A stretch of 64,000 nt of DNA from positions 5,143,206 to 5,207,205 of the forward strand of contig OZ038459.1 of NCBI GenBank assembly GCA_964036195.1, read 5' to 3'. The notes below the pieces were generated by a model. It searched no databases, was not told the DNA's origin, and saw only the letters and a list, made by a program, of their open reading frames with translations. The DNA is from Sphaerolaimus hirsutus. Taxonomy: Eukaryota > Nematoda > Chromadorea > Monhysterida > Sphaerolaimidae. Position numbers and translations under genes: made by a program. Of this stretch, positions 1-64,000 are shown in pieces (the stretch's first letter is position 1; the number at the start of each line of letters is the position of its first letter).

Positions 1-1
1 C

Positions 2-2233
2 ACAACTCTTCATCAAAATTGCAGCACAGCTGTGAAGAGATTATACCATCACATGCATGGTATGAAGGACACCTCACAACGAAGGTTTGCACTCGAAAAT
101 GAACATGGGTTGATTTGCTCCGAAAATGAAATCAAGCGCGAATTAGAAAGTGCATGGGACATCATCATGTCCCCAAACCCGGGCGCGGTCACAATGGACG
201 CGCGCACATGGTTTGGCGCAGATATTGTATCAAACAATACAAAACGGGAATTATTAGAGCCGATCACCGAAACCGAAATACGGACGGAATTAAAACGGTT
301 CAAAAATAACAAATCTGCTGGCACAACAGCAATTTCACATGAAGTTTTGAAAATTCTAGACGCGAGTCGCATGTGCGCTATGGCGAGAATTTTCAACGAA
401 TGGCTGAATGGTGGCCAGATCAAAACAGACAAAAAAGTTTGTAAAATGGTGCTGCTACACAAGAAGGGGAGTACCATGGATGTGCGCAACTATCGCACGT
501 TGGGGATTGGCTGCAATATCGTGAAATTGTACATGTCAATTCTCAACAAACGCACATTGGCGGCGTTTGAAAAGCACAATGGGTTTGGCGATATCCAAGG
601 GGGTTTCCGCGGCAAACGCCGGACATTGGACAACTTGGTTGTCATGCAAGCATGCAAACGCCATGCCGACAAATCCAAGGGGAAGCTGATAACATGCTTC
701 GTGGATGCTGTCAAGGCGTTCGACAGGGTAAACAGGAAAAAACTGTGGGCAAAAATGGGCCACTTTGGTTTCCCCTCGAAATTTGTCCAAGCAATAGCAA
801 ATACGTATGACAAACAAAAATGCGTAATGACATTTGGCGATTATGAAAGCGATAAATTGGACTACCCGATTGGGTTGCGGCAGGGTTGCTGCTGGTCGCC
901 CACCGGCTTCATAATTTACCTGGCCGATCTGCGCCTACATTTAGAGGCGGCTGATGTAGGGGCCCGATTTGGGGTGCATAAAGTGCCAGCACTATTTTTT
1001 GCTGATGACATCTGCTTCCTTAGCAACACGGAAGCAGATTTACAGAGAATATTAGACATATTCACAAAATGGAGTTGGAATTGGGATGTCGCGATCAATG
1101 CGACAAAAAGCTACGTGCTCAGATGGGGACAAAAAGCAATAGCTGCCAAAAAGTGGCGCTTGGGAAAAACCCACAAAAGAGAAGACATGTATATTTCTGA
1201 AACAAACACCATAAAATATCTTGGTGTCACTATCTCGAGTGCCCGAGACACATTCGAAGAGCACCGGAAACAATCGGTTGCAAAAGCAGAAAGATTGGCT
1301 GCTTTAGCTTTAAAATCCACCCAATTGACAGACGCAAAATTTTGGTGCGTGGATTTCGTTTGGAAGCAGTACATCGAAAGCGCCGTTAGCTACGGATTGG
1401 AGGTAACGGGAATAAGGAAACCTCAATTGGAGGCCATAGATAGGGCATTCCTAAAAGCGGTCAAAATAAGTTTGTCCGTGCAAAAAACAACGTGCAGTGA
1501 CGCGATCTGGCACGATGTGGGCTCGACACGGCCCTCCGACAGAATTAAAAAACACACAATGATGTATTGTGGTTATTTACATCAATTGGAAAAAGGGCTG
1601 ACAAAAGATGCCTACCTTTTCATGAGTGAAAACCTGCCAAGGCGCGTAAATATGGCCGGCAGAGATCTGATGGGAACGTGTATCCCAGACCGGGCCAAAA
1701 TTTATGGCGAGAGTTACGGCACTGAATTTTCAAGCTTGGTAACGATGAAAAAGTGGTGGATGAACAAATTAATTCGACTACGATGTGTCGAAAGACAAAA
1801 CGCCGCGCTGAAAAATAGAGACAGCATGGCGCCGAGGGCAATGAATGTTGATGACACCCTCCAACTAAGAAATTATCGAAATGTGCATGCACGGTGGCTG
1901 CAGGCGCGGTACAATATGATAAAAGTACCAAGCGGAGTCCGATGCATGGACTGCAACAAAGCACAAGGAGGTGCGTTACTGACAGCCATGCATGTGCTGG
2001 TCACCTGCTTGCATCATAGGGCGGAAATAAAATCCCTAACAGAGAAACAGGGCGCAAACTGCCGGTGTAATTTTTCGGCGAAACCGGGGGCAATAGCCAA
2101 ATTACATTGGCTCACAGCAGAGAATCGCTGCCACAAACATCGCGAGGTAATTTCGCGATTCATCGCCAAACGAATTAAACACTGCGCTTGGCCGTGTATG
2201 CGCGCATCGAATAGCGCCGATTCCCGCACATAA
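2..2233 (+). CDS. Non-LTR (LINE) retrotransposon ORF2, 5'-truncated by window edge
   Basis: Reverse transcriptase of a LINE-type retrotransposon, which copies its own RNA into DNA at a nicked target. The frame is open from base 2 with no upstream stop, so the true start lies outside the window. The RT palm is clear: a HKKGS segment near residue 150, FVDAVKAFD (catalytic Asp, motif A) near residue 230, LRQGCCWSPT, and FADDICFL (catalytic Asp pair) near residue 330. A C-terminal C-x2-C-x12-H-x4-C cluster near residue 640 matches the cysteine-rich tail of many LINE proteins. No endonuclease domain is visible; it would lie upstream. There are no internal stops over about 740 codons, so the copy may be young. 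The clade was not resolved. Confidence 0.9.
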   Translation, partial: TTLHQNCSTAVKRLYHHMHGMKDTSQRRFALENEHGLICSENEIKRELESAWDIIMSPNPGAVTMDARTWFGADIVSNNTKRELLEPITETEIRTELKRFKNNKSAGTTAISHEVLKILDASRMCAMARIFNEWLNGGQIKTDKKVCKMVLLHKKGSTMDVRNYRTLGIGCNIVKLYMSILNKRTLAAFEKHNGFGDIQGGFRGKRRTLDNLVVMQACKRHADKSKGKLITCFVDAVKAFDRVNRKKLWAKMGHFGFPSKFVQAIANTYDKQKCVMTFGDYESDKLDYPIGLRQGCCWSPTGFIIYLADLRLHLEAADVGARFGVHKVPALFFADDICFLSNTEADLQRILDIFTKWSWNWDVAINATKSYVLRWGQKAIAAKKWRLGKTHKREDMYISETNTIKYLGVTISSARDTFEEHRKQSVAKAERLAALALKSTQLTDAKFWCVDFVWKQYIESAVSYGLEVTGIRKPQLEAIDRAFLKAVKISLSVQKTTCSDAIWHDVGSTRPSDRIKKHTMMYCGYLHQLEKGLTKDAYLFMSENLPRRVNMAGRDLMGTCIPDRAKIYGESYGTEFSSLVTMKKWWMNKLIRLRCVERQNAALKNRDSMAPRAMNVDDTLQLRNYRNVHARWLQARYNMIKVPSGVRCMDCNKAQGGALLTAMHVLVTCLHHRAEIKSLTEKQGANCRCNFSAKPGAIAKLHWLTAENRCHKHREVISRFIAKRIKHCAWPCMRASNSADSRT

Positions 2234-2520
2234 GGGATATCTTCGAGAGTTGATTATGGCTCTCCTTTCTACGCTTCTACACCGCGCCGGCTGATCGATA
2301 CATCGACACTCCTCGCGGACTACGGTGGACATTGTCCCGTGATTTGTACATTGATACATTTATGTAAATTCATGTAAATTTCGCGTTTATTATTCATGGT
2401 ACATTTAGCTTTAATTTAGGATCCGATGAGACTCATGTATAGTGACAATTCATTAGCAGTCTCAAATGTCAACAAAAATCGGAGCAAATGAAAATAAACT
2501 TCAAACTTCAACGGCTAACC
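2234..2520 (+). other. Probable 3' untranslated tail of the LINE element
   Basis: Follows the ORF stop. It includes short imperfect tandem units with TACATTGATAC and ATGTAAATTC around 2,345-2,375 and an AAATAAA-like signal near 2,491. The exact 3' end and target-site duplication could not be set, because the 5' end lies outside the window. Confidence 0.4.
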
Positions 2521-5500
2521 AGGGGGGTGCTGGGGGGTGCCATTTGGGGACAATGTAAAGAAATGTTGGCCCCACATTCACACAAAATTTTAGCTAGATT
2601 GGGCTGATCATTTGCACATGAGAATATTTCAAAAATTTATGCAGTCAATTTTCCATTTAAATTGTCCACCAGTTTAGTACCTGGGAAACAATTGCTTAAG
2701 CGTTTCACCGGGAAATTCACATGACAAGTGACAGGGGGTGGGACTGTCCCCTGGGGCCACTCCCAGACCCAGTAAAATTTCGAATGTTATGTAAAGTGTC
2801 AAGAGTCATGTAAAATGCCATGACGAAAATCAAACGACCAGTATAAGAAAAACTTGACATTTGACAGTGCATCGGAGTGGAATGTCCCTGTAGAATTGTT
2901 CGACAATTACAAGTCACAATGGCACAACGTTTATTTTATAAAAAAAGCTGAAAAAATTCACTGACGATCAAATCAAGGCTTGCAAATTATTTGACTATTG
3001 TTTCAGACGGTAAATTCAAAGCACTGCGCAACAATACAAAGCAAAAGTGTGAAAGTTAGACCGGTTCTCAAATACTGCACCGTATTTTCTTGAATAAACC
3101 CCCAGCCCAAAGTTTCGTGGGTCATGTAAGCAACTGTTTTTTACAATAATCCCCCACAAATGGAAACTGCATCCAGACAGTAAAATATAATAATTTTCTG
3201 TGACTTCATTGTGCCTTTCGCCATTTAAAAAAAAGAGTATTGAGCACACTTTAATAGCACCTTCAAATTGAAAACCCTGGGGCAAATTCAAGAATGTACG
3301 GTAGACAAAACAAGTGACAACCCCTTTCAAAGCACTTTCATGTATCCATGTGTTTCGTTTCATCAATTCATTCAACATGGTACGGGAAAAATGTATGAAA
3401 TATTTACCCGTTCTGTTCCGAAATTACTTGAGGGCGATTATAGCAGCTAAATGTATGCAAATGTTACGTATATTTTTAGAATTTGTCCATTATCTTCCCA
3501 TGCATACTTTAGCGAAACTCCAGTCACTTACTTACTTACTCACTTACTCCAGTCAGTTACTTTGCACATGCAGCTATTTATGTCACACATTGGAAGCATG
3601 CCAACAGTAATAAACGTAAGATGGAAATTTAAACAACGTAAGTTGTTTAAACGACATTGAACGTTGTCTCACGTTGGAAGCGTATAAACACAACGTAACA
3701 AAAATACCGTTTAAACGCTGTCCATTCCTCTTGATCGCGTATTTTCAATGTCATTTTTGCCAGAAGAATATTTTCAAGACAAAACTTTCGCAATACCACC
3801 AATTTCGGAACAGACCGTGCGCGGAAAAAAAACAGTCAATAAAACTGAGACAGTCCCCAAGGTGCAAAAACAAATGGAATATTTAATAAAGTTTTAGAGA
3901 AGTGCGCGCTTCTATTGGGGGGAGCATTCACACATTTTGGGCGTAATTCGATACTCGAACGGGGGAAAATAAAGCCTTGTTATTTACAATAAGTCGGAAT
4001 AAAGGCGGATATAATTACAACAAAATGTGGGTACTTTGTCGCTTTGATTTTACACATTACAAGTATATTCTGTTTGTACACAATGGACAATGTTTTCATA
4101 GACAACAAGTATTATATATTGTACATAAAATATTTACAAACAAGCGAACTCAATAATCCCTCAGTATCCAGACTAGTAATTAATAAATACCGTTAATCCT
4201 CGAATAGTGCAATTATTTTTGTCAGACTTTGGACTGGAGAGTTATTCAAGGGGAGGAGTTTTTCCAACAGGATATTAAGTGAATTTAATTTACGCAAAAT
4301 TAATTTATTTTATGAACTGGGATTAAGTCAATTGTACCATAAATTCCTAATTAAATAGGCCCATAAAACGTCAGAATGCAAATTCTATAATAAAAATCAA
4401 GCAATAAAATCGATGCTAGTAAACATAAAATACAAAAAACATTGACATGTTTTTAAAGAACACATACATAGAACACAAGAAAAATATCTTTTCAGGGATT
4501 TAATAGATTTGGACCCCTCCGGTGGTTCATATACATCGTAAATCGCTCCTCCGGAAGGAGAGATAGCTGAAGAAAAAAAAATTTTTTCTTGGGGAGGGAG
4601 GGGGGGGGGGGTTCGCGGGAGTTCAATATCTACACTTTTTTATGTTGTTGGAAAATAGTTACATAAACATAGTTAAAGGAGGGCTTATTCGAGGATTTAC
4701 GCTACATTTTTATGTACATAGGTGTGTACATCAAAAATTAGCAGAGCATAATGCTGACCAGTTGAATACTTCAATAAATATCGATCAATTAAAAATATTT
4801 ACCATGATAAGAAATCGCTAAAAAAATTCAATGTTAAAAATTGAATTACAGAAGGACTCCAGGCTAAACGTATCCGCTATAAAACTGAAAGCAAATCTAC
4901 CCAGTTTGTCAAAGGAAAGTTTATTTAGGGCACAAAACGAAGTGCTTTATGGCTTTATTCGGAGAACGCCACCTGCTTTAAACTGGGATTCTGATTATAC
5001 TCGGCGGACTTGATGCTCTGCACTCGCACAGATTCATGTCTTTAGCTGGCAGACCGCCAACCGAAAACTTATGAACCGAATTTTCGCAACAAAAGGAAAG
5101 AAAAATGCCTACTATACTTAGCATTTCCGAAGCCAAAAGCCCTTATTTTCGCTAACAAACTCATTCACCAAAGCACATATTTTCACACATAGGTAATCAC
5201 TGTTGAGCTTGACAGTTTTGTGCCCCAAATTTACCAGTTATTTCCACCAAAAGCTAGTTGAAAACAATTGCCATTTACTAGCAATCGTGACAATCTTGAA
5301 AATAACTCCGATTTTCAGTACTGAATAACAACTTGTTTTGTTTTTACACAGCGACATGAGTTCTCCAATGGCTACACACACGCTAGTTGTCAACCGAAAT
5401 TCTTAAAGCAGCCTTGAACGCATTTGAGTTCACCGCTGTCCGTCAACTTAGCTCCAGTAAACTCAATTCAAATGTATTCAAATCTGGGTTTCAAAGTGTG

Positions 5501-5579
5501 GGTTTACTCAATATTTTATACTTCACTTTTAACACTAACAGTTCGCAAACTAGTGTGTGCAGCGAGAAAGAACCAGCTT
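2521..5579. other. AT-rich intergenic repeat remnants
   Basis: No supportable gene. Contents: a copy of the dispersed GTAAAATGTCAAATG-type repeat at about 2,765-2,830, a CTTACT microsatellite at about 3,525-3,565, a CCGTATTTTCTTGAATAA repeat end near 3,078, a poly-G run near 4,600, and an ATACTCGGCGGAC repeat end near 4,996. Confidence 0.5.
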
Positions 5580-8114
5580 TCAGCAGTAACAACTGGTGTC
5601 ACCATACTGACTACCGTAATCCAATGAATTTGAGCTACTGTGCCTCAAAAGTCCCGGCTTTATGCCATCCCAGCCATCGTGAAGTGCCAAATCGCCTTTT
5701 TCCATTCTGGAGTAAATTTCTCTGGCGATCATCAAAAAACACTCCTCGATGTTGGTACCGGCAACTGCGCTGGTTTCTACGAAACTCATTTTGTTGTGTT
5801 TCGCGAAATATTCACCCTCTTCGTAGAGTACCTGCGTTATTTTTCGTATTTTTATTATTGAAAAAAAATCGGTGGAAAAGGGTATAGTTATAGGCATGAT
5901 CGGTGATTTTTCAACGGTTACTTTAAACGTGACATTGAAAAAAACGTCTAAAACAAAAAAATATATATCTGAAAAATGGCAAAAATGTACTAGAATTATA
6001 AACAATGAATAAACGTTTTTCGAAGGTATCGATTGGCAAAAGGTAAAAAATTAGCGATTACGAATGGAACGCTCATGAATGATTTGGAAAACTGCGAGCA
6101 ATCAGGGGATAGTATATAACGTCCACCGGAGGGGATGCAGTGCGTTTTGAGTGTGAAATGGGCGAATTCGGAAATGTCTGGACATTTTTAAAAACTGCAA
6201 GAGTGCTTTTAAAAAAAGCGGGTCTGTTGAAAAAAACACTCTTTCCATAGCCAGGTGTACCCACCAATCAGACCCCTGAACCCACCCCAACTTCCACCCA
6301 CCTGTCTTTTAGCATCCAAATCACTCTTATGGCCCACCAATTGGAACACGCACCCACTGGGACTGGGCCCGCCCACGTTGCCACTGGCCTCGTGCAGCCA
6401 GTCCAGGGCGTGCTCGAAGGTGCTCCTCTGCGTGATGTCGTAGCACAGCAGCACGCCCACCGTGTTCCGGTAGTAGGAGCGCGTGATCGATCTGGGGGGG
6501 TAAGTTTGGGGTTGGGGGTAGGTTCACACGGGATTGACTTTTCGGGATTGGGGTCGAAGGATCGAGATTTTGGCCCTATTCTGGCATTCAGAGTTGTTCA
6601 CAAAGGTTTAAAAACATTCTCGGGTGCCAGAAACGTGGCATAATATAGATGAGGTTTCCGTTCGCATTTTTACTGCAAAACATCACTTTTTCACTTTTTT
6701 ATTTCCACTGATTTTTACAGGATCGAGATTGGAGTCACGCGATCGGGGTCGGGATCGGGTTTTGAAAATTTTCGGGATCAGGAACGGGATTGGCTTTTTT
6801 GGGATTTCGGGATCGGGATTGTGGTTTTGGGATCGGGACCACAATAGGGTTCAAACGGGATCCCGATCCCGGATCCCGTGAAATTCCGGGATTTAGCAGT
6901 CCCGATCCCGAAACCCCAATCCCGATACCGAAATCCAAAAATACCAATCCCGATCCCGATCCCGAAAACTTTCAAATCACGATCCCGAGAATCTCTCAAG
7001 TCCGGGATCCCAATCCCGGAAAAAATAGTGGAAATTATAAAAAGTGAAAAAATGACATTTTTGCCTGCAAAAATGTGAACGCAAACCCCCAGCGTCCATT
7101 TTATGTCACTTTTCTGGCATCCAACAGTGTTTTGAGACCTTTATGAACAACTGTGAATGCCAGAACAGTGACGAAAATCTCTATCCCTAGACCCCAATCC
7201 CGATCCCGAAAAAATGCCAATCCCGATCCCGTGACCCCAATCCCGGCCAATTCGGATCCAAATCCCGAAATCTCAAAATACCAATCCCGATACCGAAACC
7301 CCAATCCCGATCCCGAAATTTCAAAAAGTGAATCCCGATCCCGATCCCGTAAAGTCAATCCCGTTTGAACCCTAGACCACAAACCCCGAAAATTCTCGGG
7401 ATTCGGAATCCCGTCTGAACCCTAGTGGGGGAGGGACCGGGGTACACCCCCAAACGCTCCAACTATCTATCTATCCCCAGGGCCGCTCAGCTATCTATCT
7501 ATCCCACCCGGAAGGAAATGTTTTGGCTACTATACCCCGAACCCACGCCAGGCCCGAAGCGGTCCGCTGTCCATCCATCCATCTATCTATCAATCTATGG
7601 AATTGGTCATTACAAAGGTAGGGAATGGGGGTGGTGATAGGGATGGTCAGAGCTTTTTTTTTTAAAAATGTTGTTTTTAAAAAAACGCAAGCATCAGAAT
7701 CTACCTTTTTAAACCGCTACCACAACCTATAGTGCTTATTTACAAGGTATTTTCGAATAGTTATGAAATGCTAATCAGTTCAGTTACAATTTATGGCTTG
7801 ACTTTCCAGTTATAACGTCACCTACATGTCATCCTGTAACTTCACCACGGTTGACCTTGTATCAAACATTATAAAAACAACAACAACAACAAAGCGAACC
7901 TAAACTTTTCCTGACCCGCGGTGTCCCACAACTGCAATTTTATTCTCAAATCGGGTCTAATTTGCACAAGTCGGGCATAAAAATCCACCCCCACAGTGGC
8001 GTCGCAAACATCCGCACATCTTCCTTCAGTGAAATATTTCAATAATGACGATTTTCCGACCGTGCTGTCTCCAATTAAAATCAGGCGAAATTGATACTCG
8101 TATAGGGGGTCCAT
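5580..8114 (-). CDS. Rab39: Rab39-like small GTPase, three exons
   Basis: Membrane-trafficking GTPase that cycles between GDP- and GTP-bound forms and is prenylated at the C-terminus. Exons (minus strand): 7,900-8,114, 6,302-6,491 and 5,580-5,831; phases match (2, 0) and all borders are GT-AG. About 218 residues, the usual Rab39 length. Exon 1 carries the P-loop GDSTVGKSS, switch I TVGVDF and switch II WDTAGQE. Exon 2 starts within the SITRSYYRN stretch typical of Rab39 and ends after GHKSD, the Rab39 variant of the NKxD guanine motif. Exon 3 has ETSA (G5) and a DGWDGIKPG stretch seen in Rab39 tails, and ends Cys-Tyr-Cys for double geranylgeranylation. The start is the first Met before YEYQFRLILIGD. 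Intron 1 holds two nested hAT-type elements; the gene looks intact. Confidence 0.93.
6519..7424. mobile_element. hAT-type MITE with GGGATC word arrays (outer element)
   Basis: Left end TAGGTTCACACGGGAT at 6,519 and right end ATCCCGTCTGAACCCTA to 7,424 are inverted copies. The flanks GTTGGGGG and GTGGGGGA are an imperfect 8-bp target duplication. GGGATCGGGATT-type words are repeated inside both ends. It lies in Rab39 intron 1 and is split by the younger element at 6,845-7,374. Confidence 0.7.
6845..7374. mobile_element. hAT-type MITE with GGGATC word arrays (nested, 530 bp)
   Basis: Termini TAGGGTTCAAACGGGAT and its inverse ending TTGAACCCTA. A perfect 8-bp target-site duplication GACCACAA lies at 6,837-6,844 and 7,375-7,382. 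Words of the form GATCCCGATCCC fill both ends. It is inserted into a relative of the same family. No coding capacity. Confidence 0.88.
7440..7600. repeat. ATCT-type microsatellite
   Basis: Interrupted runs of TATCTATCTATCC near 7,460-7,505 and ATCCATCCATCTATC near 7,570-7,595, inside Rab39 intron 1. Confidence 0.8.
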
Positions 8115-9666
8115 TTGGAAGGCTGTGGGTGTAGGGGTTTATTTTCGAATGTGTAAAAGAAGTTTTGTAAAATCATAACTGTGTTCTATACAGAACATTC
8201 TGGAAGCATTAAAATAATGTTGTTCCCATCGAACAAAATAATTAATTAATTATTAATTAATAAAAATAATTATTATCGCAGCCAACGCAAACGCAAATTT
8301 TGCAATCATAATTTGTTCACACCAAAATTTCAAAAATTCCGCAAGTGGAGAATTTAAAAAATCAATCTATAAATGAGTTATAAAAAATCAATTTATAAAG
8401 TTAAACTTATAATAAAAGTAAATGTACAAGTGAGAAGTGAAAAGGCAAGTGACAGGAAATCGCCAAAAACGACTTTTTACTTGCCACTTCGCTTCTCACT
8501 TATAAACTCAAACTTCTTTTAACTTGTTAATCCTCATTTATAAATTTCTTTATTGCGGAATTGGAAACCAGGATAAACACACTTAAAAAACAACCCACCT
8601 CTACTGGAAGCGATTTTACTCAAATCATCAGCTTTGTATTCTACGATAAACTGTCTATTATCCACGGGACTAGCGAAAGTATCACAATGGCCGTTCATAC
8701 AAAGTTGGACCAGTGCCAAATGTCAAATTTCTGTTAAAATAAGTAAGGGTACAACATGAGCGGCGATACTCGTCTAGTATGTAAGGATATTTTCCTGTGT
8801 TTCTGCGTATAAAGTTGGGTTGATTTTTGGGAATTAAGTAATCGTGAGGAAAATCCCGTGACTATCACAAGGGCAGATTTTTCTTTATTTTGGAAATAGT
8901 ATACACAGTCGTTCTGAGACTCAGGAAAATGCAAACCAGAAGGTAATAAATGATGACTCACAGAATGAACTCAAGACACTTGACCAAACTATTCAATACA
9001 TTGTTACCAAATATCTGATTTCATAAATAATAGTTGTGGTTAAGTTCTTGCCTCTTTAACTTGTACTTTACTTTTACGTTACTCTTTAGTTTTTACTTTA
9101 CCCATAATTTTGTCCATAATACTCTTCAATCAAATGTTACAACTTTTCTGATTTATCTACAGTGAGGATGGATTTAGAAAGATGAATTTGATCTTACTTT
9201 TCCCATGTAACCAGTCCTGAGCCACAGCTGATTTTTCAAGTTTATTTGGGTCCTGTGCACATTTTTCAAGTTTTTTTATCCTTGAAGGTTGACTAAAGTT
9301 GACTGGATGTCCTGGGGCTATGCTACAAAATAAAATATTGTGCATATGAAACAAACAATCACAAACACCAATAATTAAACAAAATCATCATTGAAAGTCA
9401 CTATCACAAGCAATCACCAACAAACAAAGAACATTCAATTCACTTCAGCTGGAGCATAAGAGTCACATAAGTAATCACCAGTGACATCATCTGTTGTGAA
9501 ATTTCGGATTTTTTCTTCTCTAAATTACTTTCCATAGTTTAAAATCAACTCATATGTAAACACATACATTTTTGCACAGAGGCACATACCAGATTTGCTC
9601 AAACAATTCCTTGCTGAATGAATTTTTTGTTGTACTTTTTGAGGGGGTTCAATGATTGCATGCAAC
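8115..9666. other. AT-rich sequence upstream of Rab39, no gene supported
   Basis: Presumably holds the Rab39 promoter and 5' UTR, but no TATA box or other element could be placed with confidence. Short open frames here lack family features. A pair of partly inverted stretches rich in CACTT/AAGTG lies near 8,430-8,500. Confidence 0.35.
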
Positions 9667-10459
9667 TAGTGATGGAATGGCGCCATGGCGCTGGCGCCAT
9701 TTGAGGGCGCCAAAGGGCGCCGCGCCACGGCGCCCTTGGCGCTTGGCGCCCTTTTTCCGTGGCGCCCTTGGCGCCTGGCGCCCTGCTTTTAAAGGGCGCC
9801 AAAATGGCGCCAGCATGTTTTCAAGCTTAGTGCTGCATATATGGTAAAAAATAACATAGCGCATGCGTGTATAGTAAAAATTTGCCGGAAAAATTGATGA
9901 AGTGGTGCGAGTGGACGAAAACTTTTCATCCAATGGTTATACAGACGCATCTGACGGATCAGAAGCTGAGAATGATTGAAATTTGCAAACCCGTGAATCA
10001 ACGGGTTCAAATTGCCACAATTCCGTTTTCATCCACTTCAAGAAAATATCCATTGGAAAAATGTAATTGAAGTGAATGCATCGTTTCGTTGAATGACAAT
10101 TCACAATTCATTGTGTTTCAATTGAACGTCACACGTGACACATGAGTATGAATTCTGCAAAACATTTTTGTTGCTTGTCTGGTTTTTGTTGGAGATCATG
10201 GAGAACATGGATAAAGTTATCGGTGTGTGCACTACATTTCGGGCACACGCAGGGTTACGTACGCACTTATTTTTCCTGGCGCCATTGGCGCCTGGCGTCC
10301 TATTTTTCAAATGGCGCCATGGCGCCCTTGGCGCCCGGCGCCCTTTTTCTGTGGCGCCCTTTTTCTGTGGCGCCCTTGGCGCTTGGCGCCCGCTTTCCGA
10401 ATGGCGCCATGGCGCCATTGGCGCCTGGCGCCCTTTTTTCTGGCGTTTTTCCATCACTA
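9667..10459. mobile_element. hAT-type non-autonomous element with GGCGCC word arrays (793 bp)
   Basis: Ends TAGTGATGGAATGGCGCC (left) and GGCGTTTTTCCATCACTA (right) are inverted. A perfect 8-bp target-site duplication CATGCAAC lies at 9,659-9,666 and 10,460-10,467. Terminal arrays of GGCGCC/AAGCGCC words span about 9,678-9,812 and 10,278-10,445 and surround about 450 bp of unrelated core. No transposase is encoded. Confidence 0.92.
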
Positions 10460-10479
10460 CATGCAACCATTGACATAAA

Positions 10480-10730
10480 ATGTAAAATTAGTTCCCTGGC
10501 ATAAAATGATGATGTAAAATAATAAAAAATTGAATTTTTGAATTCGTTCTAGCTGTGGCTGACAACACTGCGTATTTGACATGATTAAGGTATTGATACA
10601 TATTTATATTATACATAAAATTTTTTAGACCTGTAGCATCATCCACACTCATACATTAATTTATTTTACAACATAATTTTTTTGTCATATTACGTCAAAT
10701 TCACGCTGGGTTGTAATCTCAGTTTTTTAG
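10480..10730. repeat. Diverged half of the GACGTGAAATGATG fold-back family
   Basis: Segments such as ATTGAATTTTTGAATTCG, CTAGCTGTGGCTGA and ATGATTAAGGTATTGAT match one arm of the palindromic element at 23,988-24,512. It is degenerate and one arm is missing. Confidence 0.55.
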
Positions 10731-10908
10731 ATGGGAAGAATAATTTAAGGGGAATAATTTTTTCCTCTCTCATCTAACAGAGTGTGGGGGGTTATTCAAG
10801 AGAGGGAGATTTATTTGATTGAATCAAGGAAATTATTCAGGCAAATATGGTATATCCACTGTACCAGTGACCAGTGACAAGAGAAATAAAGTATAATAAA
10901 GACCTCAC

Positions 10909-11010
10909 CGTGAGCAGCACTGATCGTGTGATGGGAAAAATCTTCAGACATGTCATAGCCTTCTTTGTGTTCTGCATTCTTGTCAAGTATTCACATACGG
11001 CATTGCCTGT
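10909..11010 (-). CDS. Gustatory-receptor-like gene, penultimate exon
   Basis: A 102-bp exon in phase 0 on both sides, with acceptor AAAATGCAG before base 11,010 and donor CACG|GTGAGG after 10,909. It encodes 34 residues ending IFPITRSVLLT, which resembles the stretch just before the last membrane helix of arthropod gustatory receptors. The phase fits the donor of the exon at 11,399-12,217. The final exon, expected to carry the TYxxxLxQF-like signature, was not found; read-through into the intron gives a short hydrophobic tail and a stop. The gene may be incomplete or a pseudogene. Confidence 0.5.
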
Positions 11011-11398
11011 CTGCATTTTATTGTAATGTTTTTCCAGAGATTCGAAAGAAAGAAATTGGAACAAATTTTGGGAAAATGTCTGCTGTGAATTCTAATTTTT
11101 ATAACTTGGACTTTTTGAATTGGATTGAAAATAGAAACACGATGCTGATCTGGGAGTTTTTCAAAGCGGGTTGTTTGAGGGGGCTGATGTTTTAGAATGT
11201 GTAGTTCACACATTTTCTGATTACCTACATTGGTGTATTATTTTATATTTGATGAGCAAGTTATACAATAGGGAGGTGAAGGACCTAAATCTACTTCAAA
11301 ACCTGATTACTTCCATTTCAATTCAGCACCTTATGTTCTATCTTTATGACTTAATTATTGATATTGATAAATTTATACACATAAAATTACATATTTAC

Positions 11399-12217
11399 CT
11401 TGATTGTGACATCCTCACCAAATGGAATTTTCTTTGAAAGCAAATGTGGAAAATCATCAATCTGTGCACAGAGAGAAATTTTTGAGGTGAAAAAATTGAT
11501 TAAAAAATGTTTTACAAAACTCGCCTGTTCATTTGTCAATGCTGCCACAATAATAATTAATGTATAGAGAATACCAAACTCAACCAATAACTTAATTGTT
11601 AAAATAAAATAACCATTGTAGAATGACGCATCAGAGAAAACTATCATAAAATAGATGACAATTACTACAAATGGTGCATGAAGCAAAAACATTGCCGCAA
11701 AGAGAACCCCGTTATACCCATCCAGCTTTTCCACAACTTCACACAATTTTGAATGTTTTTTGATGAATGGAAAAATTTTATCATAAAAATCTTGTCTTGT
11801 TGAAATATGGATTTTTTCCTTTGTGAAGTTTATATTGAAAGCTTTTATGTCATGATAAATATTTAGTATGATAATAAGGACATTCATTATATAAATTATG
11901 GATGAGTGCACACAAATGGAACTAAACAGTACTCCAATACTGCACAATGCTCCCGCATTTTGTGCAATAATATTCTTTGGATTTTTTGTTGTGAAGGGCG
12001 CATCAACTATTGCAAGATGCACATCAAAACCAAATGACACTGACAGGAGTAAAATACATATAATCTGAAAAAATAACAGCTTTGTACTGAATTGTTTTTT
12101 CCATACAATATTCATCCCAATGCTGCTAAATTGGCCACCGATTAATTTATACATTGCATAAACATAAATGCATGCACCCTCCAGATTTCCCAATGTACAG
12201 AAAACTTCCCTCATCAT
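11399..12217 (-). CDS. Gustatory-receptor-like (7tm_7) protein, main exon
   Basis: An open frame of about 270 codons ending at a strong donor (ATCAAG|GTAAATATG). It encodes at least four hydrophobic helices: around LLFFQIICILLLSV, a long double stretch SIGVLFSSICVHSSIIYIMN, MFLLHAPFVVIVIYFMIVF, and LLVEFGILYTLIIIVAAL. Between helices are polar loops with KHSKLCEVVEKLDG, a layout typical of chemosensory receptors of the gustatory receptor family, ligand-gated channels in sensory neuron membranes. The 5' border is uncertain: an in-frame stop lies shortly upstream, so an acceptor must lie near 12,190-12,217. No conserved signature was confirmed by search, so another multi-pass family remains possible. 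Confidence 0.55.
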
Positions 12218-12253
12218 ATTTCCATCAGCCAGTGAAACATGTTTATGGTGTCA

Positions 12254-12511
12254 TGTATAATTCATGTTTGGGGGAGTTTGAATGCTGCCATGGATATTTT
12301 CAAAGGGTACACATTGCACAAACAACCATGCTCTGGGATAAGTGATATCATATAGCATGATTATTGAGTTACACACATAACCAGCATTCAGTAAAGCCAT
12401 CACACAAACACAAATATTTAGGTATTCAGATACAACACTCTGCAGTTCCCACCAGTTTACAATGGGTTTCTGATTTGGCAGATTTCTGATTCTGGGTAGT
12501 GCACCAGAACT
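12254..12511 (-). CDS. Candidate upstream exon of the gustatory-receptor-like gene
   Basis: Open on the minus strand between in-frame stops at 12,251-12,253 and 12,518-12,520. It encodes LPRIRNLPNQKP and a hydrophobic stretch (YLNICVCVMALLNAGYVC) followed by polar residues. Its location just before the main exon and its membrane helix fit an N-terminal receptor exon. Exact splice borders were not resolved; GGAACTGCAG near 12,441 could be an acceptor. A hAT-type element begins 14 bp upstream, at 12,534. Confidence 0.35.
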
Positions 12512-12533
12512 ATGTATTTACAGCTGTTGTAAA

Positions 12534-13063
12534 CAAAGATGGCAAAAACTCATATTTAATATGGAAACTCATTCAGTTTCCATGTTTTTGTTTAACACGG
12601 AAACATGGAAACTCAACAATTTTGAAAAACATGGAAACTCAAATGAGTTTTTTTTGGAGAACATGGAAACATGGAAACACAGGAAATACAGAAATGTTTC
12701 TTGAGTTTTTTCAGTCACATGATTTGAACTGAACAATGTGAGTGGTAAATACAATAAATTCTACCATATCCTATCTGAATTAACAGACAGATACAAAAAA
12801 TTTCTTATCAGATCACATTTCAGATCAGAATTTGGTGCACAAATTTTCATGTAACCTTATTCATCAAAATTAGGGTAGCATTCAGTGTATAGCATTCTCT
12901 CTGTGTATAGTAGTGCATACTTACACAACGCCCCCAAAGGGGTTGCACTATTGGAGGGGTCGCTTTATTGGAGGGGGTCATACTAATAGAGTATTTATGG
13001 TATTCATTTTTGAAAAACTCAAAATACGGACAGTGTTTTTTTCTGAGAACTTACCCATCGTTA
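12534..13063. mobile_element. hAT-type MITE with ATGGAAAC word arrays
   Basis: Left end CAAAGATGGC and right end CCATCGTTA are near-inverted. Flanks GTTGTAAA and GTTGTACC agree at 6 of 8 positions. Words such as ATGGAAACTC and CATGGAAACA are repeated inside the left end. It is related to the element at 33,235-34,357, which shares the CCCATCGTT end. Confidence 0.7.
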
Positions 13064-13799
13064 GTTGTACCCAGTAGGGCTGGATGGATTGAAGATTGTT
13101 GAAAGTGCACTCCCTTCTGCAAGTTGATCAGATTGGCGGAAGGGTAAGTACCAGAAATTGAGGTTAACCCAACATTTTTGGAGACACAGTTTTGAAGTGA
13201 ATGTTGTTGCATGGCCTGGACTTACAGCAATTGCAGTCTGTTGTATCCAGGGTGCTTATGAACTTTGTGAGCCTCAATGAAATAAAGCTGAGCTCACCTG
13301 GTGCCTATGAAGAGTGTGCTTGTAGAATAATGATTCTGGCACCATCATCATCTCCACCTATACAATTTCGAGAGAACTGCACGCTAAGGATGCTTCAATG
13401 CAAAAGATAGGAGGCACAATCACAGGCCTCATTGTGCCCGATTCGTGTGTGTTTTTGCACACAATGCAGTCACTATTTATTAGTACAAATGCCCTTTACA
13501 AACACGATCCACAATCTTGACAAACAGGGTTAGTAGATGGCAAAGTTGCTTCCCAAGAATGCAATTGCACATGTATAGGGGGTTGACTTGAGTTTTTAGG
13601 GGCTGAGTTTACAATTCAGGGTTGAGTTGATGGGTGTTGATAAATTAGGGTTGAGTTGACAGAAGTTTAAAGATAAGGGGCTGTTGACACAAGTTTAAAA
13701 ATTAGAGGCTGAGTTTATGGGAGTTGAGTTGATGGGTGTTTGCCAAATTAGGGGCTGAGTTTATGGGAGTTAACAATAACATTACCATAATCCTTAAGT

Positions 13800-16500
13800 G
13801 AGGCCCCCGGGGCTAAAAAATATAAATTGTGATATAATGCTTTTGTGGGTTACTGATTACAATGATTTGAAATATGCACTCCATTCTGATAGTACATTAC
13901 GATAACCCTGAAATTGAACCCAAAATGGGGCCAAAATTTTCAAATTGTGAAATGATGCATTGTGGGTTTCTAATTGCACTGATTTGATATATAATGCACT
14001 CCATTTTGACACTACATTACCATAACCCTGAAAATGAACCACTGGGGCCAAAAACTTTCAATTTGTGAAATGATGCATTTTTGGGTTTCTGGTTGCACTG
14101 ATTTCAAATTTAGGTTTCTGATTGCACTGATTTGATATATGCACTCCATTGACACTACATTACCATAACCCGAAAAATGAACCCATGGGGCCAAATACTT
14201 TCAATTTGAGAAATGATGCATTTTCAGGTTTCTGATTGCACTCATTTGAAATATGCACTTCATTTTGACACTACATTACCATAACCCTGAAAATGAACCA
14301 CTGGGGCCAAAAAATTTCAATTTGTGAAATGATGCATTTTTGGATTTCTGATTGCACTGATTTCAAATTTGGGTTTCTGATTGCACTGATTTGATATATG
14401 CACTCCATTTTGACACTACATTACCATAACCCTCAAAATGGACCCATGGGGTTAAATACTTTCAATTTGAGAAATGATGCATTTTCGGGTTTCTGATTGC
14501 ACTCATCTGAAATATGCACTTCATTTTGACACTACATTACCATAACCCTAAAATGAACCCCCTGGGCCAAAAACTTTCAAATCATAAAATGATGGATTTG
14601 TGAGTTTCTGAGTGTAGTGATTTCAGATATGCCCAGGGCTTAAAAAATTAGAAATTGTGAAATGATTCAATGTTGGTTTCTAATTGCACTGATTTGAAAT
14701 ATGCACTCCATTTTGACACTACATAACCCTGAAAACTACATAACCATAACCCTGAAAATGAACCTCTGGAGCCAAAAACTTTCAATTTGTGAAATCATTC
14801 ATTTTTGGGTTTCTGATTGCACTGATTTCAAATTTGGGTCTATGATTGCACCAATTTGATATATGCACTCCATTTCGACACTACAGTACCATAACCCTAA
14901 AAATGAACCCATGGGGCCAAATACTTTCAATTTGAGAAATGATGCATTTTCGGGTTTCTGATAGCACTCATTTGAAATATGCACTTCATTTTGACACTAC
15001 ATTACCATAACCCTAAAAATGAACCCCCTGGGCCAAAAACTTTCAAACCATAAAATGATGGATTTGTGGGTTTCAGAGTGTAGCTATTTCAAATATGCCC
15101 AGGGCTTAAAAAATTAGAAATTGTGAAATGATTCAATGTTGGTTTCTAATTGCACTGATTTGAAATATGCACTCCGTTTTGACACTACATAACCCTGAAA
15201 ACTACATAACCATAACCCTGAAAATGAACCTCAGAGCCAAAAACTTTCAATTTGTGAAATCATTCATTTTTGGGTTTCTGATTGCATTGATTTCAAATTT
15301 GGGTCTATGATTGCACCAATTTGATATATGCACTCCATTTCAACACTACAGTACCATAACCCTAAAAATGAACCCATGGGGCCAAATACTTTCAATTTGA
15401 GAAATGATGCATTTTCGGGTTTCTGATAGCACTCATTTGAAATATGCACTTCATTTTGACACTACATTACCATAACCCTAAAAATGAACCCCCTGGGCCA
15501 AAAACTTTCAAACCATAAAATGATGGATTTGTGGGTTTCAGAGTGTAGCTATTTCAAATATGCCCAGGGCTTAAAAAATTAGAAATTGTGAAATGATTCG
15601 ATGTGGGTTTCTAATTGCACTGATTTGAAATATGCAATCCATTTTGACACTACATAACCCTGAAAACTACATAACCATAACCCTGAAAATGAACCTCTGG
15701 AGCCAAAAACTTTCAATTTGTGAAATCATTCATTTTCAGGTTTCTGATTGCACTCATTTGAAATATGCACTTCATTTTGACACTACATTACCATAACCAT
15801 AAAAATGAACCCCCTAAGCCAAAAACTTTCAAATCATAAAATGATGCATTTGTGGGTTTCTGATTGTAGCGATTTCAAATATGCACTCCATTTTGACACT
15901 ACATTACTAAAACTCTGAAATTGAACCCCTAGACCCAAAAATTTCTAATTGTAAAATGATGCATTTTGCAGGTTTCTTATTGCACTGATTTGAAATGACT
16001 CAATTTCAACTCTACATTACTGTAAGCCTTAAATTGAACCCATGGGGCTAATAAATTGGAAATTGTGAAATGATGCACTTGTGGCTTTTTGATTGCCTTG
16101 ATTTGAAATATGCACTTCATTTTGACACTACATTACCATAACCCTGAAAATGAACCCCCAGGGCCAAAAATTTTCAAATCATAAAATGATGTGTTTGTGG
16201 GTTTCTGATTGTAGCGATTTCAAATATGCACTCCATTTTGACACCACATTACTAAAACCCTGATAATGAACCCCTGGGCACAAAAACTTTCAATTTGTGA
16301 AATGATGCGTTTGTGGGTTTTATATTGCAGTGATTTGAGATGTGCACTCCATTTCTACTCTACATTACCATAACCTTTTAAGTCTAACCCTTATGGCTAA
16401 AAAATTGAAAATTGTGAATTGATGCATTTGTGGATTGATGATAGTGATTTTTTGAAATATTCATACCATTTTCACACTACATTACCATAAACCTGAAAAT
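13800..16500. repeat. Satellite of about 115-150-bp units with 465-bp higher-order period (copy 1)
   Basis: Units share GCACTCCATTTTGACACTAC, ATTACCATAACCCTGAAAAT and GTGAAATGATGCATTT. A higher-order repeat of 465 bp is seen between 14,799 and 15,264. An identical array lies in copy 2 at 18,385-21,085. Confidence 0.92.
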
Positions 16501-17420
16501 GAGTTTACGGGAGTTTCCAAATTAGGGGCTGAGTTTATGGGAGTTTCCAAATTAGGGGCTGATTTTAAGGGAGTTTCCAAATTAGGGGCTGAGTTTATGG
16601 GAGTTTCTAAATTAGGGGCTGAGTTTATTGGAGTATCCAAATTAGGGCTGAGTTTACAGCAGTTTCCAAATTATGGGTTGAGTTTACAGGAGTTTCCAAA
16701 ATTGGGGGCTGAGTTTATGGGAGTTTTCAAATTAGAGGCTGAGTTTATGGGAGCTTACAAATAAGTGGCTGAGTTTATGGGAGTTTGCAAGTTAGGGGCT
16801 GAGTTTACGAGAGTTTGCAAGTTAGGGGCTGAGTTTATAGGAGTTTCCAAATTAGGGGCTGAGTTTACAGGAGTTTCCAAACTAGGGGCTGTGTTTACAG
16901 GATTTAGAGGGGGTCCCCATGGGGTGCCATTTTTGGGGGGTCTCCAGGGGGTGCCATTTTCTGGAGGTACATATGGGGGTGCCATTTCAAGGGGGTCCAC
17001 ATAGGGTGCCATTTTTTGGGTGGTCCCCAGGGGTGCCATTTTTTGGTGGTCCTCAGGGGGGTGCTATATTTTTTTTTGCAGGGGGGTCCTAAGGGGGTGC
17101 CATTTTGGGGTGGTCCCCAGGGGGTGCCATTTTTGGAGAGTCCCCAGGGGGAGCCAACTTTGGGTGGGTCCCCAGGGGGTGCCATTTTTGTGGGGGTTCC
17201 TAGGGGGTGCCATGTTTGGGGGGTCCCCAGGGGGTGCTATTTTGGGGGGTCCCAAGGGGGTGCCATTTTTGGGGGGTCCCTAAGGGGTGCCATTTTTCGG
17301 TGGTTCTCAGGGGGTGCCATATTTGTGGGGCCCTAGGGGGTCTCATTTTTGGGCGGTTCCCAGGGGGTGCCACTTTTGGGGGGTTCCCCGGGGGGTGCCA
17401 TTTGGAGGGGGGTCCCCATT
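16500..17420. repeat. Two adjacent 30-bp minisatellites (copy 1)
   Basis: 16,500-16,900: unit of 30 bp containing GAGTTTATGGGAGTTTCCAA, about 13 copies. 16,905-17,420: G-rich unit of about 30 bp containing GGGGGTGCCATTTTTGGGG, about 17 copies. Both periods are multiples of three, which makes long but meaningless open frames. The second copy is at 21,085-22,005. Confidence 0.93.
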
Positions 17421-17463
17421 GGGGTGTCAGTTTTTGCAAGCCTCTGAGTAGTGGGTACCTATA

Positions 17464-17932
17464 GCAGGATTCTCTCCAACCTTCAGTTGGGTTTTGTGGT
17501 TCTCTACAATTAATACCACAAGGATTTACAAACACAAAAAGAACAGCAAAGCACAAATGTAACCAATTGAAGATTACAACAAAGTTTGACACCTTGCAAA
17601 AACCACACTATCATATCACAAAACCTATACCACACAGAATGCACACTGCACACCATCATACCAAATCGCAAACTGTCCACATTTTACTACTGAGTTTCAT
17701 GCCCAACCATTTTACAGTTAACAGTTTTACATTTTACCAACCAAGTTTACAAAAATCCATTCCAAAACATTGCATCTTTGGTATTGGTCTTGTTTTTGTT
17801 GGTACATTACATACTGCATTTCAAAACACATGCCTAGCATGTGGGCAAACTTAACTAAAGTATCATATTTTCTCCAATGGTATTAATTGTAGAGAACCAC
17901 AAAACCCGACCGAAGGTCGGAGAGAATCCTGC
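17464..17932. mobile_element. MITE with long terminal inverted repeats and TA duplication (copy 1)
   Basis: Terminal inverted repeats of about 58 bp start GCAGGATTCTCTCC and contain TGGTATTAATTGTAGAGAACC. The element is flanked by TA on both sides (17,462-17,463 and 17,933-17,934), as for Tc1/mariner-type MITEs. It is about 469 bp with an AT-rich core and no transposase. The breakpoint of the 4.6-kb duplication lies one base beyond its right TA. Confidence 0.8.
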
Positions 17933-17935
17933 TAG

Positions 17936-20900
17936 TCTCCACCTATACAATTTCGAGAGAACTGCACGCTAAGGATGCTTCAATGCAAAAGATAGGAGGC
18001 ACAATCACAGGCCTCATTGTGCCCGATTCGTGTGTGTTTTTGCACACAATGCAGTCACTATTTATTAGTACAAATGCCCTTTACAAACACGATCCACAAT
18101 CTTGACAAACAGGGTTAGTAGATGGCAAAGTTGCTTCCCAAGAATGCAATTGCACATGTATAGGGGGTTGACTTGAGTTTTTAGGGGCTGAGTTTACAAT
18201 TCAGGGTTGAGTTGATGGGTGTTGATAAATTAGGGTTGAGTTGACAGAAGTTTAAAGATAAGGGGCTGTTGACACAAGTTTAAAAATTAGAGGCTGAGTT
18301 TATGGGAGTTGAGTTGATGGGTGTTTGCCAAATTAGGGGCTGAGTTTATGGGAGTTAACAATAACATTACCATAATCCTTAAGTGAGGCCCCCGGGGCTA
18401 AAAAATATAAATTGTGATATAATGCTTTTGTGGGTTACTGATTACAATGATTTGAAATATGCACTCCATTCTGATAGTACATTACGATAACCCTGAAATT
18501 GAACCCAAAATGGGGCCAAAATTTTCAAATTGTGAAATGATGCATTGTGGGTTTCTAATTGCACTGATTTGATATATAATGCACTCCATTTTGACACTAC
18601 ATTACCATAACCCTGAAAATGAACCACTGGGGCCAAAAACTTTCAATTTGTGAAATGATGCATTTTTGGGTTTCTGGTTGCACTGATTTCAAATTTAGGT
18701 TTCTGATTGCACTGATTTGATATATGCACTCCATTGACACTACATTACCATAACCCGAAAAATGAACCCATGGGGCCAAATACTTTCAATTTGAGAAATG
18801 ATGCATTTTCAGGTTTCTGATTGCACTCATTTGAAATATGCACTTCATTTTGACACTACATTACCATAACCCTGAAAATGAACCACTGGGGCCAAAAAAT
18901 TTCAATTTGTGAAATGATGCATTTTTGGATTTCTGATTGCACTGATTTCAAATTTGGGTTTCTGATTGCACTGATTTGATATATGCACTCCATTTTGACA
19001 CTACATTACCATAACCCTCAAAATGGACCCATGGGGTTAAATACTTTCAATTTGAGAAATGATGCATTTTCGGGTTTCTGATTGCACTCATCTGAAATAT
19101 GCACTTCATTTTGACACTACATTACCATAACCCTAAAATGAACCCCCTGGGCCAAAAACTTTCAAATCATAAAATGATGGATTTGTGAGTTTCTGAGTGT
19201 AGTGATTTCAGATATGCCCAGGGCTTAAAAAATTAGAAATTGTGAAATGATTCAATGTTGGTTTCTAATTGCACTGATTTGAAATATGCACTCCATTTTG
19301 ACACTACATAACCCTGAAAACTACATAACCATAACCCTGAAAATGAACCTCTGGAGCCAAAAACTTTCAATTTGTGAAATCATTCATTTTTGGGTTTCTG
19401 ATTGCACTGATTTCAAATTTGGGTCTATGATTGCACCAATTTGATATATGCACTCCATTTCGACACTACAGTACCATAACCCTAAAAATGAACCCATGGG
19501 GCCAAATACTTTCAATTTGAGAAATGATGCATTTTCGGGTTTCTGATAGCACTCATTTGAAATATGCACTTCATTTTGACACTACATTACCATAACCCTA
19601 AAAATGAACCCCCTGGGCCAAAAACTTTCAAACCATAAAATGATGGATTTGTGGGTTTCAGAGTGTAGCTATTTCAAATATGCCCAGGGCTTAAAAAATT
19701 AGAAATTGTGAAATGATTCAATGTTGGTTTCTAATTGCACTGATTTGAAATATGCACTCCGTTTTGACACTACATAACCCTGAAAACTACATAACCATAA
19801 CCCTGAAAATGAACCTCAGAGCCAAAAACTTTCAATTTGTGAAATCATTCATTTTTGGGTTTCTGATTGCATTGATTTCAAATTTGGGTCTATGATTGCA
19901 CCAATTTGATATATGCACTCCATTTCAACACTACAGTACCATAACCCTAAAAATGAACCCATGGGGCCAAATACTTTCAATTTGAGAAATGATGCATTTT
20001 CGGGTTTCTGATAGCACTCATTTGAAATATGCACTTCATTTTGACACTACATTACCATAACCCTAAAAATGAACCCCCTGGGCCAAAAACTTTCAAACCA
20101 TAAAATGATGGATTTGTGGGTTTCAGAGTGTAGCTATTTCAAATATGCCCAGGGCTTAAAAAATTAGAAATTGTGAAATGATTCGATGTGGGTTTCTAAT
20201 TGCACTGATTTGAAATATGCAATCCATTTTGACACTACATAACCCTGAAAACTACATAACCATAACCCTGAAAATGAACCTCTGGAGCCAAAAACTTTCA
20301 ATTTGTGAAATCATTCATTTTCAGGTTTCTGATTGCACTCATTTGAAATATGCACTTCATTTTGACACTACATTACCATAACCATAAAAATGAACCCCCT
20401 AAGCCAAAAACTTTCAAATCATAAAATGATGCATTTGTGGGTTTCTGATTGTAGCGATTTCAAATATGCACTCCATTTTGACACTACATTACTAAAACTC
20501 TGAAATTGAACCCCTAGACCCAAAAATTTCTAATTGTAAAATGATGCATTTTGCAGGTTTCTTATTGCACTGATTTGAAATGACTCAATTTCAACTCTAC
20601 ATTACTGTAAGCCTTAAATTGAACCCATGGGGCTAATAAATTGGAAATTGTGAAATGATGCACTTGTGGCTTTTTGATTGCCTTGATTTGAAATATGCAC
20701 TTCATTTTGACACTACATTACCATAACCCTGAAAATGAACCCCCAGGGCCAAAAATTTTCAAATCATAAAATGATGTGTTTGTGGGTTTCTGATTGTAGC
20801 GATTTCAAATATGCACTCCATTTTGACACCACATTACTAAAACCCTGATAATGAACCCCTGGGCACAAAAACTTTCAATTTGTGAAATGATGCGTTTGTG

Positions 20901-22520
20901 GGTTTTATATTGCAGTGATTTGAGATGTGCACTCCATTTCTACTCTACATTACCATAACCTTTTAAGTCTAACCCTTATGGCTAAAAAATTGAAAATTGT
21001 GAATTGATGCATTTGTGGATTGATGATAGTGATTTTTTGAAATATTCATACCATTTTCACACTACATTACCATAAACCTGAAAATGAGTTTACGGGAGTT
21101 TCCAAATTAGGGGCTGAGTTTATGGGAGTTTCCAAATTAGGGGCTGATTTTAAGGGAGTTTCCAAATTAGGGGCTGAGTTTATGGGAGTTTCTAAATTAG
21201 GGGCTGAGTTTATTGGAGTATCCAAATTAGGGCTGAGTTTACAGCAGTTTCCAAATTATGGGTTGAGTTTACAGGAGTTTCCAAAATTGGGGGCTGAGTT
21301 TATGGGAGTTTTCAAATTAGAGGCTGAGTTTATGGGAGCTTACAAATAAGTGGCTGAGTTTATGGGAGTTTGCAAGTTAGGGGCTGAGTTTACGAGAGTT
21401 TGCAAGTTAGGGGCTGAGTTTATAGGAGTTTCCAAATTAGGGGCTGAGTTTACAGGAGTTTCCAAACTAGGGGCTGTGTTTACAGGATTTAGAGGGGGTC
21501 CCCATGGGGTGCCATTTTTGGGGGGTCTCCAGGGGGTGCCATTTTCTGGAGGTACATATGGGGGTGCCATTTCAAGGGGGTCCACATAGGGTGCCATTTT
21601 TTGGGTGGTCCCCAGGGGTGCCATTTTTTGGTGGTCCTCAGGGGGGTGCTATATTTTTTTTTGCAGGGGGGTCCTAAGGGGGTGCCATTTTGGGGTGGTC
21701 CCCAGGGGGTGCCATTTTTGGAGAGTCCCCAGGGGGAGCCAACTTTGGGTGGGTCCCCAGGGGGTGCCATTTTTGTGGGGGTTCCTAGGGGGTGCCATGT
21801 TTGGGGGGTCCCCAGGGGGTGCTATTTTGGGGGGTCCCAAGGGGGTGCCATTTTTGGGGGGGCCCTAAGGGGTGCCATTTTTCGGTGGTTCTCAGGGGGT
21901 GCCATATTTGTGGGGCCCTAGGGGGTCTCATTTTTGGGCGGTTCCCAGGGGGTGCCACTTTTGGGGGGTTCCCCGGGGGGTGCCATTTGGAGGGGGGTCC
22001 CCATTGGGGTGTCAGTTTTTGCAAGCCTCTGAGTAGTGGGTACCTATAGCAGGATTCTCTCCAACCTTCAGTTGGGTTTTGTGGTTCTCTACAATTAATA
22101 CCACAAGGATTTACAAACACAAAAAGAACAGCAAAGCACAAATGTAACCAATTGAAGATTACAACAAAGTTTGACACCTTGCAAAAACCACACTATCATA
22201 TCACAAAACCTATACCACACAGAATGCACACTGCACACCATCATACCAAATCGCAAACTGTCCACATTTTACTACTGAGTTTCATGCCCAACCATTTTAC
22301 AGTTAACAGTTTTACATTTTACCAACCAAGTTTACAAAAATCCATTCCAAAACATTGCATCTTTGGTATTGGTCTTGTTTTTGTTGGTACATTACATACT
22401 GCATTTCAAAACACATGCCTAGCATGTGGGCAAACTTAACTAAAGTATCATATTTTCTCCAATGGTATTAATTGTAGAGAACCACAAAACCCGACCGAAG
22501 GTCGGAGAGAATCCTGCTAG
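17936..22520. repeat. 4,585-bp tandem duplication, copy 2
   Basis: Almost identical to 13,351-17,935. The one difference noticed is a T to G change in the G-rich minisatellite (about 17,277 versus 21,862). It carries the same satellite, minisatellites and MITE (MITE core 22,049-22,517). Such identity across low-complexity arrays means either a very recent duplication or an assembly artefact. Confidence 0.96.
22049..22517. mobile_element. MITE with long terminal inverted repeats (copy 2)
   Basis: Second copy of the TA-flanked MITE, in the same place within copy 2 of the duplication. The right flank here is TTGGATACA, which is the true single-copy flank. Confidence 0.8.
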
Positions 22521-23504
22521 TTGGATACATTTCTCAGACAGTTAGAACAACTTCTTTAAGTACAAAATGAATGAGAACAGGCTACAATAAGTGAGATGAT
22601 TGAGGAGCATGGCAGCATTCAAAATCAGAATACTACATGAATTTTACAGACACTCCAATCCCTTTATTTTTCCAGCATATATGGATTCAACAGTAACAGC
22701 AAATATAGGTATCACCGCAGCTGAAATTCGTGATGCTGTTTGTCAGATAAATCTTACATGTTGGAAAGATTCAAATTGGTGTATGCAAAAGCAGCTGAAC
22801 TTAAAAAAATCAAAACAATTTAACTATTATGAAATGCACAGCACACATACATAAATATAACTTTTTTGAAATTTCAGGATTGAAGCACACTGAAACAAAT
22901 TTTGAAATTCAAGATTTGTAGAATTGAGAATTCAAGATGATAAACCTATTTTAGAAAACATTTTAGAGAAATTTCCAAAATTTCAGATCAGAGCTACATG
23001 TGGGTGTGTGGATGTGCAATGAAGCGTTATGAAGTGTCTTCATGCTGATGCTTCCCTATGCACCATTAAAATGCTTGGGAAACATCAAATGCAGTTTAAA
23101 TGGATGCTGCCAAAGCAATCTATATGTGGATAAGTCTTGTGGAGGCAGCAACATTGAGAAGTGTCCCACCCAATTCTGGAAGCACATGATGAGCATGTGA
23201 AGCTAGCACAAGTGCATGGAAGGCACTTGACCAAAAACTCTTGAGATGTTGGTGGATGTGTTCTACAGGCATCCACTTCCATGTGCTGAACAAAACCATT
23301 TTTTTGTGTGGGTGCCATTATTGAGAAGCTTTTCTATCATTACCATTTCTGATCAACACTTTTTGGTGTATACCAATTGACTATTAACCACAATAGTTAT
23401 GGGGGGCAAATGACAGAAATTAGGGGTGAACATTTGTCTGAGATTTTTGAACTGAATACTTTAAAAACCAGAAAGAATAGCCTGTTGGAATAATTCTAAA
23501 ACTT
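22521..23504. other. Single-copy AT-rich sequence, no gene supported
   Basis: Holds short open frames with no recognisable domain. If the exon at 23,505-23,762 belongs to the receptor gene at 11-12.5 kb, this is part of a very large intron. Confidence 0.35.
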
Positions 23505-23762
23505 CTATTCAGTAAATATGCATAAGCAATTCTCCAGCAAAAGCAATGAAAGAAGAAACTGACCAAATGCAACAAATGTCACAATGATCAACCAAATGAA
23601 CCTATAAATTTTGATATTAGTTGAATTCTTTTGTAATATTGACCATTTTGTGCCAGCACCCAATCCAACAATGTGTAGTGCATATAACATTGGCTGCATG
23701 TAGAAAACTCCACCAGTTTCGGTATCACCAGTATCCATTTTGTTGCTGGAGACTGAAGTCAA
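23505..23762 (-). CDS. Candidate first exon of a gustatory-receptor-like gene
   Basis: Starts with Met at 23,762. A polar N-terminus is followed by YMQPMLYALHIVGLG, then FIWLIIVTFVAFGQFLLSLL, a membrane helix. The order (short cytoplasmic N-terminus, PMLYALHIVGL-like motif, first helix) is that of arthropod gustatory receptors. A donor may lie at GCATTTG|GTCAGTTTC, inside the helix; otherwise the frame stops at 23,505. It could be the first exon of the gene at 10.9-12.5 kb, with an intron of about 11 kb containing the duplication, or a fragment of a second receptor. Confidence 0.45.
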   Translation of the reverse strand: MTSVSSNKMDTGDTETGGVFYMQPMLYALHIVGLGAGTKWSILQKNSTNIKIYRFIWLIIVTFVAFGQFLLSLLLLENCLCIFTE

Positions 23763-23987
23763 TTGTTCAAAATGATTGAAAGAAGGTCATACAATACTTT
23801 TGTTGACAATAATCCAATTAGAGGTATGCCATCTATATAAGATTTTAAAAATGTCATGTATCCAAGGTCATCACTTCATTCACTGTTATCAGTTTCCCAG
23901 GTGAACAAGTGAAAAGAATTGTAAGTATAGTGACAAGCAATTGACATATAAATAAAAAATCAATATTGTTACTACTGTTACTTGTTA

Positions 23988-24512
23988 AGCGGGAATTAGA
24001 GCTCAGCGTCGATTCGACGTGAAATGATGACGTGAAATGACGTCGTGAAATTAATTACACGAGTGTGGATCATGCTACGGGTTTACAATTTTCTAAGGAT
24101 AATATATGAATCAATACCTTAATCGTGTCCAATACTGAGTGTTATCAGCCACAACTAGAGCGAATTGAAAAATTCAATTTTTATCATTCCACGTCATCAT
24201 TTTACGTCAGGGAACAACTTTACATTTCACGTCAGACTATTGCTTGCAATAGTCTGACGTGGAATGTCAAGTTGTTCCCTGACACTGTGACGTGAAATGA
24301 TGATGACGTGAAATGATAAAAATTGAATTTTTCAATTTGCTCTAGTTGTGGCTGATAACACTCAGTATTGGACACGATTAAGGTATTGATTCATATATTA
24401 TCCTTAGAAAATTGTAAACCCGTAACATGATCCACACTCGTGTAATTAATTTCACGACGTCATTTCACGTCATCATTTCACGTCGAATCGACGCTGAGCT
24501 CTAATTCCGGCT
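23988..24512. mobile_element. Fold-back MITE, GACGTGAAATG family (525 bp)
   Basis: Near-perfect palindrome with arms of about 250 bp and centre at about 24,245 (TTGCTTGCAAT). Ends AGCGGGAATTAGAGCTC and GAGCTCTAATTCCGGCT are flanked by TTA on both sides (23,985-23,987 and 24,513-24,515). A 3-bp TTA duplication is the habit of PIF/Harbinger-type elements; no transposase is present. Many GACGTGAAATGATG words lie in the arms. Confidence 0.85.
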
Positions 24513-24822
24513 TTACGGTTATATCATACTTGTTACTTCATTTACAACCAATTATCAGTAACCGCTTTCCTTGTCACTCCTTCACTGTGGAGATTGGCAG
24601 CTCAGTGTCAGTACCATGCTGAAATTGGCTGAATTGACCAAATAGATTTTGTTAGATGCCCACACGCTTGACATGCCTGACTTTCTTTCTCATTGAATCC
24701 AATATCTGGTTTCAGGAGCGAACAAAAATGAAGCAAACAGAGAAGTCATCAAACAAAAATGTATCTCAGGGATGGGATGGGATGGAATGATTTGTATTCA
24801 TTTGTATGAAGTGTGCCATGAC

Positions 24823-25387
24823 TAGGGTGTCAACAAAAACTTTTTAGCGGAAAACGGAAACGGAAACGGAAAAAAAATTGCACTTGCTAGAAAACGGAAA
24901 TGGAAACGGAAAAAATTTACACCTGCCGGAAAACTGAAAACGGAAAAATGAAAGCCCGGAAAACGGAAACGGAAACTGAAAAATTTGCTGAAATTATGCC
25001 GGAAACAGAAAAAATTTGCTGAAATTTTGCCGGAAATGGAAAAAAAATTGCAGAAATTTATCCAGAAATCAAAAAATTTGCAGAAATCTTGCTAGAAATA
25101 GAAACAATTCACATAATTGAGAACCTGCATGCATGTTTACCAGTTTGGCTGAAACAGAAAACAGAGAATTGAGCCAGAAAATGAAAAAAAGTTGGAAAAA
25201 CAAACAATTGAGCCAGAAAACGGAAAAAAGGTGGAAAAACTGAAATTTTAGCCGGAAAACAGAAAATGAGCCGGAAAAACGGAAACGGAAACAGAAAAAA
25301 AATTTAGCAGCCGGAAAACAGAAACAGAACAAAATTTGCCTGCGGAAAGCGGAAACAGAAAACGGAAAACGGAAAGTTGACACCCTA
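24823..25387. mobile_element. hAT-type MITE with AAACGG word arrays (565 bp)
   Basis: Ends TAGGGTGTCAAC and GTTGACACCCTA are inverted. A perfect 8-bp target duplication GCCATGAC lies at 24,815-24,822 and 25,388-25,395. Nearly the whole element is built of GGAAAACGGAAACGG-like words. No transposase. Confidence 0.92.
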
Positions 25388-25621
25388 GCCATGACACCAT
25401 TTGGTTTGGTGATAGAACCACCAGCCAGGTACCATGTGCTTTACACTGGGCACCACAGAAATATAGCACCAAATGCTAAAAGTCTGATGGCCCATGGCAC
25501 ATTTCATATTACATTATTTCTATGGTATCAAGCACCCACAGAATCATGGCAAAATGGCACCAAACACCAAATGAGCCACAGTGCATTTTGCTTGGGTGCT
25601 AGTAGTGCCAGACATCAAGAC

Positions 25622-25947
25622 TAGGGTGTAAAAACAAAATTTTTACAGAAAACGGAAATGGAAAAAAATTCAGCGGCCGGACAACAGAAAAGATTTGCAC
25701 TTGCAGGAACATGGAAACGGAAATGGAAAATAAATTTCAGCCGCCGGAAAACCGGAAATGGAAAAATGAAATTTGCACGGAATTTAACCAAAAAATTTAG
25801 CTGGAAAATGGAAAATAAGCCAGGAAAATGGAAACGTAAACGGGAAAAAATTCCGTGGCCGGAAAACGGGAAAAAAATCAGCAACCAGAAAATGGAAAAA
25901 ATTTGCTTTTGGAAAACGGAAACCGAGAACGGAAATTTGACACCCTA
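25622..25947. mobile_element. hAT-type MITE with AAACGG words (326 bp)
   Basis: Ends TAGGGTGTAAAAAC and TTTGACACCCTA. Flanks ATCAAGAC and ATCAACAC agree at 7 of 8 bases. A shorter relative of the element 235 bp to its left, made of GGAAAATGGAAA/GGAAAACGG words. Confidence 0.87.
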
Positions 25948-26253
25948 ATCAACACCATGGAATGTTTTAACTCTTTACAACCACTAGACAAGCTAATTTG
26001 TTTGATGGTATTTGCATAAATGACAATGAATGGGTTGAATTACATGACCAAATGATCATATGATACTCTGTCATTAAACATGCTCTTAAAGTGATTGTCA
26101 GTTGGAAGCCAGAAAGTTTCTAACAAAAAGAAGTTTCTTCAAGTGACATAAGAAGGCACATTTATTTACCATATTTCTTTAATGAAATCTGTTTTGAAAT
26201 GGCTATGAAATCAGTTTTTGAATTAAATTTTTTGAAGACAAATTAATCATTTA

Positions 26254-26420
26254 AGCCGGAATTAGAGCTCGAGCATGTAACGTGAAATGATGACATGGAA
26301 TGTTTGACGCGAAAAGTTTTGACGTAAAAAGATTTTTGAATTACAGCTATCTGACGTAGAAAGATCCGACGACATGTTGACGTAAAAAGATCCGACGACA
26401 TCTCGACGTGAAAAGATTGG
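26254..26420. repeat. GACGTGAAATG-family end (left)
   Basis: Begins AGCCGGAATTAGAGCTC after TTA, like the element at 23,988. It is followed by GACGTAAAAAGATCCGACGAC words. It may be one end of a composite whose other end is at about 31,500-31,928. Confidence 0.6.
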
Positions 26421-26584
26421 ACAATATAATGATATAAAGATGATTTGACAATGGGGCCACACACACTGAAACTGAAAATTTCTGCATACCACATTTTCAA
26501 CTGCCAAATCCAAACCGGAAAATTTATGTTTGGATGGGTTTTTCAGTAGGTTTTTGTAGGTATACTATAGGTGTTTTGACCCTG

Positions 26585-26797
26585 TGGCGCTGGCGCCATT
26601 TAAGGGCGCCAAAGCGCGCTGCGCCATGGCGCCAGTGGCGCTTGGCGCCCTTTTCCTGTGGTCCCTGGCGCCTGGCGCTTTGTTTCAGAATGGCGCCCTT
26701 TCCGTGGTGCCCTTGGCACCTGGCGCTCTTATGAGGAATGGTGCCATGGCGCCATTGGCGCTTGGCGCCCTTTTTTCTTGCGCTTTTCCATCACCTT
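26585..26797. repeat. GGCGCC word array with CCATCACC end
   Basis: Same words as the TAGTGATGG hAT family and a right end GCGCTTTTCCATCACC, but the left end is degenerate and no clean 8-bp duplication is seen (TACTATAG/TACCATAG nearby, 7 of 8). Confidence 0.6.
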
Positions 26798-26898
26798 ACC
26801 ATAGTTGTAAAAACGTGTTTATGTTTACTCGATAAGTACAGATACTTAATTACTGTGTAAACACATGTACGTTACCCCTAAAAAAATACTGGTATACT

Positions 26899-27925
26899 CA
26901 GTGTTGTTACAATACAGGTATTTTTGGAAAATGTAAACATAAATGTAAATACCTTTTAGAATTCAGAAGTATAAATACTAAAACGTAGGGTATTTTTAAA
27001 ATACCTAGGAAAACATAAAATAAAACATAAACGTAAAAATTTTATCGAGTGCTGTCAGAGAAAAAGTTTTCACAGTTTTTACAATATTATAGATGTTCCT
27101 TTGATCTCATTCGACATTATCTGCTTACATATTTCTTAAATTTAGAATGATGGGTTTGGTATATTGAATAGTTGCCGGAAGGTGCCGGTCCCGAGCGCTG
27201 TAAAGTGTAAAGTAAAGTGTCAAATGTCATGTAAAATGTCAATCAAAACAAAAAAAAGAAAAGATTTTATAACTGAACCTTACTTTAACTTTGACACTTT
27301 ATGTTCCTTTACCGTATTTCCTCGAATTACCCCCAGGAGGTTTATTTTTTCAGAATGGAAATTTTGAGGGGGGTTGAACGAGGGGGTATTTCGAGGAAAT
27401 ACGGGAAATGCGCTGTTGTCACATTTTTATAATTTTAGATGACAGAATAATATTTTAAAAGTGATTTTCCAGCGGGGTTGAATGCCATTCTAAATGTGCT
27501 GATTAAAAATGGTTGAAAGTTTAAGAATCCAATAGACACCCCAGTTCCCATCCCACACAATAATGTGGCCCACACATTTGTTTACAGGTTTATTTCAGTA
27601 TTTTGTGAAATAAATGGGCTTCATTTAATTGAAGGGCTTCAATTGAAAAAAAAATTGAAAGTCAGTGAAATTTTAAACATGTGCCTCCACTTGCAAAATT
27701 GGCACTCTCTTCACATTAAAGCATGTTGAACTCATCATTACACACTACGTTTGTCATAAAATACGGTTCCATGTAACATATTTTTTTAATTTTCTCTGAT
27801 AATTGTGCCAGGAAAACGTAACAAAATGAAATGGTATTTTTGTAAAGCGTAAACATAAACACAAATACAAAATACCTGAATAATGGGGTATTTTGGGTAA
27901 ACATAAATACCTTGTTGCAACACTG
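26899..27925. mobile_element. hAT-type element with GTAAACATAAATAC words (1,027 bp)
   Basis: Ends CAGTGTTGTTAC and GTTGCAACACTG are inverted and typical of hAT. A perfect 8-bp duplication GGTATACT lies at 26,891-26,898 and 27,926-27,933. GTAAACATAAATGTAAATACC-type words lie inside both ends. The core includes a CCGTATTTCCTCGAATTACCCCC inverted-repeat element (27,308-27,408) and a copy of the GTAAAGTGTCAAATGTCATG repeat (27,195-27,240). No transposase. Confidence 0.9.
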
Positions 27926-28243
27926 GGTATACTCACATACTTTTTGAAAATACGTGAGTACAGAAAACGTATTTCTTTATAGGCTTTTTCAGGATGAAAA
28001 GGAAAAAAAAGGTGAGAAAAGCATCATAGGGACAAAATAGCATAAACATAGACAAAAACACATTAGCTATGGTGAATTTGATGGTTAAAAGTTTGAAAAT
28101 TAGTGAGTTTGAGAGACAATTCAGGCAAAATTTCTCAAAAATACCCAATTTTATGTTTTCCTGGGACAAAAGTAATTTACTCACGTTTACTTATGAGTAA
28201 AAGTAAAAATCAATACTTTACATTTTCTGCACTCACCTGTGAG

Positions 28244-30038
28244 TAGTGATGGAAAAGCGCCAGTAAAAATGGTGCCAGGTGCCATTCAAAAAATTGGTGC
28301 TGGGCGCCAAATAGCGACAGAGAAAATGGCGCCACGGCGCCATCTAAATAAATGGTGCTGGGCACCAAAGAGCACCAGAAACAATGATGCCAACAAACAC
28401 TTCACTGTTTCAGCCTGTATAAATATCATCACAGAAGCATTTATAGAGGAGCAACGTAGGATACCATTTTTCTGATGGTGACTCATGCCACAAAACTCAT
28501 CTTATCATGAATATTTTATTCCCAGGGGGTTATTTTTTTGTCAACTTGTTTTGAGGGGGTTTATTCAAGGAGACTTATTCGAGGGTACTTATTTGAGAGG
28601 GTACATTTTACTAATTGGGGATGTGTTACCAACACCACTCCCCTACTATACAATATTCAATAATGTGAGATTAACGTGAAAAATTTCTCAAAAATTCACT
28701 TATTCTCAAAAAAAAACACCACTCCCCAATAGATGGATGACAAAAAATTCACTTTTTTGAACTTTTTTATTAGACACTTGAAGAGATGGTTTACGATACT
28801 TGAAAGGGAAGGGTTTGATGTTTAAAGTTATGTAAAGAACCATACCTCTAAAATGCCTGCATTGCAAAATTTACTTAGGGCGAATTTTATGACATCATAA
28901 TGACATCATTGCAGGAACAAAAATTTGCAAAATTCACACTTTGAAATTCCCCCCAAGTAAATTTTGCAATGCATGCATTTTAGAGGTATGGTTCTTTACA
29001 TAACTTGAAACATCAAACGCTTCCCTTTAAAGTATTGTAAACCATCTCTTCAAGTGTCTAATGAAAAAGTTCCAAAAAGTGGATTTTTTGTCATCCATCT
29101 ATTGGGGAGTGGTGTTTTTTGGAGAATAAGTGAATTTTTGCGAAATTTTTCACGTTAATCTCACATGGTTGAATAGTGTATAGTAGGGGAGTGGTGTTGG
29201 GTTGGTAACACATCCCCAAAATTTTAGATTTATACCGCTCCCACAGCTCAAAAATCAGCGGGTGCCGGACCTGCTGTGGGACACCAAAAAAGCCACAAAA
29301 AATTTTTGCACTTAGGGCGACCCACCCTGAGTGTTGTTGCCGCGACCCCCCTGATTCATGCGAGGTAGAGGGGGGTCGCGCCAATATCTCCCTCAAGTTT
29401 CAGCTTCTGGCGCGCCCTAGAACTGGAGATAGTGTGTCACAAGTACGATCAAAAATAGGGTGCCGGACGTGACCGGGAAGGTGTTTATGTAGACGGCAAA
29501 AACTCTGTCACTGTCATTATTTGTTACCTCTGTTCTGCGTTTTGTTTTTTGGGGGGTATTTCGAGGGGGGTTTATAAACTCATAGTGTCCATTTTAGGGG
29601 GGGGGGGGCATATTTTGAGGAAATATGGTATAGGCATTCCATATTGCTTGAATAATTCCTCCCCGTCATTGTGGGTCATGTTTCAAGTTTTGCAGTTTGC
29701 ATGTGGTATAAAACAAACAACATGAACACAAACTTGCAGTGCTAGCAACAAATTACAATGGTGACTGTGTAAAATATCATCTAAGTGATATCATTCCACA
29801 GTTGAATATGGAATGATGTAACCATTCATCCCTGCATTTTGGCATGATCTCCGGCACCATCGAAAACAATGGCGCTGGGCGCCAAATTGGTGCCAGCAAA
29901 AATGGCACCAAACGCCAATGGTGCCATTCAAAAAAATGGCGCCAGGTGCCAGATGGCACCACAGAGAAGGGCGCCAACGCGCTGGTGCCGTTTGATGCCA
30001 TTTTAGGGCGCCAGCGCCATGGCGCCATACCAACACTA
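28244..30038. mobile_element. hAT-type element with GGCGCC words (1,795 bp)
   Basis: Ends TAGTGATGGAAAAGCGCC and GGCGCCATACCAACACTA. A perfect 8-bp duplication CCTGTGAG lies at 28,236-28,243 and 30,039-30,046. Terminal GGCGCC/GGTGCC arrays (28,256-28,385 and 29,860-30,030) enclose a core with a palindrome at 28,612-29,223. It is inserted into an older GTAAATAC-rich repeat that continues on both sides. Confidence 0.92.
28612..29465. repeat. Fold-back palindrome inside hAT element
   Basis: Arms of about 290 bp: GGGGATGTGTTACC at 28,617 pairs with GGTAACACATCCCC at about 29,205, with the centre near 28,910 (ATGACATCATAATGACATC). The right side continues with GTGCCGGAC motifs to 29,465 and is related to the larger palindrome at 37,350-38,990. 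Confidence 0.85.
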
Positions 30039-30094
30039 CCTGTGAGTAAAACATTTACATTTATGTAAATACTTTACATTTATGTTTACTATTG

Positions 30095-30260
30095 AAAATC
30101 ATTTCACGTCAGACGATTGCATGCAATCGTCTGACGTGAAATGATTCGACGTAAAAAGATTTTAAAATCTTTTTACGTCAAATCATTTCACGTCAACATT
30201 TTACGTCAAATGCAAAAATGACAGTGACGTGAAATGTTTCACGTAAAATGTTTGACGTAA
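30095..30260. repeat. GACGTGAAATG/TTTCACGTC palindromic repeat
   Basis: Contains perfect local palindromes, for example CAGACGATTGCATGCAATCG followed by TCTGACG, and AAAAAGATTTTAAAATCTTTTT. Member of the same word family as 23,988-24,512. Confidence 0.75.
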
Positions 30261-30345
30261 GTTGTGTGATGAAAAATGTGATAACATGAAATAAAATATT
30301 GCATATTTACGAAATGAAAATTTGATTTGAAAATGTGATTTGATA

Positions 30346-31376
30346 AAAATGCACATTACTGCATCCCATTCTGTTGTACATTGACTGATTTTTTACTGTT
30401 TGAGTGTGTTGGGATTTGGGGTCTGGGCTATGACGAATTGTTTTGGTTTTCTCGAATAATCCCCCAGTCCTGAGATAAGGGGGGCCTATAAATAGGTGGT
30501 CATTTTGCACGCATGATCTGCACATTGACTTTGCAGCTTAATAACTCAGTCATTTCTGGGCTGATTTGGATCGTTCAACACTTAAAATAATCAGGACAAC
30601 CTTCAGATTCAATTTTTATGGTCGGATTAGTGATTTCTAAATTCTGTATGCCAATTTGACCCGCTTTTAAAACATGAAAAAATATTTTATTATTAATTTT
30701 TCAAGACGTTTTTTGAACATTCTATCATATATTTGAGACAAAACGAAGTAATCTGGCCCAAACATTATTTCAATATCTTGTTCCAGTCAAAAGTTGACAT
30801 GCCAGAAGCAGCGTGCCAGGTGCCAAGGGCGCCTCGGGAAAATGGCGCGAAGAGCAAAGGGGGCCATGGTGCCCATCGCGAATAAGAGCGCCAGGTGCCA
30901 ATGGCGCCACATGAAAAAGGGCGCCAAGCACAAATGGTGCCATGGCATGGCGTCTCATGGCACCCGCAAATGGCGCCAGCGCCATGGCACCATTCCATCA
31001 CTAGTCTAGAGTATATGATAGCATGTTCAAGAAAATTATTTTTCATGTTTAAAAACCGGGTCAAATTGGCATACGGAATTGAGACATCACTACTTCGACA
31101 ACCAAAATTGAATCTGCAGGTTGTCCTGATCATTTGAAGTGTTGAATGATCCAAATTGGCCCCGAAATGTCGGAATTATTAAGCTTCATAATCCATGTGC
31201 AGATTGGCCATTCAAAATTACCACCCATTTATAGACACTTCTTATCTCGGGACTGGGGTATTATTTGAACAAACCAAGACAATTCATGATAGCCCAGACC
31301 CAAAACCTCAACATTCTTAAAAGGCATCAAAATCGGCCAATCTACAACAGAATGGGACGCAGGAATGTGCATTTCT
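30346..31376. repeat. Large fold-back element, copy A (about 1.03 kb)
   Basis: Arms of about 440 bp: CATCCCATTCTGTTGTACA at the left pairs with ACAACAGAATGGGACGCAGG at the right. Both arms contain the CTCGAATAATCCCCCAGTCC / ACTGGGG segment. The centre is occupied by a degenerate GGCGCC array (about 30,800-31,010) ending CCATCACTA. Copy B is at 35,128-36,273. Confidence 0.87.
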
Positions 31377-31489
31377 ATGAATACATGAAAAACATACACT
31401 AATGAGTTTACACCAAAATATTTACATGAAACGTTACAAATACAATAGAAATAATATACACACTAAATCGCTTTTACCATTCATTTCAC

Positions 31490-31930
31490 TTAAAAATATA
31501 TTTTACGTATTCATTTCACGTCAGAAATAAAATTCTAATTACAGCTTGACGTAGAATGTTTTTGACGTAAAATGTTTATCAGTAAACATCTTTTCACGTC
31601 AACACTCTGACGTGAAAAGATTCGACGACTTACATTTCACGTCAACATTTCATGCGACGTGAAATGTTGCTGACGTGAAAAGTTTCTGATGTGAAATGTT
31701 TGACGGGAAATGTTGACGTGAAAAGATGCAATTTTGACGTACAATTAATAACACATTAATTACTCAATATTTTTCAAATATTTTTTGGGACATTATAAAC
31801 AATTACCAGGACAATCTTATTCTGAAATTACAACACCGTATCTTTGTCCGTTCTCATGTAATTAATTTTTCGACATCATTCCACGTCATCATTTCACGTC
31901 GAATCGACGCTGAGCTCTAATTCCCGCTTG
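31490..31930. repeat. GACGTGAAATG-family end (right)
   Basis: Dense TGACGTGAAA words followed by ACGTCGAATCGACGCTGAGC and TCTAATTCCCGCT, the same terminus as 24,512 in inverted relation to 26,254. The bases after it are TGA rather than TTA. Confidence 0.65.
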
Positions 31931-32143
31931 ATATCTGTACTGGGAGTATGAATTTCAATAACTCAAAACAACATTTCATCTCTGGAGGCCATGTCCGGTA
32001 TTACCTCAACCAATATATAGAAGGTATATGCTCCAATAAGAAGCGCCCTCTTATAACAGCCGTAATTTTGGGCTTTTAACTTCCAGCCTGGTGCGGTGCC
32101 CTTTGGTGCTAGCCCGGTACCGGTGCAATAGGTGCCCTTTCAG

Positions 32144-32877
32144 TAGGGTTGGGACGATACGACTTTTCGATATCGATATTCGATATTCGATATATTTTTC
32201 TGAAACTCGATATTCGATATCGATACGATATGGACCCTCGATATCGATATTCGATATTCGATATTAAAAAATGCTCGATATTCGATATCGATATTTCGAT
32301 ATTTTGCTTTTGGTATAGCAGGGCATATCTCATTTGGCATATTGCATTTCCATTTTATCACAAACCCAACTGATCATCTCTACTGAAAAGTAGATGATAC
32401 AAATTTAAATGGCACACAATGATCAAAATGAGAGAATGATTTAAAAATGTGACAGATATGGTAAGGAAAAGGTGCCAGCCCCATTTATAGGTGCCATGCC
32501 ATTGTGCCATTGATGTTCCCATGGTGTAAGTAGCTATTGAACATACATATACTCTTATGTGAACATCTGAGAGTGCATTTGCACATGATTTGATGCTGCC
32601 GCAAGTGCTGAAACAAAAATACCTGTCATGTGCACACTTCCGCGCAAAATTTGTTAAAATTGCTTATGAAATCGCCTTCTAAAAGTGCCATTTCTGGTTT
32701 ATTTGAAGTCAGGCCTAGGGAGTATAGAATATCGAAAATATCGAAAAAATGGTCGATATTCGATATCGATATTCGATATTTTTTAAAAATTTTCGATATC
32801 GATATTCGATATTCGATATGAAAAAATAGTCGATATCCGATATTCGATATTCGATACGATATATCGTCCCAACCCTA
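32144..32877. mobile_element. hAT-type element with GATATCGATATTC word arrays (734 bp)
   Basis: Ends TAGGGTTGGGACGATACGA and ATATCGTCCCAACCCTA are inverted. A perfect 8-bp duplication CCTTTCAG lies at 32,136-32,143 and 32,878-32,885. Long runs of CGATATTCGATATCGATAT lie inside each end (32,165-32,305 and 32,725-32,870). The core (about 400 bp) is unrelated; no transposase. Confidence 0.93.
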
Positions 32878-33012
32878 CCTTTCAGCCTTATTAACGAATG
32901 GCAGTGGTGTCGGAGCGGTGTTATCATTTCCCCTGAAAAACTACCCCCCCCCCATCCCCGCCCCCATTTTGATGTGTAGGAAAGATGTCACGTGTACGGA
33001 AAACGCTTTATG

Positions 33013-33212
33013 TATACTCGGCCGACCGTGAAGTATGTGCAGAATCCTATCATAATTTAATAAAGAAAATCTTGTGATAAATTTCGCAATTAATTATTCC
33101 ATAGTAAAAACGAAATTTGTGATGAATAAACTGTATAATTTTGGTTCATTTTTCAGATGGGTTATGGTAGGTTTCCATACTAAGCGTAGCGTGATGTCCG
33201 CCGAGTATATGT
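33013..33212. mobile_element. 200-bp MITE with ATACTCGGC ends
   Basis: Inverted ends TATACTCGGCCGAC and GTCCGCCGAGTATA. It has a second copy at 46,634-47,232 that was later split by another insertion. Confidence 0.75.
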
Positions 33213-33234
33213 AGTTGGTGCTAAGTAATATACC

Positions 33235-34357
33235 CAACGATGGAAAAAAACACAGAAATTGAACACAGAAACTCATTGAGTTTCTGTGTTTTTGTTTTAC
33301 ACAGAAACACGGAAACTCATAAATTTTGAAAAACTCAAAACTCAAATGAGTTTTTTTTGGAGAACACAGAAACACAGAAACACGGAAACACAGAAAAGTT
33401 TTTTGAGTTTCTGTGTTTTTTCAGCGAAGCGGTTGAATGCACATTAATTCAGTTAAACTAAACAAGATAAGATAAGCATCTATACTATGTAAATATGTAT
33501 TCATATTTTATAATGGTACGGAAAATAAATTCAAGATGGCATGCACATCTCATGGTGGATTTGACAATTGAAGTTTCGACATTTAAGTATACCTTATTAC
33601 CTTGAATTAACCCCCCCCCCCCTCAAAATGGACTGGTGAAATAATAAGCCCCGCCCCCCTCGAAATACCCCCCTCTGGGATGATGTACATCATGTATCCA
33701 ATGTACATGATGTATTTATTACTGCTTATTTGCATCGCAGCTACACAGACTGTACTAGGTTGTGTAGCTATCTACATGTTTATTTCAAATATATCCTGTT
33801 TGTATGCATTTATAACCTGTTTTGGGTATGTAAATGCCTACTATTTTCTATGATCCTTACAACACTTTCTGAAGCAATAATAATGCCCATAGGGGTATTT
33901 CGAGGTAATATGGTAGTTGTAGTTCAAATCAATTCCATAGTCTTTCATACAGTGCACATCAATTGAAGAATTTTGGAGTACTGCGTAAATTGTCATTTCT
34001 GGGCATTTTGTTGCTGGTGTTGTGATGTTGATGTCCTCGTTGAGGACATTTTTATGGACTTTTTTGACACTTGAATGAATACACAAATGTTATGTGGGGT
34101 TAAAACATGTGCAAAACCAATATTTTATAAGACAACCACTGTTTCCAGATCGAAATGCTGTAAATCAAAAAAAATTTGGGGGAAAACTCGAGTTTTTTAG
34201 AAGAAACTCAAAAAACTTGAGTTTTTACATAAAACACATAAATAAAAACAGAGTTACTCAAGTTTTTTTTCAAGAAAAAAACTCAAAACACAGGTATTCA
34301 TTTTTGAAAAACTCAAAACACAGAAAGTGTTTTTTTTGGAGAACTTACCCATCGTTG
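33235..34357. mobile_element. hAT-type element with CACAGAAAC words (1,123 bp)
   Basis: Ends CAACGATGGAA and CCATCGTTG are inverted. A perfect 8-bp duplication AATATACC lies at 33,227-33,234 and 34,358-34,365. Inside the ends are arrays of AAACACAGAAACTC/GAGTTTCTGTGT words and GAGTTTTTT/AAAAACTC. The core includes CCGTATTTCCTCGAAT-type remnants (33,595-33,680). Confidence 0.92.
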
Positions 34358-34420
34358 AATATACCTTTTGTTGCTTCAATTACGAAATTGGTATTCTAGG
34401 TATCTTTTGATTTATCTATG

Positions 34421-36420
34421 CATAGCTGTTAAAACGTATTTACGTTTACTCGATAATTATGGATACTCGAGTACTGCGTAAATACGTTTACATTTCCTCG
34501 CCAAAAAAATACCAGTACTCACTTACTCGCGTACTTTATGAAAATACGCGAGTACACAAAACGTATTTTTAGGAGACAGAAAATGTCATTTTGCCAAACA
34601 GAAAGTGACAAACATAAGACATTTTCTTAAGAAATACTTAGCAGGAGAGAAAAACACATCTTTTTGTATATCAGAATAAAAATTCGAAAAATACTGACTT
34701 TTTTCTGAGAAAAATACTAATTTTGACATTTTCTGTGACAATTTTTACGTTTTTCACGTTTTCTCCAGAAAAAAATCTCGTTTTTACGTTTTTTCTGAAA
34801 AAAAATATTTTACTCACGTTTTACGCAGTGTAAAAGGATTAGGTTGTAAACTAAATAAGTTTAATTTTTTTGCGGTCTCACATATACTCGGCGGACACGA
34901 TACTCTGCCCTCGCACTGATTTATGTTTCGCGTTGGAAGCGTGCCAATTATCATTAAATCATGCTATTTCCGTAAAAAGATGAAAAAATTCATCGATGTG
35001 AATGTTTATGAATAACATTATAACAACAATCAATTTTGTCATATTTTAATGAAACTCGCATGCGTTAACGATCGTTGGCACACTTCCAGCCGGAACCACA
35101 CGTGCAAGATGTACAGTAACCGGAGTATACACATACATTCATCTGTTGTACATTGGCCGATTTTGATGTCGTTTGAGTATGCTGGGGTTTGGGGTCTGTG
35201 CTATGACGAATTGTTTTGGTTTGCTTGAATAATCCCCCAGTCCCGATATAAGGGGGGTCTATAAAAAGGTGGTCATTTTGTGTAGTCGATCTGTACATTG
35301 ACTTTGAAGCTTAATAACTTGGCCATTTCTGGGCCGATTTAGATCGTTCAACAATTAAAATGATCAGCACAACCTGCAGATTGAATTTTTGTTGTCAGAT
35401 ATGTGATGTCTAAATTCCGTATGCCGATTTGACCCAGTTTTTGAACACGAAAAAAATTGCAAAAATAATTTTTCAACACAGGTTTTTTAAACATGCTATC
35501 ATATACTTTAGACAAAAAGAATAAATCTGGACCAAAAATTATTTCAAAATCTCTTTCTATTCAAAAGTTATGTACTGCATTTCAAACTTCCACCACCAAA
35601 CCAAAAATATTCATTACCGCATGAAGAACAAAGCATGCAAATTCAACACTCTACATCTCGGCCATTTCTCAGCCGATTTTCATCTATTTATGAATACTGA
35701 AAATGATCATAATGACCTGTAGATTTCATTTTTATGTTCTGATTATCTGTATGCACTGTTCTTCATGTGGTTATTTTATGAGTGGGGGGTGAAAGTTCAA
35801 AGTGCTATAACTTTTGAGTGGAAGGAGATATTGAAATAATTTTTGTGCCAGATTTATCCTTTTTGCTTAAAGTATATGGTAGCATGTTTTTTATCGTGTT
35901 CAAAAGTATATGGTAGCAGAAAAAAATTTTTTTCGTGTTCAAAAACCGGGTCAAATCGGCATACAGAATTTAGACATCATTAATCCAACCACAAAAATTG
36001 AATCTGCAGGTTGTCCTGATCATTTTAAGTGTTGAACGATCCGAATCAGCCCAGAAATGGCCCAGTTACTAAGCTTCAAAGTCAATGTGCAGATCATCCG
36101 TGAAAAATGACCGCCTTTTTATAGACCCCCTTAACTCGGGACTGGGGGGGGGGGGAGTTTTTCGAGCAAACCAAAACATTTTATAATAGCTCAGACCCCA
36201 AACCCTAACATACTCGAACGGCATCAAAATCGGCCATTGTACAACAGAATGGGACGCATGAATGTATGTGTATGTGCAATCGCAAAAAATCAAACTTATT
36301 TAGTTTACAACCTGATACTTTAAAAATACTTTACGTTTTCTGTACTCAGGGGTGAGTAACAGAAAAATACTTTACGTTTACGTTTACTTTAAAAAAGGTT
36401 CAGTACTTTTAACAACTCTG
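34421..36420. mobile_element. hAT-type element with ACGTTTACTCG words (2.0 kb)
   Basis: Left end CATAGCTGTTAAAACGTA, right end TACTTTTAACAACTCTG (inverted with mismatches). Flanks TATCTATG and GATTTATG agree at 6 of 8. Words such as AAATACGTTTAC and TTTACGTTTACG lie inside both ends. It encloses fold-back copy B (35,128-36,273). A related left end lies near 26,805. Confidence 0.72.
35128..36273. repeat. Large fold-back element, copy B (about 1.15 kb)
   Basis: Arms of about 480 bp matching copy A at 30,346-31,376. Both arms carry the GACGAATTGTTTTGGTTTGC / AATAATCCCCCAGTCC segment, and AATCTGCAGGTTGTCCTGAT in the right arm pairs with the left. The centre holds about 180 bp not seen in copy A (35,590-35,790). 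Confidence 0.86.
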
Positions 36421-36988
36421 GATTTATGAAACTAATTTAACCCCATTTACATAGTAAAGTGATCATGCATTATTTGCAAAATTCTGATGGAGAAATAACT
36501 CCCCTGGGGTCTTATTCAAAAGTAGCAATATTTTGAAATCAGGCGCCAATTTCGCAAATTGAACACTTTAATGAGAGGTTATGCGCAGTCGCAGTGGAAT
36601 GAGCGATGAAATGCACAGTGAACAAAAAAAAAGAAGAAAAATCGTAAATGATGAATAGGTAGGTACCTATTTATCTAGAAAACATTGTTTCTGATTGCCG
36701 CAATGATGACTTAATTGGGTATGCGCCGATTGTTCCATGAAATACCTAGTTACCAACCATTTTTTTTTACCAACAACATACCGTTTTTTTACGATCGACT
36801 GCTCATTTCACTGCGCATTTCACAGCTCATTTTTGCGGAATTGGCCCCAGGGCATCAATTATAAATTTTCATATTTTTTGAATGCTTTGAAATGAATGCA
36901 TGCCGTACTTTCACGAATATGCCCTTGAGATAACCCCCAGGACTGAGTCAGCTGAGGAAGTGGTAGTACCCTTGAAATACACCCCCAC
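36421..36988. other. Intergenic AT-rich sequence between hAT elements
   Basis: No gene seen. GAAATACACCCCC near 36,975 abuts the hAT element that starts at 36,989. Confidence 0.3.
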
Positions 36989-37349
36989 TAGTGATGGAAT
37001 GGCGCCATTGGCGCTTGGCGCCCATTTCTGTGGCGCCATCTGGCGCCTGGCTCCATTTTTTCGAATGGCGCCATGGCGCCCTTGGCGCCATTTTCGCTGG
37101 CGCCAATTTGGTATATGGTATTTAATGGAAATATGGTAAAACTCGGCGGACATGAAACGAATCAGTGATTCGGCCCTTGGTTACCAATGACGTATGTTTT
37201 TTTAATTTTAACTTGAATGGACGGATTCCATTCGGTTCACAATAGATTTGATTCAATCCGACTTTTTATGCAAGAACAATATGAGTTTGATCGACAAATC
37301 GTTTTAGAAAGTCGGATTGTAAGGTCTTAGGTAGGATCTCATCGTCGCA

Positions 37350-38990
37350 GCCCCGACAAATTCCTGTAAAAACGAACGTAAACTGCGTTCGGATCAAGTC
37401 CGGCAGTCACTTTTTCAACGGACGTCTGACGCTATAACTCGCGCTATGGGGGGAGTTAAGGGCTGAAATTTTGTGGGAATATAGCCGACGTTCCCCCACT
37501 ACTATACACCAACGTAGATGCGACGGCGACCCGTTTTAGTGTGGGTCGCCGTATATGCAAAAAATATTGTGCGGTTTTCGTTGTCCGGATCAAGTCCGGC
37601 ACCCAGTGGTTCTTCACCACTTCGGGTGCAGTACTCCAGATACATTAAGTGCCGCTCGCCGCGTATCATGCGGTTTTTGGACGCACTGTCCGAATCCAGT
37701 CCGGCACCCGATAACTTTTTTTAGAGAGAAGTCAAGTGACCCCTGAGTTAAAACAGCAACTTGAGTTCATTATGCTCTTCTTGACGCGCCCTGAAGCGAC
37801 CACGTCCGGCGTCACTGGATGGTTTCCACCTGCACAATTGATGGGTATTTTAATTTACAGTAGATATGATAATGTAAAATTTAAAAACCATACTTAATCA
37901 TGATTTTTACAGTAAGCAGTTGTTTTTTATGTTTTACAATTCTGCAGTACCATATACCATACTGTAGAATGCAGTGAAATTTCCTGGCCAGTGCTGAAGT
38001 CCAAAACTTCTGACATCCCTGGAGTTGCATACTTAAACTACACTTAAAATCGATTTTTTGTTAGGCACTTTAAAAGTTGGTTTAGGATGCCCTCTTGGGG
38101 AAGGTTTAAGGTATAAAGTTGCGTAAAAGACCTTTCCCCAAAAATGCCCTGCTAAAGAATTTTAATGGGGGTCAGTGTAATGACATCACCTATGACATCA
38201 TTGCAGTAGAGATTTGTACCAGAATGATGTCATAGGTGATGTCATCACACTGACCCCCATCAAAATTCTTTAGCAGAGAATTTTTGGGGAAAGGTCTTTT
38301 ACACAACTTTATACCTTAAACTATCCCCAAGAGGGCATCCTAAACCAACTTTAAAAGTGTCTAACAAAAAATTAATTTTAAGTGTATTTTTAGTATGCAA
38401 CTCAAGGGAGGTCAGAAGTTCACACTGGACAGGAAATTTCACTGCATTGTACAGTATGGTATCGTACTGTAGGATTGTAAAACTTACAAAAACGTTCTGT
38501 TTACTGTTAATATTGTGTATACTAACCATTTTTCTTCAATGAAAATCTAGGAGTGCCAATCAGGCCGGATGCGGACAGTGCGTCCATAAAAACCGCATGA
38601 TACACGGCGAGCGGCACTTATTGTGTGTCAGTGGCACTCGCCATCCTGGGTACAGTAAGTTGTGGATGTCGCCTTTAACCCCCCCCCCCAAGTTTCAGAG
38701 TCATCCTGTTCATGTATCTGGAGTTACTGCACCCGAAGTAGTGAAGAACCACTGGGTGCCGGACTTGATCCGGACAACGAAAACCGCACAATTTTTTGTC
38801 GCATATACGGCGACCCACACTAAAACGGGTCGCAATCGCATATGCGTTGGTGTATAGTACGGGGGGAATGTCGGCTATATTTTCCCAAAATTTCAGCTCT
38901 TAACTCCCGCCACAGCGTGAGTTATAGCGTCTACAGTCCATTCAAAAAGTGACTGCCGGACCTGATCCGAACGCAGTTTATATGAATTTG
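37350..38990. repeat. Giant palindrome (about 1.64 kb)
   Basis: Left arm CTGCGTTCGGATCAAGTCC (37,385) pairs with GGACCTGATCCGAACGCAG (38,955). Inner arms include TGGGGGTCAGTGTAATGACA pairing with TGTCATCACACTGACCCCCA around 38,200. Arms are about 800 bp, roughly 85-95 percent matching by eye. The spaced palindromic motif GTCCGGATCAAGTCCGGCAC recurs in both arms. Confidence 0.9.
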
Positions 38991-39074
38991 GCACACGTCC
39001 AAATTCCTTGCGTTTTATACCAACAACTTTAAAGACGCAGGAATTCTGTTCGCGTCGACAATAATGGCCGCGCA

Positions 39075-39272
39075 ATGCATTTAAGTCAACACAAGTGTCA
39101 ACTGGTAAATGGGTCGCCATTAGCGACCATTTGCAGTCGCTTAATTGGATTCCGCCGCGATTATTGGAGACGCGAAGAGAAATCGTGCGTCTTTAAACTT
39201 GTTTGCGTGAAATGCAAGAAACTTGGACATGTGCCAAGTTTGTGTATTCTCACTCGTACAAAAATCCCGTAG
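39075..39272 (+). pseudogene. Zinc-knuckle (CCHC) gene fragment inside hAT element
   Basis: A short open frame encoding CVFKLVCVKCKKLGHVPSLC. The core CVKCKKLGHVPSLC is a perfect C-x2-C-x4-H-x4-C knuckle, as in retroelement Gag or other nucleic-acid-binding proteins. A decayed inverted copy lies immediately to the left on the minus strand (38,990-39,060), where the knuckle residues have been lost. It has no plausible start or full gene around it, so it is probably captured transposon or host sequence. Confidence 0.5.
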
Positions 39273-41199
39273 AACAATGACTTCCAAAAAGTCCGCCGAG
39301 TTTATATAATATTCATGATAACATGAGTTAGTGGCTTGAGTCAATAAAATATAAATGGTATATAGCATTCGAAAAATAACCCGCGATTTATATTTTCAAA
39401 AATCACAATAAATATAAATAACCCGTCATTTATATATATTAATATTTTTCAAATTCTGAGTGATATATTTATATATATTTTTCAAATTTGGAAAAAAATC
39501 ACTGAGAAAATCACTCATTCTAGATACATTGTGGTGCAAGTATTGCACTTCATGACTAAAACATGTAATTTGTGCAAGAGAATTTTGAATTTTGCAAGAG
39601 AATTTTCTCCTGAAAATCTCTCATCTGCTCATGTACAGCATTATTGAGTTAAAATAGTGTTTGAAGCAGGTAAATATTGTGCCTAGACACACTAGTTTTC
39701 ACCATGACTTTTTTGAAAACTGAAATGGCCAAAAATGGTGACATGTCACCATACAGTTTTCCACATTAGAATGCTGTAGATGTTCAGTTTTCACATATAG
39801 CGTGAATTTCAGTGGGGTTGTTTTGACAAGTCACTAGTTTGCCACTGTGTTTACTTAATGTGAAAACTCAAATGATGACAAATGGTGATATCACCATCAC
39901 TTAGTCTTCATTATGTGTGTGACAAAGATGTAAACTGTTTTAGTAACTTTTTATGTCATCCTGCTATGAATTGTATTGTCACGTTTTAGTGTATAAAGCA
40001 TCTCTCTATCTTATAACATACTTTTCTGAAATAAAACATAACATTGAATCAAAAATACCTGCTTGATGTCATCAAAAATGATCTACAGTAATTGAAAACT
40101 CACTTCACCACTTTTGAAAGCTGGCAACACTTGGTGACATCCACCAATGTTGCCAGTTATCAAATATGAGGGACAACTGTGGAAAACTGTCACCATGGTG
40201 TCACCAAAATGTCACCAAAATTTTGCCAAACATGTAGCCGTGTGCACTGAGTTTTCACAGCTCACCACTGTTGAAAAAGTAGCTTTTTGAAACACTAGAT
40301 GATTGCATGAACTACTGCATTTCCTCTCAATACCCCCCCCCCCTCAAAATGGACACTATGAATTGATAACCCCCCTCAAAATTCTCACTCTGAAAAAATA
40401 ACCCCCCTGGGGGTATTTTGAGGAAATATGGTAAGTGAATTCACACTTAACTTCCTCGGCATACCTGGCACTGCTGCAAGTACTAAGCACCTATTTAGTC
40501 AAACATCACTGCCACAACCAGGCGCTATAGGTTCAGTGCAACATGTTTGCAGTGTAAAATGTTTTTGAAGTTGTCATTGAGGTTGTAGGTTGAATTTTTC
40601 CATTGTGATATTTGCGTGATATTTTCACTTGTCAATATTGTATGACATGAATACTGCTTGTGAAACAATAATAAATAGATTGTAGGATGTTAGAGTACAT
40701 TTTTGTGCTTGCAAATGGTAAATTAAGCCAGCAATAGCCCACAATTTTGCTTGTAATTTAAATAAACCGCAAGTGATTTTTTGTGATTTTTTTTGAGCTT
40801 AGAGTTATTTTTTCAGTGATTTAATTATATTTTCTGAAGGCCTTGAGTGATTTATATATATTTATATTTTTTCCAAGTTTGGGGTGATATATTTATATAT
40901 ATTTTCCAAACAATTGGTGATTTTTTTGAATGCTAATGGTATAGCTCATTGCTCTTCTATAAATGCTTCCATGATGATATACAGGCTGATAATAGCGGAT
41001 TTTATTGTTGGCACCATTTTGGCGCCAAGCGCCATTGTTTCTGGCGCCCTTTGGCGCCCAGCGCCATTTTTCAGATGGCGCCATTGCGCCATTGGCGCCT
41101 GGCGCCATTTTCTCTGGCGTCCTTTGGCGCCCGGCGCCAATTTTTTGAATGGCGCCATGGCGCCATTTTTCCTGGCGCTTTTCCATCACTAACCCCCAC

Positions 41200-41762
41200 C
41201 CGAATTGAGTAGCATATTTATAAAAATATTTAATGTAAATGCAGAAGTATTATCGCTTACTCTATAACATGATAACACTTCTGTCATTGTTCAGGTTTTC
41301 TACATATCAGTATGTAGATAGAATGAATAAGTAATGTAATTTTCAAAAATTCTGGTGAAATAAATGATAACCCGCCTCGAAAAGCACACGTTCAATTACA
41401 CAACCCTGCCGTCAAAATTTGCTCGTGAAATAATTAAACCTCCTGTGGTTATTTTGGGGAAATACGGTATATGCTAAACATCACATATTGAACTAAATCT
41501 GCCTAGCTAAATCAAACGAAAACCTATGGTAACACATGTTAATTTTTACAGTCAAATACTTTCCGTTTCGTATGTTTTTGCGGTAGTGAACATTTAAATG
41601 CAAATCCTGGGTTGCCACGAATTCAAAATTGCTTCATGACATAAATGTTTGTTTACGTGAAGGTCACATTTTTATTGATAAGATAAACTGTTTATTAATG
41701 TGTAATTTTTCAAAGCACCTTCACAGAAAATACGTAGTTTTGTGGGTGGGAAGAAAAAAACG
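41200..41762. other. Region upstream of the ENPP-like exon
   Basis: AT-rich; contains a CCGTATTTCC-type repeat remnant (41,345-41,470). The promoter of the ENPP-like gene should lie here but no element could be assigned. Confidence 0.3.
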
Positions 41763-42009
41763 ATGACAATGTATTCATCAACTATAAATACTTCCCTCAT
41801 ATGCCTGGTACTATTCACGACAATACAATTAAACCATGCACACAACCATGGGAGGTTTCAGCCTAAACAGCCTAAAAAAGTTATCAATCAGTGGCCAATA
41901 TTGAACCTCCAACATTTTGAGGAGAAATTCAGCCACTTGCATGCAAATTCAAATAGAAAAACAATTCTGTGGGCATTTGATGGCTTGAGACACGATTTTG
42001 TTTCACCAG
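41763..42009 (+). CDS. ENPP-like phosphodiesterase, first coding exon
   Basis: The first Met at 41,763 (a second at 41,769) starts a secretion signal with the hydrophobic core LICLVLFTTIQL. The frame ends at donor CACCAG|GTGCCA in phase 1. KTILWAFDGLRHDFV near residue 70 is the FDGxR motif of the nucleotide pyrophosphatase/phosphodiesterase family; its Asp is a zinc ligand in known ENPPs. These enzymes hydrolyse phosphodiester or pyrophosphate bonds outside the cell. The next recognisable exon (44,372-44,533) is in phase 0, so at least one missing exon of length 3n+2 is required between them. Confidence 0.75.
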
Positions 42010-42029
42010 GTGCCAGTCACAAATTCTGT

Positions 42030-42180
42030 AAAATGCCCTGTAAAATGTCAAATGTTATGCAAAGTGTCAAAAGTCATGCAAAATGCCCGGTAAAATGGCA
42101 AACGTACGTTTGCCATTTTACCGGTTATTTTACATGACTTTTGACACTTTGCATGACATTTGACATTTTACAGTGCATTT
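42030..42180. repeat. Palindrome of the GTAAAATGTCAAATG dispersed repeat
   Basis: Inverted repeat centred on ACGTACGT at about 42,105. Arms of about 70 bp contain CTGTAAAATGTCAAATG and CATTTGACATTTTACAG, followed by GGGTCTGGGACTGCC. It lies directly after the ENPP first-exon donor. Single-arm copies occur near 2,770, 27,200, 42,955, 43,615 and 44,170. Confidence 0.85.
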
Positions 42181-42357
42181 GACAGGGTCTGGGACTGCCC
42201 GCAGTGCTAACTCCCTTTCTTTTCTATTTGGCAAGCGAAGGATCGTGGGCGCCATTTGGTGTGAAATCACAGGTTTTTGAATTCTTTAATATGTAAATGC
42301 GCTATTATATTTACTTAGTAGTTGTTGATAGAACTTCACAAGGTTTGTACTCTACAC

Positions 42358-43579
42358 TAGTGATGGAAAAAGCGCCAGGACTTTGGCGCCAAGCGCCAAA
42401 AGCGCCATGGCGCTTTTCCGAACCCCAGCGCCAAGCGCCAATGGCGCCAGAGCAAAATGGCGCCAAGCGCCAAAAGCGCCATGGCGCTTTTCTAGACCAC
42501 GGCGCCAAGCGCCAATGGCGCCAGAGGATATCGGCGCCAAGCGCCAATAGCGCCAGCGCCAAAAAAATTTTGCTTCTCATATATGCGGCCATGCTGATGC
42601 ACTGCTATTAATTTGTTTTTGGCGCAAAATACATGTCAACTGCAGTCACTTTTGTTCTTGTTGTCTTGATATTTTGCAGCTGGGTGTTTGGGCTAAGCTA
42701 AGTATAGCACACCATCTGTAAAAAGTGCTAAAAAAATTTTAGGTGTTTTTTTAAATTACTTTTGGAATTAAGTTGTTTTTCCCTAAAAATAATTTTCAAA
42801 TTTTCAAATGAAGTTTTAATTTTTTTTGGAATACTTTCGATTTTTCTACTATGATATTGCAGTTTTAAGTTTTGCTAGTCACTTTTGAACACAGGATTTT
42901 GAGGTTTCAAATTTTGGATTGCCATTGTTGGAATGGCTTCAGAAAGTGATTCCACACCCTGTAAAATCAAGTGTCAAATGTCAAGAGGTAAATGTGATGT
43001 AAAATGATAATCAAAATAAAAAAGAAAAAATTTTGATTCAACTTTTGACATTCCAAACGAGGCTCAAACAAAACTGCAAGGAACGAGCTCAGTATAGTGA
43101 TTGAGCTAAAACCTATGTGAAGAGTGTTACCAGTCCGTTGAATAGTCACATAAACCCTTACATAATTCGGATTAGATGGGACAAATGTTGAATACCCATG
43201 CAATCACAAGGAAATTGTTTAAAAAGTAATCAAGAATAGGGTATGTTGATCTGGGAATACACTGACAGTAGCACATTTAATTACTTATGTAAATCATACT
43301 TAACAGGTCTTTCTGCATAAAATAATGATGAATTTTGAGTACTTCTTGGCGCTTTTTTGGCGCTTTTTAAAACACCAGCGCCAAGCGCCAATGGCGCCAC
43401 GGCGTCATAGCGCCAAGCGCCAAAAGCGCCATGGCGCTTTTCCAAACACCAGCGCCAAGCGCCAATGGCGCCACAGCAAAAAGGCGCCAAGCGCCAAAAG
43501 CGCCATGGCGCTTTTTGCTTTGGCGCTAGCGCCAGGCGCCAGCGCCAGGCGCCAGCGCCATGGCGCTTTTCCATCACTA
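42358..43579. mobile_element. hAT-type element with GGCGCC words in ENPP intron (1,222 bp)
   Basis: Ends TAGTGATGGAAAAAGCGCC and GGCGCTTTTCCATCACTA. A perfect 8-bp duplication CTCTACAC lies at 42,350-42,357 and 43,580-43,587. GGCGCCAAGCGCCAATGGCG arrays lie at both ends. The core holds a GTCAAATGTC-type repeat copy. No transposase. Confidence 0.93.
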
Positions 43580-43587
43580 CTCTACAC

Positions 43588-44371
43588 TATTACATTCATA
43601 CCGACCATGTGCCAATCCCAGACCCTGTAAAGTGTAAAATGTTGTGCAAAGTGGCAATGTAATGTAACGTGTCAATGGCCAGTAATAAAAGCGCTTGTTT
43701 TTGTTTATGTTGGCATTTTACATGACATTTGACCTTTATGCTGCGATTACCGTATTTCTCCGTGTAAACCGCCCCCCCGTGCACAACGCCCGGGGCGTTA
43801 TACAGCTGTATAGCGCCCCCGGGGCGCTATGCTTGGTTCCAAAAACATTAGCGAAGTGGGAATATTTTCAGGACAAATCAAGCTGAATGGTAATGAAAGG
43901 TCCACTTGGTTTGAACTATTTGAACGTTGTGCCTTGCGGCACGCATTGTTATTCTGCGGAATGTACGTTTTCCATTGAATTCGGTGCACACGGGGAGGGA
44001 ACACAAATTATGTTAATATTTAAACTAAGACACCATATCTTTATCCATTCACCTGTAATGAATTTTATGCCCAAAAATCAATTTTACGCCTGGTCAATTT
44101 TACGCCCGAGCTGTAATCATAGCATTACTTACACTTTACAGTTGCGACTGCCCCCTGGCAGAGTCCTGTAATCTAACAAGTGCAAAGTAAACGTCATGTA
44201 ATACAAAATTGTCAAATGTCATGCAAAATTTCAAAAATTCAGTAAAAACAAATTTCCTTTTTATCTTAATTGACTGCTTTAATTAACCAAATTTAGTTAA
44301 GGTACCGCCCCCTGTACACCCTACTAAGTAAATACATTGAGCATAATTTTCTTTCTCTACTTTTTTTACAG
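43588..44371. other. ENPP intron sequence with repeat remnants
   Basis: Contains GTAAAGTGTAAAATG repeat copies (43,615-43,735 and 44,150-44,240) and a CCGTATTTCTCC remnant with GC-rich CCCGGGGCG (43,748-43,830). The exon expected between the two ENPP exons was not recognised. Confidence 0.4.
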
Positions 44372-44533
44372 AACCCAACAGTGACAGCACCAAATTTCGT
44401 GTCAATCAGCACTGGGAAACATACGGAAAATCACGGGGTTGTGGGAAACACATTCTATGATCCAGTGTTTGATGATTTTTATGACTATTGGAATTTTACA
44501 GGCAATGCACATTGGGCAGAAAATGCAAGACAG
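44372..44533 (+). CDS. ENPP-like phosphodiesterase, active-site exon
   Basis: Acceptor TTTTTTTACAG before 44,372 and donor CAAGACAG|GTCAGT after 44,533; 54 codons, phase 0 on both sides. It encodes NPTVTAPNFVSISTGKHTEN followed by HGVVGNTFYDPVF. In this family the Thr before the PN pair is the catalytic nucleophile and the Asn a metal or substrate contact, and TG...HG..N..YDP is a hallmark. Both catalytic residues look intact. No downstream exon (metal-binding DHGM or HGY motifs) was recognised before the next gene at 47.4 kb, so the locus is probably a truncated fragment or has very diverged exons. Confidence 0.78.
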
Positions 44534-46633
44534 GTCAGTTTTTTTAAAATTTTCTTGGGATATTAGGGAATAGAGTTTGCCCGGAACAGCCAATATATGT
44601 GAGGCATTATATACCTATATGATATCCAATTAATACATTGCATACATGATGTAAACTGGTGGAAAATATAAATGAGAAAATCACTTTATTGTATTTTACA
44701 GATCCCACATGAAAGCTGTCAGGCTGTCATCTTGTGTGAGGGTGACCCCAAGTGTTCACTATATATACCCTAGGGGGCACCCCCCTCAGGCCACCCTTGG
44801 TGCAGAAAATAATTTTTTTATCATTTTTTTCTGGAAAATATAAATGAGAATTCCATACAAATTTTTGTTCCCGATGAAATTTATATTTTTGATAAAAATT
44901 TTTCTAGACACTTTAGACAAAAAAGTTTTTTTGACATTGGTAGAGTGTAAGTACGTGCAACTTTTCTACCCCCTCAGAAACCCCAGAAGCCCCACACAAT
45001 GATGGCGTTGTTGATCAAACTAAAAACATTTTTTGGAGAAAAACGTAGGTTAGAAATAGTGGACAATCCACTATCCCAAGCTATTTATGGAGCACATGGG
45101 GGCCAGAATAGGCTCGCTCAGTGTCAGGGGCAACATATGGCTGCTCCTGGGCCCCGTTTTTGCACTTATGTTTTTTTATAGCAAATGATAAAAACAGCCC
45201 TGTGTAAAGAGGGCACTCATGTGACAGCGCGTCCAGCGCCTGCAGTGTCATGATGCTAATCATAAAATACTTGTGCCCATTCAATGTGGGCACTAATTAT
45301 CTGATAAAAACCTATAGGGGCCGATGGGCAATGTGCCCTGTATCTAGTGTGACTGGCCCAGACAAATGAAGAGGTCATGTCCAGAAAATCAAAAATCACA
45401 GTTTTTTAATTACAACCACAATTTAGGTAATCACAAAGTTTAAAATCATTGTTGACATGGCTTTGTGGCACATGTCTGTATATTGGGGGTAATTTTTGTG
45501 TGGAGGAGTGGGCTGGGGGTCAAAATATACCCCCTACTTACCAGTGGGTCAAACGATGGCTTTGGGCAAGCCACAAGGAATTTTTATTTTTTGAAAAAGC
45601 ACCAACACAAGTGTATTCATCACTTGTGTTGTGAGCATACCAAAATAAGGCTGCACACTTTACCGCAGTCATATTTTGTGTGTTTTTTTTGAAAATTCTC
45701 ATTTATATTTTCCAGGAAAAAATTGGCAAATTTTTTTCATTTATCTGTAACAGCAGAACAGGGGGGTGCCATGGGGTGCCACTTGGCATTTATGTAGGCA
45801 AACGTTGTGGGCACCCCCACAACAAATGGCAGCCATATTGGGCTGCACGTTTCCCTGTGAGATTGTTATGAAAAATGAGGTACCTGATTTCTCATTTAAA
45901 TGTGCCACCAGTTTACCCCATTCAAGACAGGAGGTATTTCAAGGGGTTTATTCGTTTGCTCATCTCGTTTAGATGTGGGGGTATTTCGAGGGTGGTTAAT
46001 TCAGGGGGATGGGTATTTCGAGGGGGGTTAATTCAGGGGGTTGGGTATTTCGAGGTAATTCGGAATTCATAATTGAAATCAACTTCAGCAAACAGTTCAT
46101 GTTTTATTAATCATTAAAAATGTACATGGTGTCGATTCCGTAAGTGTAGAAGTAAAGAAAAATAAAGAAGTGAGTATTAACCAACTGATAAATAAGTATA
46201 ATGAGAAGCAAAAATGAAAAGAAACATAAATTGTTGACCTGTTCTTTTCACTCAACTTTTTAATTCAAAATTTACTGTTCTTAAATTTCTTTATCTTTCT
46301 TACTTCACAATTTGCGGAATTGGCCCCTTACCTATAATGCATTTACGCGTTGCGCTCGCGTCGTCTATAAAACGTCCATCCATAATAATTCAAGATTTAC
46401 GAAGACCGCTCATCAGCAAAATCAACATCAATACAATCAAAGTTAAAACGTGAAAAAAATGTCTAAACAAAAACCCAGGCGCGTTTCTACAATGGCACGC
46501 CAATTTGGCAGGCATTTGATAAGACGAGCACAAAATCCAGGTCCGCAGCTATGAGATGGCCCACTTGCGATGCGGAATATAATGGGAAAGCGTTGCAGAT
46601 GTGCGACCCATATTTGGGTTAGTTTTTTTTAGT
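44534..46633. other. Repeat-rich intergenic region
   Basis: Contains GGAAAATATAAATGAGAA at 44,665 and 44,835 and its inverse near 45,695 (possible ends of one element), a GGGTATTTCGAGG..TTAATTCAG tandem (45,965-46,062) of the CCGTATTTCCTCGAAT repeat family, and a GGGGTGCC patch near 45,765. No gene supported. Confidence 0.4.
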
Positions 46634-47232
46634 ATATAGTCGACAGACATCACACTTAGTATGGAAACCTACCATAACCCATCTGAATAATGAACCAAAA
46701 ATTATACGCTTTTTCATCATAATATTTCATTTTTATGATGGAATAATTAATTAAGCTGCGTTTACACTGCGACTTGTGCCGACAATTGGAAAAAGTGAAA
46801 AAGTTCCATAATTTTGGAATAAAGTTCCATATATGCAAGAAAATGCAGTGAAGCATACTCACTAGTTAAGTGCACTCACATGCGAATTTGCAGATAAATC
46901 ATCCATGTCGTTCCAGAGTTATAAGCATTTCAAAAAATATTTCGCTTGTAGGTTTGCTTTTTTAGAAATATTTTTAAAATGCTTATAACTCTGGAACGAC
47001 ATGGACGATTTATCTGCAAATTGGCATGTGAGTGCAGTTAACTAGTGAGTATACTTCACTGCATTTTCTCGCAGATATGGAACTTTATTCCAAAATTATG
47101 GAACTTTCTCACTTTTCGAATTGTCGGCACAAGTCGCAGTGTAAACGCAGCTTTACGAAAAAAATTACAAGATTTTATTCATAGAATTATGGTATGATTC
47201 AGCGCATACTTTGCGGTCGCCTCGGTCGGTCG
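46634..47232. mobile_element. MITE (ATACTCGGC family) split by a fold-back insertion
   Basis: 46,634-46,750 and 47,156-47,232 together match, in reverse orientation, the intact copy at 33,013-33,212, including ACCTACCATAACCCATCTGA and the TTCAGCGCATACTT/CGGTCGCCTCGG end. The interruption is the element at 46,754-47,152. The right end lies just upstream of the promoter of the next gene. Confidence 0.75.
46754..47152. mobile_element. Fold-back MITE (399 bp) with TTA duplication
   Basis: Palindrome with arms of about 190 bp and centre near 46,955. Ends AGCTGCGTTTACACTGCGAC and its inverse. TTA flanks at 46,751-46,753 and 47,153-47,155. Comparison with the uninterrupted MITE at 33 kb gives the empty site. 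The same terminus style (AGC..., TTA) as the element at 23,988-24,512 suggests one mobilising family. Confidence 0.86.
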
Positions 47233-47361
47233 CCTTGAGTATCAGGGCTTTGGCGCGATTTCGAATAAGTGGTCCGTCACGGAGATAGTGCGGCCACTTG
47301 GCTAATCACAATTAAGCTCGGGGATGCAAGCTCCACCCACTGAAGCCGGCAGCGGCTTGCG

Positions 47362-47370
47362 CATAAAAGG
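47362..47370 (+). promoter_or_regulatory. Putative TATA box
   Basis: CATAAAAGG lies in a GC-rich stretch about 160 bp before the proposed start codon. A transcription start near 47,392-47,400 would give a leader of about 130 bases up to the first donor. It fits either the nine-exon gene or a retroelement leader. Confidence 0.5.
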
Positions 47371-47521
47371 GACGCGTAAAGGCCGGCTGGCCTCTAGTTG
47401 GAGTTTTGGAAAAAGAAAGTAAAGTTTTTTGGCCGCTTGAAGTTTTCGATTTTCGTATTGGCTTTTTGGCTTTTGGTCGTCTCGGCTGCTCTAAGGATCA
47501 ACTCGCGCGCGCTCAGCCTGC

Positions 47522-50500
47522 ATGGGTAAGTTGCTCGGCTTGGTTCGAACCGTCCCGCTGGACGTTTGCTTTCTTGCTTAGGCATCGCTTTGCCTCTCTG
47601 TGGTTGTTGGCACGCTGCCAACAACGTTTGAAATACCCCAGTCGCTTCTGGGCGTTCTTGATTAGGGAATTTGCCGTCTACACGACAGATTTTTGGAGGT
47701 CCCACCGAGATCCGATTTTTTTGGGAATAAAAGGTTTCAAAAGTTCACTTTTTCAGCGTACCGGCACCGCAACGCGTCCAGCAGCGAGGAGTCGGATATC
47801 GACGTGGTTCCGGTCGCGACATCGCGCGGACAAGACGTGCTCGAGGCCGCCGCGGAGCTAAGATTCCATCGTCGCGCTCCAGGCGTTGAAAGGTAGTGGG
47901 ATTGTTTTGTTTCGATTTTTTGGCTTGCTTTTCGCCTGGAACGTTTTCGAAATGGACCGGGTTTTAGACGTTGTGCCCAGTAGACGAGAAAAGTCGGTCC
48001 CCGAGTTAGAATGAAATCTGACCAACTCTGAAGCGCTGTTGCGGTCGGTAAAACCCGGTCAAATTGTCGACGGGTCTCTTTTAAAATGTTTCCGAGAGAA
48101 TGGAAAGTTCATGAGTCGGTCCGAGGTTGTTGCACGTGGGTATGTGGATGATAATTCGTTGCTCACGCCGGCGGGCGCTTGGCACGCGGTTTTGTTTTTT
48201 CGACAGTTTCATGCCCGTTTGAGAAGGGAGATTGCCGCCAAAAGGGTAGAAGCTACGGTGGCGCGCGCAGTCAAAAACCGCCGCGGCCAATTTGGCAGCG
48301 CGCCAACTAACCCCCAACATGGGGGGCGAAGTTCTCACGCGCAGGCTCAAATTAAGTCCGACACGGAGGCCGACGCGGAGGGGATTCTTGACGAGCCGCC
48401 GCCGCCCGCGCTGCACCTGAGGGAACGGAACAGTTCGGTGAGTTCTGCGGTAGAGGCTTCCGGCCCGTTGTCCGGGCAAATTCCAGATGTCAACAAGTCA
48501 AACGTTGATGTTCAAGAATTGGTTAACATGGTGGAAAACCTGCTTGATAGGTGTGAGTTGCAAGAAAGGCGAATCACCGAATTGACATTAAAAGTGAGAG
48601 GGGATTGAACTCAAGGGTTGGAGCCACGGGTACAATTGGCTCAGGGCCAAGGTAGAGATCTGTCGCCCTCCGGTGCGCCTGGTGCGCACAAAAGAAATTA
48701 CCCACCACAGGTGCAATTGGCTCGATGCCAAAATAGGGCCCTCCCGGTGCACGCTCCTGGAGCGTTCGAAAATGATTATCAAAACGTGTCGCCGCCGCGC
48801 CAGGTTCATGGCGTTCAAAATAGGCCGGCGGAGCGACATGAAGTCGCCTATGATAGGGCGCGTGAGTATGCGTCTTACTTGCCCAGGGGTCAGGAATACC
48901 AGGAACCAGTCCCCTATCACGAATTGCCTGGCAATCTGACTTCAATCTACTCAAAATCGCAGATGACCTGCGTTCTCAACGGCATCGACATCTACAATGC
49001 AGAAGGGAACTTGGCCCAGCTCGACGCGTGGAGGGATCAGGCACAAGCAGCCGAGATGCAAGTCGCTCGGGAACAAAGGTCGGTTTTCTGGCGATTGTTG
49101 TTTGGGTCGAAGTTGGAAGGGAAAGCGGCTGACATTTTGAAGTCGCTACGTTTTGTCGATAGGAACAATCCATCGATAGTGTTCGATCAGTTGACTCAGT
49201 ATGTTTGCGGCCAGCGTGAACGGACTAGGGAAGGTGCCGATTTTTTCAATGCCGTTCAAAAATCCGATGAATCGGTATTGCAATACCACAATCGATTAAG
49301 GGACTGTATGTCCGACGCCATCGTCGCATCAGACTGTGACGTGCGAATAACTCTGGGGTGAAAAATTCTCAATTCGCTAGATCGGCGCATTCCCTATGAA
49401 CCGCACGTAATCGAACGTGTATGGGACGATTTACAGTACTCAAAAAAACCGTTGATACACGTTATTGGGGTACTGGATAAGATGCGGGATGAAGCTTTAA
49501 AACGAAACCGCCGCAACAACACTTTTTCGAACAGACGACCGGGGCGGGGAAATGGTCCAATGACCAGCGTTAGTGGAAAGACAAATCAGTCGTCGACAGT
49601 GTCACAAACTATACCTGAGGGCACCCCATCGGAAAAGGATGGCCTGCCATTGTGTAGGCATCGGCTTCACTATGGTCGGGTCATTTATCATTTGCTGGAC
49701 AATTGCTGGTTTAATCCGCAGGGACGCGCCTATCGGCCGGACATGGCGGATCGTTTGAGCGGCAGGGCGTCAAATAGCGGCGTCCCAATGCGCCAGTTTC
49801 CAAGCCAGCTCAACAGTCAACTACCCGGTGGACAACAGCGAAAAGTTTCGCAGTACCGTGGCGCGCGGGCAGCCTGCCCGGAACAAAACTACGACGAAGA
49901 GGACGACGCCCACACAGGTGAGCAAGGGGAGGATTTTTGGCATGAGTTGCGAAATGCCAAAGAGCAGGAACCGACGGAAGATGACGAGTGTGACGCGTAT
50001 GTCGAACGAGATGACTTTTTTGAGGGTAATTTGGCAACGTTCCAAACTGTCCCGCGGGTCAGTTATCCACAACTAGGTGAGGAAAATAAGCGACAGTTTG
50101 CTGCGGCTGTTCGCATCGGCCCTTCCCCCGGCGCCTGCGAGGGGAGAAAACCACTAAAAAACGTCAACTCGGTCAACGAACGCGGTGAAAAAATTCCAAA
50201 CCGACAAAACGTCAACTCGGTCAAAGAACGCGGTGAAAAAATTCCAAACCGACTACCCAGTTGCCTTCCAACGGCGAATTTGTTGATTTTTGACACAATG
50301 GTCCCGGTGCTACTTGACACCGGGTCCAGTTGCACAATTTGCCCATTGTCAATGCTAACATCACTCTGGTCCAGGGCGGGCATTGATAAAAAAACGGAAA
50401 TGAAAAAGTTCATTTTCGCGCCAAAAGGGGATCGTTTGAATACGGTAGGCGGGCACATTTCGAGCGAAGATATCGCTTTTTACCCCATGCGATTGACGCA

Positions 50501-53500
50501 CGTGAATCCACTGGACAGCGATACTTATCGAGTGTTTGCCTTGGTGATGATTATTAACGATTCGAAGCCAGGAACGGCTTTCGGAAAAGAATTTCTACTA
50601 GGAACGGATTTGTTGGCACCGCTCCAATGCCACAAATTGGCTCAATTCATTTTGGATTACCAGTGGACTCGCACGTGCGCCAACAAATTCGATCCTATGA
50701 ACTCCAACTCGTCGCGAGCCCCGAAAACTAGCCTACCGTTTGGCAGTTCCGTTAATCGTGCCCTATATGATGCAGGAGCGAAGCCGGCGACCCTGGACAC
50801 GAGCTTCGACGCGAAGCCGGCGGCGATGGGCGCCGTCGGACTAGTGGCAGCTAGTGAGATGCAACTGCAGCCCGGAACGGCCCGCCTGATGCAGTTGCAA
50901 TGCCAGGATTCCCAACAGGTATGTGGGGGACACACTGGAATATCCAGGGGCCTGTTTCTAGTCAACAGCTCTCCTACCTACGCGGTCAGTGAAGAGGTCG
51001 ACACATTTTTGCCAGAGCTCCACGTGCTTGGCACAGTTGTTGAAAATCCTGGATCCGAAAAGGCTATTACGGTTGTGGCCACAAATCAATCTGATGAAAT
51101 AATTCATGTTCATAAGGGCGAAAAGGTAGCGGAGCTCCAGTCCGTTCCTCATGTTTGGCGTGTAGCCAACGCGGCGGTGACGCTGCCGCGAGCCCCTGAA
51201 AAGGGAGATCCTACATTTGAAGTCGCCCCAAACCCCATACGAGCAAAAGAAATTTTGAGCGCGCTCCCAAAAGAAGAATGGGGACAGATTTCCGGGGAAT
51301 TTTGAAAAAATTTGAGGGAATAGTTTCGCGTTTCCACGATGTGTTCTCGCTGAGTGAAGAGGAAATCGGGTGCACCCCGTTGATAAAACACAACATTCAG
51401 ATGGTACCAGGTGCAATACCTGTGAAAATGAAAGCGCGATATGAACCACCGTCAAATGCGAAATTATCAGGGATACCATTGAAAAGTGGGAGCGAATGGG
51501 TGTTATTGAAAAATGCGAAAGCCCCTGGGGTTTGCCGCTGGTGGTGGCAAAGCGAGAGGATGGTAGGCCTTGCGTCTGTGTCGATAGTCGTTTTTTAAAT
51601 GACGTCACGGTGAAATCAGCCTTTGCGCTGCCGAGAATTGCAAATTTAGTTCAAGAGTTGGGAGGGTAAAAAATTTTCAGTTCAATTGACATTCGCGATG
51701 CCTACCATCACGTGGAAATCGCCACGAGCGCGGAAAAAGATATGATTGCGTTCGTGTGTAGCGAGGGGCTGTTCCGCTGCAATCGTTTATCGTTTGGATT
51801 ATGCAACGCTCCCGCCACTTTCCAGCGCCTTATGAACCTCGTGGTGTCCCAGCTGAACGAGGACATTCGATCGCCATGGGTGCACTGCTATCTGGACGAC
51901 ATCCTGATCAGTAGCATGGACCACGAGCAGCACCTGCAGCACATTCACTGGGTACTGTGCCGACTGCGCTGGGCCGACCTCAAAGTGAACCCAGCAAAGT
52001 AAGTTTTGGAGAACAAAGCTGGATTATTTGGGTTTTCAAATACAGCCCGATGGGGTGCGCCCAAAACTGTCCAAAGTAAATGCCATCTTGGAACAGCCAA
52101 TCCCGAAAACGAAGACAAAATTGCGGACCTGGTTAGGGCAAATTCAGTATTTCAGTCATTTTATTGATAAATGGCTCGATTTGACCGCCCCTCTGTATGA
52201 GCACTTGAAAGGGCGGGTGCCAAAAGGTGACAAAACGCCGGTCTCTTTTTCGGAAGTAGAATTGCAAAATATGGACCAAATTAAAAAAACGCTCTGCACC
52301 AGGCCGCTATTGTATCTTCCTCGATATGATCGGCCGTTTTATTTGGAATCGGACGCGAGCGCGTTCGGATTGGGCGTCATGTGCGCCCAATACCAAGATG
52401 ATGGAACGTACCGCCACTTGGCGTACGTGTCAAAAAAACTGCCCGTCGGAATGGATGGCTGGTCCATTCCGCAGCTGGAAGCGCTGGCCATAAGTTTCTG
52501 GGATTATGCGCCTGTCTGACATTTTAGACGGCATGGAAATTGTGGTGCACACTGATTGTCGCGCCCTAGTAGAGATGCTCGAAAAGAAAGAAAAATCCAA
52601 ATTGACTCGCTGGAGTGTGTACATGAAAACCCAGCGGGTACGAGTTGAGTTCAAAAAAGGGAATGAAATCACGTTCGCGGATGGGCTGAGTCGGTTGCCC
52701 GTGGACTCAAAAGCAGATGATGAAATTTTAGATAAGGCGCGAAAATTGCTAGGAGAAACACACGCAACTAAACACCTCGCCCCCGTTTTGCAGAACATTG
52801 ACTGGCGCGCGCAGCAACGAAGAGATGAGACACTGCAACGCGTGGCTCAGGCCCTGGCCCGGTCTGAAAACCCTGATGCGCGCCTGGAAAATGGAGTCCT
52901 GCTACACAAGGGCGTCCAAGGTTATCGACCGTGGCCCCCCATCGACTTACGCGCAGAGCTCGTGCGCACGGCCCATGAAGGTGAGCTAGGGGGACATGCC
53001 GGATTTCACCGGACTTTTCAATTATTAGGGCAATTTGTCTCATGGCCGGGCATGCACAGAGACGTGGGCGCGTACGTTGACGCATGTGCCGTCTGCCGAA
53101 AATGTAAACACCAAATCGGCACAAAATTTACTCCGTTACCACCGAAAATCGAAGTGGTACCTTTTCATAAGGTCGGCGTAGACCTAATGGCAATGCCAAA
53201 ATTTGGAAAATATTCGTCAGTCATGACCGTAATTGATTACTGCACTCACTTTGCAGTGTTTTTTCCTATCACGAGCACCACTTCCAATTCTGTCGCGGAT
53301 GCATTCCTGCGACAGGTTATTTTCCGGTATGGGGCGCCCGAAAAAGTCATCTGCGACCGGGGCTCGGAGTTCATCGGCCCGGCCTTTCAAAAACTGGCTG
53401 ACAGTTTTGCATACAAAATCCATTTTACCCTTCCACGCAATCCCAGGGCAAATGGCATGGCGGAACGAGCCCACAGGACGCTACAGCAAATCATCAGGGC

Positions 53501-56068
53501 GCAGTTCCTGGATCTAGGAAAAATCGGGCCTGGTGGCGCCGTGCTCAGGCGTAACTGGGTCGAGGAACTGGCATTAGCGTGTTTCAGATATAATTGCGCT
53601 GTAAATCGCGCAACGGGCTTGGCGCCGTTCCAAGCCCTACATGGCTACATGCCAGATCTTATTTTGAAAGTAGGCGCGAAATTCAAACGGGTTCGCGCTC
53701 ATGTCTCGGTCGAGGATGTAGACGCGCTGCGGGAAAAAGCACGAGCGCAGATTGGGGAGAATCCGACTAGGGAGCCAACCACAGCCCTAAGCGTGGGCGA
53801 CAAAGTTTTTGTGAAGCGACAATTTGGCTCCAAATTGTCAACCGATAAAAAAATAGCACCGCTGTGGTGGGGTCCCTATACAGTGCTCGCTATTTTTAAC
53901 AACGTGGTCCAGATCGAAGACGATTCCGGCCACCGTGCAATCCCAATTGATTGTGTTTCGCGTTTTAGGCCGCCCACGCCGCAGCCGCCACACTTGCCGC
54001 CGCCCGACCGGGAAGCCGCCAGGTCGAGCCATTTCGACATGGCGCCGCGCTGCTTCAAGTGCAAATCGGTGGCGCACAAGGAGGCAAACTGCCCGGCCCG
54101 CAAAGAAGATCTCTTCGGCGCCATGGTCGCTCGCATGGAAGCCGTCGCCGCTGCCCGCAGCCACAACCCGGCCCAGTACGGAAATTGGGTCAGTTCTGGC
54201 GAGTTTGGCCTGTGACTGACTGAAAGGAATTGTATATGTTTTAGGTCGTTTTTGTTAATTATGTTTGTGTGAAGTGTTTTGTAAAGTTTTAGGTGTAAAA
54301 AGTACAGTTTGAAAGGAAATCGAAAAATTGTCATTCTAAGAGGTTGTTCTTTTTCAGCGCACGCATCCGGAAGTACAGCGGCTCATGCGGCACCTGAACG
54401 CCGGCGCCAACCCGACTGACAGCCAGGTTGTCGCCATGGCGTGCACGTTCTGCGACAACTGGTTCCCGCAGAACGTTGTCGACTTGCAGTACGTCCCCAC
54501 CAGCACTATCGCCGAGATCCTGGACGCGCACATCGTGGGCCCCACCCCGGTCCGCCGCGAGTCCCTGCCCATTGCCGCTTTTCTGCGCCAGTCCAACGGT
54601 GGGGCCGACCTGCCACACTTGGCGCCCCGGGTCAGTTAGCATTCGACACCTGTTTCATTTTGTTTCTGAAAACATTTGAGCCCGTCGGAATTTTCTTGTA
54701 AATCAATCCCAGGGCACCATTTTTGCCCGTGCTTTGAAGCAGCCCTTTTGGGGCAAACCCCTGCCGGGGCTGGCTGAATTGCCCGGGCAAAAAGAACGCG
54801 ACGAACAGCATCGTCGATACAACACGCAGTTCGTGGAGCGTGTGCGATCGGGGCAGCGTTACGCCCGCCGCGGCGATGGCAGTTGCCTCGGTCTCGCCAA
54901 CCCGCCTCCCACGCACGGCGTGCAGAAGAAGCGCCGCCGCCGCGGAAACGACCGCCGCCATCGCAATCTGCTGGCGAACAAAGTCGCGGCACAGCTCCAA
55001 GAACAGGTTGGGTCTAGTCTACGAGCTGTAAAGTAATATTGACATTTTGACGAGCGCTAGGTTGAACATATGTCTCTTTTATTAGCTCTCGATGGGCACG
55101 CAACCTCAGGCCGTGGCTGCGCAGGAAGCCGTGCGTACCTGGCCGCTGGCCGCCGCCGCGTCGACCATGCGCTCCGTCGTGCTCGTAGCGCCTGAACAGC
55201 TGACCGCGCCCCCCGTGCTCGCTCCGATCGTGCTGCCGCGGCGCGGCGCCGTGGACCGCGTCCGCCGCCAACTAGACTTCGCGCCCGCAGTTGCGACGGC
55301 GGTGAGTTTTTCACGACCTATAGGCCAATGGTTCCATCCCATGGCCATGTATTAATCCGTAAAAACATGCAGAGCGGCGCCAACACAATTCCCATCGGCC
55401 AGCCCCCCACCGGCCTCGAGCAGTTTTGGGAGAAGACACCCGGGGTTCGTTTTTTTGTAGGGTTCGTTTTTGTCGGGGAGAAGTAAAAGACAGTGAAAGT
55501 GTGAATAATGTTTGAGTTTTGAAGTTTTGTGGAGTGTTCTCGTGATTTTTGAGATTATTTGTCTAGCGAAAGTTTCGGGAAGAAGTTTGAGGCATTTTTT
55601 TTGAATGTTCGTTTGGTTGAGGTTCTGGACAGCGTTGTTAAGAGTGTCTCGAGCCCAGTTATGAGATAACTGATACGCATGTGCGTAGGCGAACGCCGCT
55701 TTGGTGGCAGTCGTGCCGCCGCGGCCGACAGCGGTGGTGCCCCCGAACACGCTGATGGCCGAGCCCAGCGTCAGCATGGAGCCGCAGCCGGGCACGCCGC
55801 ACACGGGCATGTCCGATTCCGATTGGACGCCGCCCGGCAACGCAGACGTCCGGCTCAGCCCTTTCACGCCGAACGCGAACCCGGAAGGGGAGCAGATGGC
55901 AGCGGCGCTGGTGGTAAGTATTGAACGAGGTGGACAGGGTTTTCCACGAGACAAAGGGTTATAGAATGGCGTGACCCGCAGCTCGGCGGCGACGACGACG
56001 TGGTGGCCAGCCCGCTCGACATGGACATCGACGACGAGCCCAGCGACGCGTACTTGCCCGACGAGTAG
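47522..56068 (+). CDS. Nine-exon gene of unknown function with CCHC zinc knuckle
   Basis: Proposed exons: coding bases 47,522-47,525 (ATGG|GTAAGT), 47,757-47,892, 53,969-54,188, 54,358-54,630, 54,713-55,006, 55,086-55,301, 55,373-55,444, 55,689-55,913 and 55,982-56,068. Together they give 1,527 bases, 508 residues plus stop, with all phases matching; the last seven exons join in phase 0. Exon 2 has an acidic Ser-rich patch (SSSEESDIDVV). Exon 3 has a perfect C-x2-C-x4-H-x4-C knuckle (CFKCKSVAHKEANC). Exon 5 has basic runs (KKRRRRGNDRRHR), a likely nuclear-localisation or RNA-binding segment. The tail is Pro/Ala-rich and ends acidic (DMDIDDEPSDAYLPDE). Coding GC content is far above the surroundings. 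No known family was recognised. Intron 2 (47,893-53,968) is filled by Gypsy gag-pol in the same orientation. Confidence 0.68.
47952..51305 (+). pseudogene. Gypsy-type gag-protease frame with three internal TGA codons
   Basis: One reading frame from ATG at 47,952 to the TGA at 51,303, interrupted only by TGA at 48,012, 48,606 and 49,359. A capsid-like segment lies at about 48,900-49,420 (VFDQLTQYVCGQRERTREGA, ERVWDDLQYS). A degenerate knuckle (CRHRLHYGRVIYHLLDNCWF) lies near 49,660. A retropepsin active site (LLDTGSS) lies at about 50,310-50,330. Gag packages the element RNA and the protease cleaves the polyprotein. A direct 17-codon repeat (VNSVNERGEKIPNRQ / VNSVKERGEKIPNR) lies at 50,163-50,255. 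The stops make normal translation unlikely without readthrough. Confidence 0.82.
51306..53968 (+). pseudogene. Gypsy-type pol (RT, RNase H, integrase), frameshifted
   Basis: Follows the gag-protease frame after a frame change. RT motifs: SPWGLPLVVAKR-like segment, SSIDIRDAYHHVEI (catalytic Asp) near 51,690, FGLCNAPATFQRLM, and YLDD at 51,889-51,900. RNase H: LESDASAFGLGVM near 52,350. Integrase: H2C2 zinc site 52,975-53,105 (HEGELGGHAGFH, CAVCRKC), then the catalytic triad in GVDLMAM (53,174), ICDRGSEF (53,350) and MAERAHR (53,456). Breaks: frameshifts near 51,470, 52,020 and 52,510 and stops at about 51,667 and 52,000. The integrase frame stays open from 52,506 and reads into the host exon to 54,215. 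No LTR, primer-binding site or polypurine tract was found on either side. Confidence 0.88.
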
Positions 56069-56435
56069 CTGAGGAAGGCGGCGTGTAAAAAGGAAATTTT
56101 TTTTTTGGTATTTGGCTGAGTAATAGGTTTGTTTGCGATCGGTTTTAGTAATAGGGTGCTCTCGTAAAGTTGTCCGAAGTGATTTAAGGCGTATGTGGAG
56201 CGGCCCAGGTTTTTCGTTTTAAGTTTTGCCACATTTTTCGATGTCTGTACAGGTGTTGTCGTTTTTTTTTGGTAACATGTCATTGAAAGTTGACATTTTT
56301 CACTGTGTTCTAATTTGGGCTCTGCGGAGTCGTAATTTTTAGTTTTAGTTTTTCTCGCTAGGTTAGTTGCACCTGGGGGTGGGGAGATTTGGTCCCCATG
56401 TGCCTTTTTGCCCCGTTTTTAGTTCGCTTTCAGGG
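56069..56435. other. 3' flank or UTR of the nine-exon gene
   Basis: T-rich on the + strand, no gene. The BEL/Pao LTR begins at 56,436, so the 3' UTR ends within or beside the element. No clear AATAAA was seen. Confidence 0.4.
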
Positions 56436-57533
56436 TGTAAAATAATACGGAACTTGTTGAAGTGACTTGTGAACCAGCTCCTATTCCTAACCGAGGAAGA
56501 GGACAAATGTGAACGTATGTAAGTTGACGTGAAGCGTCGTCTCTAGTTGACGTTCCGTTATTTTATCAAATGTGATTAGTTGAGTTGAAGTGAATTGACG
56601 TGAGTTAGTGTGAAGCAAATTTAGATTGTTTACCAAAGGTTTTGACGAACGTTTTTATTTAGACAATTAAATACAAAGAAATAAATGTAAATAAAATATA
56701 TATAAAAATATACGTAAACAAGGGAATTAATTTACAACTAAATTAATTACTTAAATAAAACGTAAAAGAAGCTCTAATTACCGGAGAAATAAGGCAATTT
56801 AAAGAAGGCACTTAATTACGACAAAAGGCGACAATTAAGTGGCGCGGTTGTGAATAAAGCACCTCAAACAGCGCAGGTGTGAAATAAAGCACTGAGGTGA
56901 CTTTAAAGCACCAAGCGTTAAACTTAGCACCAAAAACAAGCGACTTAATAAAGTGACTACGGCGCTTATTTAGATCCTAGGAAGAGATTCGTGTGAAGTT
57001 GACGAGGTTGCAAACACTGCCGATTTTAGCTGTGAAATCGGCTTTTAAGGGCCAGACCGATGGCGATTGGTTTGGCGCCAATCGGTCGGCTCTAATCTCC
57101 GATTTTTACCCAACATTTCCAATTGTGAAAGTTCAATCCTTGCCCGCTCGCTTCTCCGATGAAAAGCGAGCTAAACTGACAAGATAGTGAAAATGTGAGC
57201 CAAGCCAGACAGCATTTGAAATGGCGCGCGGGCCCGGCCCCCCACTCGGGGCGGGCCCGCCGCTTAACATAAACATGACGGCGTATTTGCGTGCTGCTTG
57301 TCAAGGAAATGTGGCGGAATGTGAGCAATGACTAAGATCTAAATATGTGAGCGATGTGAAGCGCACGTTGTAAACAACATCGCTTGAGATATTAAATGGC
57401 GAATGTGAAGATGTTAAAATTGGAATGTAAATATGTATGAAATCTTGATAAGTTGAATTAATTAAATATAAAAGAGAACATAAGAACGTCAACTTAAATA
57501 TTATAAGTTTTTACATTTTACGATAATGTTACA
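56436..57533 (-). repeat. Putative 3' LTR of the BEL/Pao element (about 1.1 kb)
   Basis: On the minus strand it starts TGTAACATTATCG just after the purine-rich TTTCGGGAGTG and ends CCGTATTATTTTACA, the TG...CA form of an LTR. It holds a GC-rich patch (57,215-57,265) and AT-rich stretches. The matching 5' LTR would lie beyond the right edge of the window, so the boundaries are inferred, not confirmed. Confidence 0.55.
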
Positions 57534-57618
57534 CACTCCCGAAACTAGAATAAAAATTAAACTTAATTTAATTTTATCTCAGCCAATCTCGGCAAATTGA
57601 TGTGAAACAAAATCAAAA

Positions 57619-60540
57619 TCAAACGCCTGTGATACTCTCATCACTCTTGTGGTAGCAGATCGTCGGCGTCTTCGACGCCGGCATTTTCCCGGCCCTCCTC
57701 ATGATGCTCGTCCATGGGTTCGACGGCATCCTCCTCAGGCTGGCTGCCTTCCCCGTGTCCGGGCGCCTGGTCTTCTGGGGCCCCCGCTGGTCTGCCTGGC
57801 CAGTTGGGGAGCTTCTCAGATTCCTCTGCGAGCCTCTCGAAGGCTTGTCGGAGCGCGTCGGTCTCGTCGACGATCGTCTTCGACGGTTCGGTGGGCTGCC
57901 ATTGCTCCGATGCTGCAAGCGGTTGGCTTGATAGCAAGGGGACATGGGAGGTTGTGAATGAGGTCGTACACTGTGAAGTGATTGAGTTGACTTGGTCAAA
58001 TGGTACGGAGGGGGATCTAGATCTTGATCATGACTTTCTTCCATCTCTCCGATTTCTATGTCGGACTGTGAAGGTGTTTGTTTGAGGAAGGTCACGGATC
58101 TTTTTAGATCGTTTAACTTTTGATTTGACCAGTTTTTTATTGATGTTATTGAATTTGTGAAAAGTTTGGGGTATAAAGGAAAATGTCTGGTGTGACGATT
58201 TCTGCTCACCTGGGAGCCCTGCAACTCCAGCGAATCTCTTGAGTCGCTTTTGCAAGGGCTCGCGGTCAGGGATCGCGTCTTCCATTGTGACTTCCGTTGT
58301 GACAGGCTCGGTGACTGTGAGTCTGGCGTTTGGTGACGAGCTCTGCGGTTGTGACTCGCAGGGGGGTGCAGGTTTTGTGACCCGGCGCGCACCCGTCTCC
58401 ATTTCGATTTCTTCGGCGCGTTCGGTACTATAACCGACCGGGGGATCCGATCTAGGCTGTACCGTTCGTCCTGAAAGCCGTTTGAATGGAGATACTCGTT
58501 TGAGGGGTGTGACAAACTTTGAAGGTAACTGTGACGAACTTGACGATTGTGTGACGGTTTGATTTGACAAAGCGGGTTTGTTGAAGCCGCTTGTCGGTTT
58601 CTTCTGGCGGTTACGTCGCCGTCGCTTACCGATTTTTCCTTGCTGAACGGACGGGGCTCCCATTTGTTTGGGTTTCTGTCCCTTCTGCCCTTTCTTCGGA
58701 AAAAGCCCTTGATGTCTGGCAGCATACCCCTGCCGGTTACGAGCCGCCACTGCATGTAAACATAACCAATATACCCAATACAAGCAATTGTGATAATAAT
58801 GAGTATAATGTTCACAGCTGTTTGAAGTGGCCCAGTAAGTAACGTGTCTAATGCAGACGCACCACCTGTGACACTACCGTGAATGATGTGACCCAATTCT
58901 TTTCCTACACCTTCAAAATATGCACCAACCCCTTGGCCGATGCCAGCAATATATGCTTGCACTGCTTTAGGATCGTTGGATTTTGTTGCAATATAATCGA
59001 CTGAACGTGTGACTTGTTGTTCGAGTCGTTGCAAATTTTGAAAGTGATGATGTGCAGCCATGATACTGAATGCAATATCAGTCATGCTTACCCCTGGTGA
59101 CCCGGAAACATTTAGTGTGAATGGTTTCCACGAGCCAGCCCAAATTAATTCGATTGGGAGTTTTGTGACGTGCAAATTCGTTGGTCCATTTTCGTTGGCC
59201 CATGAATTATCATTTAATTGATAATATTTGTGATCTTTCATGAGACAATGATCTATTGGTGAATGTGTGATCAGATCATTGGTGCCAGGAGCAACGAACA
59301 TAATATGTGGGTGATTTGTGACTTTGACCGGCAGAAATTTATAACAAGTATTGTTATATTCATGTTGAAAATAAATAATTTCTGCTGTGACAGGTTTACA
59401 ATCCCAGAACATTAATATATCCCCATGCCATTCCGCATAGAGATTTTGACGTCCTAGCAATGCTCGCAAGCCCAGTGTGGGATTGAATGTGACAATTGCA
59501 TGAATTATATCTAGCTGGGTCTGACGGATGTGACATAATTGTTGCCAGATAGATCCAAATTGTTTTTGTTCTAGATGTGCAATTTTGTCAACTTCGTATT
59601 GTTGACGGGCTGTGAGCAAGTGAAATACTCCAACATCAAGATTTGGTGCGAGTTTGAAATGAAGAGGAGCTTTTTCGGTTTCAGGTTTTTTCAATTTCTT
59701 AAGTTGATATCGAAGAAATAAATGCTGAGCCCTGGTCAATATATTTTGCGTCTTTTGGCACGCATTCTGCATTATTTGGAAATTGTTGTGATCTCCATGT
59801 GACGGAAAATGCAGCTTGCAATTTTTCCACTATGTAGTGATTTTGTGAATATTGCGCATTGAATTGACCAATCTCTTGGAATGCACACTGTTTATTAAAG
59901 GCAATAGCATTCCATAAAGAGACGCCATTGTCGCTGTCATAACAATAGCCGGCTTGTGGGTTGCAATGTGACAGATCTTGAATTTCGGAAACAATTTTCT
60001 TTCCGTCAAGACTTGCGACCACACCTTCCTCTATGTGAAAGTTCATTACTGTGTTACTCAGGTTGTGACAAAAGTAACAATAATCGATGTGAAGTGATTT
60101 GTTGGTACTCCACAATGCATGACCAATTTTTATTAAGGGTTCGCCTTTCCAAGTTTTATTTTGGTAGGCGATCATGCAATCGTAGGTTGTGACTCTGTGG
60201 TTTTTAATGATTTCTGGTGGCAGCATAGCTTTTCCGCCCACCAGACTCATATACGTGACTATAGTATGCTCTTGTTGAAAGCATCTATAAATTGGTGTCG
60301 TTTGCGGCTGAACACGCAACGTCCATATGGACACCACAATATCCTCTATGGCTGTAACTTGAGGAAAGTGACATGTTACTTTTTCCGGAAGTTGAATTGC
60401 GTGACCAGTGCGTGTTTTATGGCACAGATTGAAAGTTTTGTGATATTGATCTGTCCATGTGAGCGCGTTGGCTAATTTTGATTGTATTAGCAACGTGAGC
60501 GCCATTAAATGCGACACGTTTCCCCAGAACGAATATGTGC
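57619..60540 (-). pseudogene. Env-like glycoprotein region of the BEL/Pao element, one frameshift
   Basis: Begins in the pol frame: a signal-like hydrophobic stretch (VSHLMALTLLIQSKLANA) near 60,510-60,460 follows the pol C-terminus. An ectodomain with many paired Cys follows (CYFCHNL, CNPQAGYCYD). The frame is lost between 59,772 and 59,699, then the ectodomain continues (WDCKPVTAEIIYF, NNTCYKF, GSPGVSM). A membrane anchor (VNIILIIITIACIGYIGYV) lies near 58,825-58,755. A long Ser/Arg/Pro-rich tail follows, with a PPPY late-domain-like motif at 58,003-58,014, ending at 57,619. BEL/Pao elements of arthropods are known to have captured glycoproteins, including chuvirus-like ones; which type this is could not be settled by eye. 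One frameshift means the copy as read cannot make the full protein. Confidence 0.65.
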
Positions 60541-63500
60541 CAGTGTAGCGACATGTTCGACGTGGGTTTGCGCGTCTTGCATCTTGTTGTGAAGATTGTG
60601 ATTGTTGATGTGATTGATCTGTTTGTGAATCATCACCCTTATCAGGTGAAGGTTGTGAATTATCATCATCTTTTACCTCAGTGTCGATTTTATATTCAAC
60701 ACCGTCCTCTGTGTCGATTTCAAGAGGCACTAGGTTAGATGGAGATCTACGTGTGCGACGGCCGTTGCTTGACAATACTGTGACTGCACGTATTTTGCCA
60801 TCGCTTGACACGTGTATTTCGTGAACGCGGCCCATTTGCCACATGCCGCGTGGCTGTTTATCATCTGTGATTAACACCACTTGGCCACGTTTGGGAGCTT
60901 CGTTGATTGTGCCTTTTTTCAAGCGTTGATTTTTTGCTCGATCTTTGAGTAGGTCAATGTATTGACGTGACCACTCATACCAAAGTACTTCACGATTGTG
61001 ACGAATTTGGTCCCAAAGTAGTGTGATGTCATCTCTGTCTTTTTCAGGCACAGAGTTGAGTGCAATTTCATCAATGCAATTGACGTCATTGACTCGTGGG
61101 GGTGTGAGTGTGTAGGTTTTGTCGATTTGTGAGGGTGTGAGGTTGAAAGATCCATCCGTCATTCTTTCCCATTCCTCTTTTGGAATTTTTCGCATGGGTT
61201 CAATCGTGGTGGAATCGAGTTCCAACTCACGTTTTTCATCCATGTAACATGGTGGTGGGGTGCCCCAAAGAAAATGTATTGGGCGCAGTATCGCTGCACC
61301 AATGTCTGTGTTTGACAAGTATGACAATGGTCGCGTATTGACGGAGAATTCGACGTCTAGCATGACTGTGAGAAATTCATGCCATGTGAGACAACGTCGT
61401 CCGCATGCTTTTTTGAGCAAGCGTTTAACTAAGCCTACCATGCGTTCGTACACGCCACCCTGCCAAGGACTGTTGGCTGTGATAAAATGCCATTTTACGT
61501 CCAGTAGCATTTTGACACAATTTTTGAATGCTGGGGCATTGTCGGACCAAATTGTGTCCGGCATGCCTCGACGTGAAATAAAACGATTTAGAGCCATAAT
61601 TGTGTCGGCTGTCGAGACACTATTGGTTGACTCTAAATGAATGGTGCGTGTACTGAAGCATGTTAGCAACAATATGTGTTGACTGTGACGGGCTCCGTTC
61701 TGTGAATAAACTAACGGTCCCATATAATCAATGCCAATATGTTGAAATGGCTTGATTTGTGATTGAGTTCGAGTGACAGGTAATGTGTGAAAATCAGGTA
61801 ATGTGAATGGACCTCCTTCCGCTTTGCGGCATGTGACACATTTTCGTAGAATTTTTGCAACTACCTGCTTGGCACTTGACAACCAGCAGTGTTCGCGTAA
61901 ATCTGCTAAAGTGTGAAGCATGCCACTGTGACCAGCAAGCTCATGAAAATGAGTAACCACTAGCGTTGTTAACCACCCGGTCTTTGGCAGGTAGTAAAAC
62001 AACGAAGGATTTCGGTGTTCTTTGTGAGACACACGCGTGACACAATATAATAAATTATTCCACGCGTCCCATTTGAGCATGTGGTGTTTGCCAAGTTGCG
62101 CTTGTGAAATGCAACTGGCACATTCCTCTGCCTGTGAAATGCGCAATACATGTCTAAATGCTTCGTTTAAATCAGCTTGTGTGATGGGTTTTGATAAATA
62201 TTCGCTTTCGCGCTTTGCAGCTTTATGCATGGAGCGATTTAGCCAATATGTTTTGACACGAAGTAGATATACGACAGTGCGCAACAATTTTGACAGTGTT
62301 GAAAATCGTCGAATGTCGATTTCGAATGGATTTGAAGGGATGTGACGTTGTCGACTTTCGACAAACGGATTTTGAGGAGTGACATTTTGTGACAAATTGG
62401 GGTCCAAATTGACAGGTACTTGCTGTGCAAGAGCATTAGCTGGTTGTGAATCAGGCTGTGAAACAGGCTGTGAAGTTACTGCTCCAGCATATAAAGGTCG
62501 ACTGATGTGAGTATCGCCTTTCGCAAGCTCTTCGGTGACAGGTTGCGCTTGATATTGCGAAATGTCAAGCATGGTTGATGTGAGAGGTTCAGCTAAAAAT
62601 GTGGGTCCGGTAAACCACATTGTTTCGATCATTAGTTGATCAAAAGTACAACCCCGTGACGCGATGTCGGCTGGGTTGTCTTTTGTAGCAACCTTGCAAA
62701 TTTGAATGCAATGTTTTGACATTAGTGAATGGATTTTTGTGACCCGATTGTTGACAAAAGTAGCCAGCGGCTTTGCGGTATATAGCCAGCCGATGACAAC
62801 TGTGCTATCGGTCCAAAGGAAATTACTGTGAATTTTCCATCCACCCAGCTCAACGAGTTCATGATGTAAATAATCGATGAGCTGTGCACCAATTGTGACA
62901 CCTAGCAATTCCAAGCGTGTGATTGTGAGGGGTTGACCTTGTTTTGACGGAAGTGGGGCTAGTTTTGTGCGAGCTGTGAGAAAACCACTAAAGTATCGGT
63001 CATCTTCATAGCCATATTCGTCGGGTGAAATCGCTTTTTGACGCAAATAAGCGCAAACGGCGTATCCATCTTTTGAGGCATCACAAAACACATGTAATTC
63101 TAATGGCCGTGTGACGGCTTTGACATCGATGCCAAAAGAATGAAATGAGCGCGGGAATTTGATTTGACTTATGGACGAGAGATGTCGTTTTAAATCGTCC
63201 AGTAAGTCATCCGCCTCTGGGTCTTCGATGAGTTCATCCCAGGTTGTGATATTGCACCTTTGAATTATTTGTGACACGCGAAATTTCAACCGAAATAACG
63301 CGGGTGCTGTGACGCCAATAGGATCGTATGTTGAAGCCAGCAATTTGTTTAAATTGCGGCGTGTGGCTGTGACAATGAGCGTGAAATCTTTCTTGGGAGC
63401 TGGCACCGCAATGGTGTCCTCAATGTGATCGTAAACGAGACCCATTACTTTGATATATTGTGACTTTTTTGGGTTGAGGTCATCAGGTTTGATTTTCTCC

Positions 63501-64000
63501 GAAACCATAGGCGAATTTGTCATCCATTCGCGCATGTTGAAATTTGCTCTTGCAAAAACAGCTTTAATTAAACGATAGAGCTGTATTGCATATTTGTCAT
63601 CATCTACGCTGATAACTAAATTATCAACTTAAATGCTGTTGAGCAACAGCTCCAGTTTCATTCGTTCATTGGTCTCAGCGGGATGCATGTGAGCTAATTC
63701 CGCTTCCAGGTGATATTTGATAACAGTTGACAAAATGGATGGACTGCATGTGAGACCAAACAGCACCCTTGTGAATTGCATCATTTGAATATTGTCTTCA
63801 TGAGATGGAATAGTGTCATCACGCAGCCAGTAAAATTTTGTGAAAGCGCGTGATTTTGGGTGAAGAGCAATTTGTAAAAATGCTTTCTCAATATCTGCTA
63901 ATAACACTACTTTTCCGGCTCTGAAGCGAAGCATTAATCCGAGCGCCAGTGGTGTGAGAACTGGGCCTCGAAATAAGCAATTGTTGAGACTTGGTTTGCC
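60541..64000 (-). pseudogene. BEL/Pao pol: RT, RNase H, integrase; stop codon in YVDD box; continues past window
   Basis: Open from the right edge except for one TAA at 63,629-63,631. RT: VVLLADIEKAFLQIAL (catalytic Asp) near 63,900 and FGLTCSPS near 63,755. The tyrosine of the catalytic box is replaced by the TAA (next residues VDNLVISVDDD). RNase H: VFCDASKDGYAVCAY near 63,080 and WTDSTVVIGW near 62,800. Integrase: HH-CC zinc site about 61,950-61,810 (HFHELAGHSGM, CVTCRKAEG). DDE core: IGIDYMGPL near 61,715, WSDNAPAF near 61,545 and GGVYERMVGLVK near 61,460. An SH3-like tail (GQVVLITDDK) lies near 60,880. Gag, protease and the 5' LTR would lie to the right. The rest of the frame, over 1,000 codons, is intact, so the stop looks recent. 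Confidence 0.93.

Follow-up and report, generated by a model that had tools for sequence, protein, structure and literature searches.

Subterminal word arrays of hAT elements in the nematode Sphaerolaimus hirsutus are probably read by their own transposase lineages and shifted jointly between sister groups

The window, i.e., the whole 64-kb stretch of Sphaerolaimus hirsutus DNA that was analyzed, contains members of seven hAT cut-and-paste terminus classes, with no recognized transposase domain among them. Nine perfect 8-bp target-site duplications (TSDs) listed in the first-pass annotation were confirmed, with inverted ends inside each. A GGGATC/ATCCCG element (6845–7374; terminal inverted repeat (TIR) TAGGGTTCAAAC, TSD GACCACAA at 6837/7375) is nested in an outer GGGATC element (6519–7424; TIR TAGGTTCACACGGGAT/TAGGGTTCAGACGGGAT, flanks GTTGGGGG/GTGGGGGA matching at 6/8 positions). 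GGCGCC elements with the TIR TAGTGATGGAA were found at 9667–10459 (TSD CATGCAAC at 9659/10460), at 36989–41191 (TSD ACCCCCAC at 36981/41192), where the element has grown by nested insertions, and, with GGCGCC/AAGCGCC words, at 42358–43579 (TSD CTCTACAC at 42350/43580). Another GGCGCC element lies at 28244–30038 (TSD CCTGTGAG at 28236/30039). An AAACGG element (24823–25387; TIR TAGGGTGTCAAC, TSD GCCATGAC at 24815/25388) carries its words in the same direction at both ends. The remaining perfect duplications flank a CAGTGTTG element with the words AAACATA/AAACGTA (26899–27925; TSD GGTATACT at 26891/27926), a GATATCG element (32144–32877; TIR TAGGGTTGGGACGATA, TSD CCTTTCAG at 32136/32878) and a CACAGAAAC/AAACTCA element (33235–34357; TIR CAACGATGG, TSD AATATACC at 33227/34358).

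Imperfect flanks were observed for a second AAACGG-family element (25622–25947; ATCAAGAC/ATCAACAC, 7/8, at 25614/25948), for a putative variant member of the CACAGAAAC family whose word is CATGGAAAC (12534–13063; GTTGTAAA/GTTGTACC, 6/8) and for an element of the CAGAGTTGTTAA type that is damaged and carries ACGTTTAC words (34417–36420; GATTTATC/GATTTATG, 7/8). The flank matches of the latter two and of the outer GGGATC element were judged by eye. Two GGCGCC arrays lacked a full pair of ends: one with damaged ends, for which a TSD was looked for and none was found (26568–26798, approximate limits), and one with a right terminus only (30815–31003, left limit approximate). These arrays, the outer GGGATC element and the damaged element were delimited by reading the sequence.

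A scan of the window that made no use of termini (exact 8-bp repeat with three or more different letters, inverted match at 10 or more of 12 bases) yielded 15 matches. Seven were perfect elements named before (beginning at 6845, 9667, 24823, 26899, 32144, 33235 and 42358; 7/9), and another seven lay within word arrays or were chance-like. The remaining match was a tenth perfect element, absent from the earlier list: an AAATCAC element (39363–40935; TIR TAGCATTC, TSD ATGGTATA at 39355/40936) nested in the GGCGCC element at 36989–41191. With repeat lengths of 5, 6, 7, 9, 10, 11 and 12 bp, 28, 29, 9, 5, 3, 6 and 4 matches were obtained, respectively. Thus, the 8-bp peak in the window is modest without a terminus filter. 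Markov-1 simulations (n = 10) gave 0 or 1 match each, and a reversed, not complemented control gave three. A looser scan, shown for ends beginning with CA or TA, included all nine elements amid many chance rows; the imperfect element at 25622–25947 was taken from it.

hAT ends are short terminal inverted repeats of the YARNG type. The TAGTG, TAGGG, CAGAG, CAACG and TAACG classes conformed to it, while the TAGCA class deviated at position 5, yet showed 8-bp duplications. In a wider sample of the 348-Mb genome (27 loci, 324 kb), 58 inverted ends starting with YAR were flanked by an 8-bp duplication, as compared to 5, 2, 1 and 0 at 6, 7, 9 and 10 bp. The GGCGCC terminus occurs in at least 9216 exact ends genome-wide; reversed-pattern controls of the genome-wide pattern counts gave 0. 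Nine of ten GGCGCC end pairs from elsewhere in the genome had exact 8-bp duplications and one matched at 7/8. The duplication consensus was GTNNNNAC (families pooled, symmetrized, n = 68), with T at 0.49 in position 2 and A at 0.49 in position 7. The pooled duplications agree with nTnnnnAn, a consensus that has been reported for Ac-group elements (PMC8961557, excerpt).

Of 28 matches to the hAT dimerization domain, 20 lay within elements bearing such ends and word arrays, with exact duplications at 16 loci and 7/8 duplications at three. None of the 28 fell in the window, and no hAT frame was recognized by eye there among frames 75 residues or longer from the regions 6400–7500, 9600–10500, 12400–13100 and 24000–46000. 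One domain matched the Hermes transposase with an E value of 8e-13. A 6-kb element (L011) encodes both a BED zinc finger (22.6 bits, cut-off 20.6; two exons joined by hand, one element examined) and the dimerization domain. Hence, the hAT identity of the elements is well supported by the duplications, the domains within same-ended elements, the Hermes-like domain and the element combining both domains. In short frames of the dimerization domain, pooled pN/pS was 0.48 and 0.57, with few differences.

The C-terminal dimerization domain was found for five words, and the domains clustered by word. Mean identity was 0.71–0.93 within a word (four words) and 0.19–0.38 between words; for two words sharing the CAGAGTTG terminus it was 0.54. 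The earlier proposal of one transposase specificity per word was thus supported, as one lineage per word, for the five words with a domain; for the other words, the domain search found none. No coding elements were obtained in this search for GGCGCC, GGGATC, CACAGAAAC, AAATCAC/AAATCTC (AAATCWC), AAGCGTA and AAGTGTA, and the GGCGCC, GGGATC, CACAGAAAC and AAATCWC families are therefore assigned to hAT by their ends and duplications. One span of 6.9 kb that is bounded by GGCGCC ends, considered as an autonomous element, proved to be a row of GGCGCC arrays with no hAT frame by eye.

In the window elements, words crowd into the outer 200 bp. Counts in ends, interior and flanks were 44, 3 and 1 for GCGCCA in the element at 42350, 36, 0 and 0 for ATATCG at 32136, and 13, 0 and 0 for AAACGG at 24815; the contrast was weaker at 26891 (AAATAC; 11, 4 and 3). 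The element at 6837 has words in its flanks because it is nested inside another such element. The arrays are dense at the ends, as had been described, but a single word per element was too strong a claim: the element at 33227 is rich in CACAGAAAC at its left end and in AAACTCA at its right end, and GGCGCC, GGTGCC and GGCACC are intermixed at 28236. Several words can occur with one terminus. When 124 arrays were compared with exact termini, 89 had their own terminus, none a foreign one and 35 no exact terminus; as words and termini were learned from the same loci, the diagonal of this table is partly built in, whereas the zero off the diagonal is not. Arrays as free with other ends as with their own, which the first-pass annotation had named as contrary to its view, were thus not seen in this set. 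A looser control, with one or two mismatches allowed, placed 106/124 arrays with their own class; given the mutual similarity of the termini it carried no information, and exact termini were used instead. Within an element, the two ends agree in their word more than a common terminus would explain (cosine 0.720 versus 0.487, 64 elements; 0 of 10,000 permutations reached the observed value).

In the CAGAGTTG family, 16 sites could be aligned over both ends, and at 13 of them each group has its own word (AAACGTA, AAGCGTA or AAGTGTA), with few differences among groups in the bases between the words; three sites depart from this series. When two AAGCGTA copies were compared with two AAGTGTA copies, fixed differences occupied 13 of 106 word columns and 9 of 178 other columns; of the former, 11 were at word position 4 and two at position 3. 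A flipped word at the right tip showed that the change follows the word, not the strand. Genome-wide, 3282 left and 3883 right ends were found, and word states were concordant in 94 and 92, respectively, among the first 100 listed. Among the matches listed, 54 of 61 coordinate-paired elements were uniform at four words, and the first words were alike in 57 of the 61, as compared to 20.7 expected. The AAATCWC family, with an A/T change between AAATCAC and AAATCTC, occurred at 668 places; among the first 100 listed, 97 were concordant. Since copies share descent, the 100-copy concordances are non-independent events. In total, three joint word changes were seen in two families. Odd words occur in single copies of the CAGAGTTG family. 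Short modules are common to left and right ends, and sequence exchange may contribute.

ATGGAAAC had been regarded as the word of a separate family. It aligns with the left end of the CACAGAAAC family. In the context of the window copy's spacer it occurred at one of nine places, the window's own copy, while a sister pattern with the commoner spacer (1179 places) had CACAGAAAC in all of the first 100 listed, with no second word state among these. From the places listed, we take the ATGGAAAC element to be a variant member of the CACAGAAAC family rather than a family of its own, and for this reason do not count it as a third example of joint change.

The arrays are probably hAT subterminal repeats, each read by its own transposase lineage, with words that shifted jointly between sister groups. 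They would be putative sites of Ac/Hermes-type transposases, contacted through the N-terminal BED finger, and many sites together would let an oligomeric transposase locate its element, with one lineage per word. The word is not constant, as sister groups of one terminus class have distinct words at the majority of sites, left and right ends alike. Most likely, the joint change arose because only elements with sites suited to the contemporary transposase were kept.

The near-tandem layout of some arrays would also be expected if slippage and short-tract conversion built and homogenized them with no binding role. Such neutral dynamics appear unlikely, as words differ across sites in both ends while intervening bases differ little, foreign termini were absent (0/124) and words are scarce in the interior of most elements. 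Short words of this sort are bound by transcription factors, and a host transcription or chromatin protein could be the binding partner instead of transposase. This is less probable still, given that the words track transposase lineage and termini and that AAACGG is a known site of Ac transposase (PMC3260210, excerpt). An origin of the variants (AAGCGTA to AAGTGTA, GGCGCC to GGTGCC/GGCACC) by CpG decay or strand-biased deamination is very improbable, since decay predicts equal TG and CA, whereas two AAGTGTA elements had 16 and 14 TG versus 2 and 2 CA, none of the right ends listed that have forward GT (n = 28) carried the flipped word expected from a top-strand change, and AAACGTA to AAGCGTA (A/G) and AAATCAC to AAATCTC (A/T) are not CpG losses. 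Unlikely as the sole cause, CpG decay may have served as a mutation source: the step from AAGCGTA to AAGTGTA turns the C of a CpG into T, the element at 28236 resembles mixed CpG decay, and part of the CpGs outside words were lost too (in two reference copies, 2/2 kept in the left end, 4/6 and 5/12 in the right end).

Maize Ac/Ds has a short TIR of the TAGGG type and an 8-bp duplication. The TAGGGTGTCAAC family bears the same AAACGG hexamer that is subterminal in Ac/Ds and bound cooperatively by its transposase (PMC3260210, excerpt), a likeness that may be inherited or due to chance; host and terminus differ, and here 2 to 13 copies occur per end. With Hermes, a housefly hAT, a BED finger, a dimerization domain and subterminal repeats with a reported direction at both ends are shared, those of Hermes being antisense on the left end, except STR1, and sense on the right (PMC10368747, excerpt). 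In contrast, the Hermes motif is AAG(T/C), with 17 and 14 copies in its two ends, and its effective site is AAGT followed by AT-rich DNA (PMC10368747, excerpt). Herves, a mosquito hAT, likewise has a single transposase-bound motif, CGATTCAT, with variants, at both ends; its authors state that binding sites vary between hATs, and the excerpt of their account cited here contains no in-register word differences between sister families (PMC3143072).

For a transposase with many binding sites, joint change poses a puzzle, to our knowledge: a single mutated site among a dozen should bring little benefit. Here, thousands of copies belong to sister subfamilies that are nearly alike in the terminal 125–150 bp apart from a single letter changed at most sites; they are matched natural substrates for studying binding, cross-mobilization and the route from word to word. 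In genomes of this kind, 'simple repeats' of GGCGCC, GATATCG or AAACGG can be the ends of hAT elements, and annotations should label them accordingly. Tentatively, the word may be a rewritable address, swapped as a unit at about a dozen sites across the two ends and following word orientation while terminus and spacers are kept, with successive words tracking successive transposase specificities; if so, sister families would be isolated from each other's enzyme.

Nine of the thirteen hAT-type elements that the first-pass annotation had delimited in the window were described as having perfect 8-bp duplications, and all nine duplications were found, each with inverted ends inside it. A scan of the window that assumed no terminus yielded 15 matches, i.e., seven of these elements, a tenth perfect element (39355/40936) inside element 36981 (named by the left coordinate of its duplication), and seven matches that lay in word arrays or were chance-like. 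The two missed elements were recovered in a looser scan, shown only for CA- or TA-starting ends, amid many chance rows. Ten Markov-1 simulations of the terminus-free scan gave 0 or 1 match apiece, and the control with the right end reversed without complementing gave 3. Without a terminus filter, the excess of 8-bp over 7-bp duplications was modest (15 vs 9 matches).

The searches were extended to the source genome (a 348-Mb assembly of 762 contigs) and to a wider sample of 27 loci (324 kb), comprising the window and twenty-six 10-kb stretches covering all 28 hAT dimerisation-domain matches. The window lies at C15:5143206-5207205 of this assembly and is eukaryotic judging from what it contains. 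Exact 8-bp duplications bordered inverted ends in 115 matches of this sample. For YAR-starting ends, duplication lengths of 6, 7, 8, 9 and 10 bp gave 5, 2, 58, 1 and 0 matches, respectively, a few of the 58 being internal or chance. The duplications were confirmed elsewhere for GGCGCC ends: among the first ten plus/minus pairs listed with a spacing below about 1 kb, nine had exact 8-bp duplications and the remaining one matched at 7/8. The pooled duplications (n = 68, symmetrised) had the consensus GTNNNNAC, matching the nTnnnnAn preference reported for the Ac group of hAT (PMC8961557).

The window also contains a direct repeat of about 4.6 kb (13335-17950 and 17920-22535; offset 4585 bases, one mismatch) with minisatellite arrays inside it; the repeat may have arisen by duplication very recently, or it may be an artefact of the assembly. 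Three more regions (23984-24516, 26290-26420 and 30100-31940), with other inverted repeats and an abundance of TGACGTAAAATG-like words, can be read as another putative word-array family. The frames flanking the 42358-43579 element (about 41706-44563) were taken by eye to resemble ectonucleotide pyrophosphatase/phosphodiesterase exons; with such exons on both sides, the element would be intronic. Long frames at 48015-54215 (+) and 57619-63628 (-), judged by eye, resemble two LTR retroelements, the second with what we take to be an extra membrane-protein-like part downstream of the integrase.

The proposed word arrays inside the ends were largely recovered. Words were dense in the outer 200 bp and mostly sparse in interiors and flanks, except in element 26891 and in two elements of the wider sample, L011 (AAAAGT, 8 in the ends vs 12 in the interior) and L017 (further interior arrays; 32/24/0 in ends, inside and flanks). 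Among the 124 arrays with six or more words, 89 had the exact terminus of their own class within 60 bp and none had the exact terminus of another class; 14 of the 35 arrays with no exact terminus were TTCGAA arrays. A single terminus class could carry more than one word: ATCCCG or ATATCG with TAGGGTTCAA; ATATCG, ACCCGA and CGGTTC, in one element apiece, with TAGGGTTGGG; GCGCCA or GGCACCGG with TAGTGATGT; and four words with CAGWGTTG. Even within a class, both ends of one element matched in word, with a cosine of 0.720 vs 0.487 when the ends of 64 elements were permuted within class (0.720 was reached in 0 of 10000 permutations).

All 13 AAACGG elements with enough words were unidirectional at both ends despite their inverted termini (a fourteenth had too few words and was left out), and in all nine of the 13 that carried a domain the words were opposite to it in strand. 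GGGATC, ACCCGA, CGGTTC, ACGGTAC and most AARYGTA words were mostly unidirectional too. AAATCWC and AATTTTCGAATTT words were inverted or mixed in direction and CGCGTAC was mixed, while GGCGCC and TTCGAA are palindromes.

Of the 28 dimerisation-domain matches, 20 fell within elements bounded by hAT ends and duplications (exact at 16 loci, 7/8 at three); eight matches, at L016, L019, L022, L024, L028, L029 and L033, had no delimited element. The delimited coding elements carried AAACGG, AAACGTA, CGCGTACG, GATATCG or TTCGAA, and for these words the domains grouped by word, in line with the suggestion that each word marks a transposase lineage. For GGCGCC, the genome search for the domain gave no coding element despite at least 9216 exact GGCGCC ends. 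Mean domain identity was 0.71 to 0.93 within one word (four words, CGCGTACG having a single member) and 0.19 to 0.38 across words, with L016 and one L028 match assigned the adjoining word. AAACGTA and CGCGTACG domains, which have the CAGAGTTG terminus in common, were 0.54 identical, and five wordless matches had an identity of at most 0.60 to any word group.

Element L011 (6.0 kb, exact duplication) carried a dimerisation domain matching Hermes transposase at 8e-13 and a BED finger spanning two exons (22.6 bits; cut-off 20.6). Other coding copies were mostly 1.0-2.0 kb and thus below full-gene length. Dispersed 1.1-kb elements retained a short dimerisation-domain frame (L020, L021, L023, L030, L032; L025, L026, L027, L031, L034). 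Their truncated proteins could be candidate repressors; pN/pS for the element sets was 0.48 and 0.57, with few differences behind each.

Within the CAGAGTTG class, three element groups (3, 2 and 2 copies) were aligned across 150 and 125 bp of terminal sequence. The word was AAACGTA, AAGCGTA or AAGTGTA according to group at 13 of 16 aligned sites (seven left, six right), and the interiors of the groups were unlike. Odd words were seen in single copies, and one left site was ATACGTA-like in the first group. Three sites were exceptions to this series: a flipped word in the left end, which was TACACTT in the second and third groups alike, and two words in the right end, at columns 30 and 70. The second and third groups had 13 fixed differences in 106 word columns and 9 in 178 other columns; of the 13, word position 4 accounted for 11 and position 3 for two. 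The flipped right-tip word was TACGTTT, TACGCTT or TACACTT by group. Thus, the letter change follows the word, not the strand.

Genome-wide, the CAGAGTTG-class left end with two words some 35 bp apart occurred at 3282 places (control 0). The two states were alike in 94 of the first 100 listed (AAACGTA 39, AAGCGTA 25, AAGTGTA 30), compared to 33.5 expected and at most 51 after shuffling. The right tip with forward and flipped word occurred at 3883 places (control 0), with states alike in word terms in 92 of the first 100 listed, where 0 of 28 forward-AAGTGTA tips carried the flipped word expected from a top-strand-only change. Pairing by position within 2.5 kb, with 94/100 left and 100/100 right places, gave 61 pairs. 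All four words were identical in 54 (among the other seven, which were mixed, one appears to be mispaired), and first words were alike in 57, vs 20.7 expected and a maximum of 34 in 10000 shuffles. Since subfamily copies share descent, the first-100 figures reflect subfamily uniformity, not a hundred events.

The TAGCATT class with two words occurred at 668 places (control 0). The first 100, scored by eye, comprised 79 T-T, 18 A-A and 3 mixed; by hand calculation, the two state frequencies predict about 69 concordant places. Three copies had ATCAC/ATCTC counts of 12/0, 10/0 and 0/14 in the outer 200 bp of both ends. This is the weaker in-register case because the spacers also differ between its two groups. 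Altogether, three word changes were counted, in two terminus classes. No second word state was seen in the first 100 of 1179 CACAGAAAC-class places listed, and ATGGAAAC occurred with another spacer at one of nine places, namely the window's own copy.

Taken by itself, CpG decay explains neither the A/G and A/T word changes, the TAGCATT-class change being A/T with no CpG involved, nor the one-sided TG outcome. Non-word CpGs were also partly lost between the CAGAGTTG-class groups (2/2 kept left; 4/6 and 5/12 kept right). Selection, exchange among words or a stepwise-changing founder may have been the route of word change; the data do not separate the three.

Transposases of the hAT superfamily bind short repeats near the element ends: Ac transposase recognizes subterminal AAACGG (PMC3260210), Herves transposase recognizes subterminal CGATTCAT (PMC3143072), and the AAGT subterminal repeats of Hermes are bound via BED fingers of the oligomer (PMC10368747). 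By analogy with Ac, Herves and Hermes, the arrays are best read as amplified, putative transposase-binding subterminal repeats. In the open-access literature, as judged by title and abstract start, no report was found of hAT subfamilies whose subterminal words had been replaced in register. Added here is the observation that the word differs as a unit from one sister group to the next, with terminus and spacers unchanged. Such word-level differences between sister groups would be expected if elements persisted only as long as their sites suited the enzyme then active.
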